Source: Henckelia pumila (taxonomy: Eukaryota; Streptophyta; Magnoliopsida; Lamiales; Gesneriaceae). Taken from it: a stretch of DNA of 64,000 bases. The notes under the pieces were generated by a model, which saw nothing but the letters and a program-made list of their open reading frames with translations, had not been told where the DNA came from and searched no databases. How positions within the stretch are numbered: the first letter of the stretch is position 1; each line of letters begins with the position of its first letter. This document shows positions 1 through 64,000 of the stretch, in pieces. Position numbers and translations under genes: made by a program. The DNA is taken from the NCBI RefSeq assembly GCF_033568475.1, contig NC_133122.1, positions 18,346,206-18,410,205 on the forward strand, written 5' to 3'.

Positions 1-123
1 CGATGGAGAGCTAAAAATGGTGGTACTCTGGCCTTGGCTGCAAAGCAACTATCATCCATTGAAGTCTTAGATAGTTAAATAACTTAACTTTGATTTTTGT
101 TTGGTTTTATTCTAAATATGCAG

Positions 124-3100
124 AAAGTTCGATCTCTTGAAGTTAAATGTGCTTCTATCGAGCAAAAGGTGAGAGGAAACTTGAATAGTTTTATCTTTTT
201 CTTCTTTTTTTTCTTTTTTTTTTCTCTGGTATCCCCAGTTATTGTTATCAACCGTTGCCAAGACAGTGTGACAAAGGAAAATAGAGAAGTGGGCTTAGCA
301 TGGTAATTGAAAAGAGAAGTGAATAAGCTGAAATTCTGCCTGGAAATTCAAGTTATTATCGTCATCACTGTGTTTTCCTGGTTGTTATCAATATCTAATT
401 GCAGAATTCAGACTTATCGAAGAAGGAAACTGAATGGAAGCAGAGAGAAGCCGATTTGTGCAATCAAGTGCAACAACTCAAAAAGGTACCTATTTGCCTG
501 AGATAGCAAATTTGTTCTCTCTCAAGTCTTACCAATTACCTCTGTTGCCTGAATGTTGCATATCTGGATAGCTGGGAAACTATAATATTACCTTACCTAG
601 ATCTGTAAAGTTATATTCTCTGGAGTACGTTGACATAATGACATTCAAACTGCAAAGTGGGACCCATGATTTTATTAGGAAAGAAAGGTCACAGATGGTT
701 CTTACTTGATTCTCTTCTGATCTACTGTATCATTTGATCAATATAATTTGCTTATTTCAAAGCTTTTTATGCATTAAAAAGATTGGTTTTTGAAATTTTT
801 TGGATGTGATTTAATTTAACTCTTGGTTAATTTATTATCAGAAGCTTTTTATATAACTTATTATTTATACCAATCAAATTTCTTTCCGTAAAAAACATGT
901 CTTCGTCCACAGCTTCATGCCTCAATATCTAACACTTTTTTTTGTCACGAACTTTTTATTCATGTGAGACACTGAATTATTTGGCTGACTTCATTCCTTA
1001 TCTTAGTTCTCCATATTTTATGACTGACTTTATTGCTTAATCTCAAACTTTGCTCTTGGAGAGGACACACGACTTAGAGAATTTACTTACAGAAGTGGAA
1101 AACAGGGCATCACGGCCATCAGCGTCCAATTGGAACTGTCAAGGAGAATCCCCTTTTGGTAATCTTGCATCATATAATTTGATAGTTTATGCCATTTTCT
1201 GCTTTTAGATTTTTGATCCGTGAGGGCAGAATTCCATTCTACTTCCCCTGCAGGACTTAATTTTGGGCGCAAGTTTCCCTTGCAAGGATGTTCAAGTAAA
1301 TTTATAATGGAGGTTTGAACTCGTCGAGAACTCTTTTATTTCTATATTAATATAATATAATATTAATATAATATAAACATACTACTAAACAAACTATATG
1401 TTGAAGGACTTTGTTACTCCAGTAATAAAGTCAAAATTGGTACCCGGTGAACATTTGTATTTGAAATGACGATTTTGCCTGAAGAAGGTTTTTATATTAG
1501 CCTAGATTTTGTTTTCTTTCATTTTTTTCTTCTCCTTTTCTAAGAACTGTTTTAACTTCTACTAATATTTCTGGTGAAGTTCACCTCAGCAATACAATTT
1601 GTTTTTTTTCCCCCATTGGTAATTCGACATTATCTTGCTCGAAGGAAAGTATTGGAAATATTTTTTGATTTGTAGGAATCACATGTGATATTACGGAGAT
1701 TACAATAAATATGGTATTGATGAGTCGAGGCTACTTCTTCCAATCAATTTCTCACAATAATTTCTCACTTATATAATATTATTCTTCTCTTGTTTCTTTA
1801 CTTTTATAGCATTATTAAAATTTGAACATGGTAAAAGAAGGGGTCGACCTGCTTAAAATTTTTCGACAAAATCCATTACATGCTTCCCCTAGTGCATATC
1901 GTTTGTCCTTTTTTATTATCACATGATTGCCATTCCTTGCAATTTACAATTTAAAGTGTTTATGCAATATATTTCATCGCATGGCATCGTTACGATTTGT
2001 TATTCTGGGTCTGTTTCTCATATCTACTGAACATGGCGGTAATCAATCTTCCACAAGCACACGATCATGAATCGCATTCATATCTATATATCGTTTAATG
2101 TTCAGTTTGATGGGGAGTGTTGGAAGGTTATTGTTGATCTGCATTAATCATACTTGATATTATTAAAATTATGAAATTTTTACTTAATATAATATTATTA
2201 CTTGGTTACATTGGTATATTATATAATTTTGTATGTCAAAAGTATGATGGTACTCATAAAATAAAAGAGAAATAAGCTTTCACATTTTGACTTGTGCATA
2301 ATGTTGGCCTTTTGGCCAATCCACACTTCTTTTTTTCTTCTTGTTCCCCCCTTTTTTTGTGTCGGATCTATTATTATTATATTTTTATTATTCAAAATGT
2401 ATTGGATATTAGGTTCCTAATCAAGATTTGTATTTTTGTAGAAAGACCATGAAGTTGTTGGTGCTCGTCTCTTTGACATTAATTCTTCCAGTAAAATATG
2501 TGTAATTGCTCGAAGGCTGTCAGGATTGGGAGGATTGCATGTATTAACAAAAGTAAGGTTCTTTTTTTTTCGGAAATTGACGAAAAACAAAATTTTCATT
2601 GTCTTCTGGAAATTGAATTTCTTCTCTAGAATATATTTTGCTATTTGCAAGTAACTTCGGGTAGTTGAGTCAATAATCGGTCTATAAGACACAGAGCACG
2701 TTGGCCAAAGTATGGACTAAATTTCAAGTTGCCCCTTAACTTTTCAGATGAGCTTATGTGATTATGACATGGAGGACATCCTGCTCCCTTCGGGCACAAA
2801 AGCTGTCAAGGACTTGCAGGTTTCTCCTCATTCTGGACTTGTGCTTTTAGCTTCCTTGGGGAAGAAACTATCCATCCTTAGGTAGAAGCCTCTCCATCAT
2901 CTTTCAACCCAGTAAAACGATTATTGTACTATCCATGTTTCTATTCTGAATGATATTTTCATCTATTTTGATTTGTCTTTTCAGCACAGAAAGCAATAAT
3001 ACCATTCTCACCTATAATTTACCGGTAATAACATTCGCCATTTTGCTTGTTACTTTCAGTTTATTATTAAATTGTTTTTTTTCTCTGTTATAATATTCTG

Positions 3101-4350
3101 CCCGTTGAAATGCTGATTGATTTTGAATCCTCAGACAGCTGCCTGGTCTTGTTCATGGGATGTGTGCAGTCAACATTATGTCTATGCGGGCTTGCAGGTT
3201 CTTAAATTTTTCTGGTGTCTCTATCTGCTACCTTGCTATTTTGCATAATCCAATTCACTTTTTATATCTCACAGAATGGCACCGTGTTGCAATTTGACAT
3301 GCGCCTCACCTCAAGACATGTGGAATCCTTGACTGGATTGACAGGAAACCCAATTCACACAGTACATTCCCTTTCACCTGACCCAAGTCTCAAATTTGGT
3401 GTCAAAAGTGTTCTCACCGCATCTTCACTTGGCTTGTGTCATTGGAACTTTGGTTCATATGAAGAAAGGTATCTTTTTTAAGTGAATTTGTAGGTTGCTA
3501 ACTCGGCGCGTTTCCCTTTTGTTGAACATCTGACGCCCCATTAATTATAGAATTATATTGGAAAATATATCCTTGAGATGCTACTGATTCTTGTGAACAG
3601 ATCAGTTTCTGGATGTACGTAGGTTATAGATTCTGGAGAAGTATTTGATTGTTTGAGATTCTGTTTTAAAGTGTTTGATCCCTCTTACGTAGCGTTTTGC
3701 TTATCATGAAATTTCTAGAGTATTTGTATATCAACACATAATTTGCTCTTTTATTTCTGTAGTCATCTATTACATATGAGATCGAGTTCTTACACTGTAA
3801 TGCCCCAATTGATTGGATTCAATCACAAATTTTATAATTTCCCCCACCTTTCTGTAGGCCATATTTAATTCCTGAATCCAAGGAGCACGGAGTTTGTATA
3901 TCTCTTACTTATTGTTCTGCTACGGACGATGTCGTCGCATCCTTTCGTCCCAGAGTTGAGGTGTCCGGTGACCTTGACATGTCTCAACCAGTACTCACTG
4001 CATCTTCTTCTTTTGCCAACGGACAAGGAGTACGGGGAAGTCATGTCCATTTCAAGAAAACAGGTTCGACCTACCAAAAATTAGGGGTAACTTGTGCCAA
4101 TGTGAGTGATATTCGACTGCCTAAATCTGCAATCATAGATGCGGTCTCTGAGAACCCCATGTTTGCATCTGGGGATGAAGAGACAGGTGAACTCGTGCTG
4201 CAAAATTTACCATCCTTCAATGCTGTCGAACATCTCAAGCCTAGAAAATGTCCTGTTCGTGATATCAGGTTCACCCGTGCCTTAGGTTCAGGTTTTCTTA
4301 GCTGTTTGAGTGAGGATTCGTTGCAGATATTCATTTCCAAACCGTCCTAG
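124..4350 (+). CDS. RFWD3: RFWD3-like E3 ubiquitin ligase, 3' part (coiled coil and WD40 region)
   Basis: The 5' part lies left of the window. Exons joining in phase: 124-168, 405-485, 1062-1158, 1254-1295, 2446-2552 (2442 is another possible acceptor), 2748-2881, 2985-3024, 3135-3197, 3275-3468 and 3858-4350, with TAG at 4348-4350. The first exons encode a charged coiled coil (KVRSLEVKCASIEQK, then KKETEWKQREADL). The rest is a beta-propeller with the RFWD3-type run AAWSCSWD, HYVYAGLQNGTVLQFDMR and a C-terminal repeat near FISKPS. RFWD3 family members carry an N-terminal RING and ubiquitinate replication and repair factors such as RPA and RAD51; the RING is not visible here. A run at 1-63 (RWRAKNGGTLALAAKQLSS) could be an upstream exon ending at a GT, but it does not resemble the family and is not included. 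The exon 2 phase and the 2442/2446 choice are the weak points. Confidence 0.85.
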
Positions 4351-5264
4351 AGGATTATGATAACTTTTGCCGATTTTGTGTTTATGCCTTTGAGATAAAT
4401 GTGCTTCATATGTAGCTATAAACTGGTTCATTTATTTATGGCTTTAGTTTATTTTTCGGATTTTTCAAGATTTTTACCATTTGTGAGCATGAATTTCTTG
4501 GTGGAGTTTGTGCTATTGTTAGAGCAGGACCCTAATACGAAATCTAAATCTCTAAAATTTACATGGATACGGTTCATAAAAATACATGGACGTCATATAA
4601 TGAAATTAAACATGTAATGAATTTTGTTGGATCCTTGTTGTATTAAATATTAATGCAAAAGTTTCGTTTCTTTGTTGCGACTTGCGACATAGTAAGGTTG
4701 GTTTCTTGGACTTGTCATCTTTTTTGAGGAATTTTCTTAGGTTGACGATGATTTCATTTCGTTGATTGTTTGGAATGATTAAAATTTAAGTGAATTTCAT
4801 TTTATTAATGCGAACGTCTCGTTACATTCGCAGAAATTTCTAATTGACAAGACATTTTACGAATGGTTGAGTTATCCCTTATTCCATTCGGTGGCTTGAA
4901 AATTATAATGAGTACTTAGGTGTTCGTGCCGTGTATTTGTATAATTTTTTTTTTAAATAAAAAAAGAAGGTAAACGTAAATAACTTATTTCGTTTGAAAG
5001 ATTTTCGATTTTATCGGTCAAAAAATTTACAATACTAATTAATTTGTAATATCAAATATTTGATGACCAAAAGCATTTATTTTTTTTAAAAAAAACATTC
5101 GTATTCGGTGATATATTCCATAAATTAAACAGAAACCATTGTGCTACTAAATTTTTTATTTATATATTTTTTTTTAACCCTGGAGTCATATCCTTGATGA
5201 GTTCTTGTGTTTTGAAATTGCAATTTTAATGACATAATTTATTTCCATTTAAATATGGGTAATA
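4351..5264. other. Intergenic 3' flank of the RFWD3-like gene
   Basis: AT-rich DNA with no convincing exon, RNA gene or repeat. The first few hundred bases probably contain the 3' UTR of the upstream gene, but no unambiguous polyadenylation signal can be singled out. Confidence 0.5.
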
Positions 5265-5333
5265 ACTAGGGCTGGATCGGATCGAGATCCGTCCTATGAT
5301 CTTCTTACCCAATGATCTCTAAAAAAAAATTAG

Positions 5334-5646
5334 GAGACTTTTTTTCTCCTGATCTTCTACCACATACATTTCGAGACCCGAATATTTTACATTTCGTTCA
5401 GGTTGGAGAGGATATCCGACATATTTAATGTTTTGTTAAAAAAATCCAATTTTTTTTTATTTTTTTTTAAAAAATACTAATTAGAAAATTATATTTCTAA
5501 AGAAAAAATAACTTTTCAAGTTAAAACATATAAATAATAACTTTTCAAGTAGGAGATCAGGAGAAAAAAAGTCTCAAAAATACTAATTAGAAAATTATAT
5601 TTCTAAAGAAAAAATAACTTTTCAAGTTAAAACATATAAATAATAA
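5334..5646. repeat. Local inverted and direct repeats in AT-rich DNA
   Basis: Two 66-bp direct copies lie at 5475-5540 and 5581-5646, beginning TACTAATTAGAAAATTATAT. The spacer between them carries a 22-bp sequence (5554-5575) that is the exact reverse complement of 5334-5355. The arrangement looks like a small rearranged duplication. No coding potential is visible. Confidence 0.7.
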
Positions 5647-7432
5647 AAACTTCAAGGTTTTTTCAAAAAAATAATGTCATATTGTGTATGGTGTAATTAT
5701 TAATAAAATATTAGAGACACAAACGAGAAAATATCATCTCTTATTTCCATATAATTACTAGATGTTTTTTTGTTAAACATATGGGAAAATATAATCTCTT
5801 ATTCTACATATGTTCTAATTAAATAATTATAGATATAAAGTAATTAAATTATTAACTAATTTTTAACAAATACACAAGAATAAAATATAATAGTGATTCT
5901 ATTATTCGATCATTAAAAAAATACACAATTTTGATTTTTTAAAATATTTTTTATTTTTTATGTGAATTAAGTTCACAATTAATTGCTATATAGGCTAAAG
6001 CTCAATAACATTTAGCTCAATATATTATTAAAATCATTAATAAAATATATTATAATATTATTTTGGGACAGGTAGGAAATCTTGTCGGGAAAATTTTTTA
6101 TTCCCCATCTCTCTCTCGATATAAATCGGAATAGAAAAAATCCCAAAACTTCAAATTAAAAAAATGTCGGATCGTAACGTTTTCGGGACGGAATTGAAAT
6201 TTTTCTAGTGTTTGTTTGTTTGTTTGAACTTACCCTATGAAACAATCTATTAACCTATACTCCATATTTATAGATGCCAATTGCCAACTACACACGTCTA
6301 CACCCCCGAACAGTAATTTTTTCTTGCCAACCTAAACATAATTATCTTTCCCTTCACTCCATTTCAACATTGCTCAAATGTTCATTTACACGAAAAGGCC
6401 CTCAATTTACATGTGCAGCAAGCAATTCATTTTTTTTTTTTTGTTTCTTGTTTAGAAATAGAAGTGTCTACATAGGATAATAATATGAATACAAAATCAT
6501 AAGAAAATGAGCGAGGTACATGAAGGTTGAGTTTGGATAAAAAAAATCAGCAACTTAAAAACGTGTTTAAAATAAATTCAGTTTTTAAAAATGTTTTTAT
6601 TAAAAAAGTAGAAACAATTTTGATGTTTTGGATAAATGGTGAAGGTGAACACTATTTTTCTTCTTATTATTAAAAAAGAATTAAACGCAAAACAAAATGC
6701 TAGAAATTCTAGCTTCAATTTTTTTTTCCTCGAAATAGCCTTGTAACCAAGCATGATACACACACACAAATATATATATATACATATATATCTATTATAT
6801 TTACTACTATTATGTAAGAGACCCTAAGTTGATATTTTGGTATGACAAATAAAAATATAAAATAAATATAAAAAACACACACATAATAAACCACTTTCCT
6901 CCACTATCTCAAATATTTTTTTTCATTTAGTTATTTCTCTCATTTTTGCTCCCAAATTTTGTATCTAATATATAGTACATTCATTTTATTTAAAAATTAA
7001 TAATAGTTTATGTTTATTTATCTATTTTCAAATTTTAAATTATTTAAAAAAACTAATGGAATGAAAAATACCTAATATAAGTAATGATGGTTATCATTCT
7101 TGACCCAAAAAAAATATTTTTTTTACTATATATTGATTTAGATTTTTTAAATTAAAATTACGTATAATAAAAAAAAATTTCGTCACACACATAGTGTGTA
7201 CAAATATGCTAATATATAATATGTTTTAAAGAAACCAACTTTTGTTTAAAAAAATGTTTTTTCTCCGTTGGCTTCTACAACCAAATAAGACGCTAGTTGG
7301 CACTTATTTGTCTAAATTTTTTTTTTTTTCCCTTTTTCATTTGTTCCAAAAATATAATCTAAAATTTTTAGATTTAGCAGCAACTTTTCTTACTATTTTT
7401 TATTATTATCATTGTAGTCTTTCTCTGTTTCA
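5647..7432. other. AT-rich intergenic DNA without a gene
   Basis: No gene is supported. 6060-6200 and 5265-5420 both carry degenerate 'gggac/gatcggatc' sequence and may be the ends of one old element. 6757-6790 is a short CA/TA microsatellite. 6510-6600 (GTTTGGATAAAA...) resembles in style the GTTTGGATAAGTACTT repeat at 39785. The ORFs here are short and low in complexity. Confidence 0.4.
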
Positions 7433-7435
7433 GAG

Positions 7436-7982
7436 AATGTTTGGTTAAATTTATTAGAAAGAGCTTATAAGTTTTTAGAATTTAAAATTGTTTTACGAGC
7501 TTATAAGCTGTTAAAACTTATTTTAAAATAAAGTGTTGAAGTATTTGAGTGAACTTATTTAAACAAATTAAATATGTTGATATGTTTGATATTATAAGAT
7601 ATTTTTATTGTCAAAATTATCAAAAAAAGTATAATTCTATGAAAATAATGTTTCGAGTTATAAATATACAAAAATAGTTTTAGAATAAACCTATATTAAA
7701 AAAATAAAACTATTTTAATTTAGAAAAATTTATGTGATTTGGAATTTATTTTTAAAATAATACTTAATATTTAATTGATGGATTATATGATGTAGATTTA
7801 TGAAAATATTCAAGAATATTTTAGATATATAGAATGTTAAAATAATATTTTTTTTAAAAAAACGTAAGGTGAGTTTTATTTTTTTTAAAAATAACTTATA
7901 AGCCGTCAAACAGATTATTTTGACAGCTTATAAGCTGAAATTTTTTTTTTACAAAACAAAATTTAAGAGCTTATAAGCTCCA
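7436..7982. repeat. MITE-like element with GCTTATAAGC repeats
   Basis: About 550 bp of AT-rich DNA bounded by repeated small palindromes of the type GAGCTTATAAGCT (near 7460, 7497, 7925 and 7970). The two ends are roughly inverted copies of each other. This fits an old non-autonomous DNA transposon; the family and target duplication are not clear. Confidence 0.4.
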
Positions 7983-8399
7983 CCACATACCTTCTAAATT
8001 TTAGACAATGTGCTCCAATCATTTGAATAAATTAAATAAAAATAAAATAGGAAGTTTTAAGTTTTACTTTCAATTATTTTCTGGAAGAAGTATTAATTAT
8101 ATATTATATATTATATAAATAAATACGTACGTATGTTTGTCTTTTGAAAAAAAAAATTTCACATTTGATCCAATACAGCATCTATATGGATTCCATGGAT
8201 AAATGGCACTAAAGACGAGACACTGCCTGCGATATATGTGGTGTGCCCAGGCCAATTGGACGATAATATCCCAATGAAATACAACTATGATCTCTCTACT
8301 TTGAGACCAGTCCAAAAATTCCATATTTAAACCCTTTTCGAGCATGAAATTACTCTCAAATTCACATAAGTAATCACCAAAAATCAATCTGTCTAGACA

Positions 8400-9115
8400 A
8401 ACGATTCTCTCAACTTTTTTATTTTTATTTTCAGAAGTTGTTCCGCCGAATTCCGATTTCTTGTTTTCTCCAAGCCTAACGAGAAAGAGAGTCCTTTGTT
8501 AAACTTCTTGAAGGTAACATCTTTCTTGATTTATTAAAAAGATTTTATTTAAATGAGGTTATATGTTGCTTTTATAATTCTCTGTCACTGAAAATTATGG
8601 AATCCCAATTATTTTATACCTCAAAGGGAATGTGGATTTGGTTGTTGACTGCGTATCGCCGTGCTTGTGCGTGTGTGCGTGTTTTCTCAATTGTTTTCTC
8701 GAGGCCGGTTTCGAAATCACGTTGTTAAAGTCTTTCATTTGTAAGTTTGTAACTCCATGTTCTTTATTTGACATAAAGTTTGAATCTTTGATTGAACGTG
8801 TTTATTGTCTTTAGAAATTCACAGGTACCCATTCATTTTTACCTCGAAAGGTAGGTGAGTTTATCGGTTATATCTGGAAGTTTTCATGAGTGCCCGATGA
8901 GAATACGTTTATTTAAGCATTCTAAACTTTTTTTTTTTTTTTTGAGGGAAGCATTCTAAACTTTTATTGAATTTTAATCGGCCCACGATTTGAATATTCA
9001 GCACGTCTAATCGTCTCCGTGTTTTTTCCCTTCTTCTTCCAGTTTCTTGACTTTAAGCGGCTGCGGCTAAAGAACATAGTTTTGTTTGTATTTCTTTTTT
9101 GACAAGCAGTCGAAA
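8400..9115 (+). promoter_or_regulatory. Promoter and leader region of the FAD-synthase-like gene, with a possible leader intron
   Basis: A pyrimidine-rich stretch at 8400-8500 is followed by a good donor (GAAG/GTAACAT, GT at 8514). A pyrimidine tract and CAG at 9107-9109 lie just before the start codon (AAAATGG, ATG at 9116). A non-coding exon of about 100 nt followed by a leader intron of about 595 nt would fit, as in many plant housekeeping genes. A T-rich run occurs at 8931-8943. This is inferred from splice-like signals only. Confidence 0.35.
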
Positions 9116-12100
9116 ATGGAGATCGATGAAGCAATGAGAGGAATCGATGATAGAAGGTTGAAGACAAAGTACAACAACGCCATCTATGTTATCCAAAGAG
9201 CTCTTGCTCTCTACTCGTATACCCAATTTCCTTTTACTTTTAAATTTGGAATCTGTAACGAATTTTCTTGTGTATCACTGTTTCTTACTGGGAAGGAATG
9301 ATTTTTTGGACGTGTGGATGAATGGACTTCAATTTTTATACGTTGAAGTGGGTTTTATGTATCAGTCCTTTGGAGGTTTAGCTGTTAGACATTGGTACTG
9401 ATTTGATGGTGGCTTTGTCAAAACGCTGTGTGATATTGATACGCTTCCAGCAATTATCAGGCGCATTATTTTTATTTAAAAGAAGAACACTGTTTTGAGA
9501 AATCGGATTTTTTGTGTTTGAGGTCATCTCATGTTTGGTATGATAACTGGGAGTGCCCAACTGCTGTTGACTCTATTTTTCATATATATTCAAATGTTTT
9601 TCTATTATATGTGCCTAAAGGAAATAAGCATGCTAAAAATCAAAATTGGTAAAGTGACTCCGTTTTATTCTGTTTAAAGTTCATTTCACTGAAGCATTGT
9701 AACGGTCTGGTTTGTGTCTCCTACGACACAGAATGTAGGAGCACAAAACACGAGTCAATAGTTAGAATATTGTTTTTTAGACTGGAGATAGTGTCGTTTG
9801 TTTAGCTTATCATCGGTGTACCGAATATACAAAGAATCGTCTTGTTCCTTGCGAGCTTGATCAGTTTTGGGAATCACAAGTTCTTGTTAACCGAGTTTGT
9901 TGTAGTGAAACGGTTCAGTTATGAAACAATCATATCTTTATTCACTAGCAAGCCAAGTGAAACTAAAGAATAAAAGGGTCCCAAATGAGAATTTTCTTTA
10001 ATTGGTAGTTTAAAATCATAATTTAATTTTCAAAGAAAGCTAAGCACTAAGGTATTGCATTTAACAGTGTGGAAGAGGTTGCCTTCAGCTTCAATGGAGG
10101 AAAAGATTCTACTGTAAGTTGTTTTACACTCTTGTGCCATTTCTGCCAACCAACTTCTTAAATCTTTTGCTTACTTAATGCTATAAATAAAAACATCATA
10201 TTTATGTTTGCAGGTTTTGTTGCACCTTCTTAGGGCAGGCTACTTTTTGCACAAGGCTGGAAAGAATATGTCCACTGGAGACAGCGGAGATGCTGAAATC
10301 ACATTTCCAATACGGACAATTTATTTTGAAAGCCCGTCCGCTTTTCACGAAATAAACTCATTCACCTATGACACTGCGCTAGCGTATGTGATTATTTCCT
10401 TTTTTTAATATGATCAACGTTATCTTTTCTTCGGCTTTTCTGGTTGATCCTTGTCTCTCCTTCATGTTAATGTCTATGTTACACTCAATTTATCATATGA
10501 ATTACATACTGTTGGATGTAGATTTATTCTTTCAACTAGATTCTGAGGAGAACTAATGATTGATGATTTTGGTTCTACTTTGGCAGTTACAAATTGCAAA
10601 TGGACATAATTCGCCAAGACTTCAAGACTGGTTTGGATGCTCTTTTAAAAGCTAAGCCTGTTAGAGCTATTTTTCTCGGTGTCCGAATTGGTGATCCTAC
10701 TGCGGTAGATACAGAACTTCTTTATTATCAGATTTCAAAACCTAAACACTAACAAGTTAAAAGTACGGGAATAGAGATTACACTTTCTTATTATAATTTC
10801 AGATAGGGCAAGATCAGTTCTCCCCTAGCTCACCTGGATGGCCGTCTTTCATGAGAGTGAATCCCATCTTAGATTGGTCATACAGGTCCGTTTCCTAAAT
10901 TGAAGTTGTATATATGCTTTTGAGATCATTGTGCATCTGTATTTTCTCAACAAGTCACAAGAGTTTTTAAAGTGGTGTTTCTGTCCTATTGAATCGGTGG
11001 TCTTACCTTTCACTATTTATATGACAGAGATGTTTGGGCTTTTCTCTTGGCCTGCAAGGTCCAATACTGCTGCCTGTATGATAAAGGGTAAATTACGCCA
11101 AATCCCTTTCCAGAAGCTCATTATGAAATGTGTGATTCTTGAAATTTTTGCTGTCAAACATTCTCAAAGTTTTACCTGTGTTTCGTTCCGTAATTCTTTG
11201 CTGCTGGTCTGAGATTTAATTTTTAACTTCCCTTATTTTGTGTCATATGGTATTCGATGTCGATATAATTGGTGACATGGTGTATTGTTATGAAATGCTG
11301 CAGCTACACTTCAATTGGTAGCATTCATGACACTGTTCCTAATGCACAGTTGTGCCATGGAAAGTCGAGCAATAGTGAAGAAAGATTCAAACCTGCCTAT
11401 CTGCTCCAGGATGGAAGATTGGAAAGAGCAGGGAGAGTTAAAAAATTTACTTGTCAGCCATTATCTGCTGTTAGCAATGGCTTGAAATGTGAAAATTCAC
11501 ATTGGAAAAGCATGTTCACAGCCTCAGTTATTGCTGTGGGAGATGAAATTCTGTAAGTTATTGTCGATAATATTTTTTTCATTTTTCAAAACCACATATT
11601 ATGATATTTGTGATCCCCTTTTTGTGGTCCAGAAGGTCGTCATTAGGTAGGTTTTATAATATTTGTCGAAAGTCAAGTAGGCTGAACCCACACTTGCTTT
11701 CTCCTACTTGTCTGCACATTGCTCATGCTCTCCCACTGCTACCATTTGATGATAATTTATGCTCAATGAGTCAATGAAATCAGAAATATGTTCTGTTCTT
11801 TAAATTTATTTCCCCCTTCCAACACGACGCTTATTTTTTTAAGAACCCCAGCGTCACGTTGGATACTATTAATTGCGTTCAGTTGTTGAACAAAGTATTG
11901 ATTGGCAACCTTCTTTCTGGCCATTTTAAAGGAACAAATATAAAAAACCAGTGCTACACTATCGTCTTTCGTCTCTCTGCTTACGAGTCTCCTTGGAGAT
12001 TCTTTTTGCTTCATGATTGGACTCTTATGATACATGTGTGACTGGTAAAACTTAAGTCTTTTGGTGTAGTGGTCCTTTTGATGTGAGAAATTTTGATTTA

Positions 12101-14798
12101 AAAAAGCGAGCTTACATTTCATTCCTATAAGTAAAATATGTTTTGACTGAATTTCTAGATTTACCTTGACTACCAATTTGATTACTGTCATTTTGTAAAT
12201 AATATTTTCTGTTGGCTCCATAGCTCAGGTTTGGCTCTGTTGAGGATCGTTTGGGTACAGTATTGTGTCGAAAGCTTCATTCCATAGGTTGGGCTGTTTC
12301 ACATGTTGCTGTCATCCGAAATGATGTAAATTCTTGTTAATTTCAACATTTATTATTGATGCATGTTAAGCTTTGAATACTTCTGTTGTTGACATTTTCG
12401 TTTGTATTTCTAGAATAGATAGGAGACATCCGATATGAATAGAATCTCTGTTTGATTTTTATTAATATTAGTACAAAGTCATAAACGCATTCATCGGTTA
12501 TTCGACTTAGCTGACTGGTAGTACATATTAAATTGCAAATGCTGAACAAAGTAATTGTCACAATTAAATTGGAAAATGTAGAGAATCATTCTTGATGGGA
12601 TATAACTATGTCTTGAATTCTATTTGAACGGCTTTGCACCCCCCTTTTTTATGTTAGTGCACATATGATGCTGAAAATTTATGATGCTGAAAATTGTTCG
12701 GTCATGTTCTGTATCTCTATTATTTATGTAAGAAACGAGATTCATTTTCTAAATATAGAGGGTACGATTGAAGTATAAAACATCCTTTTTGACCAATCTT
12801 TTTAAATATAGATTGATAACCAAATTTGCACACCTAGTCTCCCACACCAATTAATTATCTTGTGATGTTCTGCGTCCTATTACATTTCCCTTCACAGTTC
12901 TAAAAAAATATTGAGATCTAAACAAATGTGAAGATTCCCTTATGTTGACCTAATGCTGGTTTGACTTATTGCCACTGTTCTAGATTGATTCTGTTGCCGA
13001 TGAGGTTGAGAGATGGAAGTCTACTAATGATATGGTAAGCATTTTGCATTGGAGATTTGTGTGCCTTTGGTTTGTATTGAGGTGGGGTAGCAGTAGCATG
13101 CGGGGGTGGTTCCAGAATGGGGACAGGATCACAAGAAGAGGCCGATTGTCCTCCAAAATTGAGCATTTTTCTAAAATTCCATTTATCTAAGTCTCATGCC
13201 CAACTTTGCTTGATCAGCCACTGACAATGTGTTTCGTGAAAGCATTCAGATTTGTGATTCAACTTAATCTTCTTCTTCTTCTTCTTTTTTTTTTTTTTTT
13301 AATAAAGTGATTCAACGTTCAATGTCATAAAGTAATTGTTGCTGCAGGTTTTCATATATGGAGGGTTTGGTCCCTTACTTTCAGATGTCACCGTTGCTGG
13401 TGTTGCTAAAGCATTTGGTGTCCGTACGGTACATTTTTTCCACTGTTAAGATTTTCAACTCATCGGATTTACGCGTGAAATTTAATGTATTTTTCTCACC
13501 TTTCTTTGCATCATAATGTCTTGAAGGCCCCTGATGAAGAATTTGAAGAATATTTAAGGCATCTAATAGGTGAAAACTGCACTGGAGATAGAAATGAGGT
13601 AATATAGTTATGCAGCTCCATCAAACTTCGTGAGAAGTGATGAGCACAGTACTTCTTGTCCATGTTCTCACTATTAACCTCATCTGTTTTCATCTTCCAG
13701 ATGGCTCAGTTACCTGAAGGCATCACCGAGTTGGTGCATCACGAGAAGTTGAAAGTGCCATTGGTACGTTGAATCTTGTTGAATAGATACCGTAACTCTC
13801 ATTACTAGATTGTTTTGAGTATCATGATGCCATCCATGACCATATACATTAGTGAACTCGATTTATTTTAGCTTGGGAAATATCTTGTTTTCACTACTTT
13901 TATCTGGTTAGTAGTTTGCTACATCTAATTTTTAACCTACTCTTTCCAAATTCAATTGCTCCTCCATATGCTCTCGTAGGTAAAGTGCCAAAACGTGATT
14001 ATTCTTACTGCGACAAATGTGGTCGAGCTGGAACGCGAATGGGATTGTTTGATTGAATTGATGGCATCTAATGGGCTTTCAGTCGCAGAAAAGTTTTTGT
14101 CAAAGAAACTGGCAACAGCTCTTTCTGACGTGAGTATCTTTTCTCTCTTCTTGAAGGAGGATCAAAGTTGATTCTTCGACCTTTAACTCGAACCTGTGAT
14201 CATTGATGACTGAAATCGTATTATTGTGTGATAACAAGTACCCTGTCCTGTATCCTAGATTTGAATAATCTAGTTGCTTTTGTTACTACGAATTTTCGCT
14301 GTTTTGGTACAACGATGCACTGTCTCCCAACATTCTTGATTCGATGACATTCTAGTTACCTCAGCATGACTGGCAAATAATCTCTGATGCAGGTGGAAAT
14401 TTCTCAACCACTTTCTAAAATTTGTTTGGAATTTCCCGATCAATACGTCGGTAAGAACCATTTACTTGCAACTTACATCTTATCTTCTCCACGCAACTTC
14501 TGGATTTTTTTTTTGCTGATATCATTTCCGGGTTCTGAGGACTTGAAGGGGCATATCGTGAATCAAGAGAAGGCCCTCTGATCATCACCTTTGAAGGAAA
14601 GGTAAGGATTTCAATTTGAGTTCAAAATACCGAATCCTTTTACGAAACAGATCATACAGTAAACGATATATTCAAAAAATACCACCGTATCATCATCATC
14701 ATTTGCAGGATGAAGCAAGAATCATGGCAGCTGTAGAAGCAATGCGCGGGAAGTTTAAACCAGGGGTGCTGTCTGAAATTGACCGAGTAACAGACTGA
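9116..14798 (+). CDS. FAD synthase-like protein (PAPS-reductase domain plus molybdopterin-binding-like domain)
   Basis: Sixteen exons join in phase to 513 codons plus stop: 9116-9216, 10068-10113, 10214-10383, 10587-10704, 10803-10885, 11028-11087, 11304-11552, 12229-12325, 12984-13034, 13348-13428, 13527-13598, 13701-13763, 13980-14129, 14393-14450, 14549-14601 and 14709-14798. Exons 2-6 form the adenylyl-transfer domain of the PAPS-reductase/FAD-synthetase type: [10 protein letters not shown] (PP-loop-like), then [28 protein letters not shown] and VWAFLLAC. Exons 7-13 form the MoCF-binding-like domain: [19 protein letters not shown], and [13 protein letters not shown] where related proteins have a GG.GPT.DD motif. 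Members of this family convert FMN and ATP to FAD; human FLAD1 has the two domains in the opposite order. Activity of the plant protein is inferred. The ATG at 9116 has a good context. Fragments of this gene recur near 32611-33528 and 57061-57979. Confidence 0.93.
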
Positions 14799-15464
14799 CT
14801 TTTATTCGGGTTGCACACAGTGGAAACTTCGAGATGAACCTCCGTACTATAGCAGGAAAGTAAATACGGTCACCGGGGTTAACTCATGTAGGGAAGTTTT
14901 GCATGATCATCGTTAAAGGCTAAAGCAAGTGGCCTTGTAAAATGACTGGAAAAAGTGAATCCCTCATGTATTATTATGAGGAGAATTAAAGCTATTCATA
15001 AATATATACAACATATAGACCAATTGATATGTGTACTGTATTTATATTATGGTGCAACATTTTCAAGAATATGCGAATCATTTTATAGACGTGAAATAAT
15101 TCTTGGCAAGTTTGTGGTGTTAGCTGCAAACCAGTCCGCTGCGTACGCACATTAATTTATTTAGTTTTGAAATAGAAATATTATATTATTGTGTAAAAGA
15201 CGCAGTAAAAAAAATTTCTTTAACTAAAAAATAATATAAAACTCAATTTTTTTTCCCTTAAAAGAATCACCCTCCCAAGAAGAGGTAATCAAGCAAACTT
15301 CGTGCAATTGAAAAATGATAGATATAAGTAGTAAGAGGTGTTTTTGTCTATCCATTAATTTGACTATGATGTCTATTCTAAGAAGTTAATGTATTATCGT
15401 ATAGTAAGTATAATATAATATAGAAAATAAAATGATATTTTCAAATAATTTATATTAGATCAGT
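14799..15464 (+). repeat. 3' flank and start of the K1 duplication unit
   Basis: After the stop codon, 14799-14990 is the likely 3' UTR. From about 15017 the sequence (AGACCAATTGATATGTGTAC...) recurs at 18182-18400 and onward, upstream of kinase K2. The shared block includes GTAAAAGACGCA and CACCCTCCCAA. This marks the left part of a direct segmental duplication carrying K1 and K2. Confidence 0.75.
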
Positions 15465-15842
15465 TTTGATCCCACGCACCCTAGGGCCTAGGGTGCTGGG
15501 ATCCACGTGCATCTGTGCCCAAAACAATTTTGATTGTCTTGAAAGTTTCACGGTAGGGTCGTCTCGAAAATACGAATCCAACGATGTATCATATGATATA
15601 AATTTCAATCTCGATGGTCGGAGATTTGAAGATGATCAGAAATTAGATGAAATATACAATTTTTGACCATCTTCACACTCCCGACAATCGAGATTTAAAT
15701 TTATATCATATGATATATGGTTGAATTTTTATTTTCGAGATGATCCTACCGTGAAAATTTCAAGACAATCTAAAATGTTTTGTGTATGGGTAAATTGGTA
15801 TACGTGGATCCCCGCACTCTAGATGCGTGTGATCAAAATTCT
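15465..15842. mobile_element. Fold-back (MITE-type) element upstream of K1
   Basis: The two halves are long imperfect inverted copies. TTTTGATCCCACGCACC at the left pairs with the reverse complement of GCGTGTGATCAAAATT at the right. Matching continues inward through TTGTCTTGAAA, TTTCACGGTAGG and TATCATATGATATAAATTT to a short centre near 15650. Each arm is about 180 bp. It interrupts the duplicated kinase promoter region that in K2 carries a different insertion at nearly the same place. No transposase is present. Confidence 0.75.
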
Positions 15843-15944
15843 ATATTTGATATGCAACCGCTCTTTTATTAGAGTTGTAGGTAATCTTCTATCCCATTTA
15901 TCTTATCTATCTTATCTTCATGATATATATATAAATTACTAACT

Positions 15945-16089
15945 TATATAGGAGTTTGACTTCTAGTAGGAATACGTTTTAATAATAAAATCTATAAATA
16001 CGGTAGAGAATTAAGAATTCATTCTACTTACAAAAAAAACAAACAAACGAAGTCTATTCTTCTCATCATATTTTGATTACTAATCTACC
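15945..16089 (+). promoter_or_regulatory. K1 core promoter and leader (type A)
   Basis: A TATA box (TATAAATA, 15993-16000) lies 90 nt before the start codon. About 35 bp upstream is a block, GAGTTTGACTTCTAGTAGG, that recurs before K2 and in altered form before K3 and K4 (GGAGTCATCTTCTAGCTAGG). The leader holds an ACAAACAAACGAAGTCTAT stretch shared with K2. Kinase genes of this cluster share the spacing of box, TATA and ATG. Confidence 0.65.
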
Positions 16090-17016
16090 ATGGAGACGGA
16101 GCATCTCTTTTATAGTCAGATGCATTTTGCGATGCTGAAAATCGACGATGAAGCTAAGAGACGAGTGATTAACGCGCCAGCGATCAATAAATCGAGTTCC
16201 AAGAAGTTCAAGATCCTGGGTGAATATGGGAGAGCAGACGAGTATGAAGCGCCGTTCACTGCGATCGGCAAGGGAACTTACGGCACGGTTTACCTAGCCC
16301 GGGAGAAGAAAACCGGCGAAATCGTGGCGATGAAGAAACAAGTCCACGGATTATCATCGTTGAGAGAAATCGACATTCTACAATCTCTCGTCGGTCGGCC
16401 GTGGTTCGTCGAGTTCAAACAAGTTGTGGTGGATGAACGCAAGGACGACGATGATCATGTGTACGTGGTGATGGAGTTCGTCGAAAACGACCTCAAACGG
16501 TATATGGATGGAATGGCGTGGGCTTTCGCGGAAGACGAAGTCAGGTGCTTGATGAGACAGTTGCTAGAAGGGGTCTCCTTTCTTCACCGAAATGGGATCA
16601 TGCACAGAGATTTGAAGCCCTCCAACATCCTTGTGAACGACAATTGGGGATTGAAAATATGCGACTTCGGATTGTCCAAACGTTTCGAAACAAAGTTTGG
16701 TAGCCATTCTCGTCGGGTAGGCTCTCTGTGGTACAAAGCCCCGGAACTGCTCGATCATGGAGTGGAGAGATATTCGTGTGCCGTGGATATGTGGTCCGTT
16801 GGGTGTATTATGGGAGAGATGTTGCTGGACCAAGTGCTTTTCAAAGGGACGTCGGAGGAGGAACAACTGCAGATGATATTAACAAAGCACGTGGATGAAG
16901 ACAAGTTTTTGTTGGTTTCTGAAGAGGGGATTCATCTACTTAAAAGTATGTTAGATTTGGATCCCCATAGTAGAATAACGGCAGATCAAGCTCTCAATCA
17001 TGAATGGTTCAGATAA
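16090..17016 (+). CDS. K1: intronless CDKG/PITSLRE-like protein kinase (type A/A)
   Basis: 308 aa, complete Ser/Thr kinase fold: glycine loop GKGTYG (60-65), VAMK lysine K82, alpha-C LREIDIL with E93, hinge MEFVEND (128-134), HRD 172-174, DFG 192-194, APE 217-219 and [12 protein letters not shown]. The loop keeps the Thr-Tyr pair that inhibitory kinases phosphorylate in CDKs. The T-loop residue equivalent to CDK2 T160 is S207. SSLREI is reminiscent of the PITSLRE helix of CDKG/CDK11. The segment between EEQLQMI and HLLKSML is about 25 residues shorter than in CDK2-type kinases, so the CMGC insert is reduced. Residues 1-48 are a family-specific N-terminus. The start is supported by CCATGG and a TATA box 90 nt upstream. 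The lack of introns suggests a retrogene ancestor. Cyclin partner and substrate cannot be read from sequence. Confidence 0.9.
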   Translation: METEHLFYSQMHFAMLKIDDEAKRRVINAPAINKSSSKKFKILGEYGRADEYEAPFTAIGKGTYGTVYLAREKKTGEIVAMKKQVHGLSSLREIDILQSLVGRPWFVEFKQVVVDERKDDDDHVYVVMEFVENDLKRYMDGMAWAFAEDEVRCLMRQLLEGVSFLHRNGIMHRDLKPSNILVNDNWGLKICDFGLSKRFETKFGSHSRRVGSLWYKAPELLDHGVERYSCAVDMWSVGCIMGEMLLDQVLFKGTSEEEQLQMILTKHVDEDKFLLVSEEGIHLLKSMLDLDPHSRITADQALNHEWFR

Positions 17017-17610
17017 AGATTTTAGAGTTTTTTTTTTAATTTTTATATTATGTAACTCTATATATATGGGTTAGTCAGGTAGAAGATTGAAATTACAAGT
17101 TCATGTTATGATGTTTAGCTGATAATATTGAACTAGATTTATCTAAAATTAATGACATCATTCCATTCTATTAGACTCGATTATTACTTACCTTGTGTAT
17201 ATGTGTGGATCATCAAAATTAGTTTCTGAAATTAGTTTTTATTTTTTATAACATATGGCTCCATGTTCAAGTTGTCTTTGTAGTTAGATATATGCAACTG
17301 GTTCGTTGGAGTGAATGAACTGGAGAAACTTAATTTGCAAAATAATTGGAGATAATGGAATCTCAGATATATATATGTATATGTTGATTAATTACAACAT
17401 TGGATTAGGGTTGGGGTGGTGGTGACATGTTACTGGCCATGCATATATAATGAATTAAAACGAACGTTAATATATACTTCATTTAAATAAGATGTATTAA
17501 TAAATAAATGATACAGCTTTTAAGAATAGTAAATTATGGTTTTATTTGTAAATTATATATTTTTAATATCAAAATTCAAAAATTTAAATGGTGAAAACCA
17601 AACTGAATCA
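17017..17610 (+). repeat. Type A 3' flank of K1
   Basis: This block (AGAGTTTTTTTTT..., AAGTTCATGTTATGATGTTTAG, CAACTGGTTCGTTGG, GAATTAAAACGAACGTTAA) recurs after K4 (31190-31800) and K5 (58800-59430). It also occurs, split by a CACTA-like element, at 34512-34611 plus 38430-38650. It is not found after K2 or K3, so it marks the type A 3' cassette. Confidence 0.8.
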
Positions 17611-17623
17611 TTGAGTACTCTTA

Positions 17624-17745
17624 GGCCATCTCCAACCCTGCGCTAAAAGCACCATTTTAGCGCATGGAAAATGCTCCAACGGGGGCGCCAAATTCTGCGC
17701 CATTTTGGCGCCCCCAAAGGCCTGCGCCAAATTTGGTGCATTCAT
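17624..17745. repeat. GC-rich MITE-like repeat (GGCCATCTCCAACCC end)
   Basis: A short GC-rich island in AT-rich DNA beginning GGCCATCTCCAACCCTGCGC, with internal inverted copies of TTTTAGCGC and of GGCGCC. This end type is common among plant non-autonomous elements. The other end is not clear. Confidence 0.5.
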
Positions 17746-18181
17746 TTTATTTTTTTTAATTTTTTTAATTACCTTTTATTTGTTTTTTTAAATATTTAAA
17801 TATTAATTAAATATTTTTGGTATTATTTTAATAACTAAATATTAGGGAAAAAAATATAATCATTTAATATAATAAATAAATAAGTATTTTTAATTTAATT
17901 TTATTTAATTTTTAACATTTAAATAATTATTAAATAATTATTTTATAATTAATTTATTTTGTAATACAAGTGCAAATAATTAAACTACAAATATAAATTG
18001 GACTACAAATATCAAATTCGAATACATAAAGGAATACTACTAGTTGAAAATTAAAATACAAATACAAACTGAAATACATAATCAATCTAGAAGTACGTAA
18101 TTGAAATACATGATGAAAACACACATGCAAATTAGAACACATAATTCAAAATACAATTAAAATGACATCATTGAAACACAA
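17746..18181. repeat. AT-rich low-complexity DNA with short degenerate repeats
   Basis: 17950-18180 consists of degenerate repeats of the form AATACAAAYTGAAATACATA. 17750-17950 is TTTAAT-rich. No gene or exon is visible. Confidence 0.5.
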
Positions 18182-18690
18182 AGACCAATTGATATGTGTA
18201 CTGTATTTATATTATGGTGCAACATTTTCAAGAATATGCCAATCATTTTAATTTATTTAGTTTTTGAAATTGAAATATTATATTATTGCGTAAAAGACGC
18301 AATAAAAAAAATTCTTTAACTAAAAAATAATATAAAACTCAATTTTTTCCCTTAAAAGAATCACCCTCCCAAAAAGAGGTAATCAAGCAAACGTCGTATA
18401 TATACTTTAGCACAAGTTGCCCTTGATTTAAAATCCTAGAATTACTAGAAATATGATTGATAAATATTGAATATTTATCTGTATCACAGGCAAAAGTTCT
18501 GTTGCATGCATAAGTACATCTAAAAATAAATAAAAATTTTAAATTGAAAAATGATATATATAAGTAATAAGAAATATTTTTGTCTATCCATTAATTTGAC
18601 TATGATGATTATTCTAAGAAGTTAATGTATTATTATATAGTAAGTATAATATAATATAGATAATAAAATGAATATTTTCAAATAATTTAT
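18182..18690 (+). repeat. Second copy of the K1 upstream duplication unit
   Basis: Direct copy of 15017-15457, with the same order of AGACCAATTGATATG, AAAAGACGCAATAAAA and CACCCTCCCAA blocks and similar TAGTAAGTATAATATAATATA runs near the end. It carries an extra stretch (about 18400-18540) not present upstream of K1. It establishes that K1 and K2 arose by tandem segmental duplication. Confidence 0.8.
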
Positions 18691-18898
18691 AGAATAATGC
18701 TAGAGGAACAACCAATATATCGTACAACAATATTTACAACAATTATGTCGTGATATTTTGCTATTATTTCGTGAGATTTTGATATGATATCGTGAGATTT
18801 TGAATTCAATGTATCGTGAGATTTGATAAATTAAAATTTTGTATTGAATTTTTTGTGGTGTAAAAATTATTGTACAAATTTGGTTGTACATTTTTAGA
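18691..18898. mobile_element. Small MITE in the K2 upstream region
   Basis: About 210 bp absent from the matching place upstream of K1. Ends resemble each other in inverted form (AACCAATATATCGTACAAC and TTGTACAAATTTGGTTGTAC). The middle repeats the motif TCGTGAGATTTTGA three times. No coding capacity. The exact edges are uncertain by a few bases. Confidence 0.55.
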
Positions 18899-18940
18899 TA
18901 ATAATCTTCTCTCCCATTTATCTTATCTTCATGATATATA

Positions 18941-19547
18941 TGAAAAAATTGTTTTTTTGGTTCTTTGTGTTTCTCACTTTACGATGAATGGTGTTATTGT
19001 TCAGATTTGGATAGTTTGAAGTTGTTCTTAAACATCACAATCGAAAGGTAAAAGTGGACTATTATTTGAATGAGACTATAACTCGAGATGGTTTGTATCG
19101 AGTTTTCTTAAATCACATACTTATTTGCTTGTTTGCTTTTATGTGTTTTTTTTATGAATTGTTGAATGAGTCCTTGAGGTCAATGAATGTTATATCGATG
19201 TATATGTTGCATTCATCTTGTGAGACTTGTTCTTTGATTTTAAAATGAACGAAAACGTTCGAATAGACGATTTGAGGAATTATGTAGGTAATCTATATTT
19301 TCATATTTTAGTTTTAGTTCGTTATTTTTATTTTATTTTTTGGAAATTTTAGTTTTTTTTTCGATGTGGCGCTGATGTGACACCAATGCATTGCTGATGT
19401 GGAGCTGACGTGTACAATGCCACGTAAGCATTTTCGAATAAAAAGGACAGAAATTGCCAAAAATAAGAACATGCAACACTAAAATTGAAATATGAAAATA
19501 AAGAAGACTAAAATCGTAAAATGATAAAGATGTCAGACCACAGTTTT
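18941..19547. mobile_element. MULE-like MITE, copy upstream of K2
   Basis: Same family as 32290-32601, 57989-58300 and 20818-21594: inverted ends reading roughly GTTTTTTTGGTTCTTTGTG, and a central GC-rich hairpin around GATGTGGCGCTGATGTG and CTGACGTGTAC. A further insertion of about 250 bp (near 19005-19255) separates the left end from the rest. It pushes the rest of the upstream region away from the K2 core promoter. Confidence 0.6.
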
Positions 19548-19564
19548 TCATATATAATAACTAA

Positions 19565-19712
19565 TTTATATAGGAGTTTGACTTCTAGTAGGAATGCGTT
19601 TTTATAATAAAATCTATAAATACGGTAGAGAAGAATTCATTCATCATACGTACAAAAACAAACAAACGAACGAAGTCTATAATTCTCATCATATTTTCAT
19701 TAATAATCTATC
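19565..19712 (+). promoter_or_regulatory. K2 core promoter and leader (type A)
   Basis: TATA box TATAAATA at 19615-19622, preceded by GAGTTTGACTTCTAGTAGG as in K1. The leader contains ACAAACAAACGAACGAAG and is a close copy of the K1 leader. Confidence 0.65.
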
Positions 19713-20666
19713 ATGGAGACGGGGCATCTCTTTTATAGTCAGATGCATTTTGCAATGCTGAAAATAGACGACGAATCTAAGAGACGAGTGATTAACGCGA
19801 CAGCGATCAACAAATCGAGTGCCAAAAAATTCAACATCTTGGGTGAATATGGGAGAGCGGACGAGTATGAAGCCTTCACTGCCATCGGCAAGGGAACTTA
19901 CGGCACGGTTTACCTAGCCCGGGAGAAGAAAACGGGCGAAATCGTGGCGATGAAGAAACAAGTTCATGGATTATCATCGAGATCATCGTTGAAAGAAATC
20001 GACATTCTACAATCTCTCGTGGGTCGCCCCTGGTTTGTGGAGTTCAAGCAAGTGGTGGTGGATGGATACAATTATAAGGATGTTTACGTGGTGATGGAGT
20101 ACGTCGAAAACGACCTCAGAGGGTTCATGGACGGAATTAGTACAGAGGGTAAATTCATGGAATATTGGGAAGTCAAGTATTTGATGAAACAGTTGCTAGA
20201 GGGGGTCTGCTTTCTTCACCGTAATGGGATCATGCACAGAGATTTGAAGCCATCTAACATCCTTCTGAGTGGCAACGGCGAGCTGAAAATATGCGATTTC
20301 GGGTTGTCCAAACGGTTCGAAAGAGAGTTTGATAGCCATTCTCATCATGTGGGAACTTTGTGGTATATGGCCCCCGAGCTGCTGACTACTGAGGCGACGG
20401 TGTATTCTTGCGCTGTGGATATGTGGTCTGTGGGGTGTATTATGGGAGAAATGTTGCTGAACCAAGTGGTTTCGCAAGGGAATTCCGAGAATGAACAGCT
20501 GCGGAAAATAACCAAGGCACTGACCAAGAACCAATTGTTTGATAGATTTTGTTTGATTATTTCACCCAAGGGACTTCATCTGCTGAAAAGGCTTTTGACT
20601 TACGATCCTCAAAGCAGAATCACGGCCGCTGAAGCTCTCGATCATGATTGGTTCAGAGAAATTTGA
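19713..20666 (+). CDS. K2: intronless CDKG/PITSLRE-like protein kinase (type A/B mosaic)
   Basis: 317 aa with intact motifs: GKGTYG (59-64), K81, alpha-C SSLKEIDIL with E95, hinge MEYVEND, HRD 175-177, DFG 195-197 and APE 220-222. Residues 1 to about 117 are nearly those of K1, including the N-terminus MHFAMLKIDDE and the promoter. From the hinge onward the protein and its 3' flank match K3 (MDGISTEGKFMEYWEVKYLM, APELLTTEATVYS, ITKALTKN, DHDWFREI). It is therefore a recombinant of the two types. The start is supported by the same leader as K1. Same reduced CMGC insert as K1. Confidence 0.9.
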   Translation: METGHLFYSQMHFAMLKIDDESKRRVINATAINKSSAKKFNILGEYGRADEYEAFTAIGKGTYGTVYLAREKKTGEIVAMKKQVHGLSSRSSLKEIDILQSLVGRPWFVEFKQVVVDGYNYKDVYVVMEYVENDLRGFMDGISTEGKFMEYWEVKYLMKQLLEGVCFLHRNGIMHRDLKPSNILLSGNGELKICDFGLSKRFEREFDSHSHHVGTLWYMAPELLTTEATVYSCAVDMWSVGCIMGEMLLNQVVSQGNSENEQLRKITKALTKNQLFDRFCLIISPKGLHLLKRLLTYDPQSRITAAEALDHDWFREI

Positions 20667-20817
20667 ATTTAATTACCTTTTCTTTTTATCATGTTATATA
20701 AGCTGCTTATGCAATTCTCTTGTGATGAGTTTGTTGGTGTAGAAGATTGAAATCTCAAATTTCATGTGATAAAAGTTTAGCTAGCTATCATTGTTGAATA
20801 TCAGTTGTAATTAATAT
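20667..20817 (+). repeat. Type B 3' flank of K2
   Basis: The block TTGAATTTAATTACCTTTTC ... TGTGATGAGTTTGTTGGTGT ... TTTAGCTA also follows K3 (23764-23910). It differs from the flank of K1, K4 and K5. Confidence 0.8.
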
Positions 20818-21594
20818 ATTGGAAAAAAATTGTTAATTTTAGTTCTACATGTTTGTCACTTTGCGATTTTGATCATCTATATTTTCAAATTTCAATTTTA
20901 GTCGTCTATCTTTAGTATTATTATTTTATTTTTGCAATTTTAATTCTTTTTCTAATGTGGCGCTGATGTGACACCAATACAGTGCTGATGTGGAACTGAC
21001 GTGTATGATGCCACGTAATCATTTTTGAATAAAAATGACTGAAATTACCAAAAATCGAATCATGCAATACTAAAATTAGGCCTGTAAACGAGCCAAACCG
21101 AGCCGAACTATAGCAAAATTTTAGTATTCGAGTTCGAGCTCGAGTTCGAATTGAGATATTCGAAGTTCGGCTCGAAGCTCGAATTTTTTTTTATTTTCGG
21201 CTCGAGTTCGATTCGTTAGAGAGTTCGAGTTCGATTCGAATATATTATATAATATTATCTATATATAATATAATATTATTTATAATATAAATATAATATT
21301 TTATTTAATATATATTATATATTATATAAAATATTATATATTTATATTATATAAAGGCTCGCGAACTTTCGAACATAAGATTTTAGGCTCGAGTTCGGTT
21401 CGTATAATAGTTCGAGTTCGGCTAGAGTTAGAAAAATTTGAATCCGAATCGAATATTTTTTCGAGCCGGCTCGAAAAGTTCGCGAACCGGATCGGCTCAT
21501 TTACAGCTCTAATTAAAACTGAAATATGAAAATATAGATGACCGAAATCACAAAGTGAAAAACATAAAGTACCAAAATTGCTAGGTTAAGCGTG
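20818..21594. mobile_element. MULE-like MITE with a nested second element
   Basis: Outer element: inverted ends of the TTTTAGTTCTACATGTTTGTC type and the GATGTGGCGCTGATGTG core shared with 32290-32601. It is split by a second element at 21077-21516. Confidence 0.65.
21077..21516. mobile_element. Nested TIR element (AGGCCTGTAAACGAGCC ends)
   Basis: Inverted ends AGGCCTGTAAACGAGCC and, at the right, GGCTCATTTACAGCTCT. It is rich in GAGTTCGAGTTCGA and CGGCTCGA repeats around an AT core (21240-21355). It lies inside the MITE at 20818-21594. The family is common in plant genomes; the class was not assigned. Confidence 0.65.
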
Positions 21595-21800
21595 CAAGGG
21601 TAAGATCGGATCTTAACGGGTAATACTGTCTCACCTGAAAAGGGATATGAGACAACACCAAAAGTAAGAGACGCTCCTCCCTAGACTCACGATCTTAACA
21701 ACCCGACTCATCTTCGCTAACACTAGTATAATGAAATAAAGTTGCACCTTGGCTAAAACCAATAATGTTTGTCTTAGTGATAAACGTTTGATCCTGACAA
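21590..21800. repeat. Partial composite short repeat (SINE-like), K2-K3 spacer
   Basis: A copy of part of the repeat at 33529-34165: GTTAAGCGTGCAAGGGTAAG, TCTTAACGGGTAATACTGTC, GATCTTAACAACCCGACTCA and the A-box-like CTTAGTGATAAACG. It is discussed at the longer copy. Confidence 0.6.
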
Positions 21801-22490
21801 CAAAATTTTTAAAACTATTTCCAGTTTTGTTCTCTAAAATATTAAATAAAATATAAAATTATTAAAAATATTTTCCAATTTTTTAATGTAAATATTTCGT
21901 CGTGAATTTTTAGTATATTTAATGTTATTAAATTGACATTATGATTATATATGTATCTTACTTCGAATTTTAATATAATATTGTTAACATATGTTCTAAA
22001 AAATAGTTACAAATTTTAACCAAGGTATATTCATTTAGATGAATAACAAATTTTTTGAGTTTTGGAAAAAAAAATTAATAATGCATTCATTAAAATTTTG
22101 AGAAAAAAATAATATATGAATTTTTAGATATCTTTTTTTCTATTTTTTTAATGATAACAGTTTCATTTAACCAAAATATCGAATGCATTGGTATAGAATT
22201 CGATTTAATGACAAAATATTGGTATTTTCATTTCAACGTTATCTCAAATGACATAAATATTTTTTATATAATAATTCATTTAAAATTAAATATATCTATA
22301 ACATTATTAGAAATATATTGTGAGAATATATATTTTATTTAATTATTTGTATTTTTATTTTTGAGATAAATATAAATGTATATAATTATTTATTTATTAA
22401 ACATAATTGAATAGTTTTATTATAAATAAATTATTTGTCTATATTTTATTATTATTATTATTTTTAAGGGATTTGTTGATATTTTATTAC
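21800..22490. repeat. AT-rich repeat unit upstream of K3
   Basis: The run from TTTCCAGTTTTGTTCTCTAA through CGTCGTGAATTTTTAGTATA and TCATTTAGATGAATAACAAA recurs at 27715-27956 and 34166-34511 and in the right-arm mirror images. 22080-22490 recurs at 29382-29760. It shows that the K3 upstream region and the outer palindrome arm are copies of one ancestral segment. No gene is visible. Confidence 0.75.
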
Positions 22491-22499
22491 TACACGCTC

Positions 22500-22837
22500 A
22501 TCCATATTTTTATACTAATTTCTAGGTTTTGCAATCGCAGGGCAACTTGTGCAACAAGATAATTTACCCAAGTTTTATTGATTACTAGAATCTAACTTGT
22601 GATGCGGAGTGATATTTTATATAATTTTTGCAACCTTTTAGACGAAAATGTCCCTTCTTATCTTCAAGATTAATCCAATAACAAATTTGGTAGTTATATT
22701 AGATTTAGGAGTCATCTTCTAGCTAGGATTTCCTTTATGTGTTTTAAAATCTATAAATAGTTCTTTCATTCTAAAACAAAAAAAGTGTGGACAAATTCCC
22801 AAGCTATATTCAATATTGTTTCATCATATAATTTACC
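22500..22837 (+). promoter_or_regulatory. K3 promoter and leader (type B)
   Basis: TATA box TATAAATA at 22752-22759. Upstream is GGAGTCATCTTCTAGCTAGG, the type B version of the conserved block. The stretch from TTTGCAATCGCAGGGCAACT to the TATA box is shared with K4 (29780-30190) and, in mirror image, K5. Confidence 0.65.
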
Positions 22838-23767
22838 ATGGTGACCGTGGATTATCAAATGCACTTCCCCAAGCCAAAAACACCGTTAATCACCATAGAT
22901 TATCAAATGCACTTCCCCAAGCCAAAAATCGCATATGAATCCAAGGGAGGGATCGAATTCGGGAGAGCAGATGAGTACGAACTTTTGCAGGAGATCGGTC
23001 GAGGAAGCTACGGCAGAGTTTACCTAGCCCGGGAGAAGAAAACCGGCAAAATCGTGGCGATGAAGAAACAAGTCCACGGATTCTCAAGATCATCGTTGAG
23101 AGAAATCGACATTCTACAATCTCTCGTCGGTCGGCCGTGGTTTGTTGAGTTCAAGCAAGTGGTGGTGGATGAATACAAGGATGTTTACGTGGTGATGGAA
23201 TACGTCGAAAACGACCTCAGAGGGTTCATGGACGGAATTAGTACAGAGGGTAAATTCATGGAATATTGGGAAGTCAAGTACTTGATGAGACAGTTGCTAG
23301 AGGGGGTCTCCTTTCTTCACCGAAACGGGATCATGCACAGAGATTTGAAGCCCTCCAACATCCTTCTGAGTGGCAACGGGGAGCTGAAAATATGCGATTT
23401 CGGGTTGTCGAAACGGTTCGAAAGAGAGTTTGATAGCCATTCTCATCATGTGGGAACTTTGTGGTATATGGCCCCCGAGCTGCTGACTACTGAGGCGACG
23501 GTGTATTCTTGCGCGGTGGATATGTGGTCTGTGGGGTGTATTATGGGAGAAATGTTGCTGAACCAAGTGGTTTTACAAGGGAATTCGGAGAATGAACAGC
23601 TGCGGAAAATAACCAAGGCACTGACCAAGAACGAATTGTTTGATAGATTTTGTTTGATTATTTCACCCAAGGGACTTCATCTGCTGAAAAGGTTTTTGAC
23701 TTACGATCCTCAAAGCAGAATCACGGCCGCTGAAGCTCTCGATCATGATTGGTTCAAAGAAATTTGA
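22838..23767 (+). CDS. K3: intronless CDKG/PITSLRE-like protein kinase (type B/B)
   Basis: 309 aa. Residues 3-14 and 19-30 are a tandem duplication (TVDYQMHFPKPK and TIDYQMHFPKPK), a feature shared only with K4 and K5. Kinase motifs are complete: GRGSYG (54-59), K76, SSLREIDIL, hinge MEYVEND, HRD 167-169, DFG 187-189 and LWYMAPELL. The CMGC insert is shortened as in K1. The ATG lies in CCATGG 79 nt after the TATA box. The protein is the parent-like type for the C-lobe of K2 and the N-terminus of K4 and K5. Confidence 0.9.
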   Translation: MVTVDYQMHFPKPKTPLITIDYQMHFPKPKIAYESKGGIEFGRADEYELLQEIGRGSYGRVYLAREKKTGKIVAMKKQVHGFSRSSLREIDILQSLVGRPWFVEFKQVVVDEYKDVYVVMEYVENDLRGFMDGISTEGKFMEYWEVKYLMRQLLEGVSFLHRNGIMHRDLKPSNILLSGNGELKICDFGLSKRFEREFDSHSHHVGTLWYMAPELLTTEATVYSCAVDMWSVGCIMGEMLLNQVVLQGNSENEQLRKITKALTKNELFDRFCLIISPKGLHLLKRFLTYDPQSRITAAEALDHDWFKEI

Positions 23768-24369
23768 ATTTAATTACCTTTTCTTTTTATATATGTTATG
23801 CTTATATATGCAATTCACTTGTGATGAGTTTGTTGGTGTAAATCGCAAAATTCATGTGATCAAATTTTAGCTATCATTGTTGGATATAATTAAGTTGTAA
23901 TTAATTTTTTATATAGTGTCATATAAACTCTCTCACACTACCACTGTCTATAAATATTTGGTTAGAAATTTATACAAACTAAAATTAGGTGAAAAGCTAG
24001 TGATTGATGACAAGTGAATTATCAAATAAAATAAGTTTATATATAGGCCTGTGAAATAATGCTTGGCATGTCTTTGTCTTTAGCAAACAGTTCCTCTATA
24101 TTATTTAGTTTTTGAACATCTAAATAAAAATAAAAAAATTATTTAATTTCAAATTAATGATGCAATACAAATATTTTCATCTCTTATTATAAAAACACAG
24201 TTTTTCTCAAATATGGAAAGTTCTAGGCCAAATTAATTATTAGTTAAAAAAGAAAATTATAGCTGTAATTATTGGACAATAAATTATCATCAATTTAAAT
24301 AAGACAGCCGTAAACCATGTACATTAAATTACCATCAATTAAGTAAAGCTGTCTATACAAATTGTGCAA
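23768..24369. other. Type B 3' flank and AT-rich spacer after K3
   Basis: 23768-23910 is the type B 3' flank. The remainder is AT-rich with no gene, no clear repeat and no exon-like run. Confidence 0.5.
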
Positions 24370-24605
24370 TGTTATAAATATATTATTATTATAGATGATT
24401 ATCTTATTTAATATGTGATCAATATAAATATGTAAAGATAATATTTGTACAGATTTGTATCTTGTAATTTTTCCCTATAAATAGGGGTGATTGAGTTCAA
24501 TGAAATTTGCACCTGAGTATTGACTCATATGATTATCTCTTCTCTCATGAATTCTCTCTATTCATGTCTCTATTCATCTCTCTTATTCTTTTATGATTTA
24601 TAACA
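24370..24605 (+). mobile_element. 5' LTR of a degenerate Ty1/copia-type element
   Basis: 236 bp starting TGTTATAAATATATTATT and ending ATTTATAACA. It contains a possible TATA region (CCCTATAAATAGGGG, near 24473-24487). A related LTR in the opposite orientation lies at 63634-63857. The sequence directly after it reads as a primer-binding site. Confidence 0.8.
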
Positions 24606-24619
24606 CGTTATCAGCACGA
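24606..24619 (+). other. Primer-binding-site-like motif
   Basis: CGTTATCAGCACGA directly after the LTR. This motif is usual after the 5' LTR in one group of plant copia elements and fits priming by a tRNA fragment. Confidence 0.6.
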
Positions 24620-27600
24620 TGTTGTAACCAACTGAGAATGAAAATAATTCTCATTTTATTGATGCTATTGGAATAGCACAATCAATTTTATGAGAGATGT
24701 TCATTGGTGCTCTAGAAGTAGCACAATGAAATAATTGATATATCGGTGCCCATGAAATATCATGAATATGTTGATGGCTATAAAGTAGCACAACATAATT
24801 TTATATTGAGAATTCGAAGAAATTCATGATCATGATATAATGAATTGAGAATATTGAGAGATTCATGATTACAATTTTGATATTTGAAAAGATATTCATG
24901 AATTCATGATATAATATATTGAATATTGAGATATTCAAGATTAAGATCTGACATAAGATCAAATATATTAAGAATCTAAAGAGATTCCTAGTTATAATAT
25001 AATATATTAAGAATCTGAATAGATTCATGATAAAGATGAGATATATGATTTCGTATATTGAGAAAGTGAAGAAATTATGATTGATATCTGATATGATATC
25101 AAATATCTATAAATATCATTGAAGAAATTGTTCTCATGTCATAATATATCAATATTGAAATATTGATAAAAAAGATACAAGATTTGATAATATTCTTGAA
25201 GAATATTAATATAAGATCCAAAATTTGGAAATATTCTCGAAGAATATAATGTAATGCCCTTTTGGTTGTTGAGATCTTATTAATTGAGAAATTTAATACA
25301 ATTTCTCAAAGAATATCGATATATGATCTAAAATTGTCAATATCCATAAGAAAAGATTATTAAATATATATGTAATATATATATCAAAAGATATTGACTT
25401 GATATCGATTCAAATCATATATTTGTTTTTAATGCTCTAGAAGAAGAATGATATATTATTTGTCACTATTTTTATGAATAGCGACTTGATGTTCAATGAT
25501 GAACTGCATAAGCTATTGATTGACGATTATGAATTTGCGGTAGTAAGATCGCAACACTATCAATCGAAAAAGAAAAATAAACGTTAAACCCAATGAATTG
25601 GATCATCATCTATATTGGGCAACGACGACGATAGATTGATGGTAGCCTATGCATTATGATATTAATGGGTTAATATATGACTAACTTCAAGCCATTTTAT
25701 TTATTTATTGAACTAATTTATTTTTGACAAATTATGTTTAAACTAAATTTTGAAAAACTCTAGCATGTGTTTTGATTCACATAAATTATTTTGATGATAT
25801 AAAATAATAACTACATATTTTGTGAATCTATTAGTCAATATATTGCATGAGATATTGATTATGCAATTTGGTGATAAAATTTTTGATTTGAGAAATTTTA
25901 TATTTTAAGGATATATTGGGTTGTTACATCTTTATTCCGTAAAATTTTGATTATGGATTTTAAATTCCTCAATTTTGATTGTGGATATAAATTTTGAATT
26001 TTTTCAATCATTTGATTAAGCTATCATTTTTTAAATGAATGATAGATTATTTTTATCACATGTTATTATCTTACATGTAGGAACATGAATTTAATGTAAA
26101 ACGATATTCGTGATAAATTGAATGTTATTGTTGAAGGTAAACGATATACTTGATGCATAAAGGTATTTGAAAAGGTACGTCTGATATTTTATTCTTTAAT
26201 TATAATATCTTATTTATAGTATTTTGTTCAAGGAAAGACAATTATGAAAGTTGTCTGATTATGTGGTCCATTCTTTTAAGTGAATGTGATAGTGCCAATG
26301 AACACAGTTGATACACCGTAGTTTAATTCTTCAAGGAAGAATATGTCATTCCGTATGAAGCAATATATGAATTTGGCAAAAACTATTGAGATATACGTCA
26401 TAATCAAGTATTGTACTAAACGTACATCGGTATCTCGTATCACTATCGTACCTGAAGTACGTAAAAGATTTATTGATATATATCAAGCAAGATATAAAAG
26501 TTTGTGGAGAACATTGATATCTACCCAAATAATATGTTTCATCGGATATTGATTGGATGTTTGAAAGATCTAGAAGATCGTTTGAGTGACGATGAAAATA
26601 ATGACGTGCTTGATATTATAAAATAGTGATAAACATTGACGTATATGGATTTTTGAATCTAGTAGATATTGATTTGGTTTAAATAGTATATTACAAATCA
26701 ATATTTCTAGAAGAGCTAAAGAGCTCCAAAAGTATCATTGATACAAATACTTTCAGAGTTTGATATAATGGATTTAATTGAGCATTCAAATTATATAAAT
26801 AGTTGAAAAACTATTGATAGTGCACAAAGTTGTTAATGAACAAGCCAAAAGTTCCTGGATCGATAAATATGGATATTTTTGAATCAAAGATCCAGAAGAT
26901 TTTATGAATTTTTATTGGCTTATCAAATTTGATATCACTATCATAAAAGCTCAAATTGATAGAAGTCCCCATTTTATCTGGAATGAATAAATAACGTGGG
27001 TCCACAAAGCACAACATGATGTTTGCGAAAATACGTATTGAGAAAAATTTCCAGAATATGTATCAAGACAAGCTTGATCAAAAGAGGATATACATATCAA
27101 TTTTATGATTATAAATATGTTGGTTTAGTTGATTTATTTTGCCTCCAATCAACTATTAAACCATGAGAATAAATGCGTCATATTTGGGGATATCTGAATG
27201 ATATATTATAAATATTATGTCAAATGATTATGTACTGAAAGTTAATGTTTGTGCGAGAAATGCACTACAATAAATCTCTTGAAGGGATTGTAAATATGTT
27301 GGAAATATATTGAATCTTATGATCAATTATATATCTTGAGAAATGAGATTTTATGACGCGATATTCTCATTTATTATTCTTGTAAAACAATGTTTCCAAC
27401 ATTGAGGGGAGGAAATAGAAGCTACAAGAATATTTGAGATCGATCCCAATGAAATATAAAGTGAACATGATGTTCAAAGTTTAAATCTCAAATACATTAT
27501 TTGATCTTGTGTATAAGATCGTTTAGCTTCATTTATGTTCGAGTTGAATAATTTAAATCGTCTTTAGTGATGAAGAACCCCTTTAAAGAAAATGTGTGAA

Positions 27601-27666
27601 TATCTCAATGTGAAAGGAATAATGGAGGTTGGTCGTTATGAAATAAATTAATGTCCTGCATAACCA
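24620..27666 (+). mobile_element. Degenerate internal region of the copia element, cut by the palindrome edge
   Basis: AT-rich, riddled with stops. 24800-25400 consists of degenerate repeats around ATATTGAGAGATTCATGAT. The stretch near 27390-27420 (TTTCCAACATTGAGGGGAGG) matches a conserved position in the pol region of plant copia elements. No intact gag or pol frame exists. The element has no 3' LTR on this side: it stops where the large inverted repeat begins. Confidence 0.6.
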
Positions 27667-27714
27667 TATGTTGCGCTGATTGATTTGATTGACTAGGTGA
27701 CCGTAAAATTTTAA

Positions 27715-27956
27715 AAATGTTTTCCAATTTTTTAATGTAAATATTTTGTCGTGAATTTTTAGTATATTTAATGTTATTAAATTGAAATTATGATTATGTA
27801 TCTTACTTCGAATTTTAATATAATATTTGTTAACATATGTTCTAAAAAATAGTTACAATGTAACCAAGATTTATTCATTTAGATGAATAACAAATTTTTC
27901 GAGTTTTGGAAAAAAAAATAATAATAATGCATTCATTAAAATTTTGAGAAATAAAA
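27715..27956 (+). repeat. AT-rich repeat unit, outer left arm
   Basis: Copy of 21860-22090 (TTCCAATTTTTTAATGTAAA ..., GATGAATAACAAATTTTT). Interrupted at its right by the solo LTR; the same unit resumes at 29382. Confidence 0.75.
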
Positions 27957-28089
27957 TGTCGGGGATCGGTTGTGTGTGTAGAAGAGGGGGGGGGGGGTGA
28001 ATACACACTTTACGCACTGGGTAAACCTTCGGATTAACGCAATAGCTTGCAAACTACGTTATTCAGGTAAACCACATAGGCAAGCCCCG

Positions 28090-28185
28090 TGTGACAGGCT
28101 AGTTCAAAAAGGTGTTGGTAGGGGGAATCGAACTCCTGACCTCTGGCCAAGAGTTCATCTACTCCACCAACTTAGACACCTCCTT
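28090..28185 (-). repeat. tRNA-like (SINE-type) segment in the solo LTR, left arm
   Basis: On the minus strand it reads GGTGTCTAAGTTGGTGGAGT (A-box-like) ... CAGGAGTTCGATTCCCCC (B-box-like). Next to it is GGCAAGCCCCGTGTGACAG, which in plant SINEs follows the tRNA head. It does not fold as a tRNA gene with a normal anticodon arm, so it is called SINE-derived or an LTR-internal pol III-like promoter. An adjoining G run sits at 27987-27998. Confidence 0.5.
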
Positions 28186-29164
28186 AGGGGCAACTTTTGT
28201 AATTTATTGTTATGAGGTTAAGAAAATGTTAATCTTCTTAACTAGAATTTTCTCAACTTTCTACATGAATAAGAGCTATTAAAAATTACTGCGAAAAACG
28301 ACTCTCATTAAACTAGATGACAATAGTGAAAATATGATGTGATGCAGTTATGTAAATGTGCACAAAGTTGTTTATGGATGTACTTCGGAGCTCAATCTCT
28401 TACGTCACCCCTTCTTTCTCACGGAAATGATACACTAGAAGACTTTGGTCATTACAATATCTTGTAATACACCTAATCCAAGTTAAGACATAATTATCAC
28501 TGCCTAAAGTGAAACTCCTAAATTTACACTGATAAGATTTCTAAGTTTTTAACAAACTTCTTTGGTTGATGATGATGAATGCCTAAGTTTCTGAAAGCTT
28601 AGAATCTCAAATTCTTGGAATGTAATTAGTGTTCTTCAATCAACAGCTTGGATTTGAGTAACCTGGAAAGATCTCTTAGAAGATCAGATGTGCTTCTGCT
28701 TGAGCGAAGGGTTGAATGAGCAATAAAGTGTTGAAACAGTTTGAGTGCTCGTCTGTTTTTTATAATGCGATGGCGTATATCTTTTCTGCTTCGTATATAT
28801 AGTTCGAATATTTATATCTCAATCTTCAACGTTTCTTTTTCTTTTTGTCAACGGTAAGAAACATCTTTTCAGACAGATATAGAGCAGACAATATTTCTCT
28901 TTTTGTGGAGTGAAGTCTGCTCGTCTTCAAAATATCTGTACTTGAAGTTTCTTTAATCACGTCCATTCAATATGTCTGCATCATAAATGCTATTAATGGT
29001 CTTTCGAGCTTTATCAGACGGCTCCTTAAATGCTTTGTCTTTTCGCATTTAAGTTGTCTTGTCAAGGATCCGTTACTAAGCATTTGTGCCTTTATGAAAT
29101 CGGTAGACATCCTTGAGACTTGTATTCTGGTTGACATCAATTCTGATAATATATGTCTAAGATC

Positions 29165-29282
29165 GGTTGACGTCTGAGAGTCAGTTGATATCTGTGAATC
29201 GGTTGATATCCATGAGTCGACTGATATCTTTGAATCAGTTGATATCTTCAAGTCGGTTGACATGCTTAGATGGGTTGATATT
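29165..29282 (-). repeat. 18-bp tandem repeats in the LTR, left arm
   Basis: About six 18-bp units of the form GTTGATATCTGTGAATCG with substitutions, most holding GATATC or a near match. They lie near the TG start of the LTR in its own orientation, where enhancer-like repeats are typical. The mirror copy is at about 61255-61372. Confidence 0.75.
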
Positions 29283-29381
29283 TTTCGGTAGGCGTTTTCC
29301 TTTTTGTACATGTAAATGGCGGTCATATATACTACAACAATGATATATTGTTTTGTTATCATCAAAAGTAAGCATTCAACA

Positions 29382-30250
29382 TAAAATAATATATGAATTT
29401 TTAGATTTTTTTCTATTTTTTTTATCATAACAGTTTCATTTAACCAAAATATCAAATGTACGTAATGGTAAAGAAGTCGATTTAATGACAAAATATTGTT
29501 ACTCTCATTTGAACGTTATCTCAAATAACATAAATATTTTTTTATATAATAATTTATTTAAAATTTAATATATCTTTAACATTATTATAAATATATTGTC
29601 AAAATATTTTATTTAATTATTTGTATTTTATTTTTGAGATAAATATAAATGTATATAATTATTTATTTAATCATAATTGAATAATTTTATTATATAGAAA
29701 ATATTTGTCGATATTTTGTTATTTTAAGGGGATTTGTCGATATATTTTTATAGTACTCATCCATATTTATACTAATTTCTAGGATTTGCAATCCCAGGGC
29801 AACTTGTGCAACAAGATTTACCCAAGTTTTATTAATTACTAGAATCTAACTCGTGTGATGCATGGATTGATATTTTATATAATTAATTATCAAAATTAAT
29901 TAGTAAGTATAAACATTTGAATAATTATTTAAAATTATCCGTAGTTTTTTTTTTAAAAAAATCATAAGTCATCTTGATTTTATTTTTATACAGGAGAGAG
30001 ATACATGCACGCGAGGTTTTATCTCTATGCTTTGCGACCTTTTAGACGACGATTAATTAACCGTACGTGAAAATGTCCCTTCTTATCTTGAAGATTAATC
30101 CAATAACAAATTTGGTAGTTATATTAGATTTAGGAGTCATCTTCTAGCTAGGATTTTCTTTAATGTGTTTTCAAATCTATAAATAACCAATATATATATA
30201 ATTCTTTCATTCTTCTAAAACCAAATTATTAATTAAGAACCAAAAAGCTA
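29382..30250 (+). promoter_or_regulatory. K4 upstream region (type B promoter copy)
   Basis: Continues the AT-rich unit, then matches the K3 upstream DNA from CATCCATATTTATACTAATT onward. It holds GGAGTCATCTTCTAGCTAGG and a TATA box (TATAAATA, 30178-30185). An extra 160 bp (29890-30050) is not in the K3 copy. Confidence 0.65.
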
Positions 30251-30319
30251 GTGTGGATCGACAATCCCTTGCTACGTTTCCTATATATAATATTCTTTCT
30301 TTCATCATATAATTTTATC

Positions 30320-31159
30320 ATGTTGACCATCGATTATCAAACCCACTTCCCCAAGCCAAAAACACCGTTAATCACCATAGATTATCAAATGCACTTTTTC
30401 AAGCCAAAAATCGCGTGCAGGAGAGCAGATGAGTACGAACTTTTGCACGAGATCGGTCGAGAAAGCTACGGGAGAGTTTACCAAGCCCGCGAGAAGAAAA
30501 CAGGCCAGATCGTGGCCATCAAGAAACAAGAAGTCCATGCATCTTCTTTGAGAGAAATCGACATTCTCCGGTCCCTTGTCGGTTGCCCGTGGTTCGTCGA
30601 GTTCAAACAAGTTGTGGTGGATGGACGCAAGGACCTCAGACGAAATATGGATGGAATGGCGTGGGCTTTTGCGGAAGCCAAAGTCAGGTGCTTGATGAGA
30701 CAGTTGCTAGAAAGGGGTCTCCTTTCTTCATCGAAACGGGATCATGCACAGAGATTTGAAGCCTTCAAACATACTTGTGAACGACAACTGGGGATTGAAA
30801 ATATGCGAATTTGGATTGTCCAAACGTTTCGAAACAAAGTTTGGTAGCCATTCTCGTCGCGTAGGCTCTCTATGGTACAAGGCCCCGGAGCTGCTCGATC
30901 GTGGAGTGGAGAGATATTCATCTGCCATGGATATGTGGTCCGTTGGGTGTATTATGGGAGAGATGTTGCTGGACCAAGTGCTTTCAAAGGGACGTCGGAG
31001 GATGAACAGCTACAGATGATATTAACAAAGCACGTGGATGAAGACAAGTTTTTGTTGGTTTCTGAAGAGGGGATTCATCTGCTTAAAACCATGTTAGATT
31101 TGGATCCCCACAGTAGAATAACAGCAGACCAAGCTCTCCATCATGAATGGTTCATATAA
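30320..31159 (+). pseudogene. K4: broken CDKG-like kinase (type B/A mosaic)
   Basis: The start at 30320 is by comparison with K3; an in-frame ATG at 30251 lies in the leader. The N-terminus has the two DYQ-HF-KPK repeats and K3-like promoter. From the hinge on, the C-lobe and 3' flank match K1 (MDGMAWAFAE, HVDEDKFLLVSEEG). Defects: the glycine loop reads GRESYG; 45 nt equal to 15 hinge codons of K1 (between KD and L, near 30634) are missing; DFG reads EFG; one extra A near 30712 and one missing T near 30983 shift the frame. The last two are absent from its mirror copy K5. It cannot encode a full kinase. Confidence 0.9.
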
Positions 31160-32289
31160 AGTACCGGATGCCATGCATATACTCACGCATGATACCATAT
31201 TTTAGAGTTTTTTTTTATGTTATATATGTAACTCTAGATATGTGGGTTAGTCTATCAGGTAGAAGAATATTGAGATTATAAGTTCATGTTATGATGTTTA
31301 GCTGATAATATTGAACAAGATTTATATAAAATGACATATTTTGGACTGTCATTCCATTCTATGAGACTCGATTACGTACCATGTGTATATATGTGGAATT
31401 ATTTTTTATTTTATTATTTTTTACAACATATGGCTCCATGTTCAAGTTGTCTTTAATTTGTGATTAGATGCAACTGGTTCGTTGGGGTGAACTGTTAAAC
31501 TTTGCATAAGTAATAATTGTTAAAGGCTAAAAAGCAATTTCCCTTACAAAATGAATGGAGATGATGGAATCTCAGATATGTGTATACGTTGATTACAACA
31601 TTGGGTTTGGCCATGTTACTGGCGGCCATAATGAATTAAAACGAACGTTAATATATACTTCATTTAAATAAATTGTATTAATAAATCAATTATACAGCTT
31701 TTAAGAATAGTTAATTATGGTTTTAATTGTAAATTATATATTTTTAATACCAAAATTCAAAAATCTAAATGGTGAAAACCAAACTGAATCAATGAACACT
31801 CTTACATCTCACTTTACAAGTTTCAATCTTATGCCATGTGGATTCTGAAATTGATTATTTTGTTTAGTAGCGCTCCCTATTACACTTGTGTTCGTGAGAT
31901 GTTTTGGGTTCCATGATGATTAGTTTTAAATAGTTTGTGGGAGAACTTAAAAAGTTGAGAAGTGCTTTTTAAAAAAATATGCTGAGGAGTGCTGAGAAGT
32001 GCATCCCAAAAACTCTTCCAAATTACCATATATGAAAAGCAAAGTTGTTTTTATATTGTTGCAAGTTTAAATGTATTTCTGTACCTGTCTTAATATGCCC
32101 TAGCTTAGCTTGGCGCTTATTGTGTTCAAAGTTTATGTTTAGTTTAGTGTTAGAGTATTCGATCAAGAGTAGATTTATACAAATAAAATAGATGATTTAT
32201 ATGCCACATGATCGATCACGTTCACAATAAATATTCATCAATCAACTGTTACTAGGAACGAGTACGTAATTTCATAATCATTCTAAATT
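31160..32289 (+). repeat. Type A 3' flank of K4 and adjoining DNA
   Basis: 31190-31800 matches the flank of K1. 31800-32150 (CTTTACAAGTTTCAATCTTA, GTAGCGCTCCCTATTACAC) recurs at 38640-38890. No gene is visible. 32281-32289 is the left target duplication of the MITE that follows. Confidence 0.7.
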
Positions 32290-32601
32290 GGGAAAACTGC
32301 AATTTTGGTCCTTTATGTTTGTCGCTTTGCGATTTCGGTCTTCTATGTTTTCATATTTCAAGTTTAGTCCTGCATGTTTTGATTTTTGGCAATTTCAGTC
32401 CTTTTTATTCGAAAATGCTTACGTGGCACATTACACGTCAGCTCCACATCAGCACTGCATTGGTGCCACATCAGCGCCACATCAGAAAAATGATTAAAAT
32501 TGCCAAAAAATAAAGATAGCTGACTAAAACTTAAATCTAAAAATATAGAGGACCAAAATCGCAAAATGACAAGCATACAGGACTAAAAAAGCAATTTTCC
32601 C
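32290..32601. mobile_element. MULE-like MITE, left arm
   Basis: 312 bp with inverted ends GGGAAAACTGCAATTTTGG and, at the right, AAAAAAGCAATTTTCCC, homologous for over 100 bp. It is flanked by a perfect 9-bp duplication, TTCTAAATT (32281-32289 and 32602-32610). A 9-bp duplication with long inverted ends indicates the Mutator superfamily. Its GC-rich core repeats CCACATCAGC. No transposase is present. Confidence 0.85.
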
Positions 32602-32610
32602 TTCTAAATT

Positions 32611-33528
32611 TTACCTGTGTTTCATTCCATAATTCTTTGGTGTTGGTCTGAGATTTAATTTTTAACTTCCCTTATTTTGTGTCATATGGTATTCTATGTC
32701 GATATAATAGGTGACATGGTGTATTGTTATGTAATGCTGCAGCTACACTTCAATTGGTAGCATTCATGACACTGTTCCTAATGCACAATGCCATGGAAAG
32801 TCGAGCAATAGTGAAGAAAGATTCAAACCTGACTATCTGCTCCAGGATGGAAGATTGGAAAGAGCAGGGAGAGTTAAAAAAAATTTACTTGTCAGCCATT
32901 ATCTGCTGTTAGCAATGGCTTGCAATGTGAAAATTCACATTGGAAAAGCATGTTCATAGCCTCAGTTATTGCCGTGGGAGATGGAATTCTGTAAGGCTCC
33001 GCTTAGATTGAAGTATCTGAAGGTTTTCATATATGGATGGTTTGGTCCCTTACTTTCAGATGTCACCATTGGTGTTGCTAAAGCATTTGGTGTCCGTACG
33101 GTACATTTTTTCTAATGTTAAGATTTTCAACTCGTCGAATTTACGCGTGAAACTTAATGTGTTTTTCTCACTTTTCATTGCATCATAATTTCTTGAAGGC
33201 CCCTGATGAAGAATTTGAAGAATATTTAAGGCATCTGATAGATGAAAACTGCACTCGAGATAGAAATGAGGTAATATAGTTATGCAGGTCCATGAAACTT
33301 CGTGAAAAGTGATGGGCACAGTTCCTCTTCTTGTCCACGTTCTCACTATTAACGTTGTCTGTTTTCATCTTCCAGATGGCTTAGTTACCTGAAGGCATCA
33401 CCGAGTTGGTGCATCACGAGAAGTTGAGAGTGTGCACCATTGGTACGTTGAATCTTGTTGAATAAATAAATACCGTAACTCTCATTACTAGATTTTTTTG
33501 AGTATCATGATTCCATCCATTACCATAT
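32611..33528 (+). pseudogene. FAD-synthase gene fragment, left arm
   Basis: Copies of intron 6 end and exon 7 (about 32744-32992), then, after 27 unrelated bases, exon 10 (from about 33023), exon 11 (about 33200-33271) and exon 12 (from 33376) with their introns. Exons 8 and 9 and the DNA around them are deleted. The exon 7 copy has lost 3 nt and gained 2, shifting the frame. The exon 12 copy begins ATGGCTTAG, a stop where the parent has Gln. Retained introns show a DNA-level copy, not a retrocopy. Confidence 0.9.
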
Positions 33529-34165
33529 TCGATCCGGTGGATATGTGGTTTGTGGCCGTAAAAGAGCTGGAACACCAAATCTTAACAGATAATACTATCT
33601 CTGTTGGGGACATGGCCGACAGTAGGAAAATGATAAGACTGATCTCGAAAGAGGTATGAGACAACAACAACAGTAAGACACGCTCCTCTTTAGACTCATG
33701 ATCTTAACAACCCGACCCATTTGCGCTATCACAAGTATAGGAAAATAAAGTTGCACCTTTGCTGATAGCTATAGCTTTTGGCCTAGCTAGTGGTAAGCGC
33801 TTGATCCTAAAAACTGGTATCAGAACCAAGGTCATGAGTTCGAGTCTCCCATCAAGCCTACATGTAATTATACTTCTTGGGTTGGGGTTGGGGTGGGGGG
33901 GAAGGGGGTTGGGTGGGTGTGAGGAATGTGAGGTTAAGCGTGCAAGGGTAAGACCGAATCTTAACGGGTAATACTGTCTCTATCGGAAAGGGATATATAT
34001 GAGACATCACCAACAGTAAGACATGCCCCCCCCCCCCCCCCCCCTAGACTCATGATCTTAACAACCCGACTCATCTGCGCTACCACAAGTATATATAATG
34101 AAATAAAGTTTACACATTGGCTAAAACCTAAAATTTTTGGCTTAGTGATAAACGCTTGATTGACA
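33529..34165 (+). repeat. Composite SINE-like repeat, left arm
   Basis: Two related units in tandem, each with CTTAACGGGTAATACTRTCTC-like, GAGACAACAACAACAGTAAG-like and GATCTTAACAACCCGACYCA blocks. Between them is a tRNA-like head with A-box-like TAGCTAGTGGTAAGCGC and B-box-like GAGTTCGAGTCTCC. A C run occurs at 34027-34044. The whole resembles a dimeric tRNA-derived SINE. Partial copies are at 21590-21800 and, mirrored, 56430-57060. Confidence 0.55.
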
Positions 34166-34511
34166 AAAAAATTTTAAAAATATTTCCAGTTTTGTTCTCT
34201 AAAATATTAAATAAAATATAAAAATTTTAAAAAAATGTTTTCCAATTTTTTAATGTAAATATTTCGTCGTGAATTTTCAGTATATTTAATGTTATTAAAT
34301 TGATATTATGATTATGTATCTTACTTCGAATTTTAATATAATATTTGTTATCATATGTTCTAAAAAATAGTTACAAATTTTAACCAATATTTATTCATTT
34401 AGATGAATAACAAATTTTTGAGTTTTTGGGAAAAAAAAAATTAATGATGCATTCATTAAAATTTTGAGAAATAAAATAATATATGAATTTTTAGATATCT
34501 TTTTTCTATTT
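34166..34511 (+). repeat. AT-rich repeat unit, inner copy
   Basis: Third copy of the 21800-22140 unit, without the solo LTR. Its uninterrupted GAAATAAAATAATATATGAA serves as the empty site for the insertion at 27957-29381. Confidence 0.75.
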
Positions 34512-34611
34512 TTTTTTATTCTATTCAAGTTGTACGTCTTTGTAAATTAGATATTGCAACTGGTTCGTTGGAGTGAACTGGATAAACTTTGCATAAATGA
34601 TAATTGTTAAA
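34512..34611 (+). repeat. Fragment of the type A 3' flank
   Basis: TTCAAGTTGTACGTCTTTGT ... CAACTGGTTCGTTGGAGTG ... GCATAAATGATAATTGTTAA matches 31440-31520. The matching continuation resumes at 38430, so the element between them is an insertion. Confidence 0.75.
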
Positions 34612-35240
34612 CACTACAAGAAAAACACAAAAAGACAACAGATTTTTTTCGTTGTCGTAGGGGGTGAAAAACCGTTGTAAGTGATGGTGTTGTCAAAACT
34701 CTGCCCCTACGACAACGGATTTTATCCGTTGTCATTGCCAACGACATCTGATAAAATCCGTTATCGTAGGCATAAATCCATTGTCTTTGAGGAAAACGAC
34801 AACGGATAGGAGCGTAGTTTTGACAACACCATTAATTACAACAGTTTTTCAATCCCTTCTGTTGTCTTTTTCTATATAAAAAACAAAAAAAAATAAATAT
34901 TTTCATATAAATTTTAATATTATAAATAAACCAAAATTTAAAATTTCATAAATAAAATTTAATATACAATTTTTTAGTATTACAAATCAAATTAAAATTC
35001 TAATTCAATGCTCACTACAAATGATATCGACATGGTGGTCCGACCCTTTGCATCCTTGATGGTGTAATTAGCTCCAGCTCACATCAGCTACTCTTTGATC
35101 TTCGGTTTATTACCCTCTGAAGCAGACATCAATAACAAAAGTTAAATAAACTTGAAAAACAAAGTCTACTAGTTATCATTTTGATATAATATTGAACGAA
35201 CACCTATCTCTCTTTCACGAAATGTAATTAAACCACTCAC

Positions 35241-35793
<553 letters not shown>

Positions 35794-36239
35794 ACAGTAT
35801 ATTCCTCTCTATGTTGATACTCTGTTGGAGAGGGTTCACAGGGCGGAGCCACAACGAGTGGAGTGATTACTTTTGACGACCAACCTGTGATAAATATGAT
35901 CAAATCGATACTTGAATACATTATTGTCCCCTTCCCAAAGGAAAAGGCAAAAAACGAAAAATAACATCAATAACACACGTGTCAAGTATGATAGCATAGG
36001 GCATTGCCCTCCATCTAAGATAAATGCTAACACATCAAAACTACACAAAATCTAGAGTTTTGTATGTAACCTTCATGCGCCTATAACTGCATATATAATC
36101 ATGGAAGAGGATTCGCCTCTTCGAATCGCCATTTAAGATTATCATCTGCTAACAAGATGAATCACCAGGAGATCTCAGAGTATGTTTTACTACATAAAAT
36201 CAAAAGTAACATAATTATTTATCCATATTAAGGCGATCT

Positions 36240-38110
36240 TATTCTCACTCAAGATACAGAGCTCCAAATTTTGGAGAAGGGTTGAGTGTCATTGGGGGCG
36301 GAGTGGACAGGGGTAGACTCGAAGGCTTCCTTCCTGCGGTTGCATTTCTCTCCTCTGCAGAGAATGAGATTACACATCACAAAACGACGTTTAAACAATA
36401 TTTTTAAATACCTTCTTTTAGAAAAAAAAAATAAAGCAGACGTGTGATAAACCAGCTCTAATGTAAGTTAGATACAATATTAAAAATAAAGAAGACCTGT
36501 GATAAACCCACTAGACTCAAATAGTAATGTTGAATCACAATCGATACAATAAAAGCCATAATTTTCAACTCATGTAACCAGCAATGACCAATATTAACAA
36601 AAAATAGTATACATATCAGCAAAAATCACATCATAAAAACCACATCATCCTTTCAAAAAAGAAAGGGAACCAAATTATCAACAATAAATCATCATCTCAT
36701 CAAACCTTAGTTAAAAATTAAAAAAAAAAGGAATGTACTTACAGATATCAACCGAGCAGTTATTGTTTCTGTATTGAACTGCAACCTAACAACACATGAC
36801 ACTCTAGGTGACACAATATCCTTAAAATTAAGATTAGAAAACCTAAAAGAATTCAAAGGGGTTGGAAATAAGGTTAAAGAAATACCAATATATTTTCCTT
36901 TGGCCACATTAGTATAGTCGTGCTTCATTGAGTGGAATTCTCCATCATTTAGTTCAGGAACTTCAGCTTCAATAATTGCTGCCTGGGAAAGCAAAATGAA
37001 ATTCATGTGTTTTCCTATTCAAACATATGATGCTAACGAGGCAGACTGTATTGGATTTGGAGAACTTTTATAGGCATTCCCTAATAAAGAGGAAACTACC
37101 AAAATAAATATACACTCAAGAAATTCAAGATATTGGCGAAAAAAACTCCGTACCAACCAAATATGACGTTGGAGTTTTTAGCATGTTAGCGTTAGTAAAT
37201 AGATAATAAGAAACAAGTCTAGTGGTATTAAAACTCTTACTTTCAAATCTCAAAAAAAAAAAAAAAAGGTTCTTTGTTTCATGAGACATGTCTTATGAGA
37301 TTCATGAATTGATTCCCCATAATGATGCAAAAAAATCCAATTTTAAATGAAACGAGAATTATCAACTCAGAATAAATGCGAAAATGCAGCTGTGAATTAA
37401 TTTTTTATTTGTTATCAATAAGGGGAGAAACTGACTGATTCTGATTAACTCAATGGTGACAAAACTAATTTGACTTCTTGATAAGATGTAAAATACAAAC
37501 TACAATTTCGACAAACTACAATTGTGATTAGAAAATAAACCTCAAGAAAAAAAACTAAATGGAAGCAGCAAAGAGAAAGTCAAAAGGTTGATCTCTTTAC
37601 TAAGTTAACCATAACAACTAGAAAAACTCATACCGCCAACTGTCTCAACGTGTCAAGTAAATTGGAACGTTCCTTGAAAAGAGCTTGAAACTGTACGTCC
37701 TTGTATGCTCGAAAATTCCAAGAGCATGATCTGCTCAGAGTCTTCAACAAGCCAATGGTCAATCCAGCACAAAGGATTCCAATCAGGGTAATGCGCAGAC
37801 TCCCATGGAAAGCAAACTGAGTCACAAGAGCTATGGTCGAAACTCGCATAATTCAACCCCCACTCAACCAAATTTCGCCACTAAAATTCGTAATTTTAGA
37901 AATCAAACAAACTCAACCCCAAATCGTAAACTCAGGCACACCCACACAATTTTGAAATCAAACAAGTACATAAAATTTTTGATTTTTATTTGAAATCGAA
38001 AGGGAACATAATTGCTGATAATTTCTGATCCTTGATTTCTCGGCATCGGAGCTGTGCTGGATCGAATGCGATGGACTGAGGCATAGGGTTTGGAGTTTTC
38101 ATTTTTTTTC
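36240..38110 (-). pseudogene. Unidentified captured gene fragments, left arm
   Basis: On the minus strand a possible first exon begins MKTPNPMPQSIAFDPAQ (near 38100). It is followed by a run with FQALFKERSNLLDTLRQL (about 37690-37630), one with EVPELNDGEFHSMKHDY (about 36980-36890), and a C-terminal-looking run ending TLNPSPKFGALYLE and stop (near 36240). They are separated by AT-rich intron-like DNA with plausible splice signals. I do not recognise the protein. The order and spacing suggest pieces of one host gene distinct from MCM6. Confidence 0.4.
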
Positions 38111-38429
38111 TTTTGTTCTTTCTTTGTGTTTCGGTAGCCTCTTGTTTATTTTATACGTTTTTTTTTTCTTTAACAAAACAAACAAACAAAAAAAGAAAAG
38201 AAAAGTCTAACTAAAATGTGGACTTAAACTATTATAAAAAAAAATAGAAAAAGACAACGGTAAAAACAAACCGTTGTCGTAGAGCTTAAAAAACGCACAT
38301 AGACAACAATTTTAAAACTGTTGTCGTAGACCCTATCAAAAACACGCACATAGACAACGGTTAATTAAATCCGTTGTCGTAGGCCATAAAAAGCCCGCTC
38401 ATAGACAACAGATTAAAACTGTGGGCTAG

Positions 38430-39400
38430 GGTTGGGGTGGTGGTGACATGTTACTGGTCATAATGAATTAAAACGAACGTTAATATATACTTCATTTAAA
38501 TAAGATGTATTAATAAATCAATTATACAGCTTTAATTTTAAGAATAGTTAATTATGGTTTTAATTGTAAATTATATATTTTTAATGCCAAAATTCAAATA
38601 TCTAGCTAAATGGTGAAAACCAAACTGAATCCATGAACACTTTTACATCTCACTTTACAAGTTTCAATCTTATGCCATGTGGATTCTGAAATTGATTCTT
38701 TTGTTTAGCACAACTTCCTATTACACTTGTATTCATGAGATGTTTTGGGTTCCATGATGTTTAGTTTTAGAGCGATATATGGAAAGCAGAGATGTTTTTA
38801 TATTGTCATAAGTTTAAATGTATTTTTGTACCTGTCTCTTTATATGCCCTCCGCTTGGAGCTTATTGTGTTCAAAGTGAACATACCCCATGTTGTAACCT
38901 GTCTAAAGATGAACATACCCCATGTTGTACCTGTTTTGTGTAGTATAAATAAGATCTAGAAAGAGAGGGGCTCCTCCAAAATTTCTAGATAATGGTCATG
39001 ATATTGAATCATGGTTGGTATTACGGAAGTGCTTGGAAGCGTGGGGATGTGGGGAAGACATGCTCCTGAGTAATAGGCGATGTATGCTTAGAGTTGACTC
39101 AGTCTTAAAATCTCTGGCGGCTTTATGACCATCTCTACTATGTCTTGCTAGCTTTCCAGGCCATCTATCTGTCTTTGGGCCCTTGCTACCCTTACTTGGG
39201 CAATTTGAGCTTGGACCCCCATTCCTACCCGACTTCCCGGAAGAATTCTCGAGGCTACTTCTCTAACACATCCATTTTCGACCAGCACCCTTCACTTCCT
39301 AGGAAACAATACCTCGATCCTTATTCTTTTTTAGATGACAAATTATGTCTTGACTCCAAAACTTTAAAATAACCTTGAAATCTCGGGATATCATATTAGA
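38430..39400 (+). repeat. Type A flank continuation and adjoining DNA, left arm
   Basis: 38430-38890 continues the type A 3' flank and its neighbour (compare 17400-17610 and 31620-32110). 38900-39400 has no parallel elsewhere outside the mirror arm. It has an open run around LAFQAIYLSLGPCYPYLGNL (39145-39372) with no recognisable domain. No gene can be assigned. Confidence 0.5.
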
Positions 39401-40446
39401 TAATAGATTTGTCATGAAAAATGTACAAAATATGGATTTACCTTTATGATCGATTTGAGTTCATGGCCGAAAAGTTCCATGAACTTCAAATCCACTTCAA
39501 TGGATGTTGACTTTTTTAAAATCTTAAAAACATAAGCAGAGCCAACTCGATCAAGAGTTGTAGTTGAGAGGCGAGAAATGACGAGAAGGCCGAAACTTGC
39601 ATTCTCGTAAAAACAAAACAAAATAAAAGACAAAGATATCCCAACATATATGTAATATTGACTACTAGCACCTAGATGAGTTTCATTTCAATGAATATAG
39701 TTCAAACTTAAGATACATGTGTCGGTTTCTTTTGGGCAATTAAATGAAAGATAACAAGAAATAATAAAAAAAAACATAAGTTTCGTTTGGATAAGTACTT
39801 TAAAAACGTTTTTAGTATGAAAAACTTAAAGTATTTGTTTGGACAAGATTTTTTTAAATGTTTTTGAAAAGTAATTTTTTTTAAAAAAATGATCTCTGAG
39901 TATAGTTTTTAAAGAATAAATGAGATGTGTGTTTTTTTATGTTTTTAGAATTGAAAATTTGATAAAATAAAAACATATTACTTTTTAATTGTAAAAATAT
40001 TTTTATGAAATAGTAGTCAAAACACATATTTATTCTTAAAAATTTTGGTAAAACATTTTATAAAAATATTTAAAAAAACGTGTTTTATATAAGTAGTTGT
40101 TCAAAAAGAGTCATGATCGTCAAGAATGTTTGTTTTTTTCTTAATTCAATCCGCATTGAGCTTTATTGCATAATAATAAATAGCAACGGTGCATACGCAT
40201 TTGTGTGTGTAAAATAAAAACTATCATGTATATGAATTTTGATGCTTAACAGGTTAGGTTAATTAGAAAAAAAAAAAAAAAGAACTGGAATCGACAAAAT
40301 GTGTTATTGGAGATGTGAGGATAGTAAGTACGAAACATGGAGAAAAAAAATTGAAGAGAAGAGATATTTTGGGTATATTGAAAAATAGATCATGATACCA
40401 AGTTAGTTATTCTAATGTTTTTACACTAAATAAATAGTAAAAGATG

Positions 40447-40479
<33 letters not shown>

Positions 40480-42377
40480 TAAAAAAGAAAATAAAAAATG
40501 ATAAAATTGATTGGATGGGCTGGACATTTTTTAACCTAATCTAAAATAAAAGAGAACAAAATTTGATGGGGTGCTCCGAGAAAACCATTGCATCCTATTT
40601 ATAACGAAAGAACAACACAGTGAAATTCGAATTATTGGGGAAAAATTTGGGAGCCATGTTTTGGATCAGGTATGGTTTTCTTCTGGTAATCCTCGTTGCT
40701 ATTCCAATTCCCCTCATAATCTCGATCAAGACAAATTCTTTTTTTCTTTTTAGGAGTGGTGTTCATAGTTTTTTAACTAGGCTTGAACAAAGGCTTGAGC
40801 AAAACTCGAGAAAGGAAATTCTTTGTGCCCCTCGAGTTCGGCGGTATTTATCCGATAAATTATTTAAGAAAATAAAGCTATTTTTCATACTTGATTGATG
40901 GGTTTTGTGTTTATAGATTTTCTAAGATCCCTTTCTTGGAAAACATTCGTATTGATGGCACAAGTAAATCCTCTTTTTCTTATTGACTTATTTATCTGCA
41001 ATTATGCGTTGCATGAGCTCCCTAATTCTTTTCGAAACCTCATTTTGATTTTGATTTTGATTTTGATTTTGATTTGGAGACAGGATCGAACGAGCTTGGT
41101 ATAACTGAATATGTAGGTCTAAATTATGTTGTACATTTTCTTTAGACCTAAAACTTGATTTTGTATTTGCTATTTGAAATGAGAGATGCGTTATTTCCAT
41201 TTGCTTGCGTGGAAAACCCCAATAGCTTAATGTTTAATTTCGTTTTGGCAGTTGATCTTTTATATCTGCCACTTTCTTAACTCCACCCACCGCAATATTT
41301 TATGGTGTTTCACTTTTTTTTTAAAAAAAATAATTTATTTGCAATGTTCCTCTTCTTAAGATATGTTTTACTCATTTCAGCTCTTAAAACCGGTGGCCAA
41401 ACAACCCTCATAGTTTACATGGTGTACGATCTTGTATGGTAGGTCGTGTTCTGAATCTTCTGCTTGCTGTCTGATTACTACCAAAAATATATGTACATTT
41501 ACAGTTTTATATTATATATATATATATATGATCGTTGAATGATAATCACTTGATGAAATCTAATATATGGAGTTTTTTTCTGGGTGCCAGTGACTTTAGA
41601 GAAGAAGCAATCGACAGGTTCGTGTACTTTTTTGCACTTTTTCATTGCGATTTTGTCATACTTATTGCCTTATAACCTTTATCAATTACTAATGGAAGCA
41701 TGATCTATGAGCACTTTGATTTTTTGGGCTTCCATGATATCTGATTGATTGCTGTTTCGACCTGATTTTTGCTTTCTGTATATTTTGGTGATGATGTTTT
41801 GAATGATTATAATCTCTAGGGTCTAACAAAAAGGGCCCAAAGTGCTTGTAAACTAGAATTTTGTGAGCATTTGCTAGCTTTGCTAGGGCAAGGATAAAAA
41901 GGAGTTTATTTGCATTGGTCGCCTCAGAGTGCTAATGTTTTGTTGAAGTTACTGTAACTCTCTGTCAATGTTCTGCTTTCGATTTTTCATCTTCTTGGTT
42001 TCACCTTAACTTAAGATTATTTCAATAATATTTTTTAGGAAGTAGAAAGAGCATGAGAAATTTCGTGGTATGAATTCAAGAACTTTATATTTAATGTGTG
42101 GTTTGATATTTTCTTTTAACTTATGACTCTATGTTTGCGTAGCAGCAGCAAGTGAGCCCAAGTGACACCAATTGGTGTAGTTTATCTTGATGAGAAGTTT
42201 ATCTTCGACAACAATCATCACTTATAATATTGTATCTTGATCTATTTTTAATACTTATTATTATCTCTTGGCATATGTTGCATGATTTTTATATAAAAAA
42301 TTGTTATATTATATTAAAATAGAAAAAAGAAAAGAAACGCTTTATTTTTTAAATAATAAAGGATTACGACAAAAATC
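39401..42377. other. Inner left arm, unassigned
   Basis: No recognised gene. Exon-like minus-strand sequence at 39412-39633 includes ASFGLLVISRLSTTTLDRVG and VDLKFMELFGHELKSIIK, the latter followed by a GTAAAT donor. 39779-40120 is a MITE-like repeat (GTTTGGATAAGTACTTTAAA). 40446-40478 is an AAT microsatellite, 41043-41074 a GATTTT microsatellite and 41514-41529 a TA microsatellite. 40620-40900 is an open run with a hydrophobic segment (FWIRYGFLLVILVAIPIPLI) of unknown origin. All recur mirrored in the right arm. Confidence 0.5.
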
Positions 42378-42645
42378 TATTATAAATACTGAATATTTTA
42401 TTTTTAAAATTCAATCATGACACGAAGTTCTTCAGTTCAATTTAACCCCCTCAAATTCATATTTAATCGAAAACTCGACTTTCTGCGAGTGAACAGCAGG
42501 CCCCATTTTCCAACATATATCACGTATTACCTGTATGTTGATGAGTTACATCACTTAGTTTTTGTGGCCTCTTATTCAAAGCAACCGTCATCATTGAAAT
42601 CAATTCAAGAGTTATACAAAATTTTTCTCTTGGAAAGGTAAATTT
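42378..42645 (+). other. Short ORF with TATA-like sequence beside the palindrome centre, left copy
   Basis: TATAAATACT at 42381 is followed by an ATG at 42417 and 74 codons (SSVQFNPLKFIFNRKLDF ... SIQELYKIFLLER). The ORF ends where AAAG/GTAAAT would also be a splice donor. The mirrored copy (42871-43095) keeps the frame with only three amino-acid differences. No known domain is recognised; it may be a first exon of a gene whose remainder was lost at the centre. Confidence 0.35.
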
Positions 42646-42741
42646 AACATAAATAATATAAGAAAAGTACAAAATGAGAAAAGTTTAGTGCAATAATAAA
42701 TGACTAAACAAGAAAGTGAACAATAAATTAAATCGAGATTT

Positions 42742-42770
42742 GTTTGAAATATAGTTGTAGCATTTCAAAA
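42742..42770. repeat. Centre of the inverted duplication
   Basis: GTTTGAAAT (42742-42750) and ATTTCAAAAC (42762-42771) pair around an 11-nt core, ATAGTTGTAGC. Outside them a 20-30-nt stretch on each side is mismatched before the long arms begin in full (near 42736 and 42781). Such a short spacer is typical of a palindrome centre. Confidence 0.8.
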
Positions 42771-42870
42771 CGCGAGAACATTAATTTATCGTTCACTTTC
42801 TTGTTTAGTCATTTATTATTGCACTAAACTTTTCTCAGTGTTTACTTTTCTTATATTATTTATGTTAAAT

Positions 42871-43131
42871 TTACCTTTCCAAGAGCAAAATTTTGTATAA
42901 CTCTTGAATTGATTTCAATGATGACGGTTGCTTTGAATAAGAGGCCACAAAAACTAAGTGATGTAACTCATCAACATACAGGTAATACGTGATATATGTT
43001 GGAAAATGGGTCCTGCTGTTCACTCGCAGAAAGTCGAGTTTTCGATTAAATATGAATTTGAGGGGGTTAAATTGAACTGAAGAACTTTGTGTCATGATTG
43101 AATTTTAAAAATAAAATATTCAGTATTTATA
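42871..43131 (-). other. Short ORF beside the palindrome centre, right copy
   Basis: Mirror of 42378-42645, start codon at 43095 and TATA-like sequence at 43122-43131 on the minus strand. 74 codons, three residues different from the left copy. Confidence 0.35.
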
Positions 43132-43844
43132 ATAAATTTTTGTCGTAATCCTTTATTATTTAAAAAATAAAGCGTTTCTTTTCTTTTTTCTATTTTAATA
43201 TAATATAACAATTTTTTATATAAAAATCATGCAACATATGCCAAGAGATAATAATAAGTATTAAAAATAGATCAAGATACAATATTATAAGTGATGATTG
43301 TTGTCGAAGATAAACTTCTCATCAAGATAAACTACACCAATTGGTGTCACTTGGGCTCACTTGCTGCTGCTACGCAAACATAGAGCCATAAGTTAAAAGA
43401 AAATATCAAACCACACATTAAATATAAAGTTCTTGAATGCATACCACGCAATTTCTCTTGCTCTTTCTTCTTCCTAAAAAAGATTATTGAAATAATCTTA
43501 AGTTAAGGTGAAACCAAGAAGATGAAAAATCGAAAGCAGAACATTGACAGAGAGTTACAGTAACTTCAACAAAACATTAGCACTCTGAGGCGACCAATGC
43601 AAATAAACTCCTTTTTATCCTTGCCCTAGCAAAGCTAGCAAATGCTCACAAAATTCTAGTTTACAAGCACTTTGGGCCCTTTTTGTTAGACCCTAGAGAT
43701 TATAATCATTCAAAAAATCATCACCAAAATATACAAAAAGCAAAAATCAGGTCGAAACAGCAATCAATCAGATATCATGGAAGCCCAAAAAATCAAAGTG
43801 CTCATAGATCATGCTTCCATTAGTAATTGATAAAGGTTATAAAG

Positions 43845-44302
43845 TGTTGGTCCCAGGTGCGGCATCACGAGATAGAAACTATGAAAATTGAAGAATAAAA
43901 TAGACACCAAGATTTACGTGGAAAACCCCCAAAAATTATTAGGGTAAAAACCACGGGCAAGATCAAAAGATTCCACTATAATATTTGGAGAATTACAACC
44001 TCTTTCTGTGTTTCCAAAGAGACACTCACTCTCTTATACAGGAGAAAACCTATCTCACAAATATATATAGAAATAATTAAGGAAAGAGGAGAACTCAAGA
44101 ATCTGAGAAATGAACTTGAGATGGGATGATTTCGAATGCTGGGAATGCATCTATTTATAGATGCCAAAATCTGAACCTCAGGTATGAATACACGTGAAGG
44201 AAAATCAGAATGAAATTGCCTTCAGCTACACGAATTTTCTTCAGCTGCACATGGAATTTGACTAAATGCATATGAATGCATTAATTATGCCACTTGCCAA
44301 CA
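43845..44302 (-). repeat. 3' LTR of the copia element
   Basis: 458 bp, TG...CA ends (TGTTGG...CCAACA). Holds a TATA-like CTATAAATAGATG on the minus strand near 44150. A purine-rich tract (GTGGGAAAAA on the minus strand, about 44303-44312) borders it as polypurine tract. Confidence 0.95.
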
Positions 44303-44377
44303 TTTTTCCCACTTGGAGATTTGATTGAAAATCAAACACATCACCACACATCCTTTCAAACTTGTCATTCCTGCTGC

Positions 44378-46171
44378 TTACGTTTCTGCTAGGCCACTTG
44401 AGGATCTACACCACTCAAACTTATCTGTGTTCACTGGCTTGGTCAGAAAATCAGATATGTTATCCTTCGTATGGATCTTTAGCATGTCCACACTTCCTTC
44501 CTCTACTACTTCTCGTACAAAATGATATTGAACTCCAATGTGTTTAGTCCTGGAATGAAAGGCTGGATTCCTTGCAATGTGCAAGGCACTCTGACTGTCA
44601 CAAAACAGAGGAATCTTTTCTTGTTTGTGCCCAAGCTCCTCCAATAACCTTTTAATCCATATTGCCTCCTTGAAAGCTTGAGTAGCTGCCATGTATTCTG
44701 CTTCCGTTGTAGATAACGCCACAACTGTTTGCAGTTTTGAAACCCAGCTGACTGCACCTCCTGCAACTGTAAACACATAACCAGTAGTAGATTTTCTCTT
44801 ATCTGGATTACCTGCGTAGTCTGAATCCACATAGCCCCTGAGTGTAAAATCTGATCCTCCAAAACATAATGCAGCTTCCGAGGTACCCCTAATGTATCTA
44901 AGGATCCTCTTAACTGTGCTCCAATGCTCTTGTCCAGGATTCGCCATATATCGACTGACTGCTCCCACTGCTTGTGAAATGTCTGGTCTTGTACAAATCA
45001 TAGCGAACATTAAACTTCCCACTGCTGATGCATACGGTACTCGAGATATCTCCATCTTCTCTGCTTCACTGCTAGGACACATCTCAAAAGATAACTTGAA
45101 GTTAATAGGAAGAGGGGTTGAAACTGACTTACTATCTTGCATGTTGAAGCGCTGAAAGACTTTCTTCAAATAATTTTTCTGGGAAAGCCAAATCTTCCTA
45201 TTGCTTCTGTCTCGGTGAACTTGCATCCCTAGAATCTTGTTTGCTGGTCCCAAGTCCTTCATATCAAATTTCCTAGCCAACTGTGCCTTCAATTCTTGGA
45301 CCCGATCTTTTTTGGGGCCTGCTACCAACATGTCGTCCACGTACAACAGCAAAATGATATAATCATCATTACCAAACCTCTTGAAATACGTACAAGGGTC
45401 TGCACTGAGTCTGTTGTACCCAAGGCTCATGATATAGGAATCAAATCTCTTGTACCAACACCTCGGCGCCTGTTTGATACCGTACAGAGATTTGTTCAAC
45501 CTGCAAACCAAGTTCTCTTTGCCTTTTTCTGCAAAACCTTCGGGCTGGAGCATATAGATTTCTTCTTCAAGATCTCCATGAAGAAATGCCGTTTTCACAT
45601 CTAGCTGTTCCAGATGTAGGTCAAACACCGCACACAATGTCAATACTACTCTGACTGTTGAATGTCAAACCACAGGAGAAAATATCTCATTGAAGTCAAT
45701 ACCTTCTTTCTGAGCATACCCATTGACAACCAATCTCGCACGATACCGCTCCACTTGGTTATTGCCATCACGCTTGATCTTATAGACCCATCTGTTACCG
45801 ATAGCTTTCCTCCCTCATGGTAGTGTAACAAGATCCCAAGTTTTGTTTCTGTCCAATGCTTCCAATTCTTCCTGCATCGCTGTCATCCACAGGGATACAT
45901 CCGAGCTTTGAGTAGCCTCATGGAAACTCGATGGCTCACCATCCTCTGTTAATAGACAATATGCAATGTTGCTTTCAGTGACATAATCTGAAAGCCAACC
46001 TGGTGGTCTTCTCTCTCGAGTTGACTGTCTCACTTTGGAAACCTTTGACTCAACTGGTTCTTGTTCCTCGTGCTCTGGTACTGCTTTACAAGAAACTTGA
46101 TCTTCGTCTGTCTTATTTTCCACCTGAATGATAGTAGTTTCTGAATTCAGTGTGCCTTTGTCTCCCTTCAT
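44378..46171 (-). pseudogene. Copia reverse transcriptase and RNase H region (interrupted)
   Basis: The main open part (44378-45643) carries DVKTAFLHGDLEEEIYM, KSLYGIKQAPRCWY, the catalytic YVDDML (residues 101-106 of that stretch) and RNase H motifs DSDYAG, STTEAEYMA and CDSQSA. Upstream on the minus strand the frame is broken twice (stops near 45645-45665 and 45815-45820). Both are TGA in a place where relatives have Arg, which fits C-to-T change at CGA. 45815-46171 is the linker and start of the reverse transcriptase domain (TREPPGWLSDY-like and WMTAMQEELEALDRN). Confidence 0.9.
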
Positions 46172-47398
46172 TTTATCTTTCTCGAAGATAACATCTCTGC
46201 TGATGATAAGCTTGTGGACAGTAGGATCCTACAAGAGAAACCCCTTTACTCCATCAGCATAGCCCAAGAAGATACACTTTCTGGATTTGGAATCCAACTT
46301 TGATCTTTCTTGTTCATTTTACAACACGTACACCGGACTTCCAAATGTATGTAACCGAGAATAATCAGCTGGCTTGCCAATCCACACCTCCATTAGAGTC
46401 TTCAAATCAATCGCCACTGAAGGAGAACGATTGATGATATAAGAAGCGGTTTTGATTGCTTTTGCCCAAAATGACTTTGGTAGACCCGCAGTACTCAACA
46501 TGGTCCTTGTTCTGTCCAACAAAGTTCTGTTCATCCGCTCTGCCACTCCATTCTGTTGAGGCGTGTAAGCCGTCGTGAACTGTCTTTTGATGCCCTCATG
46601 CTGACAGAATGCATCAAATTCATCACTGGTATATTCTCCTCCATTGTCAGTCCTCAAACACTTGATTTTCTTATCAGAATCAAGTTCAACCCGCGCTTTG
46701 AAAACTTTGAAGACTTCGAAAACATCTGACTTCTTCTTGATTGAATACACCCAACATCTCCTAGAGAAATCATCAATAAACGAGACAAAATATCTCGCTC
46801 CTCCTAGGGATACCACCGGTGCTTGCCAAACATCAGAATGAATCAACTCCAATATGCCTTTGCTTTTGGCAGTAGATGTGCCAAATTTTAATCTGTGTTG
46901 TTTACTGGTAACACAATGCTCACAAAAGGGTAGAGTCACTTTTGTAAGCCCCGGCAACAGCTTCCGTTCAGAGAGAATCTTCATTCCTCGTTCTGACATA
47001 TGTCCAAGATTTCTATGCCACAACACTGTTGATTCTTCTCCCGAACCAATTGATGCAACAGCTAGTTCCGCCTCTTTGTGTGTTTCCCCCAACAATACAT
47101 ACAGATTTGCAGCAACCTTTTCCGCCTTCATAACCACAAGCGCGCCTTTCACAATTTTCATGATCCCTTTCTCAATACGAGTTTTGCACCCAATATCATC
47201 CAATTTCCCCAAAGACAAAAGATTCTTTGTCAGGCCCTTCACATGTCGTACCTCCTGTATGGTGCGGATAGTACCATCAAACATTTTAATTTTAATGGTA
47301 CCGACCCCAGCGATTTCCAAGGCATGATCATTTCCCATGAATACAGATCCTCCTGAGACTGGTTCATACTGATCGAACCATTCTCTCCTTGACGTCAT
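46172..47398 (-). pseudogene. Copia integrase region and protease remainder (interrupted)
   Basis: The open part 46319-47398 holds the zinc-binding HHCC motif (HRNLGHM ... CEHCVTSK) and the integrase core residues D (HSDVW), D (RTDNGGEY) and E (GVAERMN), plus the end of the protease. Downstream (46172-46318) two in-frame stops occur near 46318 and 46228. At the upstream border, the protease active-site motif falls on a 1-nt deletion near 47419 and a TGA follows a few codons later. Protease and integrase therefore cannot be made as one polyprotein. Confidence 0.9.
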
Positions 47399-48279
47399 AT
47401 GTCACGTCGCTCCTGATCCATAATCCATGCATCACAAAATTTGTGTCTGCCTTCTGCAACCGTTGCTGCTTCACTGAATAATATTTCACCACTGCCTGAA
47501 GTACTGGCCACATTTCCTTGAGATCCCTTATCGATGCTCTTCGTACACTCTCTCTTGAAGTGCCCTTTACCGCCACATTTAAAGCAGTAAATATTCTTCT
47601 TCTTACTTCTTAACTTGGATCTACCATATCTGTAGCTCCCACTGGAGTCACGCTCCGTCAATCTTCCTCTCGTCATCGGTAAAGCCTCTGCTTGCTTCGA
47701 TGTTGCCAACCTATCTTCCTTGTTCCTTCGACGACTCTCTTCTCCAAGAACCGCAGTTAAGACATCGTCAAAATTTAAATTATCCGAAAGAACATTGTTG
47801 GTAACATTGATGATGAGCTGATCGTATGAATCTGGTAGACTCTGAAGAAGAAGCTCCGCACATTCTTTTTCCTCTATTTTATGCCCCATAGACGTGAGCC
47901 GAGAAAATAGAGTATTCAGTGTATTGATATGGTCGGTCATCAATGAGGATTATGCCATCCGAAGAGTATAAAGCTTTCTCTTTAGGAAAATTTTGTTATG
48001 TAGTGACTTGACCTCTTACAATTTTGTCAGAGTATCCCAAATAACTTTTGCGCTTTTTATTTCAGAGATGCTTGACAAAACTTCATCCGCTATAGCCAAG
48101 TGCAAATTGGCAACAGCGTTGTGATTCATCTCGTTCCACTTTTGATCGTCCGTGACATCCGCCGGTCTATCTCCAATAGCTGCCAAGCAACGCTCCTTTG
48201 TTAGAATTGCTTGCACCTTCAATTTCCACAGCAAAAAATTGCTCCCGTTGAAATTTTCTATCTCATATTTTGCCGTCAT
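47395..48279 (-). pseudogene. Copia gag region (interrupted)
   Basis: Starts with an ATG at 48279 (NFNGSNFLLWKLKVQAIL, the usual copia gag start). It is broken by stops near 48013-48018 and 47943-47948, then continues through LLQSLPDSYDQLI to the zinc knuckle CFKCGGKGHFKREC (near 47545-47590). Confidence 0.9.
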
Positions 48280-48395
48280 CTTGACTACAAGAATCCTGCC
48301 TTATAAAATCTTCAAAAAATCTTTTTTGATGTGGAAGATCAGTCAAAGCTGCGATCACAGAGCATACTCAGAATTTTAAGAAATTTTATGCCAAG

Positions 48396-48407
48396 GCTCT
48401 GATACCA
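48396..48407 (-). other. Primer-binding site of the copia element
   Basis: Minus strand TGGTATCAGAGC, two bases after the 5' LTR: the classic site complementary to the 3' end of initiator tRNA-Met in plant copia elements. Confidence 0.9.
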
Positions 48408-48409
48408 CT

Positions 48410-48867
48410 TGTTGGTCCCAGGTGCGGCATCACGATATAGAAACTATGAAAATTGAAGAATAAAATAGACACCAAGATTTACGTGGAAAACCCCCAAAAA
48501 TTATTAGGGTAAAAACCACGGGCAAGATCAAAAGATTCCATTATAATATTTGGAGAATTACAACCTCTTTCTGTGTTTCCAAAGAGACACTCACTCTCTT
48601 ATACAGGAGAAAACCTATCTCACAAATATATATAGAAATAATTAAGGAAAGAGGAGAACTCAAGAATCTGAGAAATGAACTTGAGATGGGATGATTTCGA
48701 ATGCTGGGAATGCATCTATTTATAGATGCCAAAATCTGAACCTCAGGTGTGAATACGCGTGAAGGAAAATCAGAATGAAATTGCCTTCAGCTACACGAAT
48801 TTTCTTCAGCTGCACATGGAATTTGACTAAATGCATATGAATGCATTAATTATGCCACTTGCCAACA
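48410..48867 (-). repeat. 5' LTR of the copia element
   Basis: 458 bp, same ends as the 3' LTR. The four differences by eye are G/T, C/T, A/G and A/G. Confidence 0.95.
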
Positions 48868-48872
48868 TAAAG

Positions 48873-49008
48873 CAATAAGTAAGACAAAATCGCAATGAAA
48901 AAGTGCAAAAAAGTATACGAACCTGTCGATTGCTTCTTCTCTAAAGTCACTGGCACCCAGAAAAAAAGCTCCATATATTAGATTTCATCAAGTGATTATC
49001 ATTCAACG

Positions 49009-49045
<37 letters not shown>

Positions 49046-50091
49046 AAACTGTAAATGTACATATATTTTTGGTAGTAATCAGACAGCAAGCAGAAGATTC
49101 AGAACACGACCTACCATACAAGATCGTACACCATGTAAACTATGAGGCTGTTTGGCCACCGGTTTTAAGAGCTGAAATGAGTAAAACATATCTTAAGAAG
49201 AGGAGCATTGCAAATAAATTATTTTTTTAAAAAAAAAGTGAAAAACCATAAAATATTGCGGTGGGTGGAGTTAAGAAAGTGACAGACATAAAAGATCAAC
49301 CGCCAAAACGAAATTAAACATTCAGCTACTGGGGTTTTCCACGCAAGCAAATGGAAATAACGCATCTCTCATTTCAAATAGCAAATACAAAATCAAGTTT
49401 TAGGTCTAAAGAAAATGTACAACAGAATTTAGACCTACATATTCAGTTATACCAAGCTAGTTTGATCCCGTTTCCAAATCAAAATCAAAATCAAAATCAA
49501 AATCAAAATCAAAATAAAATGGGGTTTCGAAAAGAATTAGGGAGCTCATGCAACGCATAATTGCAGATAAATAAGTCAATAAGAAAAAGAGGATTTACTT
49601 GTGCCATCAATACGAATGTTTTCCAAGAAAGGGATCTTAGGAAATCAATAAACACAAAACCCATCAATCAATAAATCGCAGTATGAAAAATAGCTTTATT
49701 TTCTTAAATAAGTTATCGGATAAATACCGCCGAACTCGAGGGGCACGAAGAATTTCCTTTCTCGAGTTTTGCTCAAGCCTTTGTTCAAGCCTAGTTAAAA
49801 AACTATGAACACCACTCCTAAAAAGAAAAAAAGAATTCATCTTGATCGAGATTATGAGGGGAATTGGAATAGCAACGAGGATTACCAGAAGAAAACCATA
49901 CCTGATCCAAAACATGGCTCCCAAATTTTTCCCCAATAATTCGAATTTCACTGTGTTGTTCTTTCGTTATAAATAGGATGCAATGGTTTTCTCGGAGCAC
50001 CCCATCAAATTTTGTTCTCTTTTATTTTAGATTAGGTTAAAAAATGTCCAGCCCATCCAATCAATTTTATCATTTTTTCTTTTCTTTTTTA

Positions 50092-50172
<81 letters not shown>

Positions 50173-52198
50173 CATCTTTTACTATTTATTTAGTGTAAAA
50201 ATATTAGAATAACTAACTTGGTATCATGATCTATTTTTCAATATACCCAAAATATCTCTTCTCTTCAATTTTTTTTTCTTCATGTTTCGTACTTACTATC
50301 CTCACATCTCCAATAACACTTTTTGTCGATTCCAGTTCTTTTTTTTTTTTTTCTAATTAACCTAACCTGTTAAGCATCAAAATTCATATACATGATAGTT
50401 TTTATTTTACACACACAAATGCGTATGCACCGTTGCTAGTTATTATTATGCAATAAAGCTCAATGCGGATTGAATTAAGAAAAAAACAAACATTCTTGAC
50501 GATCATGAATCTTTTTGAACAACTAATTATATAAAACACGTTTTTTTAAATATTTTTATAAAATGTTTTACCAAAATTTTTAAGAATAAATATGTATTTT
50601 GACAACTATTTCATAAAAATATTTTTACAATTAACAAAAGTAATATGTTTTTATTTTATCAAAGTTTTCAATTCTAAAAACATAAAAAAACACACATCTC
50701 ATTTATTCTTTAAAAACTATACTCAGAGATCATTTTTTTAAAAAAATTACTTTTAAAAAACATTTAAAAAAATCTTGTCCAAACAAATACTTTAAGTTTT
50801 TCATACTAAAAACGTTTTTAAAGTACTTATCCAAACGAAACTTATGTTTTTTTTTTTTATTATTTCATGTTATCTTTCATTTAATTGCCCAAAAGAAACC
50901 GACACATGTATCTTAAGTTTGAACTATAGTCATTGAAATGAAACTCATCTAGGTGCTAGTAGCCAATATTACATATATGTTGGGATATCTTTGTCTTTTA
51001 TTTTGTTTTGTTTTTACGAGAATGCAAGTTTCGGCCTTCTCGTCATTTCTCGCCTCTCAACTACAACTCTTGATCGAGTTGGCTCTGCTTATGTTTTTAA
51101 GAGTTTAAAAAAGTCAACATCCATTCAAGTGGATTTGAAGTTCATGGAACTTTTCGGCCATGAACTCAAATCGATCATAAAGGTAAATCCATATTTTGTA
51201 CATTTTTCATGACAAATCTATTATCTAATATGATATCCCGAGATTTCAAGGTTATTTTAAAGTTTTGGAGTCAAGACATAATCTGTCATCTAAAAAAGAA
51301 TAAGGATCGAGGTATTGTTTCCTAGGAAGTGAAGGGTGCTGGTCGAAAATGGATGTGTTAGAGAAGTAGCCTCGAGAATTCTTCCGGGAAGTCGGGTAGG
51401 AATGGGGGTCCAAGCTCAAATTGCCCAAGTAAGGGTAGCAAGGGCCCAAAGACAGATAGATGGCCTGGAAAGCTAGCAAGACATAGTAGAGATGGTCATA
51501 AAGCCGCCAGAGATTTTAAGACTGAGTCAACTCTAAGCAGACATCGCCTATTACTCAGGAGCACGTCTTCCCCACATCCCCACGCTTCCAAGCACTTCCG
51601 TAATACCAACCATGATTCATTATCATGACCATTATCTAGATATTTTGGAGGAGCCCCTCTCTTTCTAGATCTTATTTATACTACACAAAATAGGTACAAC
51701 ATGGGGTATGTTCATCTTTAGACAGGTTACAATATGGGGTATGTTCACTTTGAACACAATAAGCTCCAAGAGGAGGGCATATAAAGAGACAGGTACAAAA
51801 ATACATTTAAACTTGTGACAATATAAAAACATCTTTGCTTTCCATATATCGCTCTAAAACTAAACATCATGGAACCCAAAACATCTCATGAATACAAGTG
51901 TAATAGGAAGTTGTGCTAAACAAAAGAATCAATTTCAGAATCCACATGGCATAAGATTGAAACTTGTAAAGTGAGATGTAAAAGTGTTCATGGATTCAGT
52001 TTGGTTTTCTCCATTTGCTAGATATTTGAATTTTGGTATTAAAAATATATAATTTACAATTAAAACCATAATTAACTATTCTTAAAATTAAAGCTGTATA
52101 ATTGATTTATTAATACATCTTATTTAAATGAAGTATATATTAACGTTCGTTTTAATTCATTATGACCAGACATGTCACCACCACCCCAACCCTAGCCC
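48873..52198. other. Inner right arm, mirror of 38430-41640
   Basis: Same content as 38430-41640 in reverse orientation. The microsatellites are longer than in the left arm: AAT repeat 50094-50172 (about 78 bp against about 33) and TA repeat 49012-49040 (about 29 against about 16); the CAAAAT repeat at 49478-49515 is slightly longer. The hydrophobic open run is at 49664-49951 (-) and the exon-like run at 50991-51212 (+). No gene is identified. Confidence 0.5.
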
Positions 52199-52518
52199 AT
52201 AGTTGTAATCCGTTGTCTATGAGCGGGCTTTTTATGGCCTACGACAACGGATTTAATTAACCGTTGTCTATGTGCGTGTTTTTGGTAGGGTCTACGACAA
52301 CAGTTTTAAAATTGTTGTCTATGTGCGTTTTTTAAGCTCTACGACAACGGTTTGTTTTTACCGTTTTCTTTTTCTATTTTTTTTTATAATTGTTTAAGTC
52401 CACATTTTTGTTAGACTTTTCTTTTCTTTTTTTGTTTGTTTGTTTTGTTAAAGAAAAAAAAAACGTATAAAATAAACAAGAGGCTACCCAAACACAAAGA
52501 AAGAACAAAAGAAAAAAA

Positions 52519-54366
52519 ATGAAAACTCCAAACCCTATGCCTCAGTCCATCGCATTCGATCCAGCACAGCTCCGATGCCGAGAAATCAAGGATTAGAAAT
52601 TATCAGCAATTATGTTCCCTTTCGATTTCAAATAAAAATCAAAAATTTTTTGTACTTGTTTGATTTCGAAATTGTGTGGGTGTGCCTGAGTTTACGATTT
52701 GGGGTTGAGTTTGTTTGATTTCTAAAATTACGAATTTTAGTGGCGAAATTTGGTTGAGTGGGGGTTGAATTATGGGAGTTTCGACCATCTTTCTTGTGAC
52801 TCAGTTTGCTTTCCATGGGAGTCTGCGCATTACCCTTATTGGAATCCTGTGTGCTGGATTGACCATTGGCTTGTTCAAGACTCTGAGCAGATCATGCTCT
52901 TGGAATTTTCGAGCATACAAGGACATACAGTTTCAAGCTCTTTTCAAGGAACGTTCCAATTTACTTGACACGTTGAGACAGTTGGATGTATGAGTTTTCC
53001 TAGTTGTTATGGTTAACTTAGTAAAGAGATCAACCTTTTGACTTTCTCTTTGCTGCTTCCATTTAGTTTTTTTCTTGAGGTTTATTTTCTAATCACAATT
53101 GTAGTTTGTTGAAATTGTAGTTTGTATTTTACATCTTATCAAGAAGTCAAATTAGTTTTGTCACCATTGAGTTAATCAGAATCAGTCAGTTTCTCCCCTT
53201 ACTGATAACAAATAAAAAATTAATTCACAGCTGCATTTTCGCATTTATTCTGAGTTGATAATTCTCGTTTCATTTAAAATTGGATTTTTTTGCATCATTA
53301 TGGGGAATCAATTCATGAATCTCATAAGACATGTCTCATGAAACAAAGAACCTTTTTTTTTTTTTTTTGAGATTTGAAAGTAAGAGTTTTAATACCACTA
53401 GACTTGTTTCTTATTATCTATTTACTAACGCTAACATGCTAAAAACTCCAACGTCATATTTGGTTGGTACGGAGTTTTTTTTTGCCAATATCATGAATTT
53501 CTTGAGTGTATATTTATTTTGGTAGTTTCCTCTTTATTAGGGAATGCCTATAAAAGTTCTCCAAATCCAATACAGTCTGCCTCGTTAGCATCATATGTTT
53601 GAATAGGAAAACACATGAATTTCATTTTGCTTTCCCAGGCAGCAATTAGCTGAAGTTTCTGAACTAAATGATGGAGAATTCCACTCAATGAAGCACGACT
53701 ATACTAATGTGGCCCAAGGAAAATATAGTGGTATTTCTTTAACCTTATTTCCAACCCCTTTGAATTCTTTTAGCTTTTCTAATCTTAATTTTAAGTATAT
53801 TGAGTCACCTAGAGTGTCATGTGTTGTTAGGTTGCAGTTCAATACAGAAAAAATAACTGCTCGGTTGATATCTTTAAGTACATTCCTTTTTTTTTAATTT
53901 TTAACTAAGGTTTGATGAGATGATGATTTATTGTTGATAATTTGGTTCCCTTTCTTTTTTGAAAGGATGATGTGGTTATTATGATGTGATTTTTGCTGAT
54001 ATGTATACTATTTTTTGTTAATATTGGTCATTGCTGGTTACATGAGTTGAAAATTATGGCTTTTATTGTATCGATTGTGATTCAACATTACTGTTTGAGT
54101 CTAGTGGGTTTATCACATGTCTTCTTTATTTTTAATATTGTATCTACCTTACATTAGAGCTGGTTTATCACAGGTCTGCTTTATTTTTTTTCTAAAAGAG
54201 GGTATTTAAAATATTGTTTAAACGTCGTTTTGTGATGTGTAATCTCATTCTCTGCAGAGGAGAGAAATGCAGCCGCAGGAAGGACGCCTTCGAGTCTACC
54301 CCTGTCCACTCCGCCCCCAGTGACACTCAACCCTTCTCCAAGATTTGGAGCTCTGTATCTTGAGTG
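52519..54366 (+). pseudogene. Unidentified captured gene fragments, right arm
   Basis: Plus-strand mirror of 36240-38110: MKTPNPMPQSIAFDPAQ from 52519, FQALFKERSNLLDTLRQL (about 52930-52985), EVSELNDGEFHSMKHDY (about 53653-53705) and a C-terminal-looking TLNPSPRFGALYLE with stop near 54363. The protein is not recognised. Confidence 0.4.
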
Positions 54367-54824
54367 AGAATAAGATCGCCTTAATATGGTTAAATAATTC
54401 TGTTACTTTTGATTTTATGTAGTAAAACATACTCTGAGATCTCCTGGTGATTCATCTTGTTAGCAGATGATAATCTTAAATGGCGATTCGAAGAGGCGAA
54501 TCCTCTTCCATGATTATATATGCAGTTATAGGCCCATGAAGGTTACATACAAAACTCTAGATTTTGTGTAGTTTTGATGTGTTAGTATTTATCTTAATTG
54601 GAGGGCAATGCCCTATGCTATCATACTTGGCACGTGTGTTATTGATGTTATTTCTCGTTTTTTGCCTTTTCCTTTGGGAAGGGGACAATAATGTATTCAA
54701 GTATCAATTTGATCATATTTATCATAGGTTGGTCATCAAAAGTAATCACTCCACTCGTTGTGGCTCCGCCCTGTGAACCCTCTCCAACAGAGTATCAACA
54801 TAGAGAGGAATATACTGTGTACAG

Positions 54825-55371
<547 letters not shown>

Positions 55372-55999
55372 GTGAGTGGTTAATTACATTTTGTGAAAGA
55401 GAGATAGGTGTTTGTTCAATATTATATCAAAATGATAACTAGTAGATTTTGTTTTTCAAGTTTATTTAACTTTTGTTATTGATGTATGCTTCAGAGGGTG
55501 ATAAACCGAAGATCGAAGAGTAGTTGATGTGAGCTGGAGCTAATTACACCATCAAGGATGCAAAGGGTCGGACCACCATGTCGATATCATTTGTAGTGAG
55601 CATTGAATTAGAATTTTAATTTGATTTGTAATACTAAAAAATTGTATATTAAATTTTATTTATGAAATTTTAAATTTTGGTTTATTTATAATATTAAAAT
55701 TTATATGAAAATATTTATAATTTTTTGTTTTTTATATAGAAAAAGACAACGAAAGGGATTGAAAAACTGTTGTAATTAATGGTGTTGTCAAAACTGCGCT
55801 CCTATCCGTTGTCGTTTTCCTCAAAGACAACGGATTTATGCCTACGACAACGGATTTTATCAGTTGTCGTTGGCAACGACAACGGATAAAATCCGTTGTT
55901 GTAGGGGCACAGTTTTGACAACACCATCAGTTATAACGGTTTTTCAGCCCCTACGACAACGGATAAAATCTGTTGTCTTTTTGTGTTTTTCTTGTAGTG

Positions 56000-57060
56000 T
56001 TTAACAATTATCATTTATGCAAAGTTTATCCAGTTCACTCCAACGAACCAGTTGCAATATCTAATTTACAAAGACGTACAACTTGAATAGAATAAAAAAA
56101 TAGATATCTAAAAATTCATATATTATTTTATTTCTCAAAATTTTAATGAATGCATCATTAATTTTTTTTTCCCAAAAACTCAAAAATTTGTTATTCATCT
56201 AAATGAATAAATATTGGTTAAAATTTGTAACTATTTTTCAGAACATATGATAACAAATATTATATTAAAATTCGAAGTAAGATACATAATCATAATATCA
56301 ATTTAATAACATTAAATATACTGAAAATTCACGATGAAATATTTACATTAAAAAATTGGAAAACATTTTTTTAAAATTTTTATATTTTATTTAATATTTT
56401 AGAGAACAAAACTGGAAATATTTTTAAATTTTTTTTTGTCAATCAAGCATTTATCACTAAGTCAAAAATTTTAGGTTTTTGCCAATGTGCAAACTTTATT
56501 TCATTATATATACTTGTGGTAGCGCAGATGAGTCGGGTTGTTAAGATCATGAGTCTAGGGGGGCGTGTCTTACTGTTGGTGCTGTCTCATATATATCCCT
56601 TTCCGATAGAGACAGTATTACCCGTTAAGATTTGGTCTTACCCTTGCATGCTTAACCTAACATTCCTCACACCCACCCAACCCCCTTCCCCCCCACCCCA
56701 ACCCCAACCCAAGAAGTATAATTACATGTAGGCTTGATGGAAGACTCGAACTCATGACTTTGGTTCTGATACCAGTTTTTAGGATCAAGCGCTTACCACT
56801 AGCTACGCCAAAAGCTATAGCTATCAGCCAAGGTGCAACTTTATTTTCTTATACGTGTGATAGCGCAAATGGGTCGGGTTGTTAAGATCATGAGTCTAAA
56901 GTGGAGCGTGTCTTACTGCTGTTGTTGTCTCATACCTCTTTCGAGATCAGTCTTATCATTTTCCTACTGTCAGCCATGTCCCCAACAGAGATAGTATTAT
57001 CTGTTAAGATCTGGTGTTCCAGCTCTTTTACGGCCACAAACCACATATCCACCGGATCGA
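56000..57060 (-). repeat. Type A flank fragment, AT-rich unit and composite SINE-like repeat, right arm
   Basis: Mirror of 33529-34611. 56000-56095 is the flank fragment and 56095-56430 the AT-rich unit. 56430-57060 is the composite repeat with its B-box-like tRNA part (GGAAGACTCGAACTCATGAC on this strand, near 56738). The C run of the left arm is shortened here. Confidence 0.6.
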
Positions 57061-57979
57061 ATATGGTAATGGATGGCATCATGATACTCAAAACAATCTA
57101 GTAATGAGAGTTACGGTATTTATTTATTCAACAAGATTCAACGTACCAATGGTGCACACTCTCAACTTCTCGTGATGCACCAACTCGGTGATGCCTTCAG
57201 GTAAATAAGCCATCTGGAAGATGAAAACAGACAACGTTAATAGTGAGAATGTGGACAAGAAGAGGAACTATGCCCATCACTTCTCACGAAGTTTCATGGA
57301 CCTGCATAACTATATTACCTCATTTCTATCTCGAGTGCAGTTTTCACCTATCAGATGCCTTAAATATTTTTCAAATTCTTCATCAGGGGCCTTCAAGAAA
57401 TTATGATGCAAAGAAAAGTGAGAAAAATACATTAAGTTTCACGCGTAAATTCGACGAGTTGAAAATCTTAACATTGGAAAAAATGTACCGTACGGACACC
57501 AAATGCTTTAGCAACACCAATGGTGACATCTAAAAGTAAGGGACCAAACGATCCATATATGAAAACCTTCATATACTTCAATCTAAGCGGAGCCTTACAG
57601 AATTTCATCTCCCACGGCAATAACTGAGGCTATGAACATGCTTTTCCAATGTGAATTTTCACATTGCAAGCCATTGCTAACAGCAGATAATGGCTGACAA
57701 GTAAATTTTTTTTTAACTCTCCCTGCTCTTTCCAATCTTCCATCCTGGAGCAGATAGTCAGGTTTGAATCTTTCTTCACTATTGCTCGACTTTCCATGGC
57801 ATTGTGCATTAGGAACAGTGTCATGAATGCTACCAATTGAAGTGTAGCTGCAGCATTACATAACAATACACCATGTTACCTATTATATCGACATAGAATA
57901 CCATATGACACAAAATAAGGGAAGTTAAAAATTAAATCTCAGACCAGCACCAAAGAATTATGGAATGAAACACAGGTAC
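57061..57979 (-). pseudogene. FAD-synthase gene fragment, right arm
   Basis: Mirror of 32611-33528 with the same exon 8-9 deletion and shared exon 7 frameshift. It differs at the exon 12 start, which here reads ATGGCTTAT with no stop. It is therefore a separate copy that has drifted since duplication. Confidence 0.9.
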
Positions 57980-57988
57980 AATTTAGAA

Positions 57989-58300
57989 GGGAAAATTGCT
58001 TTTTTAGTCCTGTATGTTTGTCATTTTGCGATTTTGGTCCTCTATATTTTTAGATTTAAGTTTTAGTCCGCTATCTTAATTTTTTGGCAATTTTAATCAT
58101 TTTTCTGATGTGGTGCTGATGTGGCACCTATGCAGTGCTGATGTGGAGCTGACGTGTAATGTGCCACGTAAGCATTTTCGAATAAAAAGGACTGAAATTG
58201 CCAAAAATCAAAACATGCAGGACTAAACTTGAAATATGAAAACATAGAAGACCGAAATCGCAAAGCGACAAACATAAAGGACCAAAATTGCAGTTTTCCC
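57989..58300. mobile_element. MULE-like MITE, right arm
   Basis: Mirror of 32290-32601, with its 9-bp target duplication preserved as AATTTAGAA (57980-57988 and 58301-58309). Confidence 0.85.
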
Positions 58301-58309
58301 AATTTAGAA

Positions 58310-59438
58310 TGATTATGAAATTATGTACTCGTTCCTAGTAACAGTTGATTGATGAATATTTATTGTGAACGTGATCGATCATGTGGCATATAAATCATCT
58401 ATTTTAATTGTATAAATCTACTCTTGATCGACTACTCTAACACTAAACTTAACATAAACTTTGAACACAATAAGCGCCAAGCTGAGCTAGGGCATATTAA
58501 GACAGGTACAAAAATACATTTAAACTTGCAACAATATAAAAACAACTTTGCTTTTCATGTATGGTAATTTGGAAGAGTTTTTAGGATGCACTTCTCAGCA
58601 CTCCTCAGCATTTTTTTTTAGAAAGCACTTCTCAACTTTTTAAGTTCTCCCACAAACTATTTAAAACTAATCATCATGGAACCCAAAACATCTCACGAAC
58701 ACAAGTGTAATAGGGAGCGCTACTAAACAAAAGAATCAATTTCAGAATCCACATGGCATAAGATTGAAACTTGTAAAGTGAGATGTAAGAGTGTTCATTG
58801 ATTCAGTTTGGTTTTCACCATTTAGATTTTTGAATTTTGGTATTAAAAATATATAATTTACAATTAAAACCATAATTAACTATTCTTAAAAGCTGTATAA
58901 TTGATTTATTAATACAACTTATTTAAATGAAGTATATATTAACGTTCGTTTTAATTCATTATGGCCGCCAGTAACATGGCCAAACCCAATGTTGTAATCA
59001 ACGTATACACATATCTGAGATTTCATCATCTCCATTTATTTTGTAAGGGAAATTGCTTTTTAGCCTTTAACAATTATCACTTATGCAAAGTTTAACAGTT
59101 CACCCCAACGAACCAGTTGCATCTAATCACAAATTAAAGACAACTTGAACATGGAGCCATATGTTGTAAAAAATAATAAAATAAAAAATAATTCCACATA
59201 TATACACATGGTACGTAATCGAGTCTCATAGAATGGAATGACAGTCCAAAATATGTCATTTTATATAAATCTTGTTCAATATTATCAGCTAAACATCATA
59301 ACATGAACTTATAATCTCAATATTCTTCTACCTTATAGACTAACCCATATATCTAGAGTTACATATATAACATAAAAAAAACTCTAAAATATGGTATCAT
59401 GCGTGAGTATATGCATGGCATCCGGTACTTTATCTGAA
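58310..59438 (-). repeat. Type A 3' flank of K5 and adjoining DNA
   Basis: Mirror of 31160-32280. No gene is visible. Confidence 0.7.
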
Positions 59439-60269
59439 TCATTCATGATGGAGAGCTTGGTCTGCTGTTATTCTACTGTGGGGATCCAAATCTAACATGG
59501 TTTTAAGCAGATGAATCCCCTCTTCAGAAACCAACAAAAACTTGTCTTCATCCACGTGCTTTGTTAATATCATCTGCAGCTGTTCATCCTCCGACGTCCC
59601 TTTGAAAAGCACTTGGTCCAGCAACATCTCTCCCATAATACACCCAACAGACCACATATCCATGGCAGATGAATATCTCTCCACTCCACGATCGAGCAGC
59701 TCCGGGGCCTTGTACCATAGAGAGCCTACGCGACGAGAATGGCTACCAAACTTTGTTTCGAAACGTTTGGACAATCCAAATTCGCATATTTTCAATCCCC
59801 AGTTGTCGTTCACAAGTATGTTTGAAGGCTTCAAATCTCTGTGCATGATCCCGTTTCGGTGAAGAAAGGAGACCTCTTCTAGCAACTGTCTCATCAAGCA
59901 CCTGACTTCGGCTTTCGCGAAAGCCCACGCCATTCCATCTATATACCGTCTGAGGTCCTTGCGTCCATCCACCACAACTTGTTTGAACTCGAAGAACCAC
60001 GGGCAACCGACAAGGGACCGGAGAATGTCGATTTCTCTCAAAGAAGATGCATGGACTTCTTGTTTCTTGATGGCCACGATCTGGCCTGTTTTCTTCTCGC
60101 GGGCTTGGTAAACTCTCCCGTAGCTTTCTCGACCGATCTCGTGCAAAAGTTCATACTTATCTGCTCTCCCGCACGCGATTTTTGGCTTGGGAAAGTGCAT
60201 TTGATAATCTATGATGATTAACGGTGTTTTTGGCTTGGGGAAGTGGGTTTGATAATCGATGGTCAACAT
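59439..60269 (-). CDS. K5: kinase-like ORF with hinge deletion (probable pseudokinase or pseudogene)
   Basis: Open for 276 aa from the ATG at 60269, equivalent to the K4 start; an upstream in-frame ATG at 60338 would add 23 leader residues. Residues 3-30 carry the double DYQ-HF-KPK repeat. The glycine loop is GRESYG (46-51), with Glu for Gly. K68 and HRD 143-145 are kept. Fifteen hinge residues are missing (KDL at 104-106, where K1 has 15 more). DFG is EFG (163-165). A TGG-to-TGA change ends the ORF after HHE, two residues early. Without a hinge and DFG aspartate ATP use is unlikely. Unlike K4 it has no frameshift. The promoter is type B (TATTTATA at 60404-60411). Confidence 0.75.
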   Translation of the reverse strand: MLTIDYQTHFPKPKTPLIIIDYQMHFPKPKIACGRADKYELLHEIGRESYGRVYQAREKKTGQIVAIKKQEVHASSLREIDILRSLVGCPWFFEFKQVVVDGRKDLRRYIDGMAWAFAKAEVRCLMRQLLEEVSFLHRNGIMHRDLKPSNILVNDNWGLKICEFGLSKRFETKFGSHSRRVGSLWYKAPELLDRGVERYSSAMDMWSVGCIMGEMLLDQVLFKGTSEDEQLQMILTKHVDEDKFLLVSEEGIHLLKTMLDLDPHSRITADQALHHE

Positions 60270-61154
60270 GGTAAAATTATATGATGAAAGAAAGAATATT
60301 ATATATAGGAAACGTAGCAAGGGATTGTCGATCCACACTAGATTTTTGGTTCTTAATTAATAATTTGGTTTTAGAAGAATGAAAGAATTATATATATATT
60401 GGTTATTTATAGATTTGAAAACACATTAAAGAAAATCCTAGCTAGAAGATGACTCCTATATCTAATATAACTACCAAATTTGTTATTGGATTAATCTTCA
60501 AGATAAGAAGGGACATTTTCACGTACGGTTAATTAATCGTCGTCTAAAAGGTCGCAAAGCATAGAGATAAAACCTCGCGTGCATGTATCTCTCTCCTGTA
60601 TAAAAATAAAATCAAGATGACTTATGATTTTTTTTATAAAAAAAACTACGGATAATTTTAAATAATTATTCAAATGTTTATACTTACTAATTAATTTTGA
60701 TAATTAATTATATAAAATATCAATCCATGCATCACACGAGTTAGATTCTAGTGTAATATGGATGAGTACTATAAAAATATATCGACAAATCCCCTTAAAA
60801 AATTATAATAACAAAATATCGACAAATATTTTCTTTATAATAAAATTATTCAATTATGTTTAAATTAAATAAATAATTATATACATTTATATTTATCTCA
60901 AAAATAAAAATACAAATAATTAAATAAAATATTTTGACAATATATTTATAATAATGTTATAGATATATTAAATTTTAAATAAATTATTATATAAAAAAAT
61001 ATTTATGTTATTTGAGATAACGTTCAAATGAGAGTAACAATATTTTTTCATTAAATCGACTTCTTTACCATTACGTACATTTGATATTTTGGTTAAATGA
61101 AACTGTTATGATAAAAAAATAGAAAAAAATCTAAAAAATTCATATATTATTTTA
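60270..61154 (-). promoter_or_regulatory. K5 upstream region, mirror of the K4 upstream region
   Basis: Contains the mirrored TATA box, the CCTAGCTAGAAGATGACTCC form of the conserved block (about 60437-60456) and AT-rich repeat DNA. Confidence 0.6.
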
Positions 61155-62577
61155 TGTTGAATGCTTACTTTTGATGATAACAAAACAATATATCATTGTT
61201 GTAGTATATATGACCGCCATTTACATGTACAAAAAGAAAAACGCCTACCGGAAAATATCAACCCATCTAAGCATGTCAACCGACTTGAAGATATCAACTG
61301 ATTCATAGATATCAGTCGACTCATGGATATCAACCGATTCACAGATATCAACTGACTCTCAGACGTCAACCGATCTTAGACATATATTATCAGAATTGAT
61401 GTCAACCAAAATACAAGTCTCAAGGATTTCTACCGATTTCATAAAGGCACAAATGCTTAGTAACGGATCCTTGACAAGACAACTTAAATGCGAAAAGACA
61501 AAGCATTTAAGGAGCCGTCTGATAAAGCTCGAAAGACCATTAATAGCATTTATTATGCAGACATATTGAATGGACGTGATTAAAGAAACTTCAAGTACAG
61601 ATATTTTGAAGACGAGCAGACTTCACTCCACAAAAAGAGAAATATTTCTGCTCTATATCTGTCTGAAAAGATGTTTCTTACCGTTGACAAAAAGAAAAAG
61701 AAACGTTGAAGATTGAGATATAAATATTCGAACTATATATACGAAGCAGAAAAGATATACGCCATCGCATTATAAAAAACAGACGAGCACTCAAACTGTT
61801 TCAACACTTTATTGCTCATTCAACCCTTCGCTCAAGCAGAAGCACATCTGATCTTCTAAGAGATCTTTCCAAGGGTTACTCAAATCCAAGCTGTTGATTG
61901 AAGAACACTAATTACATTCCAAGAATTTGAGATTCTAAGCTTTCAGAAGCTTAGGCATTCATCATCATCAACCAAAGAAGTTTGCTAAAAACTTAGAAAT
62001 CTTATCAGTGTAAATTTAGGAGTTTCACTTTAGGCAGTGATAATTAAGTCTTAACTTGGATTAGGGGTATTACAAGACATTGTAATGACCAAAGTCTTCT
62101 AGTGTATCATTTCCGTGAGAAAGAAGGGGTGATGTAAGAGATTGAGCTCCGAACTACATCCATATACAACTTTGTGCACATTTACATTACTGCATCAAAT
62201 CATATTTTCACTATTGTCATCTAGTTTAATGAGAGTCGTTTTTTGCACTAATTTTTAATAGCTCTTATTCATGTAGGAAGTTGAGAAAATTCTAGTTAAG
62301 AAGATTAACATTTTCTTAACCTCATAACAATAAATTACAAAAGTTGCCCCTAAGGGGGTGTCCAAGTTGGTGGAGTAGGTGAACTCTTGGCCAGAGGTCA
62401 GGAGTTTGATTTCCCCTACCAACACCTTCTTGGACTAGTCTGTCACACGGGGCTTGCCTATGCGGTTTACCTGACTAACGTAGTTTGCAAGCTATTGCAT
62501 TAATCCGGGGGTTTACCCAATGCGTAAGTGTGTATTCACCCCCCCCCCTCTTCTACACACACAACCGATCCCCGACA
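61155..62577 (+). mobile_element. Solo LTR, right arm
   Basis: 1423 bp, TGTTGAATGC...CCCCGACA, flanked by TTTTA on both sides (61150-61154 and 62578-62582). A TATA-like TATATATACG occurs near 61733. 18-bp repeats lie at about 61255-61372, and the tRNA-like segment at about 62355-62450 (GGAGTAGGTGAACTCTTGG, CAGGAGTTTGATTTCCCC). Mirror of 27957-29381. Confidence 0.85.
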
Positions 62578-62582
62578 TTTTA

Positions 62583-62835
62583 TTTCTCAAAATTTTAATG
62601 AATGCATTATTATTATTTTTTTTCCAAAACTCGAAAAAAAATTTATTCATCTAAATGAATAAATCTTAGTTACATTGTAACTATTTTTTAGAACATATGA
62701 TAACAAATATTATATTAAAATTCGAAGTAAGATACATAATCATAATATCAATTTAATAACATTAAATATACTAAAAATTCACGACAAAATATTTACATTA
62801 AAAAATTGAAAAACATTTTTAAAATTTTACGATCA
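62583..62835 (-). repeat. AT-rich repeat unit, outer right arm
   Basis: Mirror of 27715-27951. Confidence 0.75.
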
Positions 62836-62868
62836 CCTAGTCAATCAAATCAATCAGCGCAACATAGT

Positions 62869-62937
62869 TTGACGCACTAGAACTTCCTAAGAGATCACTC
62901 ATCCTAGTAATGATATCACCCTTGCAAGCTTAATCCT
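62869..62937 (-). repeat. 5S rRNA-derived sequence at the right palindrome edge
   Basis: On the minus strand it reads GGATTAAGCTTGCAAGGG ... ACTAGGATGAGTGATCTC ... TTAGGAAGTTCTAGTG, a diverged match to the 3' half of plant 5S rRNA with box A and box C positions recognisable. It is either a 5S pseudogene or part of an element with a 5S-derived promoter, such as Cassandra-type TRIM or SINE3-type elements. It is not a functional 5S gene. Confidence 0.65.
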
Positions 62938-63633
62938 ATAAATTTTATATTTTATTTAATATTTCAGATAACAATGAGAACTATATATAAAGCTATCACA
63001 AAAACTCAAAATCATATATAACTGAAATTAAATGAAATGACATAACCAATACAGTTAATTATTTTTTATAACATGTTAAAATATATATTTATATTAAAGT
63101 TTTACTTAATATTAGTATAAATAATAACATAAGTCTACCGTTATAAAAAATTCAAGATGACACTATTTTTTAGTAAAAAGTTAGAAACGTAATATTATAT
63201 ATTAACATATAAGGCATCGTTTGACTCGAGTATAAATAGTCCATGTATAACTTATCTTATCCAATCACTCGTTCTTCTCATCATATTATTTATCTATCTA
63301 TTAATTATTTATTTTACATCTATCAAATCATTAATAATTTATTTTATATCAATCAAATCATTAAATTTAAATTATTATATTACCCCTATAAATAATATTA
63401 TTCATATTTTATTTATTTTTAAAAGAACAAAATTGTAATTTATTATTATTATATAAAATTTAATCAATCAAATCAAAATCAAATCAAATAACTATAATAA
63501 TCTATCAATCAAATCAATTACTTTATTAACTATCATTTAAATTTTTTTTATTACATTTTATTATTATTTAGTAAAAAGTTGGAATCGTAAAGAAAATTAA
63601 GAAGGTATCTCAAGAGACTTAAAACAGTGTGCA
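62938..63633. other. AT-rich DNA right of the palindrome
   Basis: 62940-62985 resembles part of the K3 upstream repeat. 63260-63530 is a degenerate low-complexity run of ATCAATCAAATCATTAA-type units. No gene is visible. Confidence 0.45.
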
Positions 63634-63857
63634 TGTTATAAATCATAAAATAATAAGAGATATGAATAGAGAGAATTCATGAGAGAAGAGATAATCATAT
63701 GAGTCAATACTCAGGTGCAAATTTCATTGAACTCAATCACCCCTATTTATAGGGAAAAATTACAAGATACAAATCTGTACAAATATTATCTTTACATATT
63801 TATCTTGATCACATATTAAATAAGATAATCATTTATAATAATAATATATTTATAACA
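63634..63857 (-). mobile_element. 3' LTR of a copia element of the same family as 24370-24605
   Basis: 224 bp, TGTTATAAAT...TTTATAACA on the minus strand, including a CCCTATTTATAGGGA segment. Next to it (63858-63866) the minus strand reads AAGGGGGAG, a polypurine tract, so this is the 3' LTR. The body extends past the window end. Confidence 0.85.
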
Positions 63858-64000
63858 CTCCCCCTTAGATGATTATTTGCACAAGCAATCAATTTTTCAA
63901 AATCTCCATTTGGCAAGATTGATGTTCGGGAACTTCATCGGGACTCAAATGCTGCCTCGTTAAAACCTTGACAGTAAAACCTCGTGGAAAAATCTGAACG
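63858..64000 (-). mobile_element. 3' end of the internal region of that copia element
   Basis: Minus strand contains GGTTTTAACGAGGCAGCAT and CCACGAGGTTTTACTGTCA, a non-coding run usual between RNase H and the 3' LTR in plant copia elements. Confidence 0.7.

What the first reader, a model, noticed from the sequence alone, without database searches (positions are those of the whole stretch)
16090..60269. Reciprocal shuffling of 5' and 3' kinase cassettes
Two promoter plus N-lobe cassettes (A: MHFAMLKIDDE type; B: double DYQ-HF-KPK type) and two C-lobe plus 3' flank cassettes (A: MDGMAWAF type; B: MDGISTEGKFMEYW type) occur in all four combinations: K1 A/A, K2 A/B, K3 B/B, K4/K5 B/A. The switch lies near the hinge codons in each case. 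This points to repeated unequal crossing over or gene conversion at one hot spot that pairs different promoters with different catalytic halves.
Basis: seen in the sequence. Interest (0 to 1): 0.85.

Follow-up and report, generated by a model that had tools for sequence, protein, structure and literature searches.

The report
Fusion kinase genes inside giant palindrome
A cluster of CDK-like kinase genes, probably from a plant, holds two genes that look like head-and-tail fusions of two older neighbours, and the cluster was then copied in mirror image into a 72-kb palindrome, so what looked like free shuffling of four types is better read as about two recombination events plus a mirror duplication.

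Summary
The mosaicism is real; the "hot-spot shuffling" reading mostly is not. Two old lineages exist. X: K2 throughout. Y: K4/K5 and three damaged genes on contig C2. K1 is X 5' fused to Y 3'; K3 (and a copy on C88) is Y 5' fused to X 3'. The switches differ and neither is at the hinge: K3 at codons 60-63, K1 at codons 103-104 (hinge motif starts at codons 118 and 126). Two breakpoints beat one and none (AICc 6570, 6627, 7466). The order K2-K3-K4 = X, Y/X, Y is what unequal crossing over of a tandem X-Y pair gives (anti-Lepore type); K1 is the Lepore type.

K4 and K5 are one damaged gene seen twice. The window lies in a 72-kb palindrome (12,945 to 85,272, past the window's end), with mirror copies of K1 and K3 outside the window. 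Arms differ by 2% around K4/K5, but by no substitution over 4.6 kb around K1 and 2.2 kb around K3, suggesting arm-to-arm conversion. A non-palindromic relative shows the 49-bp loop continuous with the left arm: a fold-back origin. The X parts of K1-K3 show purifying selection. Known kinds of process; an instructive combination.

The parts
16090..17016 (+). K1, intact 308-aa CDK11/CDKG-like kinase; X-type 5' flank, N-terminal extension and N-lobe, Y-type C-lobe and 3' flank
16396..16401 (+). K1 switch point X to Y (codons 103-104)
   Evidence: best split of 578 sites against K2/K4, 0/2000 shuffles (against K2/C2b the best split is columns 678-684); two-breakpoint AICc optimum
19713..20666 (+). 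K2, intact 317-aa kinase; X type throughout, no counterpart in the right arm
22838..23767 (+). K3, intact 309-aa kinase; Y-type promoter, N-extension and glycine loop, X-type remainder
23017..23025 (+). K3 switch point Y to X (codons 60-63)
   Evidence: best split of 540 sites, 0/2000 shuffles; AICc
30251..31160 (+). K4, Y-type pseudogene: hinge deletion of 45 bp and frameshift
59429..60338 (-). K5, mirror copy of K4 in the right arm, same 45-bp deletion and a stop near the end
12945..42731 (+). left arm of the palindrome
42732..42780 (.). 49-bp palindrome spacer (loop), continuous with the left arm in a non-palindromic relative
42781..64000 (-). right arm, continuing outside the window to coordinate 85,272 (C3:18431477)
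13288..17883 (+). arm-to-arm substitution-free tract around K1 (4,596 bp; one indel)
21951..24127 (+). arm-to-arm substitution-free tract around K3 (2,177 bp)
43845..48867 (-). Ty1/copia-type LTR retrotransposon inserted in the right arm next to the centre; LTRs about 459 bp, 99.1% identical, 5-bp target duplication (TAAAG, read from the printed edges)
18983..19283 (+). fragment of a long terminal repeat in the K2 upstream region; an 8.8-kb element with 1.37-kb terminal direct repeats sits at the matching place in the right arm (70462-79229, outside the window; no domain search made)

Best explanation
A tandem pair of diverged CDK11/CDKG-like kinase genes, X then Y, recombined out of register. 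One product kept X, a Y/X fusion and Y in a row: today's K2, K3 and K4. The opposite, deletion-type product, an X/Y fusion, is K1, which now stands upstream of K2. The fusions joined Y's promoter and N-terminus to X's kinase body (K3) and X's promoter and N-lobe to Y's C-lobe (K1). The Y genes themselves decayed, while K1, K2 and K3 stayed intact. Later the K1-K2-K3-K4 block was copied in mirror image by a fold-back event, giving K5 and, outside the window, mirror copies of K3 and K1; the mirror K2 was lost beside an LTR element. Arm-to-arm conversion has since kept K1 and K3, but not K4/K5, identical between the arms. Shown: the mosaicism, the two breakpoints, the two lineages, the palindrome in this assembly, the substitution-free tracts. 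Inferred: crossing over rather than conversion for the fusions, how K1 came to lie beside K2, fold-back replication as the origin of the palindrome, conversion as the cause of the tracts, loss (not late gain) in the K2 difference.
For: Sites that tell Y (C2b) from X (K2), as like-Y: like-X in columns 511-570, 571-690, 691-1330: K3 18:1, 6:25, 13:127; K1 4:14, 4:24, 120:17; K4 19:1, 22:6, 123:11. K1 differs from Y (C2b) by 28/111 = 25.2% in columns 571-690 but 44/614 = 7.2% after (Fisher 1.9e-7; against K4 22.5 and 6.0%, 5e-7); K3 by 39/380 = 10.3% before column 571 but 29/117 = 24.8% in 571-690 (1.7e-4; against K4 11.4 and 22.5%, 0.0047); K2, the control, is far from Y in every segment (51.4, 29.2, 24.3%). 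AICc none/one/two breakpoints 7466/6627/6570 (grid of 12 columns between 480 and 800). AU rejects a K2+K3+C88 clade in the 5' part (1e-44 and 2e-8 for two column ranges) and a K1+K2 clade in the 3' part (0.001). Outgroup-rooted trees give X and Y as sister clades for columns 571-690 (support 88 and 96) and 691-1335 (89 and 100), with K1 changing sides. Flanks fit: K1 and K2 share upstream blocks, K1 and K4 share the downstream block, and both ends of the K2-K3 spacer recur in the K3-K4 spacer. dN/dS 0.11 (K1-K2, codons 1-98) and 0.14 (K2-K3, X part). Palindrome; loop continuous with the left arm in a relative 79 kb away, junction at ACATTA.
Against: In columns 571-690 K1 and K3 are closer to each other (3/111) than either is to K2 (8/111, 10/117; small counts), so K2 may be only a sibling of the X parent, or later conversion occurred. 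K2-K3 similarity stops 140-150 bp after the stop codons (20815/23905), which a conversion tract would also give. Parts of the flanking blocks are repeats: 21583-22149, which overlaps the K3/K4 upstream block, also matches 33931-34515, and 17391-17632 in the K1/K4 downstream block also matches 38412-38651, so only 22150-22759 and 17019-17390 are clean evidence. The middle of the two intergenic spacers is not shared. The two fusions have different breakpoints, so they are not simply reciprocal products of one exchange. Selection on K1's Y-type C-lobe was not tested by dN/dS.
Confidence: 0.55

Rival explanations
1. Gene conversion instead of crossing over: tandem copies of X and Y genes had one half overwritten by a neighbour (Y 3' half into K1, Y 5' half into K3, or X 3' half into K3), without change in gene number.
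For: Shared similarity ends 140-150 bp past the K2/K3 stop codons and about 620 bp past the K1 stop codon, as tract ends would; apparent conversion is seen on a larger scale between the arms.
Against: K3 and K4 share upstream blocks (21854-22759 against 27704-30185, part of it a repeat) and K1 shares upstream blocks with K2 and the downstream block with K4, so flanks follow the halves; the X, Y/X, Y order is unexplained.
Confidence: 0.3
2. One event only: K1 (A/A) and K3 (B/B) are old types and K2 alone is the recombinant, with K4 an old B/A type.
For: The four-combination pattern by itself needs only one recombination; K2 does split as K1-like then K3-like (442 sites, 0/2000 shuffles).
Against: K1's 3' part and K3's 5' part are much closer to Y genes than their shared N-lobe part is; a lineage diverging once would show similar depth throughout. 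Two breakpoints beat one by 56 AICc units, though that comparison does not itself count events.
Confidence: 0.12
3. Repeated shuffling at a single recombination hot spot near the hinge.
Against: Breakpoints at codons 60-63 and 103-104, neither at the hinge; K4 and K5 are one case; about two events suffice.
Confidence: 0.05
4. The palindrome is an assembly artefact: two haplotypes joined head to head, so K4/K5, K1/K1' and K3/K3' are alleles.
For: Alternating zero-difference and 2% stretches and arm-specific insertions are also what two haplotypes show. No reads were available.
Against: No N in the 194 kb read; outside the palindrome the two flanks share only element-like inverted matches of 66-68% (-10023 to -7703 against 97579 to 99891); the arms differ by 1.5% right up to the centre, so a single fold-back read cannot explain it; the search with the centre found the two arms, one 87% relative and two short weak matches, no third near-identical copy (4 candidates); that relative shows the loop continuous with one arm.
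Confidence: 0.12

Closest known systems
Haemoglobin Lepore / anti-Lepore fusion genes (recalled; the one search with that term found no held paper)
   Same: Unequal crossing over of a tandem pair gives a deletion-type 5'/3' fusion and a three-gene array with the opposite fusion in the middle; K1 and K2-K3-K4 have these forms.
   Different: Both forms stand side by side on one chromosome, have different breakpoints, have diverged from the parental types, and were then duplicated as a mirror image.
Maize P1-wr tandem array with p2/p1 and p1/p2 chimeras (PMC2686159, five passages seen)
   Same: Plant tandem array with chimeric genes and recombination among repeats.
   Different: There the p2/p1 chimera carries filler DNA and arose by another mechanism than homologous recombination; here the switches lie inside homologous coding sequence.
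Salix purpurea W-chromosome palindromes (PMC7023750, start of abstract and passages seen)
   Same: Plant palindromes with local arm-to-arm conversion (a 3-kb stretch without paralogous variants there) while other parts of the arms diverge.
   Different: Here a single palindrome with arms of about 30 and 42 kb; whether the chromosome is sex-linked is unknown; genes are CDK-like kinases.
CDKG / CDK11 kinases
   Same: Best solved-structure matches of K3 are CDK11B; PL(T/S)SLRE-like motif (LSSLRE in K1) as given for CDKG in PMC9850575 (passages seen).
   Different: Single open frames of about 310 aa, missing most of the segment after the alpha-G region that CDK11B and the longer paralogues in this genome keep.

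Membership tests
CDKG/CDK11 kinases | Closest to CDK11 among solved kinases | tested here: met
   K3 only searched: CDK11B 199 bits, a CDK3 construct 177, CDK2 up to 174; sequence score, not a tree
CDKG/CDK11 kinases | PL(T/S)SLRE cyclin-binding motif | tested here: inconclusive
   K1 GLSSLRE, K3 SRSSLRE, K2 SRSSLKE: core kept, first residues differ
CDKG/CDK11 kinases | Kinase catalytic motifs (G-loop, VAxK, HRD, DFG, APE) | tested here: met
   present in K1, K2, K3; K4 and K5 lack the hinge segment
CDKG/CDK11 kinases | Full CMGC C-lobe with insert region | tested here: not met
   segment present in longer paralogues, mostly absent here; so 'CDK11/CDKG-like', not filed as a full member
CDKG/CDK11 kinases | Cyclin L-type partner and activity | not testable with these tools
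   no biochemical or expression data
Lepore/anti-Lepore type unequal crossing over | Fusion switch inside homologous sequence | tested here: met
Lepore/anti-Lepore type unequal crossing over | Array order X, Y/X, Y with flanks following the halves | tested here: met
   K2, K3, K4 order; shared flanking blocks, partly overlapping repeats
Lepore/anti-Lepore type unequal crossing over | Whole spacer duplicated | tested here: inconclusive
   both ends shared, middle not shared
Large palindrome with arm-to-arm gene conversion | Inverted arms with short spacer | tested here: met
   arms 12945-42731 and 42781-85272, 49-bp spacer, in this assembly
Large palindrome with arm-to-arm gene conversion | Tracts of arm identity far above the background | tested here: met
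   4,596 and 2,177 bp without substitutions; random placement of the inner-arm differences gives at most 619 bp in 2000 trials
Large palindrome with arm-to-arm gene conversion | Concerted change relative to another species | not testable with these tools
   no related genome held

The most novel reading that the evidence does not exclude
The palindrome acts as a repair device for a young kinase family: fusion genes made by crossing over are then locked in pairs, and arm-to-arm conversion keeps the intact pairs (K1, K3) identical while the dead pair (K4/K5) drifts, as proposed for sex-chromosome palindromes; the region might even be sex-linked or otherwise low in recombination.
Probability: 0.12. 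Interest if true: 0.65.

Novelty: new member of a known kind. Interest (0 to 1): 0.4.

Why it matters
It shows both fusion types expected from unequal crossing over of one gene pair preserved together as intact genes. It also gives a recent palindrome in which conversion can be measured gene by gene. As a process nothing here is new; as a worked natural example it is useful, and it warns that 'five copies in four combinations' shrank to about two events once the mirror duplication was seen.

Tried and rejected
Hinge hot spot: rejected by the breakpoint positions. Treating K5 as an independent case: rejected by the palindrome. C88 as an allelic contig of this locus: not settled. In the 40 kb of C88 compared, this locus shares the K3 region (about 1.7 kb, opposite orientation), 3.0 kb at 93% and 1.2 kb at 87% in the left flank (same orientation; whether these are repeats was not tested) and 0.5 kb at 69%; a 3-kb piece of C88 hits this locus only at K3 and its mirror copy. 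A dispersed copy seems more likely. A K1/K3 pair as reciprocal products of one exchange: breakpoints differ, so this would need an added conversion tract; not pursued. Two constraint trees (K1+K2 and K1+K2+K3+C88) are compatible with each other in an unrooted 5' tree, so only the rejected third tree is informative there; rooted trees were added. The 5' flank and N-terminal extension of X and Y align hardly better than chance (N-terminal extension 56-62% different), so site counts there are inflated; the counts use only columns 511-1330. C2c, which is truncated, was left out, of the 3' trees and. Paper searches: six; two searches found nothing; three papers were looked at by passages, none in full. 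No claim is made that such a palindrome is unreported. The odds of the explanations are not exclusive: the artefact rival concerns the palindrome only.
Full report
WHAT IS THERE. The window is C3:18346206-18410205 of an unnamed 885-Mb assembly of 133 contigs. A Ty1/copia-type retrotransposon, genome size and the CDKG-like genes suggest a plant (inference). K3, the one searched, matches CDK11B best among solved structures.

THE PALINDROME. The repeat search showed inverted arms, and the fetched flanks extended them: 12945-42731 mirrors 42781-85272, with a 49-bp spacer. K4 and K5 are the mirror images of one gene. K3 and K1 have mirror copies outside the window with identical coding DNA; K2 has none. 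Substitutions between the arms: 278 of 13,997 positions in the inner part, 16 of 1,062 at the centre, 47 of 5,716 in the K3 block, 24 of 6,339 in the K1 block. The last two are uneven: none in 13288-17883 and none in 21951-24127. Next to these tracts there are 2 in 12945-13287, 22 in 17884-19283 and 47 in 24128-27666. Random placement of the inner-arm differences never gave a clean run above 619 bp in 2000 trials. Recent conversion between arms is the simplest reading; identity by descent between haplotypes is the rival if the assembly is wrong.

Where K2 lies in the left arm the right arm has an 8.8-kb element with 1.37-kb terminal direct repeats (98.2% identical) abutting the K3 block. A 300-bp piece of the same terminal repeat sits at the matching place in the left arm, inside the upstream region that K2 shares with K1. 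So K2 most likely existed before the palindrome and its mirror copy was deleted (inference). A relative of the central sequence at C3:18308430-18309248, 87% identical, continues from the left arm through the spacer and beyond. The palindrome therefore looks like a fold-back: the sequence ran to ACATTA and then turned back onto its own strand. That the turn has a few bases of overlap is my reading.

THE MOSAICS. Nine gene copies (K1-K5, the C88 copy and three on C2) were aligned with flanks. Two lineages appear. K4/K5 and the C2 genes are Y throughout (C2c as far as it goes); K2 is X throughout. K3 and C88 are Y up to column 570 and X from column 578; K1 is X up to column 688 and Y from column 693 (678 and 684 when C2b stands for Y). 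Each of the six triplet tests had 0 of 2000 shuffles reaching the observed split. A tree-based scan (243 trees, 8 sequences, cut points every 12 columns from 480 to 800) gave AICc 7466 for no breakpoint, 6627 for one and 6570 for two, best at columns 564-576 and 688-700. AU tests reject a K2+K3+C88 clade in the 5' part and a K1+K2 clade in the 3' part. With two outgroup genes X and Y are sister clades in columns 571-690 (support 88 and 96) and in the C-lobe (89 and 100), and K1 changes sides. In window terms the switches are at 23017-23025 in K3 and 16396-16401 in K1. The hinge motif starts at K1 codon 126 and K3 codon 118, so neither switch is there.

WHY TWO EVENTS AND NOT ONE OR MANY. By end labels alone one recombination would do. 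But K1 is 25% different from Y in its N-lobe part and 7% in its C-lobe, and K3 is 10% different from Y in its 5' part and 25% in its N-lobe part, while K2 is far from Y in every part (51, 29 and 24%). So Y sequence entered K1 and K3 after X and Y had split, at two places. Nothing requires more events. A result against neat parentage: K1 and K3 are closer to each other (3/111) than to K2 (8/111 and 10/117) in the columns between the breakpoints (small counts).

MECHANISM. Unequal crossing over of a tandem X-Y pair predicts X, Y/X, Y in that order, with each half carrying its own flank. K2, K3, K4 have that order; K3 shares upstream blocks with K4 and the start of its downstream region with K2; K1 shares upstream blocks with K2 and the downstream block with K4. 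Parts of these blocks also occur elsewhere in the region (21583-22149 at 33931-34515; 17391-17632 at 38412-38651), so the clean evidence is shorter than the blocks. Gene conversion would also make mosaics and is kept as a rival. How K1 came to lie beside the other three is not shown.

FUNCTION. K1, K2 and K3 keep the catalytic motifs looked for and their X parts show dN/dS of 0.11 and 0.14, so the genes are probably used; K1's Y-type C-lobe was not tested in this way. The five Y-type copies (four if K4/K5 count once) carry lesions: a shared hinge deletion in K4 and K5, a frameshift in K4, stops in K5, C2a and C2b, truncation of C2c. A 171-bp search found the X-type 5' end at K1, its mirror copy and K2 only (the search gives lower bounds). 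The effect of the promoter exchange on expression is unknown.

LIMITS. One assembly, no reads, no expression data, no related species. The genome search reports lower bounds for counts.

Noticed in passing
G000 C88:350452-352137: A copy of K3 with the same Y/X structure and an intact frame; coding DNA differs from K3 by two non-synonymous and no synonymous changes, while the 5' flank differs at 11 of 198 sites, which suggests recent exchange or constraint.
   Followed up: partly
G000 C1:88239272, C1:88364435, C1:88455163: Longer related kinase (open frame of about 405 codons) in three near-identical copies in both orientations within 220 kb (98.8-99.7% over the best pieces), another recent direct/inverted duplication in the same family.
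   Followed up: partly
window 11164-11557 and 13342-13845 against 32603-32995 and 33017-33528: Blocks upstream of K1 match blocks downstream of K4 at 95% and 91%, in the same order and direction. This could mean that a Y-type gene once stood upstream of K1 in a longer X-Y array, or just repeats.
   Followed up: no
window 43845-48867: Copia-type retrotransposon 1.1 kb from the palindrome centre, only in the right arm, LTRs 99.1% identical; its insertion may have stabilised the palindrome by breaking its symmetry.
   Followed up: no
window 22838-22930: Y-type N-terminal extension holds an internal repeat (DYQ-HFPKPK twice); X-type has one weakly similar segment (YSQMHFAMLKI).
   Followed up: no
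window -4081 to -1474 (L010): Dense array of direct tandem repeats left of the window, about 52-bp spacing by eye from the match list.
   Followed up: no
window 15464-15838 and 32290-32601: Short imperfect palindromic elements (75.7% and 69.4% self-complementary) near K1 and downstream of K4, probably small transposable elements.
   Followed up: no
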